Positions 1 through 64,000 of a stretch of 64,000 nucleotides of DNA are shown one piece after another. The notes below the pieces were generated by a model. The model did not search any database. It was not told the origin of the DNA and worked only from the letters and a program-made list of their open reading frames with translations. Both the position numbers and the translations under genes were made by a program. Origin of the DNA: Arbacia lixula (taxonomy: Eukaryota > Echinodermata > Echinoidea > Arbacioida > Arbaciidae); the NCBI GenBank assembly GCA_963669155.1, contig OZ022576.1, positions 7,421,038-7,485,037 on the forward strand, read 5' to 3'. Every line of letters begins with the position of its first letter. Position 1 is the first letter of the stretch.

Positions 1-249
1 CCCCTTCAATGCTACAAAGTGAGTCTTGTAATTATCATACCAATGCTATACATGTTATTTACGATGTAAGATACATTTTACATCCATAGTAAATTCAATT
101 TGCTTATGTATTTGATGGTTTACCTTTGACCTTGGATTACTCTTCTTATGTCGTTTCGTGCCCCACATAGATACACTACAATTTACATCGCTTACATTTA
201 CTACATTCTACTTTCATGAACTAACATCATGACAGAAAATCCCTTTTTT

Positions 250-1060
250 ATTTCCTAGCTGCATCTTCTTGCATATCTACCTGCTACTTCACCTTTACTC
301 TTTCTCCCTCTTCCATCGTATCTTTGTTTCTTTAACGACTCTCTTATTTTTCTCTTGTTTTCCGCCTCTCTCACTGCTGCTCATACTGCCTCACCCTCTT
401 TCTCTCTCCTCAGTGATACTCCTTCACAATCTGACCCCATCTCCTCCATTTTCGTCTTTCTCTCCCTCATCCATCCCCCTTTCTTCTCCGCTGCTCCCAC
501 TTCTCCCTGACACTCCTCCGTATCTCATACTACCCCTTACCACTTCCATTCCCCGCCTTTTTAATATTCTTTCCTCTCCCCTTCCCTACCACATCTGTCT
601 TTTCCTTCCTTTCTCTCCTCCTCCACCTCCTCCCTAGCTGCCACTCCTCCTCCATCTCATCTACCCATTTCACCCTCTCCCTCTATCTCTGTCCTCCCTT
701 CTTCTCCTTCCGAACTTACTCTTCCTCTTTCTTATCTCCCTTTATCATTCAATCTCCCTCCTTTTCTTATATTGCATTCCTCATTGCTCCTGCCTATCCC
801 AGCTTATCCTCCTTCCTGGTACCACCGTCTCTCCTCCCATTTCATCGTCCTTATTCTTTGCCATTGTTTCTGTCATCATGCCCCGCCCTGCTCTTCGTCT
901 TATTCCTCTTCAATTTCGTTTTCCTCTTTTCCTTTCGCTCTTTGCTAATTCTCCTGACATCCTCTTCCCTTCAACTTTTCCCACTTTCTCCCCTTCCCTC
1001 TTCCATTCCCTCCTCCTCCATGCTTCTCTCCTGGCCGAGTCCAGATCATCAGATAATGGA
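250..1060. repeat. polypyrimidine tract, about 0.8 kb
   Basis: This stretch is almost entirely C and T on the + strand, in degenerate runs of ctt, cct and tccc rather than a clean microsatellite. Open frames in it translate to Leu/Ser/Pro/Phe-rich low-complexity strings and are not credible genes. Long purine/pyrimidine asymmetry of this kind can form triplex DNA. I see no gene in 1-1200. Confidence 0.8.
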
Positions 1061-1208
1061 CGTTTCCATGTGTTGGCCTCTCTCCACTCACACACTTTTC
1101 TATCCACCCGGATCAGTATCATGCAAATAAGTTCTCTTACTTTGTGCTATCAGTGTAATATATGCATTGATGTAACAACATCGTGTTTACTATGATTTAT
1201 CACATCCC

Positions 1209-1361
1209 GGGCTCCGTAACATAAAGGTTTGATATCAATCGCAAATTGGCAATGGCCAATCAACATCATTGTTACATACACTTTTTTTTCAAAAGGCTGA
1301 CCAGCAACCAATCAGAAGTTGTCTTTCAAATTTGCGATTGATCGCAAACTTTACGGTGCCC
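1209..1361. mobile_element. MITE-like element, GGGCCC family, copy 1
   Basis: About 150 bp with inverted ends: the left end reads GGGCTCCGTAACATAAAGG and the right end is a diverged reverse complement (ACTTTACGGTGCCC). The interior shares a stretch around 'ggcaatggccaatcaacatc' with the copy at 3714-3872. No coding capacity. A target-site duplication is not evident, so the superfamily is unknown. Confidence 0.75.
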
Positions 1362-1868
1362 CGGAGTGTGGGACGTAATAAACACTTGCACAGGCAAATA
1401 GCCTAGGTACTAGGCTGTGAGGTGCATGGACACAACCCATTCTGTTAACAATTATGTCTGGTATCACAGACTATGCCCCAATAGCATCCTCGCTCCGCCC
1501 CAAAGCCAGAGGAGTTATGACGTCTTTGGTGCGTGACAACGACAATGAATTTATTTCTTTGACGGCCCCTCATGGGGGCATGGAAGAAATATAATAATTA
1601 ATAACAATGGGAAAAATTGGCACAAGAAAAAATACAACGGGAAAAAAGAAACAAATATGATAATAAACATACGTGCAATGAGAGCAATGATAACAGGCAT
1701 ATATGAAGGCACCCATTCCCACAGAGTAGCAAAAGATATAACGTAATTTGGACTTCTTAATCCGGAAATAGGATTGGTTAACAGACATAGTTGTTGACAG
1801 ACTGGGTTGTGTCCATATGCACGTCGCAGCATAGTACCTATGCTAGCCGGCCAATAGCCGTGGTGTTT

Positions 1869-1871
<3 letters not shown>

Positions 1872-1955
<84 letters not shown>
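1872..1955. repeat. (GT)n microsatellite
   Basis: Nearly perfect GT dinucleotide run of about 80 bp. It creates a spurious Thr-His ORF on the minus strand. Potential Z-DNA former. Confidence 0.95.
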
Positions 1956-1957
<2 letters not shown>

Positions 1958-2260
1958 GAAAGAGAAGAAAGAGTGTTTCTATAATAATGGAACGGCATAA
2001 AAAGGGAATCAAAATTTTAAAAAGCTGAATCACTTTCTAATTAGATCTTTAAACAACTTGAATTGACATTAGATGCAAATTATAATTCGTTTGCGTTTAT
2101 TTGATACCCTTATTGATCTGCAGGGTAGTTCTAGGGTAGCTCCTTCCTTACCTTCCTTACCGGGCATTTTGGGAACACGCATGCAGTCCCTCCGACCCCG
2201 GAGTGAGGGAGGGGGAGGGGCTGAGCCATCTACAACACTACAGATGCCCAATTTGGTCCT

Positions 2261-2417
2261 GGGCCCTGTCTTAAAGCGAAAGATTTGCCATCTACAGAAT
2301 CAATCGTCAAGATCAATAGTAGCTACGTGATTGATCGCAATTTAACGACCCTTTTGAGGAGATACGATTAATCGTAGCCTGTTAAAATCAATCGTAGCTG
2401 GTTATAAAACGGGGCTC
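2261..2417. mobile_element. MITE-like element, GGGCCC family, diverged member
   Basis: Starts GGGCCCTGTCTTAAAGCGAA and ends with ataaaacggggctc, an imperfect inverted end. Internally it carries several 'gattgatcg'/'caatcgtagc' motifs like the other members. About 157 bp and non-coding. The interior differs from copies 1 and 2, so it is a subfamily rather than a close copy. Confidence 0.55.
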
Positions 2418-2785
2418 TAGTCTTGTCTACGATTAACCAATCTAGCATTTGATTATGTCACAAGATCCTGAAACCAAACAAAAATTGGACCTGTTTTGCT
2501 GTAATCTTCACACTTCCCTTTAACATGTTTAATGTTAATACTGTATAACTCCAACGGAAAGATTTGTCAACGTCAGTGGTATTATTCACGAGGTTTCTAT
2601 GTGTGTTGAGCATACCGCATTGTTCATGGCTGCTCACTATGAACTTGACTTCACACAGTCATCACAATTTACGTCGGTTCTCAGTTAGCCCTGCAATAAT
2701 AATAATACAAAGCAATGATAATAAAAATGAAAAGAAAAAGGGGGAGTAGCACAGGCGGGGGTGGGGTGGGGGATGGTATGGGTAA

Positions 2786-2979
<194 letters not shown>

Positions 2980-3713
2980 GGTGGGGAAGGGGAGGGGGGA
3001 GGTGGCTTCCCTTTCGCTTGAGGATGGACCGACTCTAGTTGCAAGACTTTGCACGTACGATAGGTTAGCACAAATAAGCCAAATAAGAATCAATGCCTTT
3101 TCGGTAGTCCTATTAAAACTTACAAAGATTAGATTAAATTGAAATAGAAGGAAAGGGTGGTGATGGAATATATTGGTTCTAGTTGTGAGCTAGTTAAAAC
3201 AAAGAAGGTGTTATAAAGAAAAGAGAGGAGATGGTGCGCGGATAATAGTAAATTTTGCATTCAGTTATTGAATGTTTTCACATAGACTAGCTTTCGCGAG
3301 GTGTACCGCCGCCACCCAATCAATAAAGAAAGTGCGTTCGCGCATCAACACTGCGCAAGATCCGCTATTTAAGGAATGTTTATTTTCCACGGTAAACGTT
3401 TTATATTGAATACAAGGATATCAAATTAGCTATGATTATGAATACTACAGAGTTGTTTAAATCATATTTGAGAAGTGGGTTACAATCTTTATATGTCTTT
3501 ATTCCTTTAGAAGGCACTGATTCCAAAAGGCATCATCGTTCCCCAGCTTTGCGTGTCAGATTAAGTCTTGCTCAACACGTTTTGTCTGTATTACTTGTGC
3601 AGAAATAAGAATTGGTTTTCTTTAATTCGTCACCATCAAAAAGCAACTCTCACCAACCCAAGAACGCGAAGGCGCGGTGGCAGCGGAGCTCACTCCCACA
3701 TCTTCCCACATCT

Positions 3714-3872
3714 GGGCCCCGTAACATAAAGGTTTGCGAGTAATCGCAAAATGGCAATGGCCAATCAACATCATTGTTGCATGTGCTCTTTGTTCAAAAG
3801 ACTGACCAGTAACCAATCAGAATTTGTCTTTTAAATGTGCAATTGATCGCAAAGCTTTATGTTACGGGGCCC
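3714..3872. mobile_element. MITE-like element, GGGCCC family, copy 2
   Basis: 159 bp with good terminal inverted repeats: GGGCCCCGTAACATAAAGG at the left, and CTTTATGTTACGGGGCCC at the right. The ends are followed inward by 'tttgcga' and 'gatcgcaaa'. The interior aligns with 1209-1361 (both contain 'aatggccaatcaacatcatt' and 'accaatcag'). No ORF, so non-autonomous. Target duplication not identified. Confidence 0.85.
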
Positions 3873-3957
3873 TGATGGAGGTTATAGGGGTGTTCTTCTT
3901 CTCGGCACAGTTGGGAGCGTGCAGGAAGTGGGAGATAACAACGCTCATCGTAACTGT

Positions 3958-4320
3958 TTACCCTGCGTGGCGAGGTGTGTCTTCTAATTTCCAAACGATG
4001 GTGATCCGATTATATATCTGAACTTTAAGCAGGGGTAACTGATTTGTTCAGAGATATAACAAATTAAACTTGTACTTGCATTTAGCTGTGATGTACCTGT
4101 ATTGTGTTATTTTGTGAAGTGACATCATCTGTATCTGTCAATGTCACCTTACTCTGTATGGCGCGGAGGTGTGCCCTTTAATTGCAAAAGGATGGTGATC
4201 CGATTATACAAGAGTAAAGCTGAACTTCAAACAGGAGTAACCGATTTGTTCAGAGATATATACTTGTATTCAGCTGTAATATATATGAATTGGGTTATTT
4301 ATACAATAACATCATCTCTC
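3958..4320. repeat. diverged tandem duplication, period about 195-200 bp
   Basis: Two consecutive units share 'tggtgatccgattata', 'aactgatttgttcagagatat' (with changes), a 'tgtatt..gctgt.at' block and 'acatcatctct'. The shared anchors lie at 3997/4191 and 4041/4243. The second unit runs directly into a CT microsatellite. Non-coding. Confidence 0.75.
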
Positions 4321-4460
4321 ATTCTCTCTCAGTCTGTCCCTCTTTCTCGGTATATGTCTGCCTCTACATGTGTTGTTTGTCTCTCTCTCTCCCTCTCTTT
4401 CTCTCTTTCTCTCTCTCTGTATGTTTTGTTCACTGTTTCTTACCTGTGTTTCTGCCTGTC

Positions 4461-4501
<41 letters not shown>

Positions 4502-4629
4502 CTCTCTATCTGTGTCTCTCTCTCGTTCTGTCTCCCTGTCTCTCTGTCTCTCTCTGTCTCTCTCTGTCTCTTTCTCTGTGCGTGTGTGTGTCTCTCTCTC
4601 CCTTTCTTTCTCTCTCTCTCTCTCTCCCT

Positions 4630-4684
<55 letters not shown>

Positions 4685-4685
4685 C
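4315..4685. repeat. (CT)n-rich tract ending in (TA)n
   Basis: About 350 bp of interrupted CT repeat followed by a short TA run at 4670-4685. Ser/Leu and Arg/Glu ORFs across it are low-complexity artefacts. 4686-5440 holds nothing I recognise apart from short T and A runs. Confidence 0.9.
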
Positions 4686-5445
4686 ATAAATATATTTCCC
4701 TCTCCCTATTGATTTCAATAGGATTGAACTGCATTTTCTTCAGAATGAATTATGTAAACATAAGTTTGCAAACACATAATACAATTCATGAGCAATTGAA
4801 TTTGATAACGTAATACCAAATTCATGATGCATACATCATGATGCAGAGATGTACAGTTAATCTTTAGAAGCATAATTTTACTCATTAATCTCACCGAGGC
4901 CATGAAATTAAATATATAATAAACGGGTATTTACCGACAATACAACTATTGACCCGAAGTAACTGTTTATGCGACCACACTTAGTTGTAGTTGCAAGGTA
5001 TATCAATAGGAACACGTTCTACAGCATATAACCGATGCCATTTTTTTTTTATGTCCGTCCGTTTGTTCGTCCGTCCGAGTTGGTCGAGTTGTTGGAAGTT
5101 TTGCCCTGTGTTAGAGGGAGACACGAAGTGGTCACATACATGACGTGATTTTTTTTTTTGTCATGATCGAACTACCCACGCTGGGAGTCTCCGGTACCAT
5201 TGCGTGTCTGGTATAAATGAAACACACCTTAAATCTGTAGTGCAAACTTGCATCTACGTTTTTAATCATTAAAGGCCTATACCTTACACGCTCTTACATG
5301 CAACTTAAGTTGCTATCAGATCACAAAATCATTTTCTTGGGTTAGAAACTATAGAGCTGTAATAAAGACACAACAAGCTTGTTATTTGCTAAAGGTTAAG
5401 CAGTTTCCAAAGTTTGTTTAATCAGTGTTTTTGAATAGATAGTTA

Positions 5446-5910
5446 AAAGTCTCAAAAGTGATTTAGGGAATTGAAATGAATACATGTACTTACAAAAGAA
5501 CAGATTCATATTCATAATAATGTAAATATGATTCCGAGGAAAACAATGAAACAGTTACAAGTAGGATGAAATACAGAAGACTCAAATCCTAAATAGGCGC
5601 AACTGCACCGTGGGTTATTTCTCATGGAACATTTTGGAAATAGAGAGTAAAGTGCTGCCTCACCCCGCCCCCGCCCCCCCCCCCCCCTTCCATGCACACA
5701 CACACATACACACACTTGATTAAACACCCAAAATTCTCTCATGATTCGACCACTCAATATATTACGATAAACCGAAATGAGTATAATGATGAGTAGAATA
5801 CAATGTGCTCAATATTCATCTGTGATAAATATTTATTAAAAGTCTCAAAAAACATTTAAGGAATTAAGATGAGAACTAAGATTCATATTTATAATCATTT
5901 GAATATCATC
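5446..5910. repeat. imperfect direct repeat pair
   Basis: A stretch beginning 'taaaagtctcaaaa' with 'gaatt.a.atga' and 'gattcatattyataat' occurs at about 5446-5530 and again at about 5836-5910, with about 390 bp between the starts. Between them lie a poly-C run (about 5674-5688) and a short CA run. No coding potential; possibly remnants of one repeat family. Confidence 0.5.
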
Positions 5911-6118
5911 TATTATTCAAACCCTCAAACTATTCCAGTTAGAATAGTGGTCTTTAACCCTACACAATCATCAAAGTGTTCGTAAACGCATTAAACCTGG
6001 TTAGTGTGAACACGTGATCAACTTCGTCATAAGACAAGATATGAATGGGGATGACTGGTGAGCCAAATCACGCATCCATGAAACGTCCAAGAGTATTAAG
6101 GTTGCGTAATCATCCACC

Positions 6119-6140
6119 AGGGGTGCGACTGCGCACCCCT
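6119..6140 (+). other. hairpin just upstream of the start codon
   Basis: AGGGGTGCG, 4-base loop ACTG, CGCACCCCT: nine perfect pairs ending about 34 bases before the ATG at 6175. If the transcript starts upstream, it would sit in the 5' UTR. No TATA box or other core promoter element was convincing in 5900-6170. Confidence 0.5.
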
Positions 6141-6174
6141 TTTGTGGAGTGGATTCATTTGGAATCTAGACGCC

Positions 6175-6228
6175 ATGGAGCTAAGAAGAACATGGATGCT
6201 ACGGCTGACTGTGGCTATTTTATTAGGG
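6175..6228 (+). CDS. exon 1: signal peptide
   Basis: ATG in the context 'cgccATGG' opens [18 protein letters not shown], a short signal peptide with a basic n-region and a hydrophobic core. The exon closes at a strong GTGAGT donor in phase 0. A longer overlapping frame from 6045 is rejected because it is in another frame and lacks a signal peptide. The phase joins exon 2 exactly. Confidence 0.75.
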
Positions 6229-9200
6229 GTGAGTTTTTTCGATCCATACAATATTATCTTTTTACTAACTAAAAAACAACATTCGTAATTATTTTGCATA
6301 ATACTGATTTCCCTCACTATAGGAATCACAAAACCATGACTTTTTATTTTGTTTTTCTTAGGGCAAGATGTTATATTTCACTTGTCTTGGTTATCATTTT
6401 TCATGAACTTTGTTCATGTTACTTTGTATAATGTTTGGAATGGCGATCCCCATTTTTTTATTCAAGCAGTTCATATTTTTGCATGAATTGCTTGTTTTAC
6501 GAGAGTGACGATAAAGTGAAATCTTTCACAAAATCAGACATTTTTTCCATCAATGGAATTAAATTGCAACCATTTCAGTTTTCGAAATAAATCCCTTAAC
6601 AAGCTGATCGTGGAACTTAATGTTTAATTGCTATCGTTCCCTCATCAAATATAGGAATGTGCTGGTCTGTTACCTCTATTTATTATTCAGACAACTTTTC
6701 ATTGTTTGACTTCTCTGCCACCCCTCTTATGTATATGGGAATGTAGCAAATTTACAAGACATAATTCTAACTTCTAACAGACAGAAACTCACGTTAATTA
6801 CTGTAATGGCACGAAATCGTAAAAGAAATGATTAAGCACAGCTAACGAGTACATGCGAACTGTGCATCATATCCCATAATAATATCCGTTTTGATCTTGA
6901 AGGTGCTCTAGCATGACTTTGTATCTTGTACAGGTACTATTGAGAGTTGCGCATCATATTTCATAATCATATCTCATTATAATCTCTGTGTCTATCTGAT
7001 GAGTGCTCAGAAAGATCGTTGTGTCCTGTACGGGTGCTATTGCGAATTGTTCTTCATATTTCATTATCATATCTCATAATGATTTCGCTGTCTTTCTTCA
7101 AGGTGCTCCAGCATGGCTTTGTGTGTGGTACGGGCACCTTCAACCTTGAACTGCAGTCGTACGTCGGCGACGCGCGCGACTTCAACTACGACTGCTGCGA
7201 CGAAGGGGTAATCACGTGTGGTGGATGCGATATCTCCTTCACCATCTGCCTCGACGACTTCCCAAGGTCAGTGAGATCGAACGATTTTTTTTAAATATAA
7301 TATGTAGACTTCTTCATTTGGTCATTCATTTTGATATTTTAACAACACGGAATACGTTTAGATCTATATCATATTTCGTTTTGCGCATGGTATGCTTTTA
7401 TTCAATGCAAACATATTTACCTTGGAAACATCAACCATCTTCTTAAATGAACTGGGTGGATTACTTATTAATCAACCAAAATATACTTTAAACAAATCAG
7501 AATTGACACTTATCAAAGTTCTGATTCTTTAAATAATGATTTAATATTACAAAATCAACTTGACATTAAAATAAGTATAATGTTATCCTCCCCTAAGATC
7601 ACGTCTGATTGTAAATATTCACGCATCACTGAGCATATATATATATATTCACCTAACAAACACAACGTCTGTTAAAGAAATACATTGATTCAACATTGGA
7701 TATTATTGCTTAACTGAATCAGATACACAACAAACCAGATAGCCGCAGCACTGAAGCGCAGCTAACTACAACAAAATGAAACGTTGCAGCGCGAAATTAT
7801 AGACAAATTCGGTCACCGTGGCGATTTCCTATGGCGCAACAATCTAGTTCAGACGTTGCACAGGGTGTACTTGCGGATCATTCTGCGGATCATTCTGCAT
7901 GTCTCGCTCCGCGGAGGCGCAACGACGGTCTTGCATATTTGAAAACTGCATTTGTTAAACAATGATTCCCTTTTGTTGATGTACATTGACAAATAGCAGG
8001 ACCTGCTATGATGAGCAGGAATGTGCAGTTTTTCATTTCGATTTATCTTGTACCCCTCGTTTCCATGTCACACGCCAAGTGTAATTGCTTGCAATTTGGC
8101 AGGGGTGTTTTTATCCTCATTAACTAACTTCTGTGTGAAAATGTGATTGATCCGTCAAGTCATGCATGAATGAGCTTGCATTAAAGGTAAACGTGTCGCT
8201 TTTCATAAGTCACAGGAGTCCATTTTTTAACCCCCAAAAGAGTAAATAATAGTATTTTTTGCTTTGTTTATGTAGTGTGAGCGCAATGGCATTGCTATAA
8301 CTTCTTATGTTTTTAGAAAATGTGAAGATATATTTTACTGGAAAAAAAATAATTTGACTTTTTGAATAAACTTCATGGATTTCACCATTTCAAGAATTAG
8401 AAATGCTGAAAATGTTTGAATTGAGCCCATTCAACCCTAAAAAAAAATATTAAAAGTGTGAGGGGATGTGTAAGGGGGTCAAACGATCGATGATTATCAT
8501 AAATAGCACTTGATTATTCACCAAAAACAGAATTGGTCGAAATCCTGTACCACAATTCCCCCAAAACGACCCTTGTGAATTTTGAAAAGTGACATTTTTG
8601 CAATTGATATGTGCTCACTCATGCATGACTTGACCGATCAATCAAATTTTCACACCAAAGTTAGCCAATGAGTGTAGGAGCGCTCCTGACATATTATTTT
8701 GCTCAAAACCGTTTTGTTAAAAAGTTATGCTATTTTGAAGGGGGGTGCTTACTTTTTTGTTGTGTTTATATCTTCCTCGAATATTCAACTAAACGATTCA
8801 ATCGATATATGTTAAATAGATGGATCATTTCTTTGCTTATTTGTGAGTTTCCTATTAGGTGGTGGTTGGTTGGTTAGTTGGTAGGCTGGTTGGTTGGTTG
8901 ACTAACACTAAATGGGAAACTTCATTAAGCCATTGATTGCAGAATATAGAGCCATTTAGAGACTGGTACGAGAGTTCATTACGTAACCACTTTGCCCCTG
9001 AACAGGCGGAGGCAGTCTCCTCTGAAGCGCTCATTGATGAGCACGTAGACCACGGCATTGACTGCATGGTTAAGCGCGCGGATCGTTAGGGCGAAGTACA
9101 CGGTCCTGGCCCCAGCTTGGCTGGACTGGAACTTCTCCAGCGCTTCCTCGGGAAAGTTCTCAAAGACCACACTCGGGAGGGTGGTGACGATGAAAATGAC

Positions 9201-11329
9201 GGTGAGGACCAGCAGCATTATGGTCATGCTATCTCGACGTCGAGCGCGATGGCGCTTTGTTGAGCGTTGCTTGAACTGCAACGTCGGCGCAGCACTTTGA
9301 CACGGAAAGTTGGAATGGGATAAGATATCTCGATTCTCAGGCAATGTTTCAGTGACACGTCCACTGTGGTTGCTCGATGAGAAGCCTAGCATGTCTTCTC
9401 TTGGGTGTGGCTTGGTAGCCAGAGTTGCACTCACACTAGGTGGACGCCTGTCTACTGCTGACAGCGAAACTTCAGATACAGCCCCGATTCCATGAGCAGG
9501 TTCCCTCTTGGTATCTAACGTAGGCCTATCTAAAGGTGGAGATGTTAGAGAATATTCTTTCCTCAGAGGGATTGGTGCATTTGAATTCTTCGGGTGGGAC
9601 TCTGCTTCAACACTATCATTTGGAAGTTTAGTGTTCGTATGCATAGGCGCTCTACTTGATGTTTCGTGTTCGGATTTTTGACTCGAATATCCTGGTTGAC
9701 ATGTTTCTGCCACCTTGGGATAAACGCTACTTATGAAACAACTTTCCCCGCAACTTTGTTTCCTTTGAGAGTAATTTTTTAAAGTATGTGTATCCGGTTG
9801 CACATTGTCTCCAATACCTTGATTCACTCTCAGCGTACTTTCCTTCATGACAACGAAGATTTTCCCGTAGCACAACAGCGAAATAATGACCGTCGAGAAT
9901 ATCAACGTCAGAAGAACGTTATAGAAACGTGACACGCTCACCGGACACTGAAATATACACGCGACGCTCGAACCAACATCGACACGACGCGAGTATAATG
10001 CAGCTGGAACGTTCAGCAACGCACTCAGTGTTAGACCACACGCTGCTGCTAACCAGGTACGACGTGTCGAACTACCCCAGCCGAACGGACGACAGACGGC
10101 CGTGTAACGATCAAAGGCGATCATCGCCGTAAGCATCGCGGAATAGACAGCGGTAATCCTGCGAGAATAGCCGAGACCGGCACACAGGGGCGTGGTGCGA
10201 GGGCCGTGAAGCCACACCATTGACGCAACGAGAGCGCCGCATCCTAAAAAGTCTGAGATAGCCAGGACGCAGATGAGAATGTTTGTCGATGTCTTGTGCC
10301 GCTTGCGGCCGAACACAAGAAGGATCAGCGCGTTCCCGGGCAGCCCAATGAGGATAAGTGTACATAACCACACCGTAGTCAAAAGCTCAAGAGCGTCCAT
10401 GTTAACCCTTTCTCTTTCAGTCAAAAATAATGCTCTATGGGAGTTATGTGGGGTAATTCTGCCAAAACGCCACAGTGGCTTAAACAGAGTTAATATGCTG
10501 GATCGATATCCATGAACAGATTTACCACTGGATATGCAGGTAGTGAGACAAGACGCAAAAACACTTCCTTGATCTCCGCCGATAGGAGGAAATGTGACTT
10601 CCTGATCAACCTTTGTCAGCGATTATTGGCATAAAGCACCAAACTGTGCGCGTATGTCAAATAATAGTAGATTATATAACGTACAGTGACATTTAAACAT
10701 GTGTGACAGCTGAATAAGAGCAGAACGATTTTCCACAAATGAAACCTATCGAACGTGCTGCGCACAATAATGAATGTCTCAGTCTGTCTCCGTTACAATG
10801 AGCACGGCTAAACGAAAAGCTCACGAAAGATTGCTGTTTGCACAGGGGGCATGTTGCTATGACTTCATTATGTATGCACTGTTTCAAGAAAGCACATTCA
10901 TTGGGGTATCTATATCAGACGCCCATTCCTCTTCCCCTCTTTCACTACCACCACAAACAATACCTTCTTCTTTTAAATGTCATGTTATTATACCCCACGC
11001 GAATGATGCTTTATGATGTAGGTTCTCCCGCCCAATTTTAGCAGTTTGTTCGTCATATTCGTTACTGAATTTCAATTTAAATACGTTCAGGGATGCGGGC
11101 GATAGGTTGATATTGATTTATTTTTTCTGCATATAACTTATTTCTGAATCATTCAAGTGTTTTTGTAACGGTCATATAATTGAAAATGTGAGAGGAGACA
11201 GGGTTCCATGCCTTCATTTTCCCATACTGTTAAAATCAAAGGACATTAAAGAAATGGAGAAGAGCGGAACATACCTGATTATGGGACCCGTATCAGGCAT
11301 GTAGATCTCTCTCTCTCTCTCTCTCTCTC

Positions 11330-11378
<49 letters not shown>

Positions 11379-13148
11379 TGAAAGAAATGGATGAAGAGAA
11401 CAATGGTAGGCGTAGCTTAAATCAAGGCTCCCCAGAGCTATCTACCCTTTGGAAAAATTGGTAATGCCGAAAAAATGTCTCTGCCGGGAATCGAACCCGG
11501 GCCCCCAGCTTTGAACGCCGGTGCCTTAACCACTAGACCACAGAGACGGGTTAGTGGCTAAGGCGACCCCGATCCGATTGACCGTCAGATTGACAAATTC
11601 TCGACACTATACCAATTATGATTTCCTTTGTTGGGTGTAGGTGGGTTTTGAACAATGACAAGCCGCCATGCCTCAGCTGGATCAAAGCTATTTCTTTGAT
11701 GCAGTACACGTATGGGAGAAAGTATATAAATGTGAGAAATTATACATATACAACAGCTTTGGCAACTCTTTTATTTAAATATTTTGTGAAAGAAATGGAT
11801 GAAGAGAACAATGGTAGGCGTAGCTTAAATCAAGGCTCCCCAGAGCTATCTACCCTTTGGAAAAATTGGTAATGCCGAAAAAATGTCTCTGCCGGGAATC
11901 GAACCCGGGCCCCCAGCTTTGAACGCCGGTGCCTTAACCACTAGACCACAGAGACGGGTTAGTGGCTAAGGCGACCCCGATCCGATTGACCGTCAGATTG
12001 ACAAATTCTCGACACTATACCAATTATGATTTCCTTTGTTGGGTGTAGGTGGGTTTTGAACAATGACAAGCCGCATTGCCTCAGCTGGATCAAAGCTATT
12101 TCTTTGATGCAGTACACGTATGGGAGAAAGTATATAAATGTGAGAAATTATACATATACAACAGCTTTGGCAACTCTTTTATTTAAATATTGTAATAATA
12201 CCATTGTTCTCTTCATCCATTTCTTTCACAAAATATTTAAATAAAAGAGTTGCCAAAGCTGTTGTATATGTATAATTTCTCACATTTATATACTTTCTCC
12301 CATACGTGTACTGCATCAAAGAAATAGCTTTGATCCAGCTGAGGCATGGCGGCTTGTCATTGTTCAAAACCCACCTACACCCAACAAAGGAAATCATAAT
12401 TGGTATAGTGTCGAGAATTTGTCAATCTGACGGTCAATCGGATCGGGGTCGCCTTAGCCACTAACCCGTCTCTGTGGTCTAGTGGTTAAGGCACCGGCGT
12501 TCAAAGCTGGGGGCCCGGGTTCGATTCCCGGCAGAGACATTTTTTCGGCATTACCAATTTTTCCAAAGGGTAGATAGCTCTGGGGAGCCTTGATTTAAGC
12601 TACGCCTACCATTGTTCTCTTCATCCATTTCTTTCACAAAATATTTAAATAAAAGAGTTGCCAAAGCTGTTGTATATGTATAATTTCTCACATTTATATA
12701 CTTTCTCCCATACGTGTACTGCATCAAAGAAATAGCTTTGATCCAGCTGAGGCATGGCGGCTTGTCATTGTTCAAAACCCACCTACACCCAACAAAGGAA
12801 ATCATAATTGGTATAGTGTCGAGAATTTGTCAATCTGACGGTCAATCGGATCGGGGTCGCCTTAGCCACTAACCCGTCTCTGTGGTCTAGTGGTTAAGGC
12901 ACCGGCGTTCAAAGCTGGGGGCCCGGGTTCGATTCCCGGCAGAGACATTTTTTCGGCATTACCAATTTTTCCAAAGGGTAGATAGCTCTGGGGAGCCTTG
13001 ATTTAAGCTACGCCTACCATTGTTCTCTTCATCCATTTCTTTCACAAAATATTTAAATAAAAGAGTTGCCAAAGCTGTTGTATATGTATAATTTCTCACA
13101 TTTATATATATATATATATATATATATCGTTATCTCTCTCTCTCTCTT

Positions 13149-13185
<37 letters not shown>

Positions 13186-14651
13186 ACCACAAGTATTCCT
13201 TACTGTATCTTTAACCGTGCAACCGTAATACTAAATACACGTCACATTCGCCTGCCTAGAATGTCTAAATATTTGTCTTTGATTTTCTCTCCATATTTGG
13301 AATAGAACTGGGTCATGCCATTATATGGACGTGAGCACGGGACTGGTGGAGGAGAACTCATCGTCTATATCATTCGGGACGGTGGTGGGCAACACGAGTA
13401 ACCCCGTCGAATCCACGTTTAATGAGTGGCCGGTGAGTCGACCAGACTGTAAAGATGTTTAACTCTTTGTGTGCCAGAGAAACTCCTGTTCTATGTGTTT
13501 TTTGTGTGTATTGTGTAAATACAGAGCCACTGCAGGCACTGGCCTGTTTGGGAGTGTCCTAGAAAAAAAAATGGTTCACCCAAAATTATTTTTGGCTTAA
13601 GTTGAGGTAAAACCCTTCAATTTCATTACGACTTGGATTGCGCCATTGCCTCCCTGCAGGGTACGGTGGAGCTTCGCATATCCGTCTTGGACATCGACGA
13701 CGTCGATTCCACGCTCGTGGACAGCTACACAACGATCATCTCGGGCACGCCGGGTGCGTCATTGGCCGACTCCACGACGCAGCAACTCCTGTTTTCTGGT
13801 TCCCGCTCTGTCGCCAAAACCAGGTAAGAAGAAATGAAAACATAAAGTCAATTACTTCGCAAATCCAACTTCAGGAAGATGCCAATGATGAATGTAATAG
13901 ACAACCCATTCCATCTTGCTCAATATTTACAAACACTTAGTTCACCGTTTTTATCCACGAGAGCTGTCGGAACATGCACCGATTTTTCTTTTCATTTTAT
14001 AATCTTTACGTTTGCTTACAGTAAGTGCATTGTGTTGATACAAGGCTTGTTCCAAAAGGAACGGAACCATTGCTGATATATATTACGCAGATTGCGTAAA
14101 CTGTCAAATTCAATTTATTTAGCATTCGTCAATGTAACACAGTTTAATGAACGTTATCATTATAAAAAATATATATTTTTTGTGACTCAACTTTTTCAGT
14201 GTGTTCTCTGCTAGAATGGCTTTTTAGCGGGGAAATGTTTCCAATTTATAATGTTTACACAACGTGTATTACTCGACAAAAGGAAGCGTGACAGAAATCA
14301 CCCAGATTTTAGTTATTGATAGATTTTTCTGAGCACTCCCTCGGTAATATGTAGAAACGAAATATCCATCTTCCAGTAAATCATTCGATGTACATGATGT
14401 GGTGTTCCATTGAAGCCAATGTAAATGGCATACACAATTTGTGAATGTATTGTCACTCGCAATCTTTGTCAAAGTAGGGCACTGAATGCTGCAATAGTCA
14501 TGGAAAGTGCTTCTAGCACGGTATAGTGCGCACATCAACAAATTGGTTCACATATTCCATTAAAAGCGCGTCTCATTTTTTCACACATCCGGAGAATATT
14601 TTTATTCTGATGGAGTGCAACACATAAGTAAGAAAAACAAAGAAGCAATTG

Positions 14652-14699
<48 letters not shown>

Positions 14700-14882
14700 A
14701 TTCCATCCGGTCTGCTTTTATTTAATTTTCTCTTTCTCCCATTTACCCAGCATCATATATTCTTTATTATTTTAATTTCTTTCCCTTTCATTTCATTTAA
14801 ACTGTCTTTTCTATATCCCTTTATATTTCACTTATGCATTACACTATGCCTGTACCCCTGTCTTTCCGACCCCCCCCCCCTC

Positions 14883-14917
<35 letters not shown>

Positions 14918-17900
14918 GCTATCAATTATTACCTGTAAACACTTCTCTTCTTTTCCTCTTTCTCCACTTTTCCTTGTATTCCATACATGATCTTATTTCG
15001 CACTCATACGGGACTATGTATATTATTGTCTCTGCATTATACATCGACCCCCCCCCCCCTCACTCTCTCTATTTTCCCATCTATCTAGCTTGCAGGCAGC
15101 CTACTCCCTGTTTTGTGACGAATACTACTACGGCACGTCTTGTGGAATCTTCTGCCAGGCTACAGATGACGACTCTGGCCATTATACCTGCGACACTGAT
15201 GGCTCAAAGTCCTGCCTCGACGGATACGAAGACCCAACCTCCGACTGCACCACCGAAATTGATGAATGTGTCACGAGCAATGTCGTGTGTCTCAACGACG
15301 GTACCTGCGTGGACGAGTATCTGGGATACTCCTGCGCATGCCCGCCGTTCTTCAGCGGAGACTTCTGCGAGACGGCCTCCGAGTGTCTCAGCATCCCGTG
15401 TCAGAATGGAGGCACTTGCACAGAGATGACCGTAAGTGGGTACAACTGCACCTGCGCTTCGGGTTATACCGGTACCAACTGCGAGATTGACATCGACGAG
15501 TGTGAGAGTAACCCGTGTCTGAACGGTGCTACCTGTGTGGATGAGGTTGATGGTTTTAGATGCGAATGCCTAAGCGGGTGGGAGGGGGCCACTTGCGAGA
15601 GTGAGACCGATGAATGTGCCAGTGGGCCATGTTTCAACAGCGCTACATGTCTAGACTTGTTCGATGCATACCAATGCAATTGCGCCTCTGGGTATATTGG
15701 CACGAATTGTGAGACCGAAATCAATGAGTGTGAGAGCAACCCCTGCCTGAATGGAGCGACATGTACTGATGAGGTGGATGGCTACCAGTGTTCCTGCGCG
15801 GACGGCTACTCTGGTACCGATTGTGACGTAGAGATTGACGAATGTGGCAGCACACCTTGTGAGAACGGCGCCACCTGCACGGACAATGTTAATGGATACG
15901 TGTGTACATGCGCAGCTGGGTATGAAGGTTCCAATTGCCAAGTGGACACGGACGAGTGCGCTAGTAACCCTTGCTTCAATGGCGCGACGTGTCAAGATCT
16001 TGTTGATGGGTACCAATGCGACTGCGTTGATGGCTACGAAGACCCATACTGTGAAACAGAGACGAATGAATGCGAGAGCAGTCCGTGTCAAAATGGAGCA
16101 ACATGCTCAGATGAAATCAACAGTTACCTGTGCGCCTGCGCATCTGGATTTCAGGGAGCAGAATGCGAAGTCGATATCGATGAGTGTGCAAGCTCTCCAT
16201 GCTTGAATGAGGCCACCTGCCAAGATTTAGTTGACGGTTACCAGTGCGACTGTGTCGATGGATTCGTAGGAGACAACTGCGAAGTAAACATCGACGATTG
16301 TACTTCCGTGCAATGTTTGAACGGGGCTACGTGTGTCGACGGAATAAATAGCATATTTTGCGATTGCGCGGAGGGCTTCGAGGGATTATTCTGTGGGATT
16401 AACATTGATGATTGCGAGGCCAACGACTGCGAGAATGGGGCATCATGTGTCGATGATATTGGAGGGTACTACTGTGAATGTCCATTCGGTTATGATGGGA
16501 TGTACTGCGAGGTCGACATCGACGAATGCTCCAACAACACATGCGAGAACGATGCTACGTGCATTGATCGAATTGCAGGCTATGAATGCGACTGCGCCGA
16601 TGGTTACGATGGGCTCTTCTGTGAAAATGAGATCGACGAGTGCGCCGGATTTCCTTGTAAAAACGGCGCCACCTGCACTGATCTGGTTGCCAGGTTCGAA
16701 TGCACTTGCTTTTCTGGATTCGAGGGTACTCTTTGTGAGTACGAAATAAATGAATGCGCAAGCAACCCATGCTCTGTCAATGCTTCAGATTGCGTTGACG
16801 CATTGGATGGGTATGAGTGTGTTTGCTATCCAGGCTATGAAGGGGCGGACTGTGGGATAGACATCGACGAATGCGCCGATGCTCTATGCCAAAATGGGGC
16901 CACGTGCTTGGATTTGGTTGCAGATTACGAGTGCGCGTGTGCGCCTGGTTACGAGGGTACGCTCTGTGATACAGAAACAGACGAATGTCAAAGTAATCCC
17001 TGCGAAAACGGTGCTACCTGCATAGATGACTTAAACATGTATACGTGCTCTTGCGTCACTGGCTTTGAGGGAAGCCAGTGTGAGATCGACATCGATGAGT
17101 GTGCTAGTAACCCATGTCCAAGCAATTCGACATGCGTCGATGGCGTCAATGGCTTTACGTGTGCATGTACCCCAGGCTACGGTGGTGATCAGTGCGAGTA
17201 TGAAATCAATGAATGTGACAGTGACCCATGTCAGAATGGGGCAACATGTACAGATGATCTCAACCAATACGATTGCGCGTGCGCAGCCGGGTTTGAGGGT
17301 GACGATTGTGAAATAAACATCGATGATTGCGAGGATAACCTTTGCGAGAATGGTGCCACCTGTTCGGATGGCATCGAAGAATACAATTGTGTCTGCTTCC
17401 CAGGATTTGAGGGTTCGTACTGCGATGTCAATATTGATGACTGTGCTAGTGATCCTTGCCAGTACGGCTCGCCATGCGTTGATGGTGTTAATAGATACTT
17501 TTGCAACTGTACTGCTGGATACGAAGGTGGCGACTGTGAACTAGAGACAGACGAGTGTGCAAGCTCACCCTGTCAAAACGGAGGCACCTGTGTCGATCAG
17601 TTGGATGGTTATACTTGCTGCTGCGAACCAGGTTATGAGGGTCAGAATTGTGGCATCGAAACTGATGAGTGTCAAAGTAATCCATGTCAGAATGGAGGCA
17701 CTTGCAACGACGTTCTGGATAGATATATGTGCACCTGTCCCCGAGGGTTCATTGGGCGTGAATGTCAGTTTGAGATAAACGAGTGCGTTTTTAACATGTG
17801 CGAAAATGGGGCCACGTGTGTTGATGAGGCAGGTGGTTATTCATGCCTTTGTGTTCCTGGTTTTTATGGCGACAGGTGCGAAAATGAAACCAATGAATGT

Positions 17901-20900
17901 GCAAGTCTGCCTTGCCAGAATGGAGCTACGTGCAATGATCTGGTTGATGATTACGCATGCCAGTGTGTCCCTGGGTACGAAGGGATTGACTGCGAATTCG
18001 ACATATTCGAATGCATGAGTGACCCATGCCAAAATGGAGGGGATTGCGAGGACAGGCTCAACGGTTACTTCTGTCAATGTCCATCTGGATATGAAGGAAG
18101 GGACTGTGAAAGAGAAACGAATGAATGCGACAGCAACCCGTGTCAGAACGGCGGTGAATGTGTTGACCAATTCGACGGCTATACATGTTGTTGCCTTTCG
18201 CCATATGACGGTCCCAACTGTGAGTACGAGAAGAACGAATGTTTGAGTGAGCCATGCCAGAATGGAGCCAGATGTATTGATGGCTTTGATGAATACAGGT
18301 GTGAATGTGTTCAGGGATATGTGGGTCGAGAATGCCAATACGAAATCAACGAGTGCATGCGAAATGTTTGCGAAAACGGGGCAACATGCGTAGACGAGGT
18401 CGGGCAGTTTAGGTGCATCTGCGCTCCAGGATACGAAGGACTTCTGTGCGAGCTTGAGATCGATGAGTGTCTAAGTAATCCATGCCAGAATGGAGCACCC
18501 TGCAAAGATATGCTGAATGGTTATAACTGCCAGTGTCTCCCAGGCTTCCAGGGACGACTGTGCGAGATCAATTTCGATGAATGTGCCAGTCATCCATGTG
18601 AGAATGGTGGGCAATGTATTGACTTGGTCGACGGATATCAGTGTAATTGTTCCTCTGGTTTCAGTGGTCCTACTTGCCGCGCAAATATCGACGAATGTCA
18701 AAGCAGCCCTTGTCGAAATGGTGGCATCTGCATTGATGGCATCGCGGATTTTACTTGCATGTGTGTTGATGGGTTTAAAGGCAAAGTATGTGAGATTGAC
18801 ATCGACGAATGCGCAAGTCACCCATGCAGAAACGGTGCAACATGCGTCGATCGTATCAATGGGTTTAATTGCCATTGTGTACTAGGCTACACAGGACCTC
18901 AATGTGGCCAGGAAATAAACGAGTGCCAAAGTATGCCTTGCCAGAACGGTGGTATATGTACAGATTTGCTCAATAACTATTCGTGTGATTGCAGGCCTGG
19001 ATTTGAAGGGAAACGTTGTGAAATTAATATTGACGAATGTGCTAGCATGCCTTGTCAAAATGGTGCAACCTGCGTTGATCAAGCTAATAAGTATCATTGT
19101 GTTTGTCAGACAGGTTTCATGGGCCAGTTATGTGAGCTCGAGAAGAATGAGTGTGCCAGTGGTCCTTGCAGACATGGTGCCACGTGCGTCGATCTTATCA
19201 ATGAGTATAGGTGTGAATGTCCCCCTGGCTTCCATGGTCGCGACTGCGAGCGTGAGGTTAATGAATGTCAGAGTGAACCTTGCCTTAACGGTGGTACATG
19301 CGTTGATGAAGTCAATAGATACAGCTGTATTTGTCTCCATGGATTCTATGGGATGTCATGTGAGACTGACGTAGACGAGTGTGCCAGTCAGCCATGCCAG
19401 AACGACGCTACGTGTATCGATGTAGCGGGAGGATATCGATGCGAGTGTGAACGGGGCTTTGATGGACAGGTTTGTGAGTTTGAGAAGGACGAATGTGCGT
19501 CGCACCCCTGCCGTAATGGCGGTATATGCCATGACAGATTTGATGACTATGAATGTGTGTGCATGCCCGGCTTTGAAGGACGCGACTGCCAGATAAACAT
19601 AGATGACTGCGCTAGTCATCCGTGTCAAAATGGAGCTCGCTGCGAAGATGGTATCGAACAATACAGGTGCGTGTGTAAGCCTGGGTATTTCGGCAGAGAA
19701 TGCGAGTTTGAATGGAATGAATGCATCAGTTTTCCCTGTAGAAATGGGGGTACGTGCAGAGATGGGGAAAACAGCTACCAATGTGAATGCGTCCCTGGAT
19801 TCTATGGACAGAACTGCGAGATAGACCACGATGACTGCGCAAGTCACCCATGTAGGAATGGGGCGCACTGTGTTGACCAGGTTGACGGATATCACTGCTT
19901 ATGCGCTCCAGGATATTACGGGCGAGATTGTGAGAGAGAAGTGAACGAATGTGACAGTCACCCTTGTCAAAACGGCGCCACTTGCGTAGACAGGTTGGCA
20001 TACTATGAATGCCGGTGTGCACCAGGGTTCTTTGGTCGGAACTGCGAGACAAATCGCAATGAATGTGAGAGCCATCCCTGTCAAAACGGAGCAACTTGCC
20101 TTGATGGCGTTGATGGTTATCGTTGTGAATGCACAGTTGGTTTCTTCGGCAAACTTTGTGAGATGGAGAAAAACGAATGCTCTAGTATGCCATGCTTGAA
20201 CGGCGCGTCGTGCGATGATAGAGTTGGTGGTTATCACTGCACTTGCGCACCCGGATATGAAGGCAGGAATTGTGAGATTGATCGCAACGAATGTGCCAGC
20301 AACCCCTGCTCACATCACGCAACCTGTGTGGATGAAATCGCCGATTTCCGCTGCATATGTCCACCTGGTTTCGGAAGCAAGACATGTGATGAAGACATTA
20401 ATGAATGTGCCAGTAACCCGTGCTTAAATGGTGGAGTGTGCTTTGATCAAATTGCCAACTTTCACTGCGACTGCGCGCCTGGTTTCGGTGGTAAAGATTG
20501 CGGCATGAATATAGATGAATGCATGAGTGCACCATGCAGAAACGGTGCTACATGTGAGGATCAGCTTGACCGATATGAATGCCATTGTGCACCAGGGTTT
20601 TATGGTATGTTCTGTGAAATGGAAAGAGACGAGTGTGCCAGTCATCCTTGTGTTAATGGAGGCAGATGCGAAGATAGAATCAATGATTACGTTTGCAACT
20701 GCCCTTCGGGATATGTTGGCAAAGATTGTGAGATGGAACGAGATGAGTGCATGAGCATGCCTTGTCAGAATGGCGGTACTTGCGCAGATCGTTTCGATGC
20801 GTATGTTTGCATTTGTCCTAGAGGTTTCATTGGCTGTAACTGTGAAGAGAATGTTGACGAATGCGCCAGTCAGCCGTGTATGAACAACGGGCTCTGTATT

Positions 20901-23900
20901 GACGGTGTGGACAAATATGTTTGTCAGTGCGTCTCTGGTTATGAAGGCCGCAACTGCGAAGTAGAGCGAGATGAGTGCGTTAGCCGCCCGTGCCTCAATG
21001 GCGCAACGTGTCTTGATCGCTTTGATGACTACGACTGCGTCTGTTTACCTGGATTTGTCGGTCACAACTGCGAGGTGAATGTAAACGAATGTGACAGTCA
21101 TCCATGCAGAAATGGGGGTACTTGCTTCGATGAAGACGCAGATTTCAGGTGCGTGTGTCATCCTGGTTTCGTCGGTAAGGCATGTGAGGTCGATTTTGAT
21201 GAATGCATGAGCCATCCATGCGAAAATGGTGGTATCTGTCATGACATGATCGATGATTTCTCCTGCCAGTGCCAGCCCGGCTTCAATGGGAAGCGGTGTG
21301 AGGTTAACATTGACGAATGCATGAGCATGCCGTGTGTGAATGGAGCCACTTGTCGCGATATGGTAAATGGTTATGCGTGTCACTGCCTGCTTGGGTTCTC
21401 TGGATCGTTCTGCGAGAGGGAGATCAACGAATGCGACAGTCACCCTTGTCTAAACGGAGCAACCTGCACTGATGAGCGCAACGGATACACATGTCAGTGT
21501 ACACCGGGCTATGCAGGAAGCTACTGTGAAATCGACTGGGATGAATGCCTCAGCAACCCTTGCCAGAACGGAGCGACTTGCAAGGATCGAGTTGCTGCAT
21601 ATGAGTGCATGTGCGCCGATGGCTACGTTGGACACGACTGTGAGACTGAGATCGATGAGTGTGGGAGCAACCCGTGTCTGAACGGAGGCCGATGCGAGGA
21701 TCGCATCGATGGCTACATGTGCTACTGCGCAGACGGGTTCCGTGGTCACGACTGCGAGGTTGACGTCGATGAGTGCATGAGTTTCCCATGTATGCACGGG
21801 GCGACTTGTTTAGATAAGGTAAATAGATATGAATGCCATTGCGTTCCTGGTTTCGAAGGAGTTAATTGTGAAATTAACCGCAATGAGTGCATGTCGCATC
21901 CTTGTCTGAACGGTGGATCGTGTCAGGACATGGTCAACGGATATAAATGTAGATGTCATCCCGGTTTCATTGGGAGAGACTGTGAAATTGATGTGAACGA
22001 ATGCGATAGCCATCCTTGTCAGAATGGCGCTACCTGTGAAGACAGGGAAGGCGCGTTTAGGTGTATTTGTCCAGTCGGATACTACGGAGAAGACTGCTCA
22101 TCTAATGTTGATGACTGTCAAATGAATCCCTGCAAAAATGGAGGTACGTGCCTGGACGAGGTCAATGGGTACAGATGTCTATGTAAGCCAGGTTTTGAAG
22201 GGCAAGATTGTGAGATAAACCCTGATGACTGTCTTCAGAACAGGTGTGCAAATGGGTCTCTATGTGTTGATGGTCTGAATGACTACACATGTTGGTGTCA
22301 GCCAGGTTTCACCGGAAGATATTGTGACGTTAACATTGACGATTGTGCCAGCGATCCTTGCCTAAATGGGGGAAGATGCCGCGACGGAGTCGATGAGTAC
22401 CGCTGTGAGTGCCCACCGGGCTTTGGAGGCCGGAACTGCGAAACGGACTTAGATGAATGCCGCAGCCATCCGTGCCAGAACGGCGGCAGCTGCTACGACG
22501 GTGCCGGTGGATACAGGTGTTACTGCCTTCCAGGATTCACCGGCACAGACTGCGAGCTGAACGTGGACGAGTGCATGAGCCGTCCCTGCTTGAATGGTGG
22601 TACCTGTGTCGATGGGGATGCCACGTACAGGTGCATGTGTGCTCCTGGCTTCACGGGTAGAAATTGCGGGAAGGAGCAGAATGCTTGCAACAGTCATCCG
22701 TGTCTAAACGGTGCCACTTGCCGTCCGACTGAGGACAGCTTTTCGTGCGATTGTCCGCGAGGTTTCCAAGGCCAGAGGTGTGACATGGATGTTGATGAAT
22801 GCTCAGGGGACCACCCCGTCTGCCCGCCAAACAAGGTGTGCCACAACACGTGGGGCTCTTATGATTGTGTCTGCGAGAGAGGGTTCATCGGTGAAAACTG
22901 TGACATTCCTGTTAATCCTTGCACCTCGTCGCCCTGCAGAGCTGGCACCTGCATGAACTATGAGGCTGGAAAATACAAGTGAGTACGATGAGCACAGCCG
23001 CTTTCTCAGTTACATATCATGGAAAAGTAAACGCCACAAATCAATACGATCATAAATCATAAGAACCGCTGGGATCTTCATTTCATATGTCACAAGCACA
23101 TTGAATAAAGATTAACAGAAGTGTTCACATTTCTTCAATAGAAATACTTTTGAAATCATTCAAGAAGGTGGCACTTTCTTGTGGTGGTGTTGATGTTATT
23201 CAGACTAGCATTATAGCTAGGTCTGTATTTCGTCAACATGACAATGTGTATATAGCATTGATCTTAACCATGTTAACAAACGAACTTTGTCACCAGTACA
23301 AAAATTGAAATTAAAAACTGTTTTAATTCGTGATCATCTATTATCTATATTCTTCCCTGTTCTTTATCGCACTCTTAATTTTTGCTGCTTCTTCCTTCAC
23401 ATCGTATAGGTGCGTCTGTCCTCCCGGCTATCGTGGGGAGAACTGTGAAGACTTTGAGCTAGATCCCTGCCAGCGTGAGCCATGCCAGAACGGTGGTGAG
23501 TGCTTCTCCGAGGGACCACACGATGTCGTCTGCAAATGTCCTGTCGGCTTCTTTGGTCAATTTTGCGAAATAGGTAGGTGTAAACTGGCGCGGATAACTA
23601 AAGTCAATCATTTTTTTTTTCAAGTGAAAGAGGTGGTATCACACCCAAAAGTTTGTATACAACTATGAAGGGTATAGCAGTCCATAGAGTGTTACCTGAT
23701 TATTCAGTACTGTCTATGTAGGGGTGGTAAGAATGGAGCTAACTTAGTAGAGCCATTTCATGTGCTAAGGTGTATTCGTGGTCAATCGTGGTCAATCGTG
23801 CTTTTCTGTTAAAGTCTATCATAGTTATCACTACGATTGACCGATACCTCTGATAGATTTTTCTTGAGGCTACCATTGTACTGTTCTCTAACACTTGTAC

Positions 23901-26285
23901 TATATTCGCTAGGTCTAACAATCCGATGCAGCAGTACTGCCATGACTGTCATCGTGCCGACTGAGGTACCAGGTATGGATATGCCGTGGTCGGTCAGCTT
24001 TGCAGATCCCACTTGTCGCGGAACCGCACTGGGAGAGGAAAATGTCCTTCTGTCAACGCCCTTCGACGAGTGTGGAACAAGGGTAGAGGTAGGAACAGGG
24101 ATGTTGATATCCTTACAATTCACAAACTAATTGATGGCAAAAAAACATATATTTGTTCCTCGGGGGATTCAAAGCCGACGAAAGGATTGCCTCAAGGGAT
24201 GATGGGGAAAGAAAGGGGGTGGGTCTCCCTCAGTGATCCCTTGCAGTTTTCATTCACCATGTTCACGAGAATTAAGAGGTCCTCAGGGGTTGACGGAAGG
24301 AGGAGGAGTAGGCAATATTACTCCATCCTTCATCCGAAGGGTCTTAATATGTCGATCGATAGCGAATCTATGAGGTAACTATTTCAAAGACATGAGAGCT
24401 ATCATATCAAATCTTATATTGCTTGTTCACGTATCGATATATTGTAATTATACATAACAAAATTGACTTAGCAATCTGATTAATTTAGATATTGTCGATT
24501 TGTGTTCGCCACCAAAAAATGTCATTCTTTGTTTATATGTTTGAATGTAGGTCACAGGGATGGTTCTCAGATTCCACAATGTCATCTCCTTCCCGAAACC
24601 CGAGCCAGACAGTGATGACGAGAGGGCTCTAGGCTCAATCCGTCACGACCATCGCCAGTTCGTTCCTGTACAGTGTGTGTTCTCTAGCAACCAGTTCTCT
24701 AACTCGGAGGCAGACGCTGTCGTGGACAGTGTGTCATCGAACAACGACCCCTCCGTTAGCTCCGAGGAGCTGACCGGACGCGGGATGTTTGACCTGAGCA
24801 TCAAACAGTACCGCGACGAAGAGTTTTCAAGTGTCATCCCGAGCAGCGACAAGGGTGACGAAGTTGAGGTGGAGATGGGGCAACAGCTGTTCTTTGGCGT
24901 CAATCTTGAGACGGTGAATGGGTTCAGCCTGTTCCTTGATACCTGCTGGTTGACTCCTTCAGGTGGCCTTACTGATGATATCAAATACGTCTTCATCTCA
25001 GATGGGTTAGTGTTTTTGATGGACATTCTTTATTCATTTCTTCACTTATCTTTTTATTCCCCCTCTCTCTATTTCGTTTTTGGATATTAGGAATCAAGTA
25101 TTCTCTTCTCTCAACATAAGTCAATATAATATAATCGGAGGTAGGTAATTCTTCATTATAAAAACATATTATTATGATACATTCATTATGGTATCGAAGT
25201 TTTCATTGTGTGGTATTTATATGCAAATTCTATTCATTTGCTCATGTGATTTCTTCAGGTGCCCGGTCGATGGTTCTGTGCAGGTTCACCGATCTCCTGA
25301 CCCCAAGGTTGCTAGGTTCTCTGTGCTGGCCGGAGAGTTCCTGAACAAACTTCCTCAGGTAAGTTGAGCTATGTTATCAATCGTTTCAAGCATTCGTCTT
25401 CAGGAAATTTAAGTAAATGTTCATGTGTATTTTCGTCTTGTTTCACGGATTTGATATAAGACATTACTCTGGTATCTCAAAAATCTTGTTTCAACCCCCA
25501 CAGTATAAAAGTTGTTCGATGGTCAGCGATCATCATCATGATAACAATGATGACAAAAAGGATGATCCTTGCTTGGTCATATTAGAACATTGGTTTTTCT
25601 CCTTTTTCGTTTGTTTCCAGGCGTTTATGCACTGCCATGCCCGTGTGTGTGATGTACAAGACCCCAACTCCCGCTGCGCGCTGGGCTGCCTATCCCGACA
25701 CGCCCGGACCCGGCGTGATGTTGGCGTCAGCAGCTCGGCTGCCCTGACCGCGTCGGTCTCACATGGACCGATGCACATCAGACGCCGCCGAGAAATGAAT
25801 GGACAGCTTCCTCAAGGCAATGCCCAGACCTCTGGTATGTTTTTATTTTCTACTCCATCTTCCTTCTGTTCCTTTATCTCCTTGTCCTCACCTTTTGACT
25901 TCTTCCTTTATTATATCTTCTGTCTCCTTAGGTTTGTTACCTTCTGCTCTTCTTCCTCCCTTTTCTACTTCTTCTCTTTCTAACTTCTTGTCCATCCTTC
26001 TCTTCATACCTCTTCCCATCCATCTCCTTTCGCTTTTTGTTCTCCTTTCTCCCATCTCCTTACTATCGCCTCCTCCTCCACCTCCCACTTCTACTTCTTC
26101 TTGTTTAAACTCCTTCTCCTTCTCTCATCATTAGGCCTATCATCTTCTATCGCAATGCCATGTGGACGATGTTGCTGATAACAAAGGCGCCATATCGTCC
26201 TAATAACCTGGCAGCAACATTACATCCCTTTAGACATCTCATTATGTCACTATTTCTCCTAACCTTTGAGAATATGTAATTTTCT

Positions 26286-26333
<48 letters not shown>

Positions 26334-26752
26334 GAATACAAATGCATCTTTAATTCAACAAGCTGAAAGTTTATTGCATTGACGGCAGACTCCATCAGGC
26401 TTTTAATTTGAGCCATTTGAAAAAATTGTGCAAAACCTCTCGCAAGATCAGTAGGGTGTAACTATCTGCTTTTAACTCACATTCGGTAACACAAAAACCG
26501 TTCCATATTGGATGCGTGTGGATAACATGTACGCAGGGTGCATAACGAGCTAAGTAACGATTGTCTTTCTCTCGTCGTCTTGTTTACTTCTCTACAGACG
26601 TTCAAACTACTACAAAGATGGCATTCTCCACCGTAGCTGGCGGTGTGCTGTTTGTAGCCATGGTCGTAGCAGCGGTGGCGGCCGTCGCAGTCAGGCAAAT
26701 CGGCAAGCGGCACAGCACAAAGACAACTTTGGATCATATCACCTCCGAATAG
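6175..26752 (+). CDS. giant MNNL-DSL-EGF(69)-ZP transmembrane protein (11 exons, whole gene)
   Basis: Joined exons: 6175-6228, 7103-7266, 13306-13432, 13660-13823, 15089-22978, 23410-23573, 23913-24088, 24551-25005, 25259-25358, 25621-25834, 26598-26752. All phases match and the sum is 9663 nt (3220 residues plus stop). Domain order: signal peptide (1-18), MNNL plus C2-like head as in Delta/Jagged (about 20-176), DSL (177-223), 69 EGF repeats (227-2853), ZP module (about 2856-3124), furin-type RTRR (3127-3130), membrane helix (about 3178-3200), and a tail of about 20 residues. The head and DSL are characteristic of Notch ligands; ZP modules polymerise into extracellular filaments. The inferred role is a type I surface or matrix protein possibly related to Notch signalling. 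DSL ligand-face residues differ from Jagged, so Notch activation is uncertain. Exon boundaries are read from splice consensus only. Intron 2 contains an antisense GPCR gene and a tRNA-like palindrome. Confidence 0.85.
6864..7142 (+). repeat. three-unit tandem repeat overlapping the start of exon 2
   Basis: Three diverged units of about 87-100 bp begin at 6864, 6951 and 7051, each with 'catcatatttcataatcat'-like sequence and ending near 'ggtgctctagcatgactttg', 'gagtgctcagaaagatcg' and 'ggtgctccagcatggctttg'. The third unit contains the real acceptor and first codons of exon 2. The first contains a near copy of that acceptor region with an in-frame stop (GTG CTC TAG). Confidence 0.8.
7103..7266 (+). 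CDS. exon 2: MNNL domain (Notch-ligand N-terminus)
   Basis: Preceded by acceptor 'tctttcttcaag'. Encodes a segment with [11 protein letters not shown], then [22 protein letters not shown]. This follows the MNNL pattern of Delta and Jagged (F-x-L-x-L, a CC pair, then C..C...F..CL). Ends AG|gtcagt in phase 2. A second donor 4 bases downstream (gtgaga) would break phase with exon 3. The acceptor edge of this exon belongs to a three-unit tandem repeat (see 6864-7142). Confidence 0.85.
8115..8673. mobile_element. foldback (long inverted repeat) element in intron 2
   Basis: The left arm near 8116-8175 (with 'gtgtgaaaatgtgattgatc' and 'gtcaagtcatgcatgaatga') is the reverse complement, with changes, of the right arm near 8610-8672 ('tcatgcatgacttgaccgat', 'caaattttcacaccaaag'). 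Similarity continues inward for over 100 bp. The centre is AT-rich and non-coding. No TSD defined. Confidence 0.75.
8979..10424 (-). CDS. intronless class A (rhodopsin-like) G protein-coupled receptor, orphan
   Basis: 481 residues; stop TAA. TM1 has GLPGN (N31), TM2 LAISD (D58), TM3 begins after C81 and ends in FDRY (105-107), TM4 has W124, ECL2 has C156/C160, TM5 ends LLCYGKI, the third intracellular loop is about 205 residues and Ser/Thr-rich, TM6 has P417, TM7 has NAVVY (456-460), and helix 8 follows with FRGDCLRLF. So the seven-helix class A frame is complete, in one exon. Odd: the TM6 toggle Trp of CWxP is Thr (TTLP), and the NPxxY Pro is Ala. The N-terminus before TM1 is only about 12 residues; Met-9 is an alternative start. 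The ligand cannot be told from sequence. The gene lies antisense inside intron 2 of the EGF/ZP gene. Confidence 0.9.
   Translation of the reverse strand: MTERERVNMDALELLTTVWLCTLILIGLPGNALILLVFGRKRHKTSTNILICVLAISDFLGCGALVASMVWLHGPRTTPLCAGLGYSRRITAVYSAMLTAMIAFDRYTAVCRPFGWGSSTRRTWLAAACGLTLSALLNVPAALYSRRVDVGSSVACIFQCPVSVSRFYNVLLTLIFSTVIISLLCYGKIFVVMKESTLRVNQGIGDNVQPDTHTLKNYSQRKQSCGESCFISSVYPKVAETCQPGYSSQKSEHETSSRAPMHTNTKLPNDSVEAESHPKNSNAPIPLRKEYSLTSPPLDRPTLDTKREPAHGIGAVSEVSLSAVDRRPPSVSATLATKPHPREDMLGFSSSNHSGRVTETLPENRDILSHSNFPCQSAAPTLQFKQRSTKRHRARRRDSMTIMLLVLTVIFIVTTLPSVVFENFPEEALEKFQSSQAGARTVYFALTIRALNHAVNAVVYVLINERFRGDCLRLFRGKVVT
11309..11374. repeat. (CT)n then (AT)n bordering the tRNA palindrome
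   Basis: CT run 11309-11329 and AT run 11333-11374 directly abut the left end of the palindrome. The right end at 13104-13183 has the matching order (TA)n then (CT)n. The microsatellite may mark the original insertion or recombination edges. Confidence 0.85.
11476..11547 (-). tRNA. tRNA-like gene, anticodon UCA, copy 1
   Basis: 72 nt with discriminator A. Acceptor stem GTCTCTG/CAGAGAC (7 pairs), D stem GTC/GGC, anticodon stem CCGGC/GCTGG, loop GTTCAAA, variable loop GGGC, T stem CCGGG/CCCGG with loop TTCGATT. A box TGGTCTAGTGG and B box GGTTCGATTCC match consensus, and a T run follows. The body resembles tRNA-Glu, but the 7-base loop puts UCA at positions 34-36, so it would read UGA. Too short for tRNA-Sec. 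Confidence 0.75.
11884..11955 (-). tRNA. tRNA-like gene, anticodon UCA, copy 2
   Basis: Same 72 nt sequence as copy 1, one 408 bp unit downstream in the same orientation, with intact internal promoter boxes and T-run terminator on the minus strand. Confidence 0.75.
12468..12539 (+). tRNA. tRNA-like gene, anticodon UCA, copy 3
   Basis: Inverted copy on the right arm; the sequence from GTCTCTG to CAGAGAC plus A is unchanged and is followed by TTTTTT at 12540-12545. Confidence 0.75.
12876..12947 (+). tRNA. tRNA-like gene, anticodon UCA, copy 4
   Basis: Fourth identical copy, 408 bp from copy 3, followed by TTTTTT. All compensating stem pairs are kept in all four copies. Confidence 0.75.
13104..13183. 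repeat. (TA)n then (CT)n at the right edge of the palindrome
   Basis: TA run to about 13126, then interrupted CT run to 13183, about 120 bp upstream of exon 3. Confidence 0.9.
13306..13432 (+). CDS. exon 3: C2-like part of the Notch-ligand head
   Basis: Acceptor 'ggaatag', donor 'gtgagt'; phase 2 in, phase 0 out. Encodes [20 protein letters not shown], then [20 protein letters not shown] and P. The last part is equivalent to the 'F.NPI..PF...WP' strand of Delta/Jagged C2 domains. Separated from exon 2 by the 6 kb intron that contains the GPCR and tRNA palindrome. Confidence 0.8.
13660..13823 (+). CDS. exon 4: C2-like domain, beta strands before DSL
   Basis: Acceptor 'ctccctgcag', donor 'gtaaga'. 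Encodes [20 protein letters not shown] followed by a Ser/Thr-rich segment and [12 protein letters not shown]. This corresponds to the 'GTFSLIIEALHTD' strand and following region of Delta. Phase 0 in, phase 2 out. Confidence 0.8.
14654..14916. repeat. (CT)n and poly-C tracts in intron 4
   Basis: CT run 14654-14699, pyrimidine-rich middle, poly-C 14870-14893 and a second CT run to 14916. A further poly-C lies at 15050-15058, just before the exon 5 acceptor. The remainder of intron 4 (13824-14650) shows nothing recognisable. Confidence 0.9.
15089..22978 (+). CDS. exon 5: DSL domain plus 67 complete EGF repeats in one 7.9 kb exon
   Basis: The acceptor is 'ctatctag' (AG at 15087-15088). The nearby 'ttgcag' would put the exon out of phase. 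The first about 55 codons give a DSL domain, then 67 EGF repeats follow with a period near 38 residues (114 bp), and repeat 68 is interrupted by the intron after KYK. Most repeats begin with the calcium-binding D/N-x-D/N-E/D-C pattern. About 56 of 69 carry C-x-S-x-P-C, the O-glucosylation consensus, and most have S/T before the third Cys, the O-fucose site. No stop interrupts the reading frame. Donor 'gtgagt', phase 2. An intron-free array this long is unusual, since animal EGF genes usually place introns between repeats. Confidence 0.92.
15108..15248 (+). other. DSL domain coding region
   Basis: Six cysteines with the family framework C-DEYYYG-C-..FC-..DD..GHYTC-...G.K.C-LDG....-C. This is diagnostic of Delta/Serrate/LAG-2 Notch ligands. 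At the positions of the Jagged1 Notch-binding face, the Phe before the third Cys is kept (GIFC). However, the following R-x-R is Q-A-T, and the FF before GHY is DS, so the binding face is not conserved. Confidence 0.9.
15258..22978 (+). repeat. 114 bp coding repeat array (EGF 1-68)
   Basis: Tandem coding units of about 114 bp, most of them exactly 38 codons. Departures are repeat 1 (40 residues), repeat 14 (39), repeat 67 (40) and the N-terminal repeats near it. Repeats 21 and 26 share an unusual CCC in place of C-x-C, and repeats 22-24 resemble 27-29, pointing to a five-repeat block duplication. Repeats 7 and 9 are near copies in their first 27 residues. Confidence 0.9.
23410..23573 (+). CDS. 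exon 6: end of EGF 68 and EGF 69
   Basis: Acceptor 'catcgtatag'. Continues [14 protein letters not shown], then [19 protein letters not shown], then [16 protein letters not shown]. Donor 'gtaggt', phase 2 in and phase 1 out. Here, unlike exon 5, an intron falls inside an EGF repeat. Confidence 0.85.
23913..24088 (+). CDS. exon 7: ZP-N, first half
   Basis: Encodes [18 protein letters not shown], then [11 protein letters not shown], then [12 protein letters not shown]. This is the ZP-N signature (C..M.V.VP, DP.C, F.ECGT). Acceptor 'attcgctag', donor 'gtagga', phase 1 in and 0 out. A donor six bases earlier (24083) would also be in phase and remove only V-E. Confidence 0.8.
24551..25005 (+). 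CDS. exon 8: ZP-N end, linker and start of ZP-C
   Basis: Acceptor 'tgaatgtag'. Encodes [20 protein letters not shown], an acidic/Ser-rich linker, 'FVPVQCVF' (fourth ZP-N Cys), then [11 protein letters not shown] and KYVFISDG. The 'DTCW.TP' block is a standard ZP-C landmark. Phase 0 in, 2 out. Donor 'gttagt' is a weaker consensus. Confidence 0.85.
25259..25358 (+). CDS. exon 9: ZP-C
   Basis: Acceptor 'gatttcttcag', donor 'gtaagt'. Encodes [20 protein letters not shown] and [13 protein letters not shown]. This matches the usual ZP-C spacing of a Cys right after 'I..GCP' and an 'F....F' pair before the HC motif. Phase 2 in, 0 out. Confidence 0.85.
25621..25834 (+). CDS. exon 10: ZP-C end and furin-type cleavage site
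   Basis: Acceptor 'tttgtttccag', donor 'gtatgt'. Encodes [18 protein letters not shown] (the 'HC...CD....C..GC' end of ZP-C), then RHARTRRDV, a good R-x-R-R site as in other ZP proteins. A second basic cluster IRRRRE follows about 24 residues later. Phase 0 in, 1 out. Confidence 0.85.
25850..26130. repeat. polypyrimidine stretch in intron 10
   Basis: About 280 bp of degenerate CT/CCT sequence between the exon 10 donor and mid-intron. No coding signal. Intron 10 also has a clean (CT)n run at 26286-26328. Confidence 0.75.
26286..26328. repeat. (CT)n microsatellite in intron 10
   Basis: About 21 uninterrupted CT units upstream of the last exon's acceptor. Far enough away (about 270 bp) not to be the splice polypyrimidine tract. 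Confidence 0.95.
26598..26752 (+). CDS. exon 11: transmembrane helix, cytoplasmic tail and stop
   Basis: Acceptor 'cttctctacag'. Encodes [15 protein letters not shown], then the helix [16 protein letters not shown], then [19 protein letters not shown] and TAG. The basic RQIGKRH after the helix fits a type I topology with a 20-residue cytoplasmic tail and no recognised signalling motif. Phase 1 in. Confidence 0.85.
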
Positions 26753-26857
26753 CTACATGTAGATGACCCTGCTTCATCTCATACCTAAGGATATTACAGA
26801 AGTCTGAAATGTCACGTAATTTCACCTTTTGACATAATTTCGAATTGTTAAAGTAAT

Positions 26858-26863
26858 AATAAA
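26858..26863 (+). terminator. candidate polyadenylation signal AATAAA (proximal)
   Basis: AATAAA about 105 bases after the stop codon, with 'gtgtcgtgagtgt' GU-rich sequence shortly downstream. A second AATAAA at 27648-27653 could end a longer 3' UTR of about 0.9 kb. Confidence 0.5.
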
Positions 26864-28585
26864 GTAAAAACATGTGTCGTGAGTGTAAATTTGGCAATCA
26901 TTTTGAATTACAATAGTTGTACACATTACATCTGATACCGCAAGAAATTATGGAGCACTTGATGTATGATGTCTGGGAGAAGGACAACAGAAACACTACT
27001 ATTGCAACTAAGCCACACCAGAAAATTACACCTCTAGGTCATAATGTACCATGTCCTGGCAGTTAAAAGTCCAACCAATTAAAAAATCAGAAGTGCTCGA
27101 GTAATATAATACAAACTAAAATTATTTATACTTTCTGTTGGTAAAATGGAAATTTAAAGCAAAACAAATGTTATACACATTACTGTGTTTGCTAGGGAAT
27201 GCTTTGTTGAAAAAGTAGTGGTGACCTTTCTCAAGTCCTGATTCCATTAAATCATTTATTTTACACTTTAATAAAAAAAAAAAAAGGTGTACGCAAAATT
27301 AAACTCCGAAACACACTTATATTCATTTTAATTTAAAATGCTTCAACATTAACTACATAATTTAAGTTTGATATTTTCTGTTATACAGAATTTGAAAATA
27401 TATACATATATTTATTTATAGCCACAATTATTTCAACTTTCTTTGATGATTTACATGATATAGTTTGACTTTGAATCGTTGATGAGCAAAAAATGCAGAC
27501 CTAATATTTGTTTTACATCAACATATGATTTTGTAGTGTGCTTCATAATTGTTTTTATTATTTTGTTTTACAAGCGTTTTGAAACAGAATTCTTATGACA
27601 ATCTGACAATCTCACTATTAGATATTAAATGTTAACAGTGATATACAAATAAAACGTTTGAGCTTGTGAAAGCTAATATCCGTGTGTACTCGTTTCTTAC
27701 TGTATTTCTTCTGAGCCATAACTCTGTGTTTAGATGGCTCTGTATTGTTGTGTAGCGCCCTCACCGCTTAGATAGTGAGATGATTGTTGCACCCGAGTTT
27801 TACGCCGAAATTGACGATACAAAACAACCATCACGTCATTTTATTCCAGAAATCATATTTAAATATCATTCAGAAATCAACTAGTTATTTCGACAAAGAT
27901 AAAATTGTACGGATGTTTTTCTTGTTAAATGTAGTAGTTTATGTAATATAATACGAAATATGAGAGCGTGGCAAATTTGTTTTTATATTATCATCATAAA
28001 AAACACACACGGAAATTGTGAATTTAATGCGTGGTTATAAATAACATTTACAAATTTAAAACAATGAACAACCTATCATGTTTATAAGGAATATCCTGTA
28101 CTTCCATTGTCGCCCATCTCAATGCGAAACGCTGACGTTCATTCAGTCAGTTTAAGCTTAGACCTGACAGGTTTTGACAACATTAATTATGTTAAATACA
28201 ATGTATGTTACATGTAAATCATATTCGTGAAGAAATTTGAAGAGATTGTTTTTACATTATAATCATTCTGAAGAAATTTGCATTCGTGAAATACAATAGA
28301 ACTGCAGACGTTGGTGAGGTTTGAGCCCATCACTCTACGCAATACTCACAGCCCTCGCGACAATACCACTATCTCTAGTTTTTCCATAGACCCTACCTCG
28401 TAGCCGGGTCCATGATTCTTCACTTTATTCGTCCTCGAGAATAGAGTTGGTTGAGAGACGAAAAAGCGGCACAATCACTCGCCTCGCCGCCGTGGATTCA
28501 CTTAAACCCTCCTGCTGTCAGGTACAATCATTGTTTCTGGCAGTCATCTTAATCGCGACACACCTTTGAGGCATTGACGTAAACG
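26864..28585. other. 3' flank of the EGF/ZP gene, no gene seen
   Basis: AT-rich sequence with a poly-A run near 27272-27285 and a second AATAAA at 27648. From about 28290 the sequence becomes more GC-balanced ('ctcgcctcgccgccgtgg'), which leads into the candidate first exon at 28612. Confidence 0.6.
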
Positions 28586-28611
28586 AGATGACTTTTTTTT
28601 TCTTCACGGCA

Positions 28612-28717
28612 ATGACAATGTCAGAGAAAGTCACTACGCATGCTACGCAGGAGATGGAGATAAGTTTGTCCGTATCCATGGTAACGCTCGCCTTCGCCAT
28701 TGCCGTTTTAATACAAG
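28612..28717 (+). CDS. candidate first exon of an unidentified membrane protein (partial)
   Basis: ATG ACA ATG opens MTMSEKVTTHATQEME followed by a hydrophobic stretch ISLSVSMVTLAFAIAVLIQ, then CAA G|GTATGC, a fair donor in phase 1. An in-frame upstream ATG at 28588 gives eight more residues. This looks like a signal-anchor start. No partner exon was found downstream in the window, so it may be the first exon of a gene with very long introns, or a chance ORF. I do not recognise a family. Confidence 0.3.
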
Positions 28718-28979
28718 GTATGCCTTCGAGGCGCGCGCTGTTTTTTTTTCTGTGGTTATCTTTTAGAATTCTTAAATTAAACTAGCTCCGGGTTAGGAGA
28801 AACACGTGGGGGAGAGATGGGAAAGATAGATTGGGGATGCTAATACGTGTGTTAGTGAGCGAGGAGAGAGCTGGATAGGAAAGCGATTGGATGATGGAAG
28901 ACGGAGTAACAACGTGTGTAAAGATGAGATGGTGTAAACTGTAAACACCACATATTGAATATGGTGGAAGGGGAAGGAG

Positions 28980-28992
28980 AGAGAAAGAGAGA

Positions 28993-29051
<59 letters not shown>
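28980..29051. repeat. (GA)n microsatellite with poly-G end
   Basis: GA run of about 60 bp ending in GGGGGGGG. Minus-strand Ser-Leu ORFs across it are artefacts. Confidence 0.95.
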
Positions 29052-29052
<1 letters not shown>

Positions 29053-29235
29053 TGATTGGTGCGTAAGGTGGATTTGGTATTGGCATGACTCGACAATGAT
29101 ACTTAAAGGCGCCGTCATCTTTTGCATAAGAACCATGAGATTCGAATTGCTCTTTCTGACAAAGTGTGTGAGGGTGTGAGGTGTTCATGTATTGGTGTGA
29201 GGCATCACCATGGCCCTAGAAAGGTTCACAAGATT

Positions 29236-29702
29236 TTAAAGGAAAAGTCCACCCTGAAAATAAGCTGATTTTCTTAAAAGCAGAAACATGTATGAAATAA
29301 ACAAATTATTGAAGGTTTGTCAAAATTCCGATCAAGGAATACAGAGAAAACATGAAAATAAAGTAATTTTACGACGTCACCTGCGAGCTACTCTGCTATA
29401 TACTCTGCCTATTTTTATAGGATAAATACCATTTTTTATCTTTGAACTTGATTTATAATTAGATACATGTTTCAACACGCACACGCCTTTATGGAAAAAG
29501 TGTATTCCTCATAAAGAAAACAAAAATCGTGAAAAGGTAATTATGGAATCATAAAGTACACAACATAAGGGAGAGCAACTCGCACGTGACGTCACAAACT
29601 TGTAACGATCATAATTTTTTGGTCATTCGATGGATTTCGTCAAACCTTAACTAATATGTTGCTTTCATATAATCAAAACTGTAGGGTGGACTTTCTCTTT
29701 AA
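29236..29702. mobile_element. non-autonomous DNA transposon, 'AAGTCCACCC' family, copy 1
   Basis: Ends are inverted: TTAAAGGAAAAGTCCACCCT at left, and GGGTGGACTTTCTCTTTAA at right. TTAA is present at both tips, which could be the target duplication (a piggyBac-type site, by inference). The interior has 'gacgtcacctgcgagctac' and 'cgtgacgtcaca'. The copy at 40612-41127 shares ends and interior. No ORF. Confidence 0.75.
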
Positions 29703-31625
29703 TGTTAAAGTATAGGCCTGCGCCTAATTCCTCGAACAAAATTCATCCTTCGATATATCTTGATAAAAGATATATGAAATGTTTCAACCAAACGAGACTG
29801 GAATCATATTTAAGATCATTTACATTAACAACACACCAACCATTGATAAATCATATCTAACTATCATTGTGCTAACATGATACATACAAAGTGCATTCAA
29901 AATACATAATTCCATAGCATTAACAGTACTGTCCATCAGAGAAGAGGCTTTGATCTTGTCAGAAGTTATCAGCTAGTAATATAATTCATATGAATATAAC
30001 AGATCAGCAGACCCAAAGTTGACACACGTTGTTTGTCACATGTTAGCCCTCTGTATAAGCCAGATATTGTTTTTTTTTTTGGTCACAAGTAATACACACA
30101 AATCCCATAAAGAGGTTTATCTGGCACAAAAGCATATCAAAGCATGTTTGGAATCATGTTAAATCTCCAAGAGGAGAACAATTAAAAAAAAAACAGCCGC
30201 TCGCTAGTTGCCTCTAACGTCTATGCATGTCACACAGAGATTGGCAGAATGTTGACAAATTGTTGGAGTGAAAGTAATTACGCAATTGATCGTGGCCAGC
30301 TTGCTTTTTTTAAGTTAACTCAATCGCTTTGGCGAGCTGGCTTCCCATATTATCTGCCTGTCCGCGTTTTCAATGACGACGAAGACGATTCCGCCACAAT
30401 GTCATCGGCAGGAATGGTTGTTTTCGTGACTTTTATTTTCGTCATGTTTACCATGTTTATGGTCTTTCTAACATCATGCAAAATGGCGGCTCATGGTTAC
30501 CAAGAAACCTGTAATGGGTTTCCGCTGAAACCACGTTAAAATTTATCAACATTTCAATAATTTTGTTTTTCTTACAGGGCCTTGCGTGCAAGATAAGAGC
30601 ATGTGACGTTTATACACAATGTAAGGGGAGAGGGCGGTGAATGTTGTGACACACCATTCTCTTTCGTTGTTATTGTTTTATATTTTGAGTCATGGTTGCA
30701 CAGGAGCGCATGCATTTCGAAAAAGAAAGGAATAATGTGCTGGTCAGGAGACATGTCTTTACAGTTTGATCTCTGACAGTGTCCATTCACTCAGGTGTTC
30801 AGAATCATTCGACATTATATCATCGGAACACATCAATATGCTTACGCTTCACAGTGCGCACTTTTCTTGCCCTGGTGAGAATTCTCCCCTTACTAAAAAA
30901 AAAAAAAAGCATATTATCAGGGCCTATCTCACTGCCCTGGCCAGAGCCAAGTTCGCGACTTGTTAGCGACTCAATTTCCGGTCAGTTGCGGCGACGACTT
31001 CTAGCAGGTTCTCCGAGTCTTAGGAACTTAAAACATGTTCGATTTTTGGGAGATTTTTTTTCCAGCAAGTCTCGGAAACGTCCACGTGACATCCATGCAA
31101 CGTTCACGCGACGTCGCGGATACTAACATTTCTCACGACTGATGAAACGTATGTGAAACCTGCTTGAGACGAAAGAGACTCGGGAGAAAAGCGTACGATA
31201 GATGAAGTTATATTCCACATACTAAGAATGTAATCCTATAGGATTGGTCAAGAGTTGATCACGTGATAAAGCATAGTTTTGCCCATCTGATCACCTGAGA
31301 AGAAAAGTTCGTTACTCTCTAGGTAATAGTACTTTTTGGTTTCGCTGATCTCTTCACTCCTCACAGTCCTAACGCGTGATCAATATTTTGAGTACGCGCG
31401 AAATAAAAGTGCGTTCCACTCGGACCATCAATTGACTAACCGTAGCACATACTAACGCGTCCTAACGCGCGTCCTAACGCGTGTTCCCCATGGCAGCGGC
31501 TCCTGGTTAGGTAGAGAAGTAAAAATTACTGTTGTACGCCAAATTGTCATTTTTGGTATAGATAGTTGGTTTCAGATGTGGAATATAAAGCAAATAATCA
31601 ACTTTTGGTTTCAGGCAATGAGACT

Positions 31626-31723
31626 AACTATCACTTCCTCTGCGATCTCAATGTACACCCTATCTTTCCTCAGCTGCGCTTCGGAAAGATAGCTACATCC
31701 AGATCGCCTCAGAAGTGATAGTT
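31626..31723. other. long imperfect hairpin, about 98 bases
   Basis: AACTATCACTTC at the left pairs with GAAGTGATAGTT at the right. Further in, GCGATCT pairs with AGATCGC and CTATCTTTCC with GGAAAGATAG, leaving a loop of about 13 bases (tcagctgcgcttc). About 36 of 44 arm positions pair. The size and shape are like a pre-microRNA, but it could equally be a foldback-transposon remnant. Confidence 0.6.
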
Positions 31724-31769
31724 CATCCCATCACCTTCACCGACGTTGATTATTGCTTAGTAGACTGGA

Positions 31770-31818
31770 AAAGTAGTAGCAGAAGTAGCAGAAGTAGTAG
31801 TAGTAGAAATATTAGAAA

Positions 31819-31871
<53 letters not shown>

Positions 31872-31899
31872 ATAGTAGTAGTATAAAAAGTAGCAGGAG

Positions 31900-31938
<39 letters not shown>

Positions 31939-32035
31939 GCAAGTAGTAGTAGTAGTAGTAGTAGTAGTGCTATTAATACTGCTACTACTTTTTATATTAC
32001 TATTACTTCTACTACTACTATACTTCTACTACTAT
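31770..32035. repeat. (AGT)n followed by (ACT)n, self-complementary trinucleotide tracts
   Basis: AGT repeats (about 31775-31890) are followed by ACT repeats (about 31900-31936), another AGT block (31941-31967) and a diverged ACT block to about 32035. The blocks are mutually complementary and can fold as large hairpins. Confidence 0.9.
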
Positions 32036-32189
32036 GATCTTACTATCATCAGTTCAGTTCAGCTCACTTGATTTAAGCATGGTGGCCTACTTCAGCCACA
32101 GGCTGTTCTTCAGGGGGACCGTGCTACCACTAGAGGCATGAACAGTAGGCCTATCATCCTCGTCGCCACAGCTTCTCCCTGCCCTCGAC

Positions 32190-32410
32190 CCTCCTCCTCC
32201 TCCTCCTCCTCCTCCTCCTCCTCCTCTTCCTCTCCTCCTCCTCCTCCTCCTCCTCCTCCTCCCCCTATCCTCCTCCTCCTCCTCCTCCTCCTCCTCCTCC
32301 TCCTCCTCCCCCTCCTCCTTCTCCCCCTTCTCCTCCTCCTTCTCCTCCTCCTCCTCTCCTCCTCCTCCTCCTCCTCCTCCTCCTCCTACTCCTCCTCCTA
32401 GCTCCTCCTC
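32190..32410. repeat. (CCT)n tract
   Basis: About 220 bp of CCT with a few interruptions, followed by degenerate ATC repeats to about 32500. Poly-Ser and poly-Leu ORFs are artefacts. Confidence 0.95.
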
Positions 32411-32519
32411 CTCCTCGCTATCATTATCAACATCATCATCACTTTCATTAATATTATCATCTTCATCACCATCGCCATCTCCACCACCACCGTCCCCATT
32501 GTCGTCGTGGTCACCATTC

Positions 32520-34110
32520 GCAATCGATGTAACAGCGACTTCCTTCTCAGATTTAAACTTTCAAATATCTTTGCTTTGCTTGCCACGTGAACCATTTTCA
32601 AAACATTCAGGCCTAGATCGAATTTGCCTGAAACAGCTAGGTTAGCCTATAGTAGAGGTTTATGTACTATATGCATACATAGAGATATGTGTGGGCGCAC
32701 GTTATCTGTTAACAGCAACGAATGAGACAGGTATACCCAGACAAAATACCCAGGTCCCTCACCCTCAAGAGATATTGGAAATGAAATCCGATGTGATTGC
32801 TTGCCGTATGACGTCATCCAACAAATGACCTCACCAACCCCGCGGTGAGATTTGCCCAAGCCCTGGGTCGTCGGCTTTTAATTCGTTTATATAATTACGC
32901 GCCTTGGACAAAGTCTACATCGTTAAGCTTGAGCTGCCTCGATTAGCTAGTAATTGGGAAAATAAAACAACAACAGCCGGCGCAACTTGCGTATACATAC
33001 GTGTATACAATGCTATACTGATACGGATAGGACCTGTATAATTCTGCTTGTTGCACTTATTCAGCGAGTGGCTCCGGACCGATGTATTGGGATCCGTTAA
33101 GGCGACACAACTTCCGCAGTGTTTTTCGCGGCAGACATTCATTCTCACTAGTGTAAGTCACGAGTGATATAGCACAGGTAGAATGAAAGAATGGTAGGAA
33201 AACAAAATATGTGGACTTTTTGCAGCGTTTAGAAGATCCCAAGTTCCAGTTGACAACTTGCTTGACAGGTGACTGATGTGGCAGACGACGGGCTGTTGAA
33301 ATCCTGCAACGATCACCAGCGCTCTGACAGAACTCAAGCCGGTAGGTTGGGCGTGTTACTCCAGGCCTTTTCGCTCTGCTCGTAGATAGTACGTACACTT
33401 TGAGTACGTACACTCTGAGTTTGAGTTTCATGCACTGCTATATTGCATAGCGTAGATCTACCGGCTGCTGATTTTAGAATGCTTTGTGATTTAATTATAT
33501 CTAGAAATCGTACTATGAGAATTGTTTCTGCATTAGAATGATAGGGACAACTCATTTGGACATTAATGCAATGCAAATGGTCACTATAAACAGACCTATA
33601 ATACAGTAATGTCACGCTAACACAATGATGCACAATCACAAGATATAACTATTATTAAGATGAACTTGATGACATGTTTATTGAAGTGATGTCTCAATGC
33701 CAACTCCAAAGTGAGAAACTAATCACACTGTGTAACCTATGGTAATGGCACCACTACGCGTACTGTAGGCTGTACAATAACAAATGTTCATCGTGTCAAA
33801 ATAAGTAAAATTGAGCGAGTTCTTGTATGGGATAAACTGTAGTTTTTCCAAACATTTATTGATGACCTTTCTTATGAAACTGGTTTTAAGGGGGTCTATA
33901 TCTTTTTAAATGTCATTCAATTTATACTTCATGAAAGGCTGTTTCTTGCAACGATTGGGTCACAAATTTCCAATAAATCACATATATTTCTCACTAACCC
34001 CACGTAACCCCACGTACCCCAACCCTTACTTAAAATTATTAAGTTTAGGCTGTGAGATCATTGAAGAAACCATCAAATTGAGGAAATATGAAATACCCCA
34101 ATCTGACCTC
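32520..34110. other. no gene or clear repeat seen
   Basis: Mixed-composition sequence. A short internal repeat 'gtacgtacact.tgagt' occurs around 33390-33420. ORFs are short, in several frames, without recognisable domains. Confidence 0.5.
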
Positions 34111-34124
34111 AGTCTGTGATACCA

Positions 34125-34740
34125 GGGGGGTATGCCGAAAAACGAACTTAGGAAAAATGTTATTGCATCTCAGGGAAAAATTTTATCTCTTGGTATTCCG
34201 AAAAGCCAACTTACAATAAAAGATAACATCTTTATTCAAATGAGATAGAGATAAAAATTTTATGTAAATGAGCCTCCAAGATCAAATTTTTATGCAAATG
34301 AGCTAAATCAGTATTCTCAAATGCACTTAGGAAAAAAGGTTTGGATAAAAGATAAAACTACTCCCAAGCAATTTTATCTCCAGACGGACGCGCCTAGGCT
34401 CATAGCATTACGTTAAAAAATAATTCACACATTCAACTTTTTGCACATGGGCGCATCAAATGCAATAAGGCGGGCTGATAGACATTGATGTGCAATGTCC
34501 CTTTCAGTTTCATGACATCACACCATCAGCTTGATGGTGTTAATGTATGCAAAAGACATGAAAGGATGTTTATTACTGGCTGCCTTTCAGATAGGAGCGC
34601 AGGGCATGCGCTCATTAATATTGGTTAAAATCTTCCTAAAATATTTTTTGGAATACCAAAGATAAAATATTTTCAGGACATTGTATCTTGGGGGAGGTAA
34701 CATTTTTATATCTGTGGATTTTCGGAATACCCCCCCCCCC
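34125..34740. mobile_element. foldback DNA element, 'GGGGTAT..CCGAAAA' ends
   Basis: Left end GGGGGGTATGCCGAAAAACG, right end ATTTTCGGAATACCCCCC. A second inner pair is also inverted: 'attttatctcttggtattcc' (about 34182-34201), and 'ggaataccaaagataaaat' (about 34652-34670). About 615 bp, non-coding, with repeated 'gataaaa' motifs. Confidence 0.7.
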
Positions 34741-37730
34741 CTTCCAGCACATTTGTTGGACTATTTTGGAACCATGATTATATGTGTACAGTGTATGTAT
34801 GCTCTAACTATTGAGATACACTGTACATGTAGACTACCTGCCAGATGAACGTGATGTCAGCATTGTGAGGGCAGTTTCGCAAAAGGATAATAGGGTATTT
34901 TATACTTCCATCAGGCAGTGGCTTTCGTCATTTTGATTTATATTGATGGTTTCCTATATGAATTTACAGCTCAAACTAGATCAAATTAGGGTAGGGCTAA
35001 GATCTGGACTAGAATAGGGTTTAGGGTTTAGTAAGGGTAAATGTGTCATTTTAGAGCAATTTTCTTGCCTGAATATGTCAACAACCAACCATTTTGATCG
35101 CGCGCTGCAACCCTCAGTTACGACACAGGTTTCAATGGCTTTTCAGTATGCATGTCCGATGATATTCCCCAGATGACAGCGCCTAACTAATTTTTAAATC
35201 AGAATCAGATACACTGTAGTTAGTAGTTCTGAGAAGTACTGAGGTGTGCAGTGTGCCTCAAAATTATTTTCAGCTCCATTCTCAATTATAAAAGGTTGGA
35301 TCTACTCGGACCATGTTGCATACATCTTCAGCAGAACATGTGTGTGAATAATAACAATTTATGGAGAGTAATGGTGTGAAATGAAGCACATGAAACAAGG
35401 TATACAGATGGTGAAAGGGGTTACAATACATACTCGGCATCATTGTACTGGAAATGAAATTTGCCAAAAAATGTCATAAGATGGTATTACGCACTGTTTT
35501 ATTCAATGTGCAAACTGAAATTGTTTCATGGCAGAAATATCTGTTTTGCTTAATATTACAAAAAAAATACTGATAACTTAGTGGGAAAGAAAGCTGCATA
35601 GACTTGGATGTTAAGTCAAAAGAGGTTTTGAGTGTACATTATAAGGGTGTGTGGGGATGGAGTTGGGGGTTGGGGGGGGGGGGGGTGCAACGTTTTGAAA
35701 TTAAACTGCATAATGTGACACCATAGTGAATCTGGTTTGACATCACCAGCTTTAATCACACTTGTGATCAATACACTACAGTATGTACAACAAAGATTTT
35801 AATACACTACCTAGTCAGCATTACATGGAGATGGTGAAAGGGTAGCTTGTTTAATTTCTTAACTAGGCAAAGCATCCATCGATGAAAGCTCATCGCATTG
35901 TCACTAATGAGGCATTATATTAAACTGCAGGTACCAAAATTACAAGAAAGCGAGCATCATGTCCTTTCTGTAGTCTGTCCTTCCACAACATAGACAAAAT
36001 GTAGCTAACCAAAATTTACAGAAATAGCCTACATAATAAGTTTTTGCGCTTTGGATAATGTGTGGAAGAAATCATACACTGTTTTCTTGTGAAATAAAGT
36101 TTTGGGGGTAAGTGGAAATTACACTAAAATTTAGCCATGTATTGTACAGTATATTTGCATATTTCTAACAAAAACACCTTATATGTAATACATTTTAAGA
36201 TGTTTTCCTTGATATTTCAAAGATTGATCTAGAAAATACATGCTAATTTATTTACTTTCATACCGTATTCAATCATAAACGCAGAATCTGAAAGTAACAC
36301 TCCCTTTAAAGTAAGAATAATTATAGCCCTCTAACAAGCCTCTTTGACCATTTCAAAGTGTGGTTAGCAATGTGGCTTTGCCCTCTCAATGTGTGGTAAT
36401 GGGATTGCCTCTTTCCTCTCTCCCTAATTCCCTTTCCTTTGTCTCTCTCTCTCTCCCCCCCCCCCCCTCTCTCTCTCTCTCTCTCCTTCTCTTGCTGTCT
36501 CTTTCCTGCCATTTACCCTCCTATCTTTCAACATACATCTTCCTCTCCCCTCCATTTATTCCACCACCAAACCTCGTACCAAGAACTTGGAGGACATTTA
36601 CTGGTACACTAATATGAAGATTACCCAGACATGTTTTTACATAGCTATGGATTCTGTACTGAAATTTGAAGAGGTAAATTATATCATGCATAATAGAATA
36701 AGTACTGTAGTTCTTCCTGAGCTTCTCCACTTTGAGCTAATTTTAAGCACATTATGTGCCTTTATTTTTTTACATGAAGTATGCTCAAGACTTTTAATTT
36801 GCTACAAGCAGAAAGTAATATGATATCATTATCCAATCAAACTGTCTAAGGAAAGAATGCAATTTGATTTTTTTGGTATATATATCTACGTCACATGTAC
36901 GTACATGTTTATTTCATGCTTTTGTATATCATTATGTGACTCCTTTGTATATCATTATGTGACTCCTGATAAATCATCTGCGCATGATATACACACACTG
37001 TACATACTGTAAACATACTGTATAATCCAATAGTTTTTTGCATCACAGATTTTTACCGAGTTGTTGTTTCCTCAATTTTCATGTACATTGCCCAATTATG
37101 AACAGAATATGGTAGAAAATAATCTTTTATAACTTCCCTCACTATATCAGAACTGATATCAGAACTGAATAAAAGCAGAAACTATAGTAATCGTACTCCT
37201 TTTTCCATAAATTGCCTTTTTTACATGTATGTTCTTTGATTTGTGTAAAAATATGTGTCTAATGATATATCTAACATACAGGTGAAATGGTAAATATCCT
37301 TTTGAGAAAATTTTCAAAAAAAATTGTACACAGTGTATGGGACAGCACCTCGCCTGAAACAAAACTTTAAAAGAAAATAATTTTCATTCCTTTTGACCGA
37401 TTTTCGTTAAACTTTGTCTGATATGTTTCATTCATGTGTCTCCTTTAAAACAGCGATTTATGGAACCATACAGTGCAGACATGGTAGAGCATCCCACACG
37501 TGACATCAAAAACCTTAACGGTTTACAAACACAGTTTATAAGATTCGCTCACAATATTGCAGTATTTTTACTTCGTCTCGATGTGCAAAACAGTCCAAAA
37601 CTACATGTAGCTGGAAACAAGGAGGAACAAATACGATTCCTGTTCATATACACAGGTATCAGTAATGCATCAGCAAACTTGCCACTAATGTTGTGCTTAT
37701 TTTTCGGACAGGTGGTGTGTATGAACGGGG
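34741..37730. other. no gene seen; simple repeats
   Basis: AT-rich. Poly-G at 35671-35687, CT/poly-C at 36440-36487, a 27 bp duplication 'tttgtatatcattatgtgac' near 36921-36966, and near 37385-37445 a stretch resembling the right part of the AAGTCCACCC transposon family ('gaccgattttcgttaaactt'). Confidence 0.5.
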
Positions 37731-37736
37731 TTTTGT

Positions 37737-38130
37737 ATCTCTCTGTTTCTCTCTCTCTCTCTCTCTCTCTCTCATTCTGTCATTGTCTCTGTCTCTTTTT
37801 CTGTCTCTGAGGTGTCTCTCTGTCTCTCATTATCTGTCCCTGTCTCTGTCTGTCTGTCTCTCCCTCTCCCCCCTCTTTCTCTCTCTTTCTCTCCTCTTTC
37901 CCCCCTCTCTCCCCCCCCCCCCATTCTCATTCCCTCTCCCCCTCCCTGCTCTCTCTCTCTCTCTCCCCCTCTTTCTCTACCTCCTCTCTCCCCCTCGCTC
38001 CCCCTCCCCCCTCTCTCTCTCCCTTCTTTCTCTCAACCCCCTCTCTTCCTCCTCCCTCCCCCCTCTCTCCCTCCTCTCTTCCCCCTCTCCCCCCCTCTAT
38101 CTCTGTCTCTCTCTCTGTGTCTGTCTCTCA
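37737..38130. repeat. (CT)n and CCCT-rich tract
   Basis: About 390 bp of interrupted CT with poly-C runs. All Leu/Ser/Pro ORFs here are low complexity. Confidence 0.9.
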
Positions 38131-38540
38131 GTCCCACCTTCCTGCCACGGCAATGTCTTGACATAATCTCAAGGTCCGTGGCATGGCAAGTGACAAATGG
38201 AAATGGACCACCAAGTGCCTGCTCTATCGATCTGACCTCCATTATTTCCTCTGAAAAGAGTGTTGGGCGGGCTGAGATACCTGAGGATTTGCATAATTTC
38301 CACGTTCTTTTATGTTTCCCTCTGATGAAGAAAAGATAGAAAACGAGGTGTTCATTTACATGTACAATGTACATATATGGTTACTTTATCTTGTAAAAAT
38401 AACACAATTTTCTCTCGCATCTTATTTTGACCAGAATTGATTGTTCCATATAAGTTAAGATTATATAGTCTTAACTGAAATTGATTTGAAAATTATTTAC
38501 TCATTAGACCAAAATTACACATAAATGGAATTGTAGACCT

Positions 38541-38680
38541 GGGCCCTGTCTTGATAGAAAGAGTTGCGATTGATTGCAACTAGACTTAGGATTGATATCA
38601 ACTGTATCTCAATTAGAGATTGGAGATTGGATGAATTTCAGAACAATTGCAACTTGTTAGTGATAGCTGTACATTGGCTG
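38541..38680. mobile_element. GGGCCC-family MITE, truncated copy
   Basis: Begins GGGCCCTGTCTTGATAGAAA and 'gagttgcgattgattgcaac', like 2261-2417, with an internal 'attgcaacttgttagtg' near 38645. The opposite GGGCCC end is missing, so it is a fragment. Confidence 0.45.
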
Positions 38681-39164
38681 AAATAATCAACTAATTATAC
38701 ATGTACATAAGTGTACAAGTGTTCTGCATGTTCAGTACAGCAGTATAGTAGTCAGTGAATATATATTGGTGTTTGCTATGGGAGTAGAAGTCAGGAAATG
38801 TACTTGTAGCACCCTCACACACATACCCCCCCCCCCCCCCATCCCTGCTTACGTCTACTGCTACGTGTTAGAACGTTCCCCGCCACACACACCGTTTGCG
38901 AATAGCCGTTTACACCGCTCACCATAATGTGATACATATAGCGGCGGTGTAAAGGGCCCGTGTATGCCAGCCTCACTGACAAGCTGGCGAGTTTATTCAA
39001 CTAATAGACTTAATGCATTTGGGAATATTTCACCGCCTGGGGTGCTTCTACTGCTTAATCAAATTGATGGTTATCCCCTGCAGGTCCTCTAACCATCCCA
39101 ATGTGTCCGGGATGGGAGAGAGAGAAAGGGGGACATGTGTTTGTTTGCCGATTTAGAGGCGGTT

Positions 39165-40080
39165 AAGTCCTCTTGTCATTTGTCTAGCTGGTACAGTGTG
39201 GAGACTTGTTGAGAAGGAGAGGAGGAGATGGAGAAGGAAAAAGAAGGAGAGGAGGAGGGAGGGATGGATAACAGGATGAGGGGGAAAGTGAAGGAGAAGG
39301 AATGGAAAAAGAGCAATGGAAGGACAATTGGTACAGTGTGGAGAAATGAGAGGATAAGACGGAGGAGGAAGCAGAAAAAGAATGAGAGGAGGAGGGAGGG
39401 ATAACAGGATGAGGAGAGAATGAAGGAGAAGAAACAGAAGGGGAATTAAATGGAAAGGCACTTTTTTGATAGTGATCTCGTTCTTTGTCAAGCAGGTACA
39501 GTCTTAAGACATACACGGAAGGAGTGGAGGAGATGGAGAAGGAAGGAGAAGAGGAGGTGGAGAAATGAAGGAGAGGCAGAAAAGTTATGGAGGAGGAGGA
39601 GGAGGAGGAGGAGGAGGAGGGTAATATAGAATGACTATCAATCATTTTCTTGTTACGTAGACATGATGCAATGAAGGAGTAGAAGAGATGGAGAAGGAGG
39701 GAAGAGGATGTAATGGAGGCAGGAGGGGAATCGGGATAAGCAATCAGTGAGAGAGTAGGCAAAGGAGGAACAGTTGGACAAGGAGTTTGAAGAAATTGAA
39801 CAACAAGTTCAGTCATTTGTGTAGTTGGTACACAAACATGGTGCCAGCAAGCAGGAGAAGAGATGGACAAGGAAGGGGAATAGGAGGCGGGAGGGATAAC
39901 AAGAGGAAGGAAAAGTGAATGAGAAAGAGGATGCAGTAGGGGTAATGGGATGAAAAAATATAAAAGAAGGAGAAGTAATGTAGAAATAATTTAAAGGGTA
40001 TGGAAGGGGTATGATAGCAGATGAGGAAGGTGTGTGAACTGGGTATGTGGAAAATAAGAAAAAGAACATTGGATTAGCTT
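39165..40080. repeat. degenerate purine-rich tandem array, unit about 140-168 bp
   Basis: Five diverged units recur with 'tttgt..agctggtacag' anchors near 39189, 39329, 39493, 39658 and 39826. Each is followed by GGAGG/GAAGGA stretches and often by 'gggagggataacaggatgag'. The + strand is strongly A/G. Minus-strand Ser/Pro/Phe ORFs (for example 39184-39870) are shadows of this composition. Confidence 0.7.
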
Positions 40081-40611
40081 TAACAGAAGGAGGAAGTGTA
40101 TTACCTGCAAAAGATTTGTGGTATTATTATCTTATGACAGAAAAATGAAAAGAGTTGCGGAAAGTTAGATTAAGAATAACAAAATATAAAGTACTTTAGC
40201 CCATGTATTGTGACAGTATTGCAAGTTGATTATGAATTCCTAACACAATACAAACTTTGAATGAGTGAATTAATGATTCATTATCTACTTAAGTGGTTGT
40301 CAGAGAGTGTTATGAGTATAATCTATAATGCCTAGATAAGACCCACATCACTTGTCAATTTATAGTGCTTTTGATTGACAGTGCCCCTTTCATATATCAG
40401 CAACGTTGCACTATTCAGGCATATAATCAATACCAAAAATCAATTTACCTAGTTGCGTGTAAGTAAATGGGGAGGAGAAAGACCTATTTCTTAGGACTTG
40501 TCTTAAATTCAAACATTTGAATATTGTAAGTCAAACCATAATACTCAGTATAGAAGGGTAAGAGAAAATCATGTGGCACATGGTTCTGGTGCAGTAAGCT
40601 AAAGGTAATCT

Positions 40612-41127
40612 TGAAAGGAAAGTCCACCTTGACATTGAGTGTTTTAAAAACACATGACAGAAAAATAATAAATGACGGTTTCACAAAAAATCCATCAAAG
40701 GATAGCAGAGTTATGAATTTTTTAATTCTTAAATTTCTGATGTCACTTGTGAGATACTCTGCTATAAGTTGTGAACTAATATTTTTGAAAATTTCCATTT
40801 TCTCAAAAAGATATACACCATTTTACCCGCTCTTTTAACATGTTTAACATGTTTAACATTAACATTAACATTTAACATTATACATGTACAGTATGTGTTT
40901 ACACATGTCTGTGGAAAAGCTTGATTCCTTCATGCATAGGTTATTTACGGAATTATACAGCACACATTTTGTTTTGGAAAGCAACTCACACATGATGTCA
41001 CAGATCTTTAAGAAATCATAACTTCCTTATCCTTCGACGGATTTTTGTTAAACCTTCATTATATATGTTGCTTTCATTTTTCTCCCATAAATAAAATCAA
41101 TTTGAGTTCAGGGTAGACTTTCCCTTC
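40612..41127. mobile_element. non-autonomous DNA transposon, 'AAGTCCACCC' family, copy 2
   Basis: Left end TTGAAAGGAAAGTCCACCTT, right end GGGTAGACTTTCCCTTCA. Internal matches to 29236-29702 include 'gatgtcac.tgtgag.tactc' and 'atatgttgctttcat'. About 515 bp, non-coding, older than copy 1 judging by the changed ends. Confidence 0.75.
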
Positions 41128-41565
41128 AGGCACAAACCCAACTGTGACGCTCTACATGTATGAAAGTGTGTGTCTGTCAGCTAAGACTAGCTCCTGACTT
41201 GGTAGTTGTGTCCATTTTAGAAAAAATGTGCACACATACATGTATATGTGAAAGCTAGTCACCTACAGATTCAGACGGACGGACACAGTTTATTGCTTAT
41301 AAACCAGGGGAAGAGTTACATATATACATTTGTCTCCTATGTGGGAGCTATTTATAATCTTCTTTGCAATGTAGAGTCCTTCGCTAAGGCAGTAGTCTAG
41401 AGTGAAGATCTTGCAAAGGAGGGCCGAATCTGCATGTGGCATTCATGACCAGAAGTGTCAAATTAATGGCTCGCCAACGTATACAACTCTGGGCGGATGC
41501 TCGGCAAAAACACAAGCCTCGATTCAATACATTTTCATGACTTGCTTAGGTAAATTTGGAAAGGG

Positions 41566-41583
41566 AGGGGGGGGGGGGGGGGG
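41566..41583. repeat. poly-G run
   Basis: About 18 consecutive G followed shortly by (AG)n to 41602. G-quadruplex candidate. 41130-41560 and 41610-42900 show nothing else recognisable. Confidence 0.9.
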
Positions 41584-42930
41584 GTTAAAGAGAGAGAGAG
41601 AGGGGATGCGTAAATCTACACGAGCAGCAGAGGTGTGCATTTATATTGCGTTGATGGAGGATCTGGGTCAACCAATGGTCAGCGGAGGAAGTGGAAGGTG
41701 GAACCCAAACCCAGATGAATTCAGGAGAAAGACTGATGAGTAGTCGGTTAAAAATAAACTACGAAGACGGTATACATGGGGTGTGTTGAAGTGGAGAGCA
41801 GGGCGGCTTGCATGGATGGGGGGCTGCTCCCAGCAAAACGGTTCTCGCTCAAGGTGACGCTAGGATTTGGCCAAAGACAGTGGGGCGTAGCACGCGCCCC
41901 AGCTTGTAAATTCACCTGCGGATTTCAATCTGTAATTGAGATGTGTGCTTGATTCTGCGATGACTCTGTCAACATGAAACGGACTCGGTCGAGATGTAGG
42001 CCAGGTTAGTGTCTAAACTGCACGACGGACATGAATGATCAACAACATGCAAATAGAGAAGGAGAAGGGTGGGGGGGAATGGACTCGGAGTAAGAAAAGC
42101 TGAGCTTCCTGTTTTTTTACGGATGAGGATTTCGACGTAGTCTTTGGCCCAGAAACAATGAGGAGGAGCAGTACATAGGGTTATGCATCTTAGTGTAATT
42201 AATCGCACTCTGTAGAAAAAGAAAAAAGTTCATGCCACACGATCAGTCAAAAAGGGAATAAAGTGCAATAGCTGATGATATACCAGGCTTACCTCAGCAA
42301 TGTTTGATACATAACCTGTGCACTTCTTCTATTGATCTTGCATCTGGTATTCGTGTGTGATTCAGTGCACTCAGTTAATACAGTATTGCTGCTAACACAG
42401 AGAGTGAAGGGCCTTTTGGATAATGCATTTACCAGTACCGGTACACTAATTTTTTATGATAAAATCTGCCAAAAGCTACATGTATGTAGGTAACAGGTAA
42501 TGTTGCTGATATACCCTTTCCATGTTTGCTGTTCAATATGTTCATTGTGGTGAATTGCTGTAGGAACTAATGACTAAAGCAACTAAAGCTGTTAAAAAGT
42601 CACAATATTTCTTTGCCAAAATATTGCAACATTCACAGACAATTGGTTGTATTTTCATAACATTTAGAGTTGATACTGCAAATATATCTTGACTGTCACG
42701 TACACCAATGAATACCTCGTCTTTCATTTAGATTTCCTGTTGGGTATACATGACATTGATATCCTTCAATCCTTGATATCAAGTTTCCACTTCATTGCAT
42801 TTTAAAATGAAATATCAGGGTAGCACAAATAGATAGAGGCAGAAGAGGAGTTTTAAACGTACATGTAACTGAAACAGTAGTGACCTCATAACATGCAGAA
42901 GACCAGGGTTCTGTTCCATAAAACTTACTA

Positions 42931-43292
42931 TTAAAGGGCATATACTGTACTGGGAAGGCAAAAAAGCCTTCAAAATGTAATTGTTTGCAATCTTCTTGTC
43001 AAAGTTTAAATTCATGTATTGTCTATTTTAGAAGCTTGCTGAAAGTTATTTGCCCTCAAATTATCTACATTTGGAGTAATCAGTGATTAAATCACAAATG
43101 TTCGGGCCGAACATTTTGAGGATTCAAACATTAATCATTAATTACTCTATATGTGGATCATTTGAGGGCAAATAACTTTCAGCAAGCTTCTAAAATAGAC
43201 AATACATGAATTTAAGACCATTGGCAAGAAGATTGCTAACAATTACATTTTGAAGGCTCTTTTGCCTTCCCAGTACAGTATATGCCCTTTAA
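42931..43292. mobile_element. near-complete palindromic (foldback) element
   Basis: Ends TTAAAGGGCATATACTGTAC and GTACAGTATATGCCCTTTAA are exact reverse complements, and the two arms of about 175 bp remain complementary almost to the centre 'tgttcgggccgaaca' (about 43100-43114). TTAA at both tips is a possible target duplication. No ORF. The arms are only lightly diverged, so it is a fairly young insertion. Confidence 0.85.
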
Positions 43293-43299
43293 TGGTAAC

Positions 43300-46200
43300 T
43301 TTGCTGCAAATGCCTACTTTTATGGAAACCTTGAACTTGATTGGCTTTTGGGCAATATTACCATCTATGGGAGATACCATTAGTGGCAGAGTTTAATAGT
43401 AAGCTCGATGCAATAGGGCCCTGTTCATTATCATGGAGCAAACTATATGGTCCGTATTCTGAACAGAGGTTTCATGCAAATGGTGTACCAAACCTGGACT
43501 CGCTTTATACGGCGCAAAATTCATAATCTGTCGCAGAATCATTGATTTTCATTATGGAGTCACAGCAGTCGCTGATCTCAATTATTTGCTGTAATTATTT
43601 AATGTAGACAAACTCAATATATATGAGGACAAAATCAAATGGATTGATTATTGAGTCTGTTGGCAGTTGCCATATATAGTTTGCCAAGTTTCTAAAAATA
43701 GCTTCATGTAAAAATATCTATTTACAGTATGCATGTACAAAGATTAAACTTTTGCAAGTACTTTTCAAAATAATGGACTGTAAAGATTTACAAATTTCTT
43801 CATGTAAGTATTTTGGTATGTATTTTTTTTGTTCTGGGATTACCAGGGACCCCATGAAGAAAAGTAACTTGCCCACCGATGGGGCTAACTGAAAGAAGAA
43901 TACTCAATAACTAAGGAATAGATTAAAAGCTGATTCTAATAAACTTCTTTGTACAGTAAACACACCTTTTTATGGTTTTGTTGGCATCAGTGGTAGCAAA
44001 ATATGCAGTGGTGTAGAGCGAGGAAGTAACTGTGATGCAAGAAAGAGCGAGGTTGTGAAGGTGTATTTTTCAACATATTGCACTGTAAAATGATTCAAGG
44101 TGTTTCTTTCAAGACATCAGTTTAGAAAAAGGAGCTACCCCCCTCCCCTCTCCCTGCAAATATTGTATTGTGTGCACTCGTGGGAATGTGCTTATCATGA
44201 AACAAAATGTTGATTGACATTTCGTTCGTCACACACTTAGAAGTTTCATATCCAAACATGTCACCGCGGCAGAGCAAGTGCTGCAACTGAATAAACACGG
44301 CTCAATTATGATTCTGCATTTCATATTTTTAATTAATGATATGAATGCTTCAAGCTGAAGACAAATGCGTGGCCTGCGACACCTCCAGCCTATTTATATT
44401 TGTATAATTCGGCAGTGCGTGGGCATAACTTGAACTGCACCAGCGTCGATGGAGAAATTTTGTCACACATGTGGGAAAGTATGCCTGGCCTTCAGGCTGT
44501 TAGACATTACTGATCTAAACTGAAAAATAGAGTCCAATATTCTAAGACCAATCACTATATCATTTTCCTATTTTCTGAATGTCCGGGGAAGCTGGAGAAG
44601 AAATCGGGAATGATTAGCCTAAGTACTCCAGCTACATGTACATGTAGACCCCTTTATTGAATAGTTTGGTTTAAAAAAAAATGCGTAAGAGCTTGGGAAC
44701 TAGGCTGTAGAAATGTCTGTGTAATATGTATTTTGTTCTACAGGGTTTTCTCTGTCCATTGCATGAATATATTGTGGACATGTTTTGGAAGTATATGATG
44801 AACAGGCATTTTCTATTCTTCTGTCAATAGTTCTTTTTGATCAGTGCATTTACACGATATGCAATGAAAAAGGTAAATCATATATTATTTAGTTTGATTT
44901 TCAGATTATTTCAGGACTTTGATGCAATTTTGTTGCAAGCCTGGATTCACGAACTATTATACCCTTCAAGGAAAAATAATTGTTCACAGGGGGCTCTTCT
45001 TTGCATTTTAAGCACTGAAACATGGTGAGCTCTGAGCCCCGAGCTGTGTGACTTATATGTATGTATTAAGTTTGGTCTGGGTTGGCTCCTGTGTGTAGAC
45101 TATGCAAGTCAGAGTGCTTTCCCGAAACAGAGATGAAAATAATGCTGTATTTTAGAACACTCCCAAGAGCCTTCCATCAATACTACTGGTACATGTGTAT
45201 ATGTATTAATGTTACACAATGTATGTTGCACATTGAATGCAGTGCAACATTAAAAACGCTACTCCATTTTGCCTGTAGCACTGTGACGTACAGTCTTGAA
45301 GTCCCATACAGGATCTGTATGCAGTGTAGGTCTTAAACATTTGATGAAAGGCTGGGACGATGCGCTAGTACATGCACGTATCGTCAGAGTTTGCATTGTT
45401 CTCCTTGTGGAGACTGTGTCTTTTTGCCACACCTCATTAAAACAAGGATCGTTGTAATCGCACTGAGCAACCTACCAGCATGTACGGCTCAGCGTAGCAG
45501 TAACCCAATCGGATAATGAATATTGTAAATTATCATGTACGTCATCCGTGGCGAACTGTGTGCCTTCTCGCTCGAGCCGCGTGCATTTTTTCTGCCGCAC
45601 GCACCAGCGAAATGCGACACCGCAATTTATTCCCCATCACATTCCCTGTGCCTGTTGCATGCCTTTTCATTACGCTGCGCAGCTGTATTGTTTTACACTT
45701 AGTCAATCTCTGTCACAAGACGCAATTTACATTCTGCAAGGCCTTCTTGATAGAAAAGACACTGGACATCACCCATTGAAGCCATGCACATAGTATGCAC
45801 ACAATCTACACATCTATTTACATGGAAACATATGCAGCTTTAACTTCATATGTATTGTACATTGTCTATTCATGTTGAGTTGACTTTCTGCTGAAGTTTA
45901 CTGTAAAAAGTTTCTGATCTGATGTTCAATGTGCTTTGAGTATGAGAGCAAGTACGTACAGCCCCATGATCAATCACATAAGTGATTTATAAAGTAATTA
46001 CAGGCTTATTTATAACCCTGACAAGTAGATGAGTACATATATGCCTACTGTATATCATAATTTCACTTTGTAGCACAATATTGTTATACTAATATGTGTA
46101 TACCAATACCTGCACAGGATACATATATAATGAACAACTTTTCAACAGAACAGTAATCTATTGTGATCAAATACCTCATGTGAATGAAAATTGAGCTGAT

Positions 46201-47330
46201 ATTTTAAAATTGTGCTATATTCAGAGTGTATTGAAAAGCATGCATCTTTAGGTTTATGTCTCTAGCTGGCTGGGCTGATAATCTTTTCAGGGTAGAATCA
46301 TTGTTTTTAATGTATATATACAGATACTCTGCATAAAATTTTGAACCATTGGAATAAAGGTTGTATCACCCAGCAAAACCCACACATACGTGTATCATAT
46401 CATCTGGAGGGCATTTCAAGGTCAACTCAGGAGTGTGGTATTAGATATACTGGGAGAGAGGGAAAAATTATGCATTTGAACATGTGGTTGCATGGACATA
46501 TAAGCTCAATTCTGGCTCAAGCATGTACATTGTACTGTATAAGATAACTTTCTATGCAGAAATGCATTGAAAAACACAATGCATTGTACAGATTCATCTT
46601 TATCTGTTGCACAAGTCTCACACTACTGGTAACATAAAGAAATTCCACAAATGACACACTAACCATCATTTTTAATCATCCATAGTATCGCTAAATGTAT
46701 ACTTTGCACCTTTGCCTATTTGAGGCTTTTGCCAGTTGCCTCTCAAATTTGCTGATTTGATTCAAAACAAACAATTAAGCATCCCCAATGAAGTGCCATA
46801 TGTCTGTTTATAATGTAGTGAGAAATCCTGCTATTTGAAGCTGACTAAAAGCATGGCATTGTTTAATATCCAGAGCATTGTCACTCCTTGATATTCTAAA
46901 CAGAGTAGGACTAGAATGTGATCCTGCTGTGTAGCAACTCCCTGATTTGAAAAGCAATACTGCTACTGCTAAATTAGTTCAAGAGCTGTTCCTTAACTCT
47001 TTGTGCGTTCACCTGTGAACCCCCTGTGCGTTGCATTAATTTGAGTGTGCGCATATTCCAATGAACTCTTGTCGGAGTAGTAGTTTTCAAGGGCTGTAAC
47101 TTGTTATTAGATTGTCGTGAGGAAAAATAGTGTACATATAAAATATAGAAAATTTCATGGGCTTTCCACTCATATGTATTTTGTCTGGCAGTTGAGGAGC
47201 TACTGTATCACAGGGCTTTACATGTGCAGAACATTTGAAAAAAATGTCAATGTTTTCAGTAGTGCTAATGTAAATGATATGTTGGAGTCTTCATTTGCTG
47301 TAAATTGCAGGGAAATTATTACAGTTATTT
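43300..47330. other. no gene seen
   Basis: AT-rich sequence with scattered 'tacatgta' palindromes (for example near 44633-44650). Short ORFs, none with a recognisable domain or convincing splice context. Confidence 0.5.
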
Positions 47331-47334
47331 TGCT

Positions 47335-47695
47335 AAGACCATGACCTTTCTATTGATATAAAAATCGATAAGTTTTGAAAAGAAGAAAGTTCGATACAGG
47401 AAGTGCATAGAAAAGCCTGTATGGCCAAGAATTTGGCTTGGTTAGGACTCTAGGAGCTCTTTGTGTTGTAATACAAAGAGATCGCCTACAATGCGTACAT
47501 GCACCCACTAAGACCATGAACTTTCTATTGATATAAAAATCAATAAGTTTTGAAAAGAAGAAAGTTCGATACAGGATGTGCATAGAAAAGCCTGTATGGC
47601 CAAGAATTTGGCTTGGTTAGGACTCTAGGAGCTCTTTGTGTTGTAATACAAAGAGATCGCCTACAATGCGTACATGTACACGCACCCACATAATC
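47335..47695. repeat. tandem duplication, period 175 bp
   Basis: Two almost identical units beginning 'aagaccatgacctttctatt' (47335) and 'aagaccatgaactttctatt' (47510). The second has a six-base insertion near its end (tgtacacgc for tgcac). The duplicated minus-strand ORFs are a consequence. Confidence 0.9.
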
Positions 47696-48236
47696 ACAGT
47701 ACAATAACAAGGAACTTGTGTGATTTTCTTCTGTACTGTTATAGCCTAACATGTATACACATCATTTGTTGTTGTTTTCCATATACATGCAAATCATAAT
47801 AACCCAGACTTGTGTACAGGAGAATGCATTGTCAAAAAGGAAGTGCTTGTGTGTAACATTTATTAGTGCGTGTGTATGTATTTGTTGTTGCTAAATGAAT
47901 AAAACTATGTCTCTGGTGAGAATATTCTGACTAGACTTTGATTATTTATAGTGAGTACTAAACTACAACATCAGAACTTCAGAAGTCACATGGATCATAT
48001 ATGCACATATCTGACATTCACACATCCATACAACATGGGAAAATGAATCTCTTGGAAGAAACCAGAAGTTCCAAATGACTACATATAATCAGGCATTTTA
48101 CTTCCACACTCAAACACTTCCACACACTCTGTCACTCACCCTTATATTTCTAATAGATATATACCATCGGAATCGCAAATAGTTCTTTATTACATGTTTT
48201 TCGCATAATTATAACCACAGCAGAGAAATCTCTAGT

Positions 48237-48505
48237 AGTGTACACAGGGTGGTCCCCAGTGTAGAAAACATGCGGTTCAAACACCACGCGTCGGGTCCAG
48301 AAAGTGATTGTGAGCCACGTGTAAATTCACTGCACCATGCGTAAAATCAGTATCAGTCTTATTATTCTTATTGTTTTTGTTTTCTTTGAGCCACGCGTTC
48401 CATAGTTGTGTACCACGCGTCCAGCACAGATATCTGACAAAAAGTGACATTCTGCTCTTTTGAGCCATGCGTAAAAGATTTTCTGGTGACCACCCTGAGT
48501 GTACA
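48237..48505. mobile_element. hAT-type MITE with 8 bp target-site duplication
   Basis: Element 48245-48497 (253 bp). Inverted ends CAGGGTGGTCCCCAG and CTGGTGACCACCCTG, flanked on both sides by the identical octamer AGTGTACA. CAGGG-type ends with an 8 bp duplication are the hallmark of hAT elements. The interior carries six or so copies of a 'ccacgcgt'/'ccatgcgt' motif, which may be subterminal transposase-binding repeats. No ORF. Confidence 0.88.
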
Positions 48506-49229
48506 CATGCGAATATTGTGGCAGGAAGCACTGTTTCATTGCAGTTTCATTTACATGTATCTCAAGCGCGGAGATAAAGGGAGCTACAAGACTGTATGTG
48601 TACATGGTATATTGTACGTTAACGACCCGGTGGCATGATGACAAGATGGAAAAATACTGAAACAAAATGATCAAAATTCTCCGAAATCTTCTATGTAACG
48701 CTATGCTGCAACGCGAACGAGCGGAAAGCCTAGTACAGTGACGATCGCGAGCAATAGTACTGAACAGTGGTACGGTTGGCAGTACACACATATTTCCAAT
48801 TCCATTCACCTACGTGCGTTCTGTGCAAAATTGCGAACGAAACGTGTCCACGGTTGTGCATTGCTGCGAACGAAACGTACAAAGAGTTAATGGTTTTACC
48901 CTTTAAACTGACACTGGCATGTCTGTTACTCTATTCAGAGCCCCCCTCCCTCCCTCATTTTTGTATGATGCACAGTTGAGTATACCTGCATACTTTTTGT
49001 ATGATATGATACTGTAAAAATTAAAGATTAGAGGTGTTACAGTGGTGACATACCCACATAGCATACACACATATACATATATACACACAGAAAAAAGACA
49101 AAAACAGACACACACATTTGTCCTTGACATTTGAATGGAGAAGAATATTGCTTCTTTCTATAAAAGTACTGGCAGACAGTGTGTTTCTATTTTTGAACTA
49201 ATTTGCGATTGAAATGGAAAGAAAACAAC

Positions 49230-49480
49230 AACTCTCTTTCCCTCTCTCACTTCCTTTCATTCACTCTCTCTGTCCTCTCTGTCTCTCTCACCTCCACCCT
49301 CTTTCCCTTCATCTTTTTATCCTTCACTCTTTCTGTGCTTCTCAATGTACTCTACACCCTCCTCCCTCTTCCCTTCCATCCCTCCTCCTTCCACACCTCA
49401 CACCACACCCCTCCCCCCCTCCAACCTTGCCCCTCCCCCCTTCCAACCTTGTCACCCCTCTTCGCTCTTCTCTGTCTTTT
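49230..49480. repeat. pyrimidine-rich (CT/CCT) tract
   Basis: About 250 bp of C/T-rich sequence with short CT runs; ORFs are low complexity. Confidence 0.85.
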
Positions 49481-50418
49481 TCAAGCCTGATATTATACTT
49501 GGGTAAATGCAACAGGACAACGCATGAATTATCTTTAAATTGCCTTTAACTTATTATTTCACACTGAGGAAGATCTCTTTTACACCAGAAGATCTTTAAT
49601 CCATAATGTGCAAAAATGGTTATGCATAATATTTTTTTTCAGAAATGTGTTCTTGTCACTATTACATTCTTTCCAAGAGCTTGCCAAACATTCATGACTA
49701 GTTTGTTAATACGGGAGAAGCAACAGGTATCAGCTTATACCCCTCTCACTCCATACCATGATTAAGTGTCAGACTGCAATGTAATGAGACTGCCCTTGCT
49801 GGTACATATTAAATGTCCAAGATACTGTGCTCACTCTTGCATTGTAATTATAATGCTTGCCTATTAATGGCCTCCTCAGTACCATAGTGTCACCATGTAG
49901 TCCCATACATGCATGCTACCAGGCCAGCTTTTGCTAGGTGAGGGATTTATGTTGTCTTTTTTTTTATTACTCCTCTTACTTTTGGAGTCAACATTTTTCA
50001 AACTCATTTATTCGTTGATTCTGTGTTTTTTTTAATATTTGTTATATGTATTCATGTTTTTGTAGTCATAAAATGTTCTTTGCCAATGAATCTATTTTTA
50101 TGATGAATGGAATGAATATAAATTCAGTATCAAAGAAAGGTAATACTTCAGCAGCCAATATGTTTAAGGTTGATTAAAGACAGGGTGGCCCATTTGCGAA
50201 AGTCATGAAACTCGGCAGGAATCAGCAATACGCCCTAAAGATAATATGTATGAAATCTCACATTCATACCGTCATAAACCTTTTCAAGAAAATTGAAAAC
50301 TATCCCTGTCTATCGCTACTCATAATCGCTTGTCTCGCAATGTATGGTCAACAGAATCTAAAAAGATCACAACGTTTTGTGCGCCGCTGCAACACTTTGT
50401 CAGGTCTTTCTATGTTTA

Positions 50419-50868
50419 ACCCTGTTCATATACACCGCCTATCCGTGAAAAAGGTGCAACATTTGCGGCAATTTTGCCGATGCATCACCGATAGCTGCGT
50501 ATATGAACGGGAATTGCTCAAATAATGCGGTATGTGCTTCCTCCTTTTTTGCACTTATTTTGCGGCTTTTTCGCGGATCGAGACGTAGTAATAATATGGC
50601 AATATTGCAGTAAGCGAATCTTATAAATTGCGCGTAAATGTTGTGCCTTTTGCATCACGCTCTGGCATGTGGGTCGCTAATCCTACCTCTCGTATGGCTG
50701 AGCGGAACATGTCACCATTGGTTTGGAGAGTGTCCAGCTGTCCAAAACACCGCAACATTACGTTTATTGGGGTGTATATGAACGGTGCTTTTGCGGCTCG
50801 CTGGAAACTTGCTTACCGATGTGCATCAGTAATAATAGTGGTATATTGTACATGAACGGGGCTTTTGA
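50419..50868. mobile_element. cluster of inverted 'GTTCATATACACC' termini, probable nested MITEs
   Basis: CCCTGTTCATATACACCGC at about 50420 faces 'gcgtatatgaacggg' (about 50492-50506), 'ggggtgtatatgaacggtgc' (about 50769) and 'gtacatgaacggggctttt' (about 50849). A short 89 bp hairpin element or a longer one of about 450 bp would both fit. The region is more GC- and CpG-rich than its flanks. A related end 'tgtatgaacggggttttg' lies near 37719. Confidence 0.5.
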
Positions 50869-51877
50869 AACAGTGGACAGTGGTCTATGTTCTACCACCT
50901 TGTCCCATATTGCAATGCTGAGTGTATACATGTATTGTGGTGTCTGGTATCTGGGCTATAGGTTGTGGGCGATCTGTCCAAAATCTACCCAAAATCTAGC
51001 AATAGCTTTGATTCTGCTTTGAGTCATTCCTGTTCTGTTATTTGGAGGGAAGTTATTTTGTATTATTTTCACCCACTTTTTGTGATTTGTACAAAATTGT
51101 ATTTGTTTGACCTTCTTAGGGGCTACCCTGTCTGTAAATACTTCATTTACATATACCTACATGGTGAAAATGTACAATGAAATCTCTCAGTGTATCACTG
51201 GCAGAGATTTCATTACCCCATGCATTGGGTACCTGAATGGCATTTTATGCATCATCTTCTACATATGGCCATCGTACCCAAACTCACATACAGCACTGCT
51301 CATTCCTGTTCTAAAGCTTGACAAATTCATTTCAAAACATCATACTGGTTTTTACAATATGGTTTCTGTGGGTTTTTTTTTTTAATGATGAAGCTAAAAG
51401 TCAAGTGGTGCTATTTATTATGTCTGTACACATGGACACCAGGAGATCTAATGAAAAAGAGGTATCTCACAATTGAAGGTTGAAATATGACTTATTTGTT
51501 TATTCTGTATTGCAATGCCATTAAGTGACCCTCACAAACAGTATCAACGGTTTGTTATTCAATTGATTAGTGTTTGTGTATACTTCTGTTTTTTGTGTTA
51601 TTCTTGTTTTCAATTGCCATTTTGATCTCAGTGGTGGCCACCTGAGGTAGCCAGAGGCATTATGTTTTGAGTTGTTTATCAGGTAGTGACAACTTCAGAT
51701 CTTCATGAAACTTTAATCAATTGTAAGAGTTGATCAATATGATAGTGAAGTACAGCTAATGTATTCATATTATCTTTCCATTTTATCCCCCTTCCCTCTC
51801 GCTTATCTCTCTCTACTCTATCTCTTCTGCTTCCTCTCTTGATTTGTATATCTCTCACATTTCCTATCACCTGCTTG

Positions 51878-51929
<52 letters not shown>

Positions 51930-51935
51930 TCCTCT
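51878..51935. repeat. (CT)n microsatellite
   Basis: CT run with few interruptions inside a longer pyrimidine-rich stretch (51785-52015). It precedes a possible but unproven exon at 52026. Confidence 0.9.
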
Positions 51936-52305
51936 CCTCATCTCTTCCTCCCTGTTCCTTTTCCTCTTGTTTGTATCCATTATATCCTTCCTCCTTCCTT
52001 TCTCCATTTCTCTTCTGAAATGCAGGATAGGATCTGGGATGTATGTGCAGAGTTGGAAACTTCTGGAAGTAACTTCAGCTTGGAAACAGCAGTCTCATCA
52101 ATTGGAAAACTGCTACCTTAATACAGGTACAGTGAAATTTGCCCTAGCAAGCACCTGCATAGAAAGGTCACCATTTTATAAGGACTTCATTGTCTGTTTC
52201 CATTGAAAGAGGTTTCTCATTCAAACCTGCTCTAGCAACCACCAGAAAGAGCACCTACTTTTTTGAAGACCATATATTTCTGGCTCCCTTAGGTGGTCTT
52301 TTCCT

Positions 52306-52800
52306 GCCTTGGTACCAAGAGGGTTAACCCTCTCATTGCTATGGGCTCATTCACTGAGTTATGAATCAATGGTCTAGTCACGCCTTGGTACCAAGAGGGT
52401 TAACCCTCTCATTACCATGGGTTGATTCACTGAGTTATGAATCAATGGTCTAGTCACGCCTTGGTACCAAGAGGGTTAACCCTCACACTACCATGGGTTG
52501 ATTCACTTTGTTATAAATGTATGGTCTCCTTATACCTTGGTACCAAGAGGGTTAACCCTCTCATTAGCATGGGTTCATTCGCTGTGTTATGAATCAATGC
52601 TCTCTTTATGCCTTGGTACCAAGAGTGTTAACCCTCTCATTACCATGGGTTCATTCACTGTGTTATGAATCAATGCTCTCTTTACACCTTGGTACCAAGA
52701 GGGTTAACCCTCTCACTACCATGGACTCATTCGCTGTGTTATGAATCAATGGTCTCTTTATGCCTTGGTAACTCTCTCACGACTGTGGGCTCATTCATTG
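52306..52800. repeat. 76 bp minisatellite, six and a half units
   Basis: Units begin 'gccttggtaccaagagggtt' at 52306, 52382, 52458, 52534, 52610, 52686 and a partial at 52762: exactly 76 bp apart. Each full unit contains the 14 bp perfect palindrome GAGGGTTAACCCTC (one unit has a change) beside GGTACC, then 'catgggttcattc' and 'gttatgaatcaatg'. Not a CRISPR: the whole unit repeats, with no variable spacers. Confidence 0.95.
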
Positions 52801-53049
52801 TTATATGGATCTACATATCCATTGAGCTGAACTATGGTTGAACTGCAAAGTACCAGTGTACACCCAAGTTCACAGCTATGTAGGCATGTATTATTTTTTA
52901 CCTTGTATTTCAGTGCAACAGGGAACATTCAAAATACAGACCAAAGTGATACAGCAGATTAGGCTATTTGGAATAGTCATCCAAAAGAAAATGGATTACA
53001 GGGTTAGTCTGGCCAGGCACGCACTAAGTTCAGAATCGTAATTAAATGT

Positions 53050-54680
53050 TCTGTGCGATATCTCTAAGCATATTTCATTTATTCCACCATGGTGATTTTA
53101 AATGTATCAGTCCCAAGGTGGTAGGGGTTATATCATGTCACCCACTAGCAGAACATTGAAAGTACCCTTTAAGATTAATTGAAATTGACCGAACCACCTT
53201 TTCCTTCATCATAAACCCCAACCCTAATCCATTCCCGTACACACTCATCCGTAAATATCACATCATGCTTGTAGACGAAATGGAAATTAGATCAAGTGGC
53301 TAAAAACCTTTGCTGGATTACAGAAAGAAATCTTAATTGAACATTTGGTCTTATGTCGTGAAGGGTGAGTGTTCAAAGAAGTCTTAGTCATACACCCTTC
53401 AGGTTGGCCAATGTAAACTCTTTAAGGGCTCAGGAAATTTGCAACATCCTGGCACACGGCACTCTCCTTGGCAACCGTTGTCTATTTTCAAACCGACCTG
53501 GAATATCTCTGCCCCCATCCCGTCCGCCCACACTCCACCTTACACGTAGCCTTTTGGTGGACTCCCATTTGGTCTAAGTCCTAATAAAGTGTGTGTTTTC
53601 TCAAGGGTTGTCATGGGAACAATATGCAGCAGCACAATCTTCAAAATTTTTGTTGAAGTGTGGTACATATATAGTGACATTTCCTTAGATGAATTTTCTA
53701 CAACTAATGCCAGACTGCTTAATACATGTACTGTAGTTGCATGAATGTGCATTAATTGATTGAATTTATTTCCAGGTGAAACAAGAAAGAGACAAAGTAC
53801 AATGTGGCATACATTAAAATGAAGAAACGCGAAGCACCAACCAATGTCTGAGGATAAGTTAAAAGAATATGATATCCTGTCGACAGGGTCGCTTTGATTG
53901 GCTGGTGCTTACACAAGAAAGCAAGAATCAAGAATCAATGAACTAGAATCTATAGAGATATATTTAAGGGGAATCACATGAAATAACAAAAGTAAGAGGC
54001 TGATGTCATTCTGTAATCAGACTGAGGAGATGACCAAGTCTTGGCCTATTACGCCATGCCTTATAGAATGATAAATACCTGTGCTATCCTTGTATAGCAA
54101 TGGTGTGGCTTGGAAAGGACCTCTCAAACACAGACGCAAACAATGAAAACTCAACTTCACCACTGATTGATTGCAGAAACTGCAATTTTGTAAACACAAG
54201 GAAATATGCAAGGTGAGGTTTAACCGTGTTATTTCCCTTTTGATGTTTACCATTCTATATCAGTGCTTTTATAGTAGCCCAACCAGCTCGAAACTATAAA
54301 TTATCTATAGTGATAATTGAAACTTAAAATTACTGTAATGGTATCTTCAAGGGAAAAAAAAAGAAGAGCTGAAGGGGGAATAGAGGGGCCAATGCATACA
54401 GGTGGTGTTCGACCAGGGACTCATAGCCAGATGAAAGGGAAGATTGATTGCTGTTCTTTGATGAATGTTTCACCGTATTCAATTATTCAGCATGTCCCGT
54501 GGCTGTCGGCTACTCCAGTAATCAAATATGATTGCATCATGTGAGGCTTTCACACTTCTTCCCTCGTCCTCCATCTGTACCCCTATCCCTTGCGACATCG
54601 CCCTGTCTCTAAACTCCCTATCCAGACTTGTAAGGCTACCAACCTTATTATAAAATCTCATGCACCCATTCATGTACCCA
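53050..54680. other. no gene seen
   Basis: Mixed sequence without recognisable domains or repeats; short ORFs only. Confidence 0.5.
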
Positions 54681-54684
54681 AACA

Positions 54685-55022
54685 TCCCTATTGCTGTCTC
54701 TATCTTTATCCTTATCCCCTCCTGTACCTTATCAGGTATCGTCCCACCCCTACCGTATTTTTACCTACACCCCCTTGCCACCCCTACCCCTGCTTCTGCC
54801 ATCATCCATAGTCTTATCCCTCGAAATCCTTATGCCATCCTTTCCCTTTAATACCCCTTCTCTTCTACCAACCCCACCCCCACCCCTACCCCTACCCCTA
54901 CCCCTACCCCTACCCCTACCCCTACCCCTATCCCCAACCCCCACCCTACCCCTACCCCTACCCCCACCCCTACCCCAAACCCCACCCCACCCCTACCCCC
55001 TACCCCTACCCCTATTCCTACA
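54685..55022. repeat. (CCCCTA)n array, degenerate at the edges
   Basis: A core of perfect CCCCTA hexamers at about 54880-54930 with variant CCCCAC/CCCCTA units out to 55020. The opposite strand reads TAGGGG, which resembles but is not the animal telomere repeat TTAGGG. The minus strand is a strong G-quadruplex candidate. Confidence 0.9.
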
Positions 55023-56742
55023 TCCATCCTGACCTCTTGTAGCCTGTTATCAAGGCCTCTTGTGGCTAACTCCCAAAAAGGCTGACCAGAAGAAACTAAC
55101 CAGCAAGCTCTGAAGGCCTTTTCTAATTGATCTATATGTCATTTTGCAAATACATTGACATTATGCAATATGAAATCCATATCATGTAAGCTTGCAAAGC
55201 AGTGCTTACCCTTTGTACATTGTGCCAGCAGGTGTTACAATATTATTGCTGCTCTGATTAGTCAATTTTTCTTGGGTCAATAGATAGCATGTTCAAAAAT
55301 TAGGATGATGTTGTTGTTGCATACCTCTACCTGTAATTCATGATTAATGTCCTTTTGGAATTAAGTTACAATGGGACTCAGGCCAAATTTGCACCTGAAA
55401 TTCAGAAAAGAACCCTCATGAAAATTTGTTCCTTTTTTTTTCCTCATGGGATATCATTTAATGCACAGCATAGTCTTTGTTTCATGACGTCAGGCTTAGA
55501 AAGTAGCTTCCTTAAATGGAAAATTATTTCTCCTCCTGGTTTTTCCACTGCACCCCACTGCATAAAACTTGGGCTTTCCTATCCCCCTTCACACCCCACA
55601 CACCCTCCCCCACCCCCACCCCACTACTAGTACATCACTCCAACTCCCTAGTGCTGCCCCATCCCCATCACATATAATGATGATAATTCTATTTGCAGTA
55701 ATTCAGTAAGCAATTAGTTGAGTCTTAATTCATTCATGCTCTGAGTAGAGCGTGCTCCGTGTGAATAAAAACTACCTTGTACACACGAAGGCCTGGAAGA
55801 ATGTGTTTGCACGGGCCTATAATTACTTCACATGTTTTCCTATCCTGCGCGAAAACAAAGTCCAACACTTTCTGTATTGATTGGATTTAGAGCAGTAGTC
55901 ATAGCAACCTGGCTGATCAAGTGGACATGCTTCATGTTATAGATGGAAAAGAGGCAGAATCAATCAGAAATGTACTGTAACTACAACTTGTCAGAGATGG
56001 ATGAATCACAAATTGGCAGGGTTTCATCCATAATCTGTTTAATATTTTCATGAGCTAAAGGAAGCAAAACCAAATCACAGATTTTGTATTTTCTGTTTTA
56101 AAAAAAATGTTTAGTCATTTTGTGCATAAAACGAAACATACAATATACGATTAGGTAGTCATCTCTGTCCATATGATTTTTATATGAGAACTCAATTTGT
56201 AAATATTTTAGTGAGAGTGTTGGTGCAGGCTATTAGCTAATATGAAGCTTAACGTTTTCCATGTTGAGGGTGTGTATGTACGTACAATTGTTTTTAATAG
56301 CATTCAGCTCAGGTTTACTATTATTTCAAATAGCATAAGATGTGTGGTCCAGTTTTTCATTTGCGCATAAATGATTTATTAGCATCACACAGAGCTGCCA
56401 ATTTGATGTGAAGATCATAACTTCAAACGTTGGATACTTGGCAGCCTTACTCTCGATAAGCCTTTAATATATCATGATGAGTAATTTCAGAGTGGCTCTG
56501 CATACCAATCAAAGCTGATTAATCAATAATTTGTCCATAATCTATGAGGAAATAAAAGATACCGGTACTTGTAAATGGGGTATTGAGGTTAAGATCCCAA
56601 GATGGGTATTTAGGAAAAAAAGGTTTTATGTCATAAATGTTTAATCAGCTTAGCCTGATAGTAGTGAAATTGGTGGATTAAGGGAGATTATGTGCTACCT
56701 GGCAAGCCACAATGAATCATGAGAATTCTATCTGATTGACAC

Positions 56743-56777
56743 TATGTGGAAGCAATAATGATTATTGCTTCCACATA
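56743..56777. repeat. perfect 35 bp palindrome with one central base
   Basis: TATGTGGAAGCAATAAT, a single G/C centre base pair, ATTATTGCTTCCACATA: 17 bp arms with no mismatch. It could extrude as a cruciform. It lies in otherwise unremarkable AT-rich DNA. Confidence 0.9.
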
Positions 56778-59700
56778 TCAAATGACGAGTACAGAGGCAT
56801 CGCATGTTGTGCGATGAGTTTACATGTACTAATAACAGGTATGTTGTTGATAATGTGTACCCGACATAAATTAATGTGATCTTTGGGCAATGCCACCTTA
56901 ATAACATGTTGAATTGAATAAAAGTGATAAAAGTTTTGTATTTAGATTTGACAACCTTTTGAAACAAATTCTTACTGTATTACACATGTAACCCTTACAA
57001 TATAAATTGATATTTATTCAATCTGGAAACTGGCTGTAAGTGGAATCATAGCAATCACTAACCTACCGGTTTCTTTACCCTAGAGACTGGAGACCGCCGT
57101 CTTTACAGTGCCCGTTGACCATCACATTGTGCATGGACATGGGCAATAGGGTTTATGAATGTAGACCATGGTCACTACAGGGAATGTTTCAGACGTAAGC
57201 TTTTCCTGGAAATCTTTACGAAGCTTTGACATGAAATACCGGTAGTTATGGTATAGTGCTGAAACATGCAGAGTTTTATGACCTTTGTGAAAGGGCTACA
57301 CTACCTGTAATAAACTTAAATTTGTATTTTAAATGTTTTGTCAATGCATGATGAAAACAGGTGCTAATTTTAGCCTCGCTTATTACAGAAACGAATTAAG
57401 CACGAGACGCAAACACCCACATGTACATCATACATAGCGTGATGTATACAGTGTACAGTGATATAGGAGTAGTGGGAAGCGGTGCATGTGATGTGATATA
57501 CGTACATAGCTTTCATTGAGGGGAATTACTCAAATACTGCGTGCTCTCAACTGTTTGTGCTCAATTTCAGGAATCATGCATGTTTTTGGTGCGTTCATGT
57601 GTGAAATATCAAGAGTTATTTGCATACACGCTCTGGTACAATTATATATGATGGACTTGTTGCCTTCGCTTAAGTATCACTGTTGTGCAAATTACACTCT
57701 TATTGTTTTTTTTAAAGGTATTTCTCACTTGATTTTCATTCTCTGAATGCTGAATAAGGAAATTTAAACAAGTTTGAATCTGCAATAACATGATATCGAA
57801 TACACCTGCTATTGCATTGTACCAATTTCATCAATATGAATCAGTTATATTATGTGTTGACTTCAGTAACAAATGCTTTTTATTTCCCATTTGGGCTAAA
57901 TGTAGCATACGTAATACAAGTATTGTTTTTGTTGGAATATAAAAAGACAACTTGTATATATCTTTATGAAAAATAAACACAAACCTGTGCTTCATGTAAG
58001 TAAAGATGAAGGAATCATTCAATAGACCCGATGTATTGAAAGTAAGCTGAGGAATACTTATCTTGTATTCCAAAATGCTTAACAAAAACATGTAAAGAAA
58101 ATCCTGCAATGTTCAGGTGCAGTATACATTATATGTTTTTATTAGCATATCATTGCTCAATAACAAAGCTTGAAATATTTGCTTCTGGTAGCAAAACATT
58201 TTTTCCCTTCCCGATTTATGGTGGATTCTGAGAACACCCATCACAAGCCAAGTCTCTTTTTAAAATGAATTTCTCCAAGCTTGTTTCCCCCTCATGAACA
58301 TACTACTCAATTCATGACGTGAATGTAAAATGACAGAAGAGCGTCTCTCTTCATGTTTTATGTAGGAAAACATATCAAATTCAAGCCCTCCAAGTGTTTC
58401 AAATGCCATAATTTAAACAAATTACTTTTGACCTTGACATGTAGCTGTTAAGATTTGAGCACTTTGCTCAAAGACATGAATTATTAACTTGTTAATTGCC
58501 ATGGATGCACAAGTCATATATTCAGCTCACATAGAGAAGCAGTTCATCTGTCACACAAAGGAAACAAGACAAATTTCATGGGAAAACACAAACACAGTAT
58601 CTGAAATGTTGCAAGTAAATATGACGTGATTGCATACAGTCTCACTAATACTGAGAAAGTATCATGCTTTGCAGTTCAAATCATGTGCAGAATGCAACTA
58701 AGGGTGTGTTTATCAGATTTTTTTTTCCAGGCTAGAAACACGGTTTCAAAACACAACTTGGTTCTAAACTGTTTCTCACCAGGAACAATATTTTATGAAT
58801 GCTCCGAGAAATTCAAAGTGTGTTTCTGAGACACTGTTTAATATGATGTCACAATGCATTGCACTGTTGCGCACCCTCTGCTTGTGACGTCACAAAGCGT
58901 TGCACAGAATATGTGCAAATAGACAAACTTCGCAGAATGAGCTGCGAAATAGCATGCTTGGTGAAACTGTTTCTATCCAACACAAAAAAAATCCTATAAA
59001 TGCACAACTAGAAACACGGTTTCAAAAATGTGTTTCAAAATCATTTTTTAAAACACATATTCTAGGAATGCAAAATATTATACATTTTAATGCAGCCTGA
59101 TACTGCTAAGCTTGGTAGGATTAAAAAAATATACTGATAGACAAGGCAACAACAAAATGAGAAGCTCTCTGAATTCATCAAATATTGATGCATTTTATTT
59201 TGCTTTGTAAGTAATGGAAGTTCAACAATATAAACTTGTATCAATCACAAAGCTTGCTGTTGTCCTGGTTCAAAACTCTGTCATAAATGTTTTCCTTAAT
59301 AGAAATTTTGAAGAAAAAAAATGTGCAATGTGGCTGGTATGAACACTGCTTCTGTCCTATTCACTTTGTAACTGATCAATGATGCACACTCCTGCCCAAA
59401 GCTATTTGTTCTAAAAGAAAATTTAAAAGGACTTTGGTGAAGTAATCCATATTCACAGATGAAGGATGTGTGTTTAACATGTTTCGTGTTGTCAATTCAC
59501 ATCGCTGGTAACATTTTTGTTCAGTAGTAGTAGTACAGGTGTATCCATGTGGTTACTTGTATGTATAACCTTGAATATGAACAAAAGGTTCAGGGGGACA
59601 TATGATATCTTAAGCTTAATATGACATTTGATTCCTTGTTTTCCCTTTTTCAAACTGAAAAAGCATTGATATTGCTCCATTCCATGCCACGGGGTAAGCC

Positions 59701-62700
59701 CAAGTTGGTTAAAGAAAGAATCGACTAGACAACATTCCTGCATCGATTATATACATGAGGAATATCAACTAAATGCAATATAGAGATATTCAAATAATAA
59801 CACAATTTAACTAGAACAAGGTTGTATGACTATGCCTGAACCATAGTAGGCTCCACCTGTACTTAACTAATAACTTGTCTGGGTTAAAACCCCTCTGTTT
59901 CGAAGGTTTTCTCTAATCCCTTAATAGGCGGAAATTAAAATACTGCTCTATGGCATTCATGTGTATTACTTGTGCAAAACGAGATGCCAGGACAGGTCTG
60001 AACAGTTCATGGACGTGAAATGGGCACTGGTTAGAATACTGTATGCAGTTAGAAGTTTTGTCTGTCTCAGAGTCAATGACTGACTGACAAGAATTAGCGC
60101 CTGCAAACTCCACCCCTCCCCCCAACAATCTTGTATTGCTTGTAGATATCAAGCTAAAGCTATTTTAATTAGATAATTGCACCATTAGTGCAATGTTTGT
60201 GTGGTTGTGGAGTTTAATGTCTAGTTGGACAAATCATTCTCGAATCTGTCCAACTTCTTCAAATGCTTGCTGCAGGTTAAAAAAAATGAATCAATTATAA
60301 TTATTCACATTAAATAAAAGCAGAAAATCAGAGAACGAAATTGAAAGAGTAAGGGAAAATCTAGCATATCATAAGAAATTTATTTATGTGTAAAGATCTG
60401 AATAACTATCCCTGTATCCCCGCTCTGTATAAACAATGAAGACAGTAATACTCTAGGTGTTGTCTTGTTTGCACGTGGTACACAAGAACAATCAATGTTC
60501 TAAACTCTATGTCCGTGCAAATTTGCATTGAGTTGTCCATTTAGATTAAAGTGTCCAGTTCTATTATTCAGTGGGTTTTTTGTACAATTTTTTTTGACCT
60601 GCAAAAGAGACCCCTTGTCTTTAATGCCCATCAAAGTAAATAATCAGATTGATCGAGATTGTCAAAAATGCAAAACTTAAAATATTTCAAATTTTCTGAA
60701 CCTTTTGTTGATATGTTTCTCTGATTATTCTGCTTTTGTTTAATTCAAGTGATCAGGTTGTCATTCTACATGTGTTCTTAGAATCTGCATTTCCAACGGC
60801 TGCTTCTAGAATCTGCTGTTCAATGCCCTTAGAGGGATCAAACATACACATGTCGTGAGTGATGTCATTGGTCAACTGAGGTCAGCTGAGGCATGTGTGT
60901 GTGTACTTTTGTATTTTATCAAGTACTAGGGATGGCATGCATTGAACATCATTTTATTTCAAAATCAACACCCTATGCTGAAACTTAGCAGCTAGTGCCA
61001 AATATAGCACATATATTTCTTCAAGAGTTCAAAATGAGAGAGAGCAAAATGGTACAGTGTTTGTGAACATGAACTTTCTTGCTCTTTTGACATCGCAAAT
61101 TTCATAATTATCGCAAATAAAGATGTCCATGATGTTAAGAATTGGTCCATAAACTAAACTTGTGAGTTGAGTACAGATTGATGTAACAGATACAGGCGCA
61201 ATAATTACACCATTATAAAGAGAAGGATGTTCATATTTGATTGAAATTAAATTTTCATTGGACACTGAATCAAATTGAGAACAGTATGTGAATATGATCT
61301 GCTTGTCAGACTACAGCAATTTGTGAATATTGAACAAAAAACAAGGTAAACAAGAATATTTGTTCTCTCTTTGAAATTGGGGCAAGTGGTCTAAAGGAGC
61401 TAAAATGTTAAGGGTTCTTAAATTAATTGAAGAGCAAATAAACCTTTGAGTACTTGTATGAATGATGGACAGTTTGATAGGTGTAAAGGGCTATACAACA
61501 GTCATAACAATTTGGATTTGATAGAAACTAGAAAAATCAGATCAACATATTGCCACAGAAGTGCCTACCTTTGAATTAATAGAGCAAATCTGCAGGGCTA
61601 AATAACTTCCGGGTGAAATGTAAGATTTTTTTTTATCAAACTTTTCAATTTACAATCTGTTTTTTATCCCCAAACTTTTGAAAAATTTGTTTTTCTGATT
61701 ATTCTACTTAATTTACTTACTATCAGGGATGCAATGTCCTTTAATGGTAATGAGGGCATGATAGAACCAATGCTTAGAGATTGTTGTGTTTTATCATTCA
61801 ATGTTGATCATACTTTCATAGGGTCTGATGTTTTTCTAAAATCTGAGAACAATGCAATTAATTACTATGACCTCCGGAACCACAGGTATTCATTGGTTAC
61901 GCATGCAACAATTGTTTGCTCGTCGGCTTTCTCAATACGCTTATGTTATATGGAAGTAAGTGCTATTTATCACATGGCCCAGCAATATTTGCATCACCTT
62001 TATGTATACAACCGTGTGGCATATGGCGCTCTGTGCCTTCGGTGAGCTAACAATAGATAATTAAGATTTTACTTGCTTGCTATGATATTTATTGCAGTTG
62101 CTTTCAATCAGATGATTGTTATGTGATATCATCGTAACTTTGCTGACAGAGTGATTGACAGGTGGTATTTAAAATGATTCCCTGGCATTGTAGAAATGAT
62201 TTTTGGATCACAAACTTGTTTTGCGTGTTCATTTTGGTTATGTCTTTGATGTAAGAGAGGTGAATCTCTTTATGGTCCTCCCCTTTAAGAGCAAAGGTAG
62301 TTGATCCGCTGTAGACCTGTCTCTCAAGTCTGATGGATAGTTGTGCAAGCACTCACTGTTATTTGCCAACGAGCAGTTGGGACATGTGAATGAGCTGTCT
62401 GCAATAAATGTTGCAACAACTGATGAATTCATGTACGTACGGGAGTATTCACACTGTCAACTGGTCTGTTTTGTCTGCACAGGATTGGTGCATTTATGAT
62501 TTTTTGCTGTTGATTTTTTTCTAAAAAAATGTACTTGCCCAATTTAATTGGTCAAACCTCATTTTAAACACAAAATGTAGATTGTGGGTTGAAGAAAAGT
62601 GACTTTTCAAAAGTGATTTTATGAGTGACCTTTAGAGTGACAACAGGCAAAATGGCTGTTTGTGCAGAATGTGTTTGTGAAAAAAGGCAGAAATATAGAT

Positions 62701-63240
62701 ATGATTCTAGGCTGTGGAGTGTAACCTGTTTCTATCCAATGTACACTGGCATAGTCACAAGTAGGTCTGGACACATAGACAACACATTCTTTCTCTTCCA
62801 TCATCTCTAATGGCAGATACAAATGTAGGCAGTATATAGGAAATGCAAGTCTGCATGTCCAGACGTAATAAAAGATACTAATATTGTACCTTTATATGCA
62901 TATTAATCAATTTGATGCTCATGCCACATGACATTTTGTTAGATGAAATAAATGTGATTTAATTTTAACATTGAACCAATTAGCAAACTTGATTACGGAC
63001 TTGGTAGCAATTTAAGAAATATAATATATTTAAGAAATATATACTTCGCGCAGGTCCAAGACTAGATCTCATGATGCAAAGAACATAATACACATGTATG
63101 CATGCCTTCAATGTAGAAACTCCAGAGAGCACAGTTGCTTGATAAATGTTGGCAGATATAGAGATTTTGATAATGCAGACAGGGAAAATGATTGTTGTGT
63201 CTGCGTAAAAGACTACCAGAGAACAACAAACACTCCCACG
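56778..63240. other. no gene seen
   Basis: AT-rich. 'gaaacacggtttcaaaa' occurs twice (about 58736 and 59012) around a GC-richer patch and may be a repeat-family fragment. The longest ORF (61734-62045, 103 codons) has no recognisable domain. Confidence 0.5.
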
Positions 63241-63854
63241 TGTGAGGAATATGTACCAGCCCACACACACACACACAAAAAAAAAGCACACAACTTGTTT
63301 GCCAAAGAAGTTAACTCTAGGATTCACTATGACCTCCTGTAGCTATCTTTCTTTCTCCCAAAACACTCAATTAAAAAAAGGCAATTATTGAATAAATGGT
63401 AATTATCAAAACAATGAGATCGTCAGTGCAAACCCCCTTTTATATTGTGATGCTCGAATTGTCATATAGCATAGGAAGGGTATCGCTTTATTGATCTTGA
63501 GACTGTAAGTGCTGCCTAATACTTGTTCCCTTTTCAGCTTTTATCCAAACTCAAGTTTTGTTTATTATTATGAACGGCTCTTTAGACCTTGTCACACTCC
63601 AATAGGCTTAGCTGCCCAGATATTCTGTGGCTCGCCTTGGCTGTGGGACAAAAGAAATAATAGAAATAGGGCAAAGTAGTGAGGGGGAGGGGTGCTGGGT
63701 GTTTAGTGTAGTGTAGAATATGCACACACCCACATTCTGCTCAGGAAAGAGTGACAGTGAGTAAAGAGTGTAGACTGTACTAAACTGTACTAGACTATCC
63801 AGGAAGTGTTCTCAGAGGGTAGCCGTCTTTACACCTATCTCCGTTTTTGTCTCC

Positions 63855-63880
63855 TTCTTCTCTCTCTCTCTCTCTCTGCC
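63855..63880. repeat. short (CT)n run
   Basis: About ten CT units near the window end. A short (CA)n run lies at 63261-63277. Confidence 0.85.
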
Positions 63881-64000
63881 CCATGTTGCATTGACTTTCT
63901 ACATTCTCCAGATCCTGTGTTGAGCTTTGGTTCTGATGTGTGAAGCGTGTGGATAAGTCAGTCAGGGACATAATAATTTGCTGAAGTGTACTGCCAGGTG

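Follow-up and report, generated by a model that had tools for sequence, protein, structure and literature searches.

An Arbacia lixula gene predicted to join a Notch-ligand-type head and 69 EGF repeats to a ZP module

We analysed a window of 64,000 nucleotides from Arbacia lixula (contig OZ022576.1, positions 7,421,038 to 7,485,037, assembly GCA_963669155.1). Eleven exons on its forward strand read as a real single gene, known here from genomic sequence, in which a head of the Delta and Jagged type precedes a long EGF stalk and a ZP module. The interpretation that we favour, with a confidence somewhat better than even, is that this gene encodes a very large extracellular fibre protein, probably apical, that resembles Dumpy and FBN-1 and has a repurposed ligand head.

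We assigned the splice sites by eye from the sequence, which is also the sole basis of exon 1. Joining the exons by script (6175..26752, + strand) gave 9663 nt and 3220 amino acids with no internal stop, and GT-AG boundaries at all ten introns; the total is the one that the earlier note had reached, together with consistent exon phases. The encoded order is a signal-like N terminus, MNNL/C2, DSL, 69 EGF repeats, ZP-N, ZP-C, RTRR, an EHP-like strand, a membrane span, and a tail of 19 amino acids. Chance or a pseudogene is ruled out by the 2663-codon open frame, which includes the long exon 5, and by 69 intact EGF patterns. Exon 1 (6175..6228, phase 0 out) contains the start codon and, by eye, a hydrophobic signal-peptide-like segment of 18 residues. 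Intron 2 includes an antisense GPCR frame and a perfect inverted repeat of 828 nt; if the repeat were an assembly artefact, the linkage of exons 1-2 could be affected.

The MNNL/C2 domain is encoded by exon 2 (7103..7266, first half, phase 0 in and 2 out), exon 3 (13306..13432, middle, ending in EWP at phase 0), and exon 4 (13660..13823, end, phase 2 out). Exon 4 includes an acidic loop, DIDDVD, that by eye resembles a calcium-binding C2 loop. The DSL domain (15114..15248) has six cysteines, the YYG and GHY motifs, and a 12-residue contact loop. In Pfam searches, the 160-aa head scored 42.5 bits for MNNL (cut-off 22.5), while MNNL was not listed at E<=0.1 for a 351-aa head fragment; DSL scored 49.0 bits (cut-off 24.2). 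In phmmer searches, the joined C2 and DSL domains aligned to human DLL1 (4xbm) over 216 residues with E=2.8e-23, and the part upstream of DSL alone matched 'Neurogenic locus protein delta' (7alk) at 4.2e-5. An exon-by-exon MNNL search of the genome returned four matches, namely Delta, Jagged, and two on contig C1 near 25.35 and 25.49 Mb; neither the window gene nor its paralogues A-D were among them. The MNNL exons of A and B, at 16.0 and 21.3 bits, fall under the Pfam cut-off. The MNNL/C2 and DSL head described in the earlier note is recognisable by profile and by pairwise match, and its designation as a Notch-ligand head holds for descent, but probably not for function.

Jagged1 is described as contacting Notch through F199, R201, R203, D205, and F207 (PMC3415683), and its F207A substitution as lowering Notch binding to background (PMC3888931); the C2 face is described as a second Notch-binding site (PMC5538765), which counts against the fibre interpretation. 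In the alignment, the five residues correspond to F, Q, T, D, and S in the window gene, which therefore keeps two of the five. R203 and F207 are present in human JAG1, DLL1, and DLL4 and in the genome's Delta, and are replaced by T and S here. The contact face also drifts in true ligands, which speaks against the fibre interpretation: three of the five residues are retained in human DLL4 and in the genome's Delta, and four in the genome's Jagged, which has Y for F207. In a cysteine-pattern parse, EGF1-2 of the window gene have ordinary loops and not the DOS-type short loop; a short-loop EGF was seen in the genome's Delta and Jagged. Because R203 and F207 are lost, EGF1-2 lack the DOS-type loops, and the tail has only 19 residues, we expect the head to serve as a tip for adhesion or membrane binding and not to activate Notch in the canonical way. 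A fibrous matrix protein that has inherited its head is more probable than a canonical Notch ligand.

Alternatively, the protein could be a non-canonical Notch regulator: after cleavage at RTRR, a soluble or filament-bound C2-DSL head would bind Notch and inhibit or locally concentrate signalling. Both domains are recognisable, the equivalents of F199 and D205 are kept, the acidic loop looks like a calcium-binding one, and the genome's Delta likewise keeps just three contact residues. We nevertheless consider this role unlikely in view of T and S at the positions of R203 and F207, the ordinary EGF1-2, and the short tail.

Exon 5 (15089..22978, phase 2 in and 2 out) alone encodes DSL, EGF1-67, and the first part of EGF68; exon 6 (23410..23573, phase 1 out) encodes the end of EGF68 and EGF69, the last element common to the DSL-EGF paralogues. 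The repeats extend over 15267..23566, with intron 5 inside EGF68. The cysteine-pattern parse gave exactly 69 units, the number claimed previously, and in the reading frame of exon 5 Pfam marked 66 EGF stretches. The linkers comprise only 5-7 residues and therefore leave no space for a further module between the repeats. Exactly 114 nt long are 64 of the 69 units. DNA identity between these units has a mean of 0.551 and a maximum of 0.719, which rules out a recent tandem array or an assembly expansion. The O-glucose consensus occurs in 56 of the 69 repeats and the O-fucose consensus in 47. An EGF repeat is about 3 nm long; at this length, the stalk would form a rod on the order of 200 nm.

The ZP module begins in exon 7 (23913..24088, first part of ZP-N, phase 1 in and 0 out) and continues through exon 8 (24551..25005, end of ZP-N, linker, and first part of ZP-C, phase 2 out), exon 9 (25259..25358, middle of ZP-C, phase 2 in and 0 out), and exon 10 (25621..25834, end of ZP-C, cleavage site, and EHP-like strand, phase 0 in and 1 out). 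Both halves exceed their Pfam cut-offs (ZP-N 32.5 bits against 24.7, ZP-C 85.9 bits against 24.6), and the module looks complete, as had been proposed. The ZP-C matched uromodulin with E=6.5e-12, and an IHP-like strand of 10 residues in the exon 8 linker aligned to uromodulin GMFTVRMALF. In place of a tyrosine of ZP-N that has been implicated in polymerisation, the window gene seems, by eye, to have F (RFHNVI), which weighs against the fibre interpretation. The furin-type RTRR of the earlier note is located at 25705..25716, where the ZP consensus cleavage site (CFCS) stands. It is followed by the 11-residue EHP-like strand (25747..25779, assigned by eye from its position and GP motif) and by exon 11 (26598..26752), which contains the single membrane span (about 26633-26692, by eye), the tail, and the stop codon. 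This order of cleavage site, EHP-like strand, and membrane span was read by eye; two ZP genes of the same genome, L001 and L002, have RRRR and a GP-containing strand in the same order up to the EHP.

Polymerisation is not universal among ZP modules. The product might be a long membrane-bound rod whose ZP module only dimerises or anchors, with the head probing distant cells. Such a rod agrees with one span behind a 69-unit EGF array of near-constant spacing, and with paralogues A, C, and D, whose stalks are of the same kind and which have a span and no ZP seen. However, RTRR and the EHP-like strand are ordered as in other ZP precursors, the two ZP genes above included, and we judge the non-polymerising rod to be improbable to about the same degree as the Notch regulator.

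Under the favoured fibre interpretation, the precursor would be held in the membrane through its single span until a furin-like cut at RTRR freed the EHP strand. ZP-C and ZP-N could then assemble head to tail, as described for uromodulin (PMC7737619). The EGF rod would project from the filament with the C2-DSL head at its tip, so that the assembly may form filaments displaying DSL heads. A ligand-receptor hybrid polymer, in which C2-DSL heads on Notch-type EGF rods attach to Notch-like EGFs, either in a second molecule or in a DSL-EGF paralogue, is a more doubtful variant than either alternative above.

Profile searches of the genome (607 Mb, 590 contigs) gave 15 DSL and 26 ZP matches, both lower bounds. 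Among the 15 DSL matches listed, 11 are other DSL genes besides Delta, Jagged, and the window gene, and the Notch-contact loops of the genome's DSL genes are variable. A family with the arrangement MNNL, DSL, multiple EGFs, and membrane span (paralogues A-D) is located on C1 at 48.73-48.82 Mb; other DSL matches are on C1 at 25.35-25.50 Mb, on C7, and on C13. Only the window gene pairs both domains among the matches listed, and the next nearest accepted DSL-ZP pair is about 4.4 Mb apart, on C13. A DSL match at C1:8252165 (30 bits), 0.8 Mb from the window ZP, was dropped as it reads by eye as an MEGF-type EGF run.

The intron positions of the 5' part are those of the DSL-EGF-membrane family. The mid-MNNL intron lies at Cys plus 5 codons, phase 2, in all four sequences compared (window gene, A, B, and C), and the DSL exon starts 8 residues upstream of the first Cys, phase 2, in all five (window gene and A-D); the genome's Delta and Jagged have neither of these introns. 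They do share, as does paralogue C, the window gene's phase-0 intron after WP; in paralogue A the exon corresponding to window exon 3 ends in WT rather than in EWP. A phase-2 intron just before Cys-x-Cys splits the penultimate EGF in five of five sequences (window gene, A, C, D, and L045, the last with only the first of its two 3' EGF exons covered), and in four of four (window gene, A, C, and D) the exon with the last EGF stops two codons past the final Cys, in phase 1.

The 3' introns match those of the genome's ZP genes. All five ZP sequences compared (window gene, L001, L002, L003, and L008) have a phase-0 GT at the fifth residue after a Cys of ZP-N, and the phase-0 acceptor preceding the HC exon recurs in four of four (window gene, L001, L002, and L003). 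The phase-2 junction after D of the last strand preceding a ZP-C Cys is shared with L005; at this site in L002 and L006 the frame continues past a possible GT. The two halves meet at the phase-1 intron past the last EGF. Beyond this point, paralogues A, C, and D have other exons and then a membrane-span exon entered in phase 0, whereas in the window gene ZP exons 7-10 follow, and the span exon is entered in phase 1. The exons upstream of the span in A and D, placed by eye, had no Pfam match, and those of A also had no PDB match.

Because the 5' introns fit the DSL-EGF family, the 3' introns fit the ZP genes, and the junction is a phase-1 intron, the gene looks like a fusion by exon shuffling between the two families. 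A member of the DSL-EGF-membrane family would have taken in the exons of a ZP gene, now exons 7-10 (entered and left in phase 1), downstream of its last EGF exon, at the site where the paralogues have other exons and their own span; we infer this direction from one genome.

Two adjacent genes, or a DSL-EGF gene and a ZP gene wrongly joined in an assembly chimaera, would account for the gene structures of two different families in the halves and could draw on the inverted repeat and GPCR frame of intron 2. This reading is very unlikely: the split EGF68 and a phase-1 intron of 339 nt connect the DSL-EGF and ZP parts, the frame entering exon 7 has no in-frame ATG upstream, the ZP half has one near-identical place in the genome (next best <=44%), and the repeat lies within the MNNL part, away from the junction. 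With DSL and 67 EGFs in one exon, EGF68 divided over exons 5 and 6, and boundaries as in relatives, the two parts belong to one gene, as the earlier note had it.

Like the window gene, Delta/DLL and Serrate/Jagged have MNNL/C2, a six-cysteine DSL with YYG and GHY, EGFs, and one membrane span, and DLL1 and Jagged1 are the best PDB matches of its head. The window gene differs in its 69 EGFs, against up to 16 described for canonical DSL ligands (PMC3415683), in its EGF1-2, in the changes at R201, R203, and F207, in the ZP module and RTRR before the membrane, and in its tail of 19 residues. FBN-1 of Caenorhabditis elegans, described with many EGFs, a C-terminal ZP, a membrane span, and a furin site after the ZP (PMC4395870), and Drosophila Dumpy, described with many EGFs, a C-terminal ZP, a membrane span, and also DPY repeats (PMC10597583), share the EGF-ZP-span plan, a likeness drawn from published descriptions; an MNNL/DSL head is absent from those partial descriptions. 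Uromodulin and other ZP-module polymers share ZP-N, linker, ZP-C, cleavage site, and EHP. Unlike the window gene with its membrane span, uromodulin is described as having a GPI anchor, four EGFs, and one D8C domain, and no DSL appears in that portion of the source (PMC7737619).

The earlier note knew of no described family with the whole order. A DSL-ZP protein family of this order was not found in a literature search of titles and beginnings of abstracts, with most subscription journals outside its reach, and the ZP end was found once in the genome. Within the reach of these searches, the claim of novelty stands for the full head-EGF-ZP order, but not for its parts: the long DSL-EGF stalk is shared by a family in the same genome, and the EGF-ZP-span plan is known. 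A specialist would find the combination of a DSL head with a ZP module surprising, but would recognise the EGF-ZP portion.

On the intron evidence, a family of signalling ligands appears to have been turned to matrix by the joining of DSL-EGF and ZP genes at a phase-1 intron. The hybrid polymer, if real, would be a system for adhesion or matrix that is built on DSL domains and separate from Notch signalling. With an expanded DSL-EGF gene family whose contact loops vary, roles of DSL proteins outside canonical Notch signalling become testable.

The exons, joined from the sequence, gave the gene structure that had been claimed: 11 exons on the plus strand (6175-6228, 7103-7266, 13306-13432, 13660-13823, 15089-22978, 23410-23573, 23913-24088, 24551-25005, 25259-25358, 25621-25834, and 26598-26752) encode 3220 residues in 9663 nt with a single terminal stop. 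All ten introns are GT-AG. Exon 5 lies within an open frame of 2663 codons. Several features point to a single gene. Exon 5 carries the DSL domain together with EGF1-67 (numbered from DSL), and intron 5 splits EGF68. The ZP half occupies exons 7-10. There is no in-frame ATG in the frame entering exon 7 from upstream; therefore, the ZP half is unable to start alone without an upstream exon.

The 6-kb intron 2 harbors a nested gene: a single-exon class A GPCR frame in antisense orientation (8979-10622, minus strand; Pfam 7tm_1, 93.2 bits). Also between exons 2 and 3 is a perfect inverted repeat (11364-13059; 828 nt, 100% complementary, 40-nt spacer, 408-nt units) containing four tRNA-like sequences, to which ARAGORN assigned the anticodon TCA. 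The repeat is a palindrome of very recent origin or else a fold-back of the assembly.

The domains named in the earlier note were recovered. Pfam matches to DSL (49.0 bits), ZP-C (85.9 bits), and ZP-N (32.5 bits) all exceeded the curated cut-offs. The N-terminal Notch-ligand domain (MNNL/C2) scored 42.5 bits (cut-off 22.5) when the 160-aa head was searched alone, and was absent from the Pfam listing for a 351-aa head fragment. In phmmer searches against the PDB, the C2 and DSL domains aligned with DLL1 (2.8e-23), and the part preceding DSL alone matched 7alk ("Neurogenic locus protein delta", 4.2e-5) and DLL1 (4.7e-4). The ZP part matched uromodulin (6.5e-12). A cysteine-pattern parse returned exactly 69 EGF repeats, as had been counted, and 5 to 7 residues link each repeat to the next. 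By the usual motif definitions, 35 of the 69 EGFs have the strict calcium-binding consensus, and 64 have its N-terminal part when E is permitted at the first position; the O-glucose and O-fucose consensus sequences occur in 56/69 and 47/69, respectively. The array is old: the 64 units of 114 nt have a mean DNA identity of 0.551 (maximum 0.719). Downstream of the ZP module, the expected furin-type site and single membrane span are present (RTRR, [11 protein letters not shown], membrane span, 19 residues). Two other ZP sequences of this genome (L001 and L002) have RRRR followed by a GP-containing strand.

A Pfam DSL search of the 607-Mb assembly that contains the window gave 15 matches. Delta, Jagged, and the window gene account for one each, and 11 are, by sequence, further DSL domains; the remaining match was left uncounted, as its sequence is an MEGF-type EGF run. 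Four of the 11 (paralogues A, B, C, and D) lie on contig C1 at about 48.73-48.82M, four at about 25.35-25.50M on the same contig, two on C7, and one on C13 (22.849M). The C13 domain is nearly identical to that of paralogue C. The DSL exons at C1 48.798M and C13 22.849M are nearly identical, and such a pair on different large contigs suggests a recent duplication or a misplaced haplotig. The DNA around A-D contains DSL and EGF exons, with MNNL exons beside A, B, and C. Rough pattern counts within the scanned ranges gave 44, 16, 8, and 19 EGFs for A, B, C, and D, and the DSL-EGF locus L044 (C1 25.447M) has 49, reaching the edge of the stretch read; thus, two stretches of the family have 40 or more. 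The 3' ends of A, C, and D encode two EGFs, other exons, and then a membrane span; no ZP frame was seen there, nor any match in the genome ZP listing. Loci L024-L034 (C1 48.725-48.835M), L044, and L045 represent an expanded MNNL-DSL-EGFn family with variable Notch-contact loops. ZP matches cluster at C10 137-197 kb and C3 27.84-27.94M (five each), probably as tandem ZP gene clusters. The genome DSL and ZP match lists revealed no second gene with both domains.

The gene model draws its strongest support from this within-genome comparison. A phase-2 intron in mid-MNNL, five codons past a cysteine, is common to the window gene, A, B, and C; a phase-2 DSL exon start eight residues ahead of the first cysteine is found in these and in D. 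The penultimate EGF is split in phase 2 just before Cys-x-Cys in the window gene, A, C, D, and the DSL-EGF locus L045, and the last EGF exon ends in phase 1, two codons past the last cysteine, in the window gene, A, C, and D. Both the mid-MNNL and pre-DSL introns are missing from the genome's Delta and Jagged, in which the MNNL exons continue to WP and the DSL frames reach further upstream without an AG at the family's pre-DSL site; the phase-0 WP intron is shared with the window gene. In the ZP half, a phase-0 GT at the fifth residue after a ZP-N cysteine was present in all five sequences examined (the window gene and ZP sequences L001, L002, L003, and L008), and a phase-0 acceptor precedes the HC exon in the window gene, L001, L002, and L003. 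L005 shares with the window gene a phase-2 junction that follows the D of the final strand ahead of a ZP-C cysteine; in L002 and L006, the frame continues past a possible GT. Judged from these junctions, the ZP half is built like the genome's ZP genes and not like the DSL-EGF family. Exons 7-10 enter and leave in phase 1. In this single genome, the simplest reading is exon shuffling, in which a DSL-EGF gene would have received a ZP block downstream of its last EGF exon.

The novelty proposed earlier for the domain order may hold. The order DSL head-EGF-ZP was not described in the titles and abstract openings searched, a coverage lying mainly outside subscription journals. An unnamed entry with this order may exist among the predicted proteins of public databases. 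The papers listed for a further search were on Notch in general, and one of them reports unusual DSL arrangements in cnidarians (PMC2770060). DSL paralogues of the same genome also combine a ligand head with a long EGF stalk; this layout is therefore a family trait here, and the window gene is not unique in having it.

The Notch-binding face of the Jagged1 DSL domain comprises F199, R201, R203, D205, and F207, according to a review (PMC3415683), and F207A is reported to reduce binding to background (PMC3888931). The aligned residues are F, Q, T, D, and S in the window gene; L, K, R, D, and F in human DLL4; L, T, R, D, and F in the genome's Delta; F, R, R, D, and Y in its Jagged; F, R, R, D, and R in paralogue D; and Y, L, R, D, and L in A and B. 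R203 and D205 are retained in DLL4, Delta, and Jagged, all of which have an aromatic side chain at position 207; of these three features, the window gene has D205 only. Contact-face residues thus drift among real Notch ligands too. EGF1 and EGF2 are ordinary in the window gene, whereas a short-loop EGF follows DSL in the genome's Delta and Jagged. Because the contact residues are changed and EGF1-2 are ordinary, the encoded protein is unlikely to be a canonical Notch activator. Its C2 loop retains several acidic residues (DIDDVD) and by eye resembles a calcium-binding C2 loop; the corresponding stretch of paralogues A and C is also acidic and ends in DDKID. C2 domains of ligands are reported to bind lipid (PMC3888931).

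The earlier note had raised the possibility of polymerizing filaments that display DSL heads. The parts for this are found in the sequence; cleavage, polymerization, and place are inferred. In uromodulin, cleavage frees the EHP strand of the precursor, and the linker takes its place through donor-strand exchange (PMC7737619). Two proteins serve as working analogues, likened by their described layout: FBN-1 has EGFs, ZP, a furin site, and a membrane span (PMC4395870), and in Dumpy, ZP and a membrane span accompany EGF and DPY repeats (PMC10597583). Of the mechanisms considered, the best supported is a precursor tethered in the membrane that would be cut at RTRR, with ZP-driven assembly into filaments or an apical matrix; each product would be a long EGF rod bearing a C2-DSL tip.
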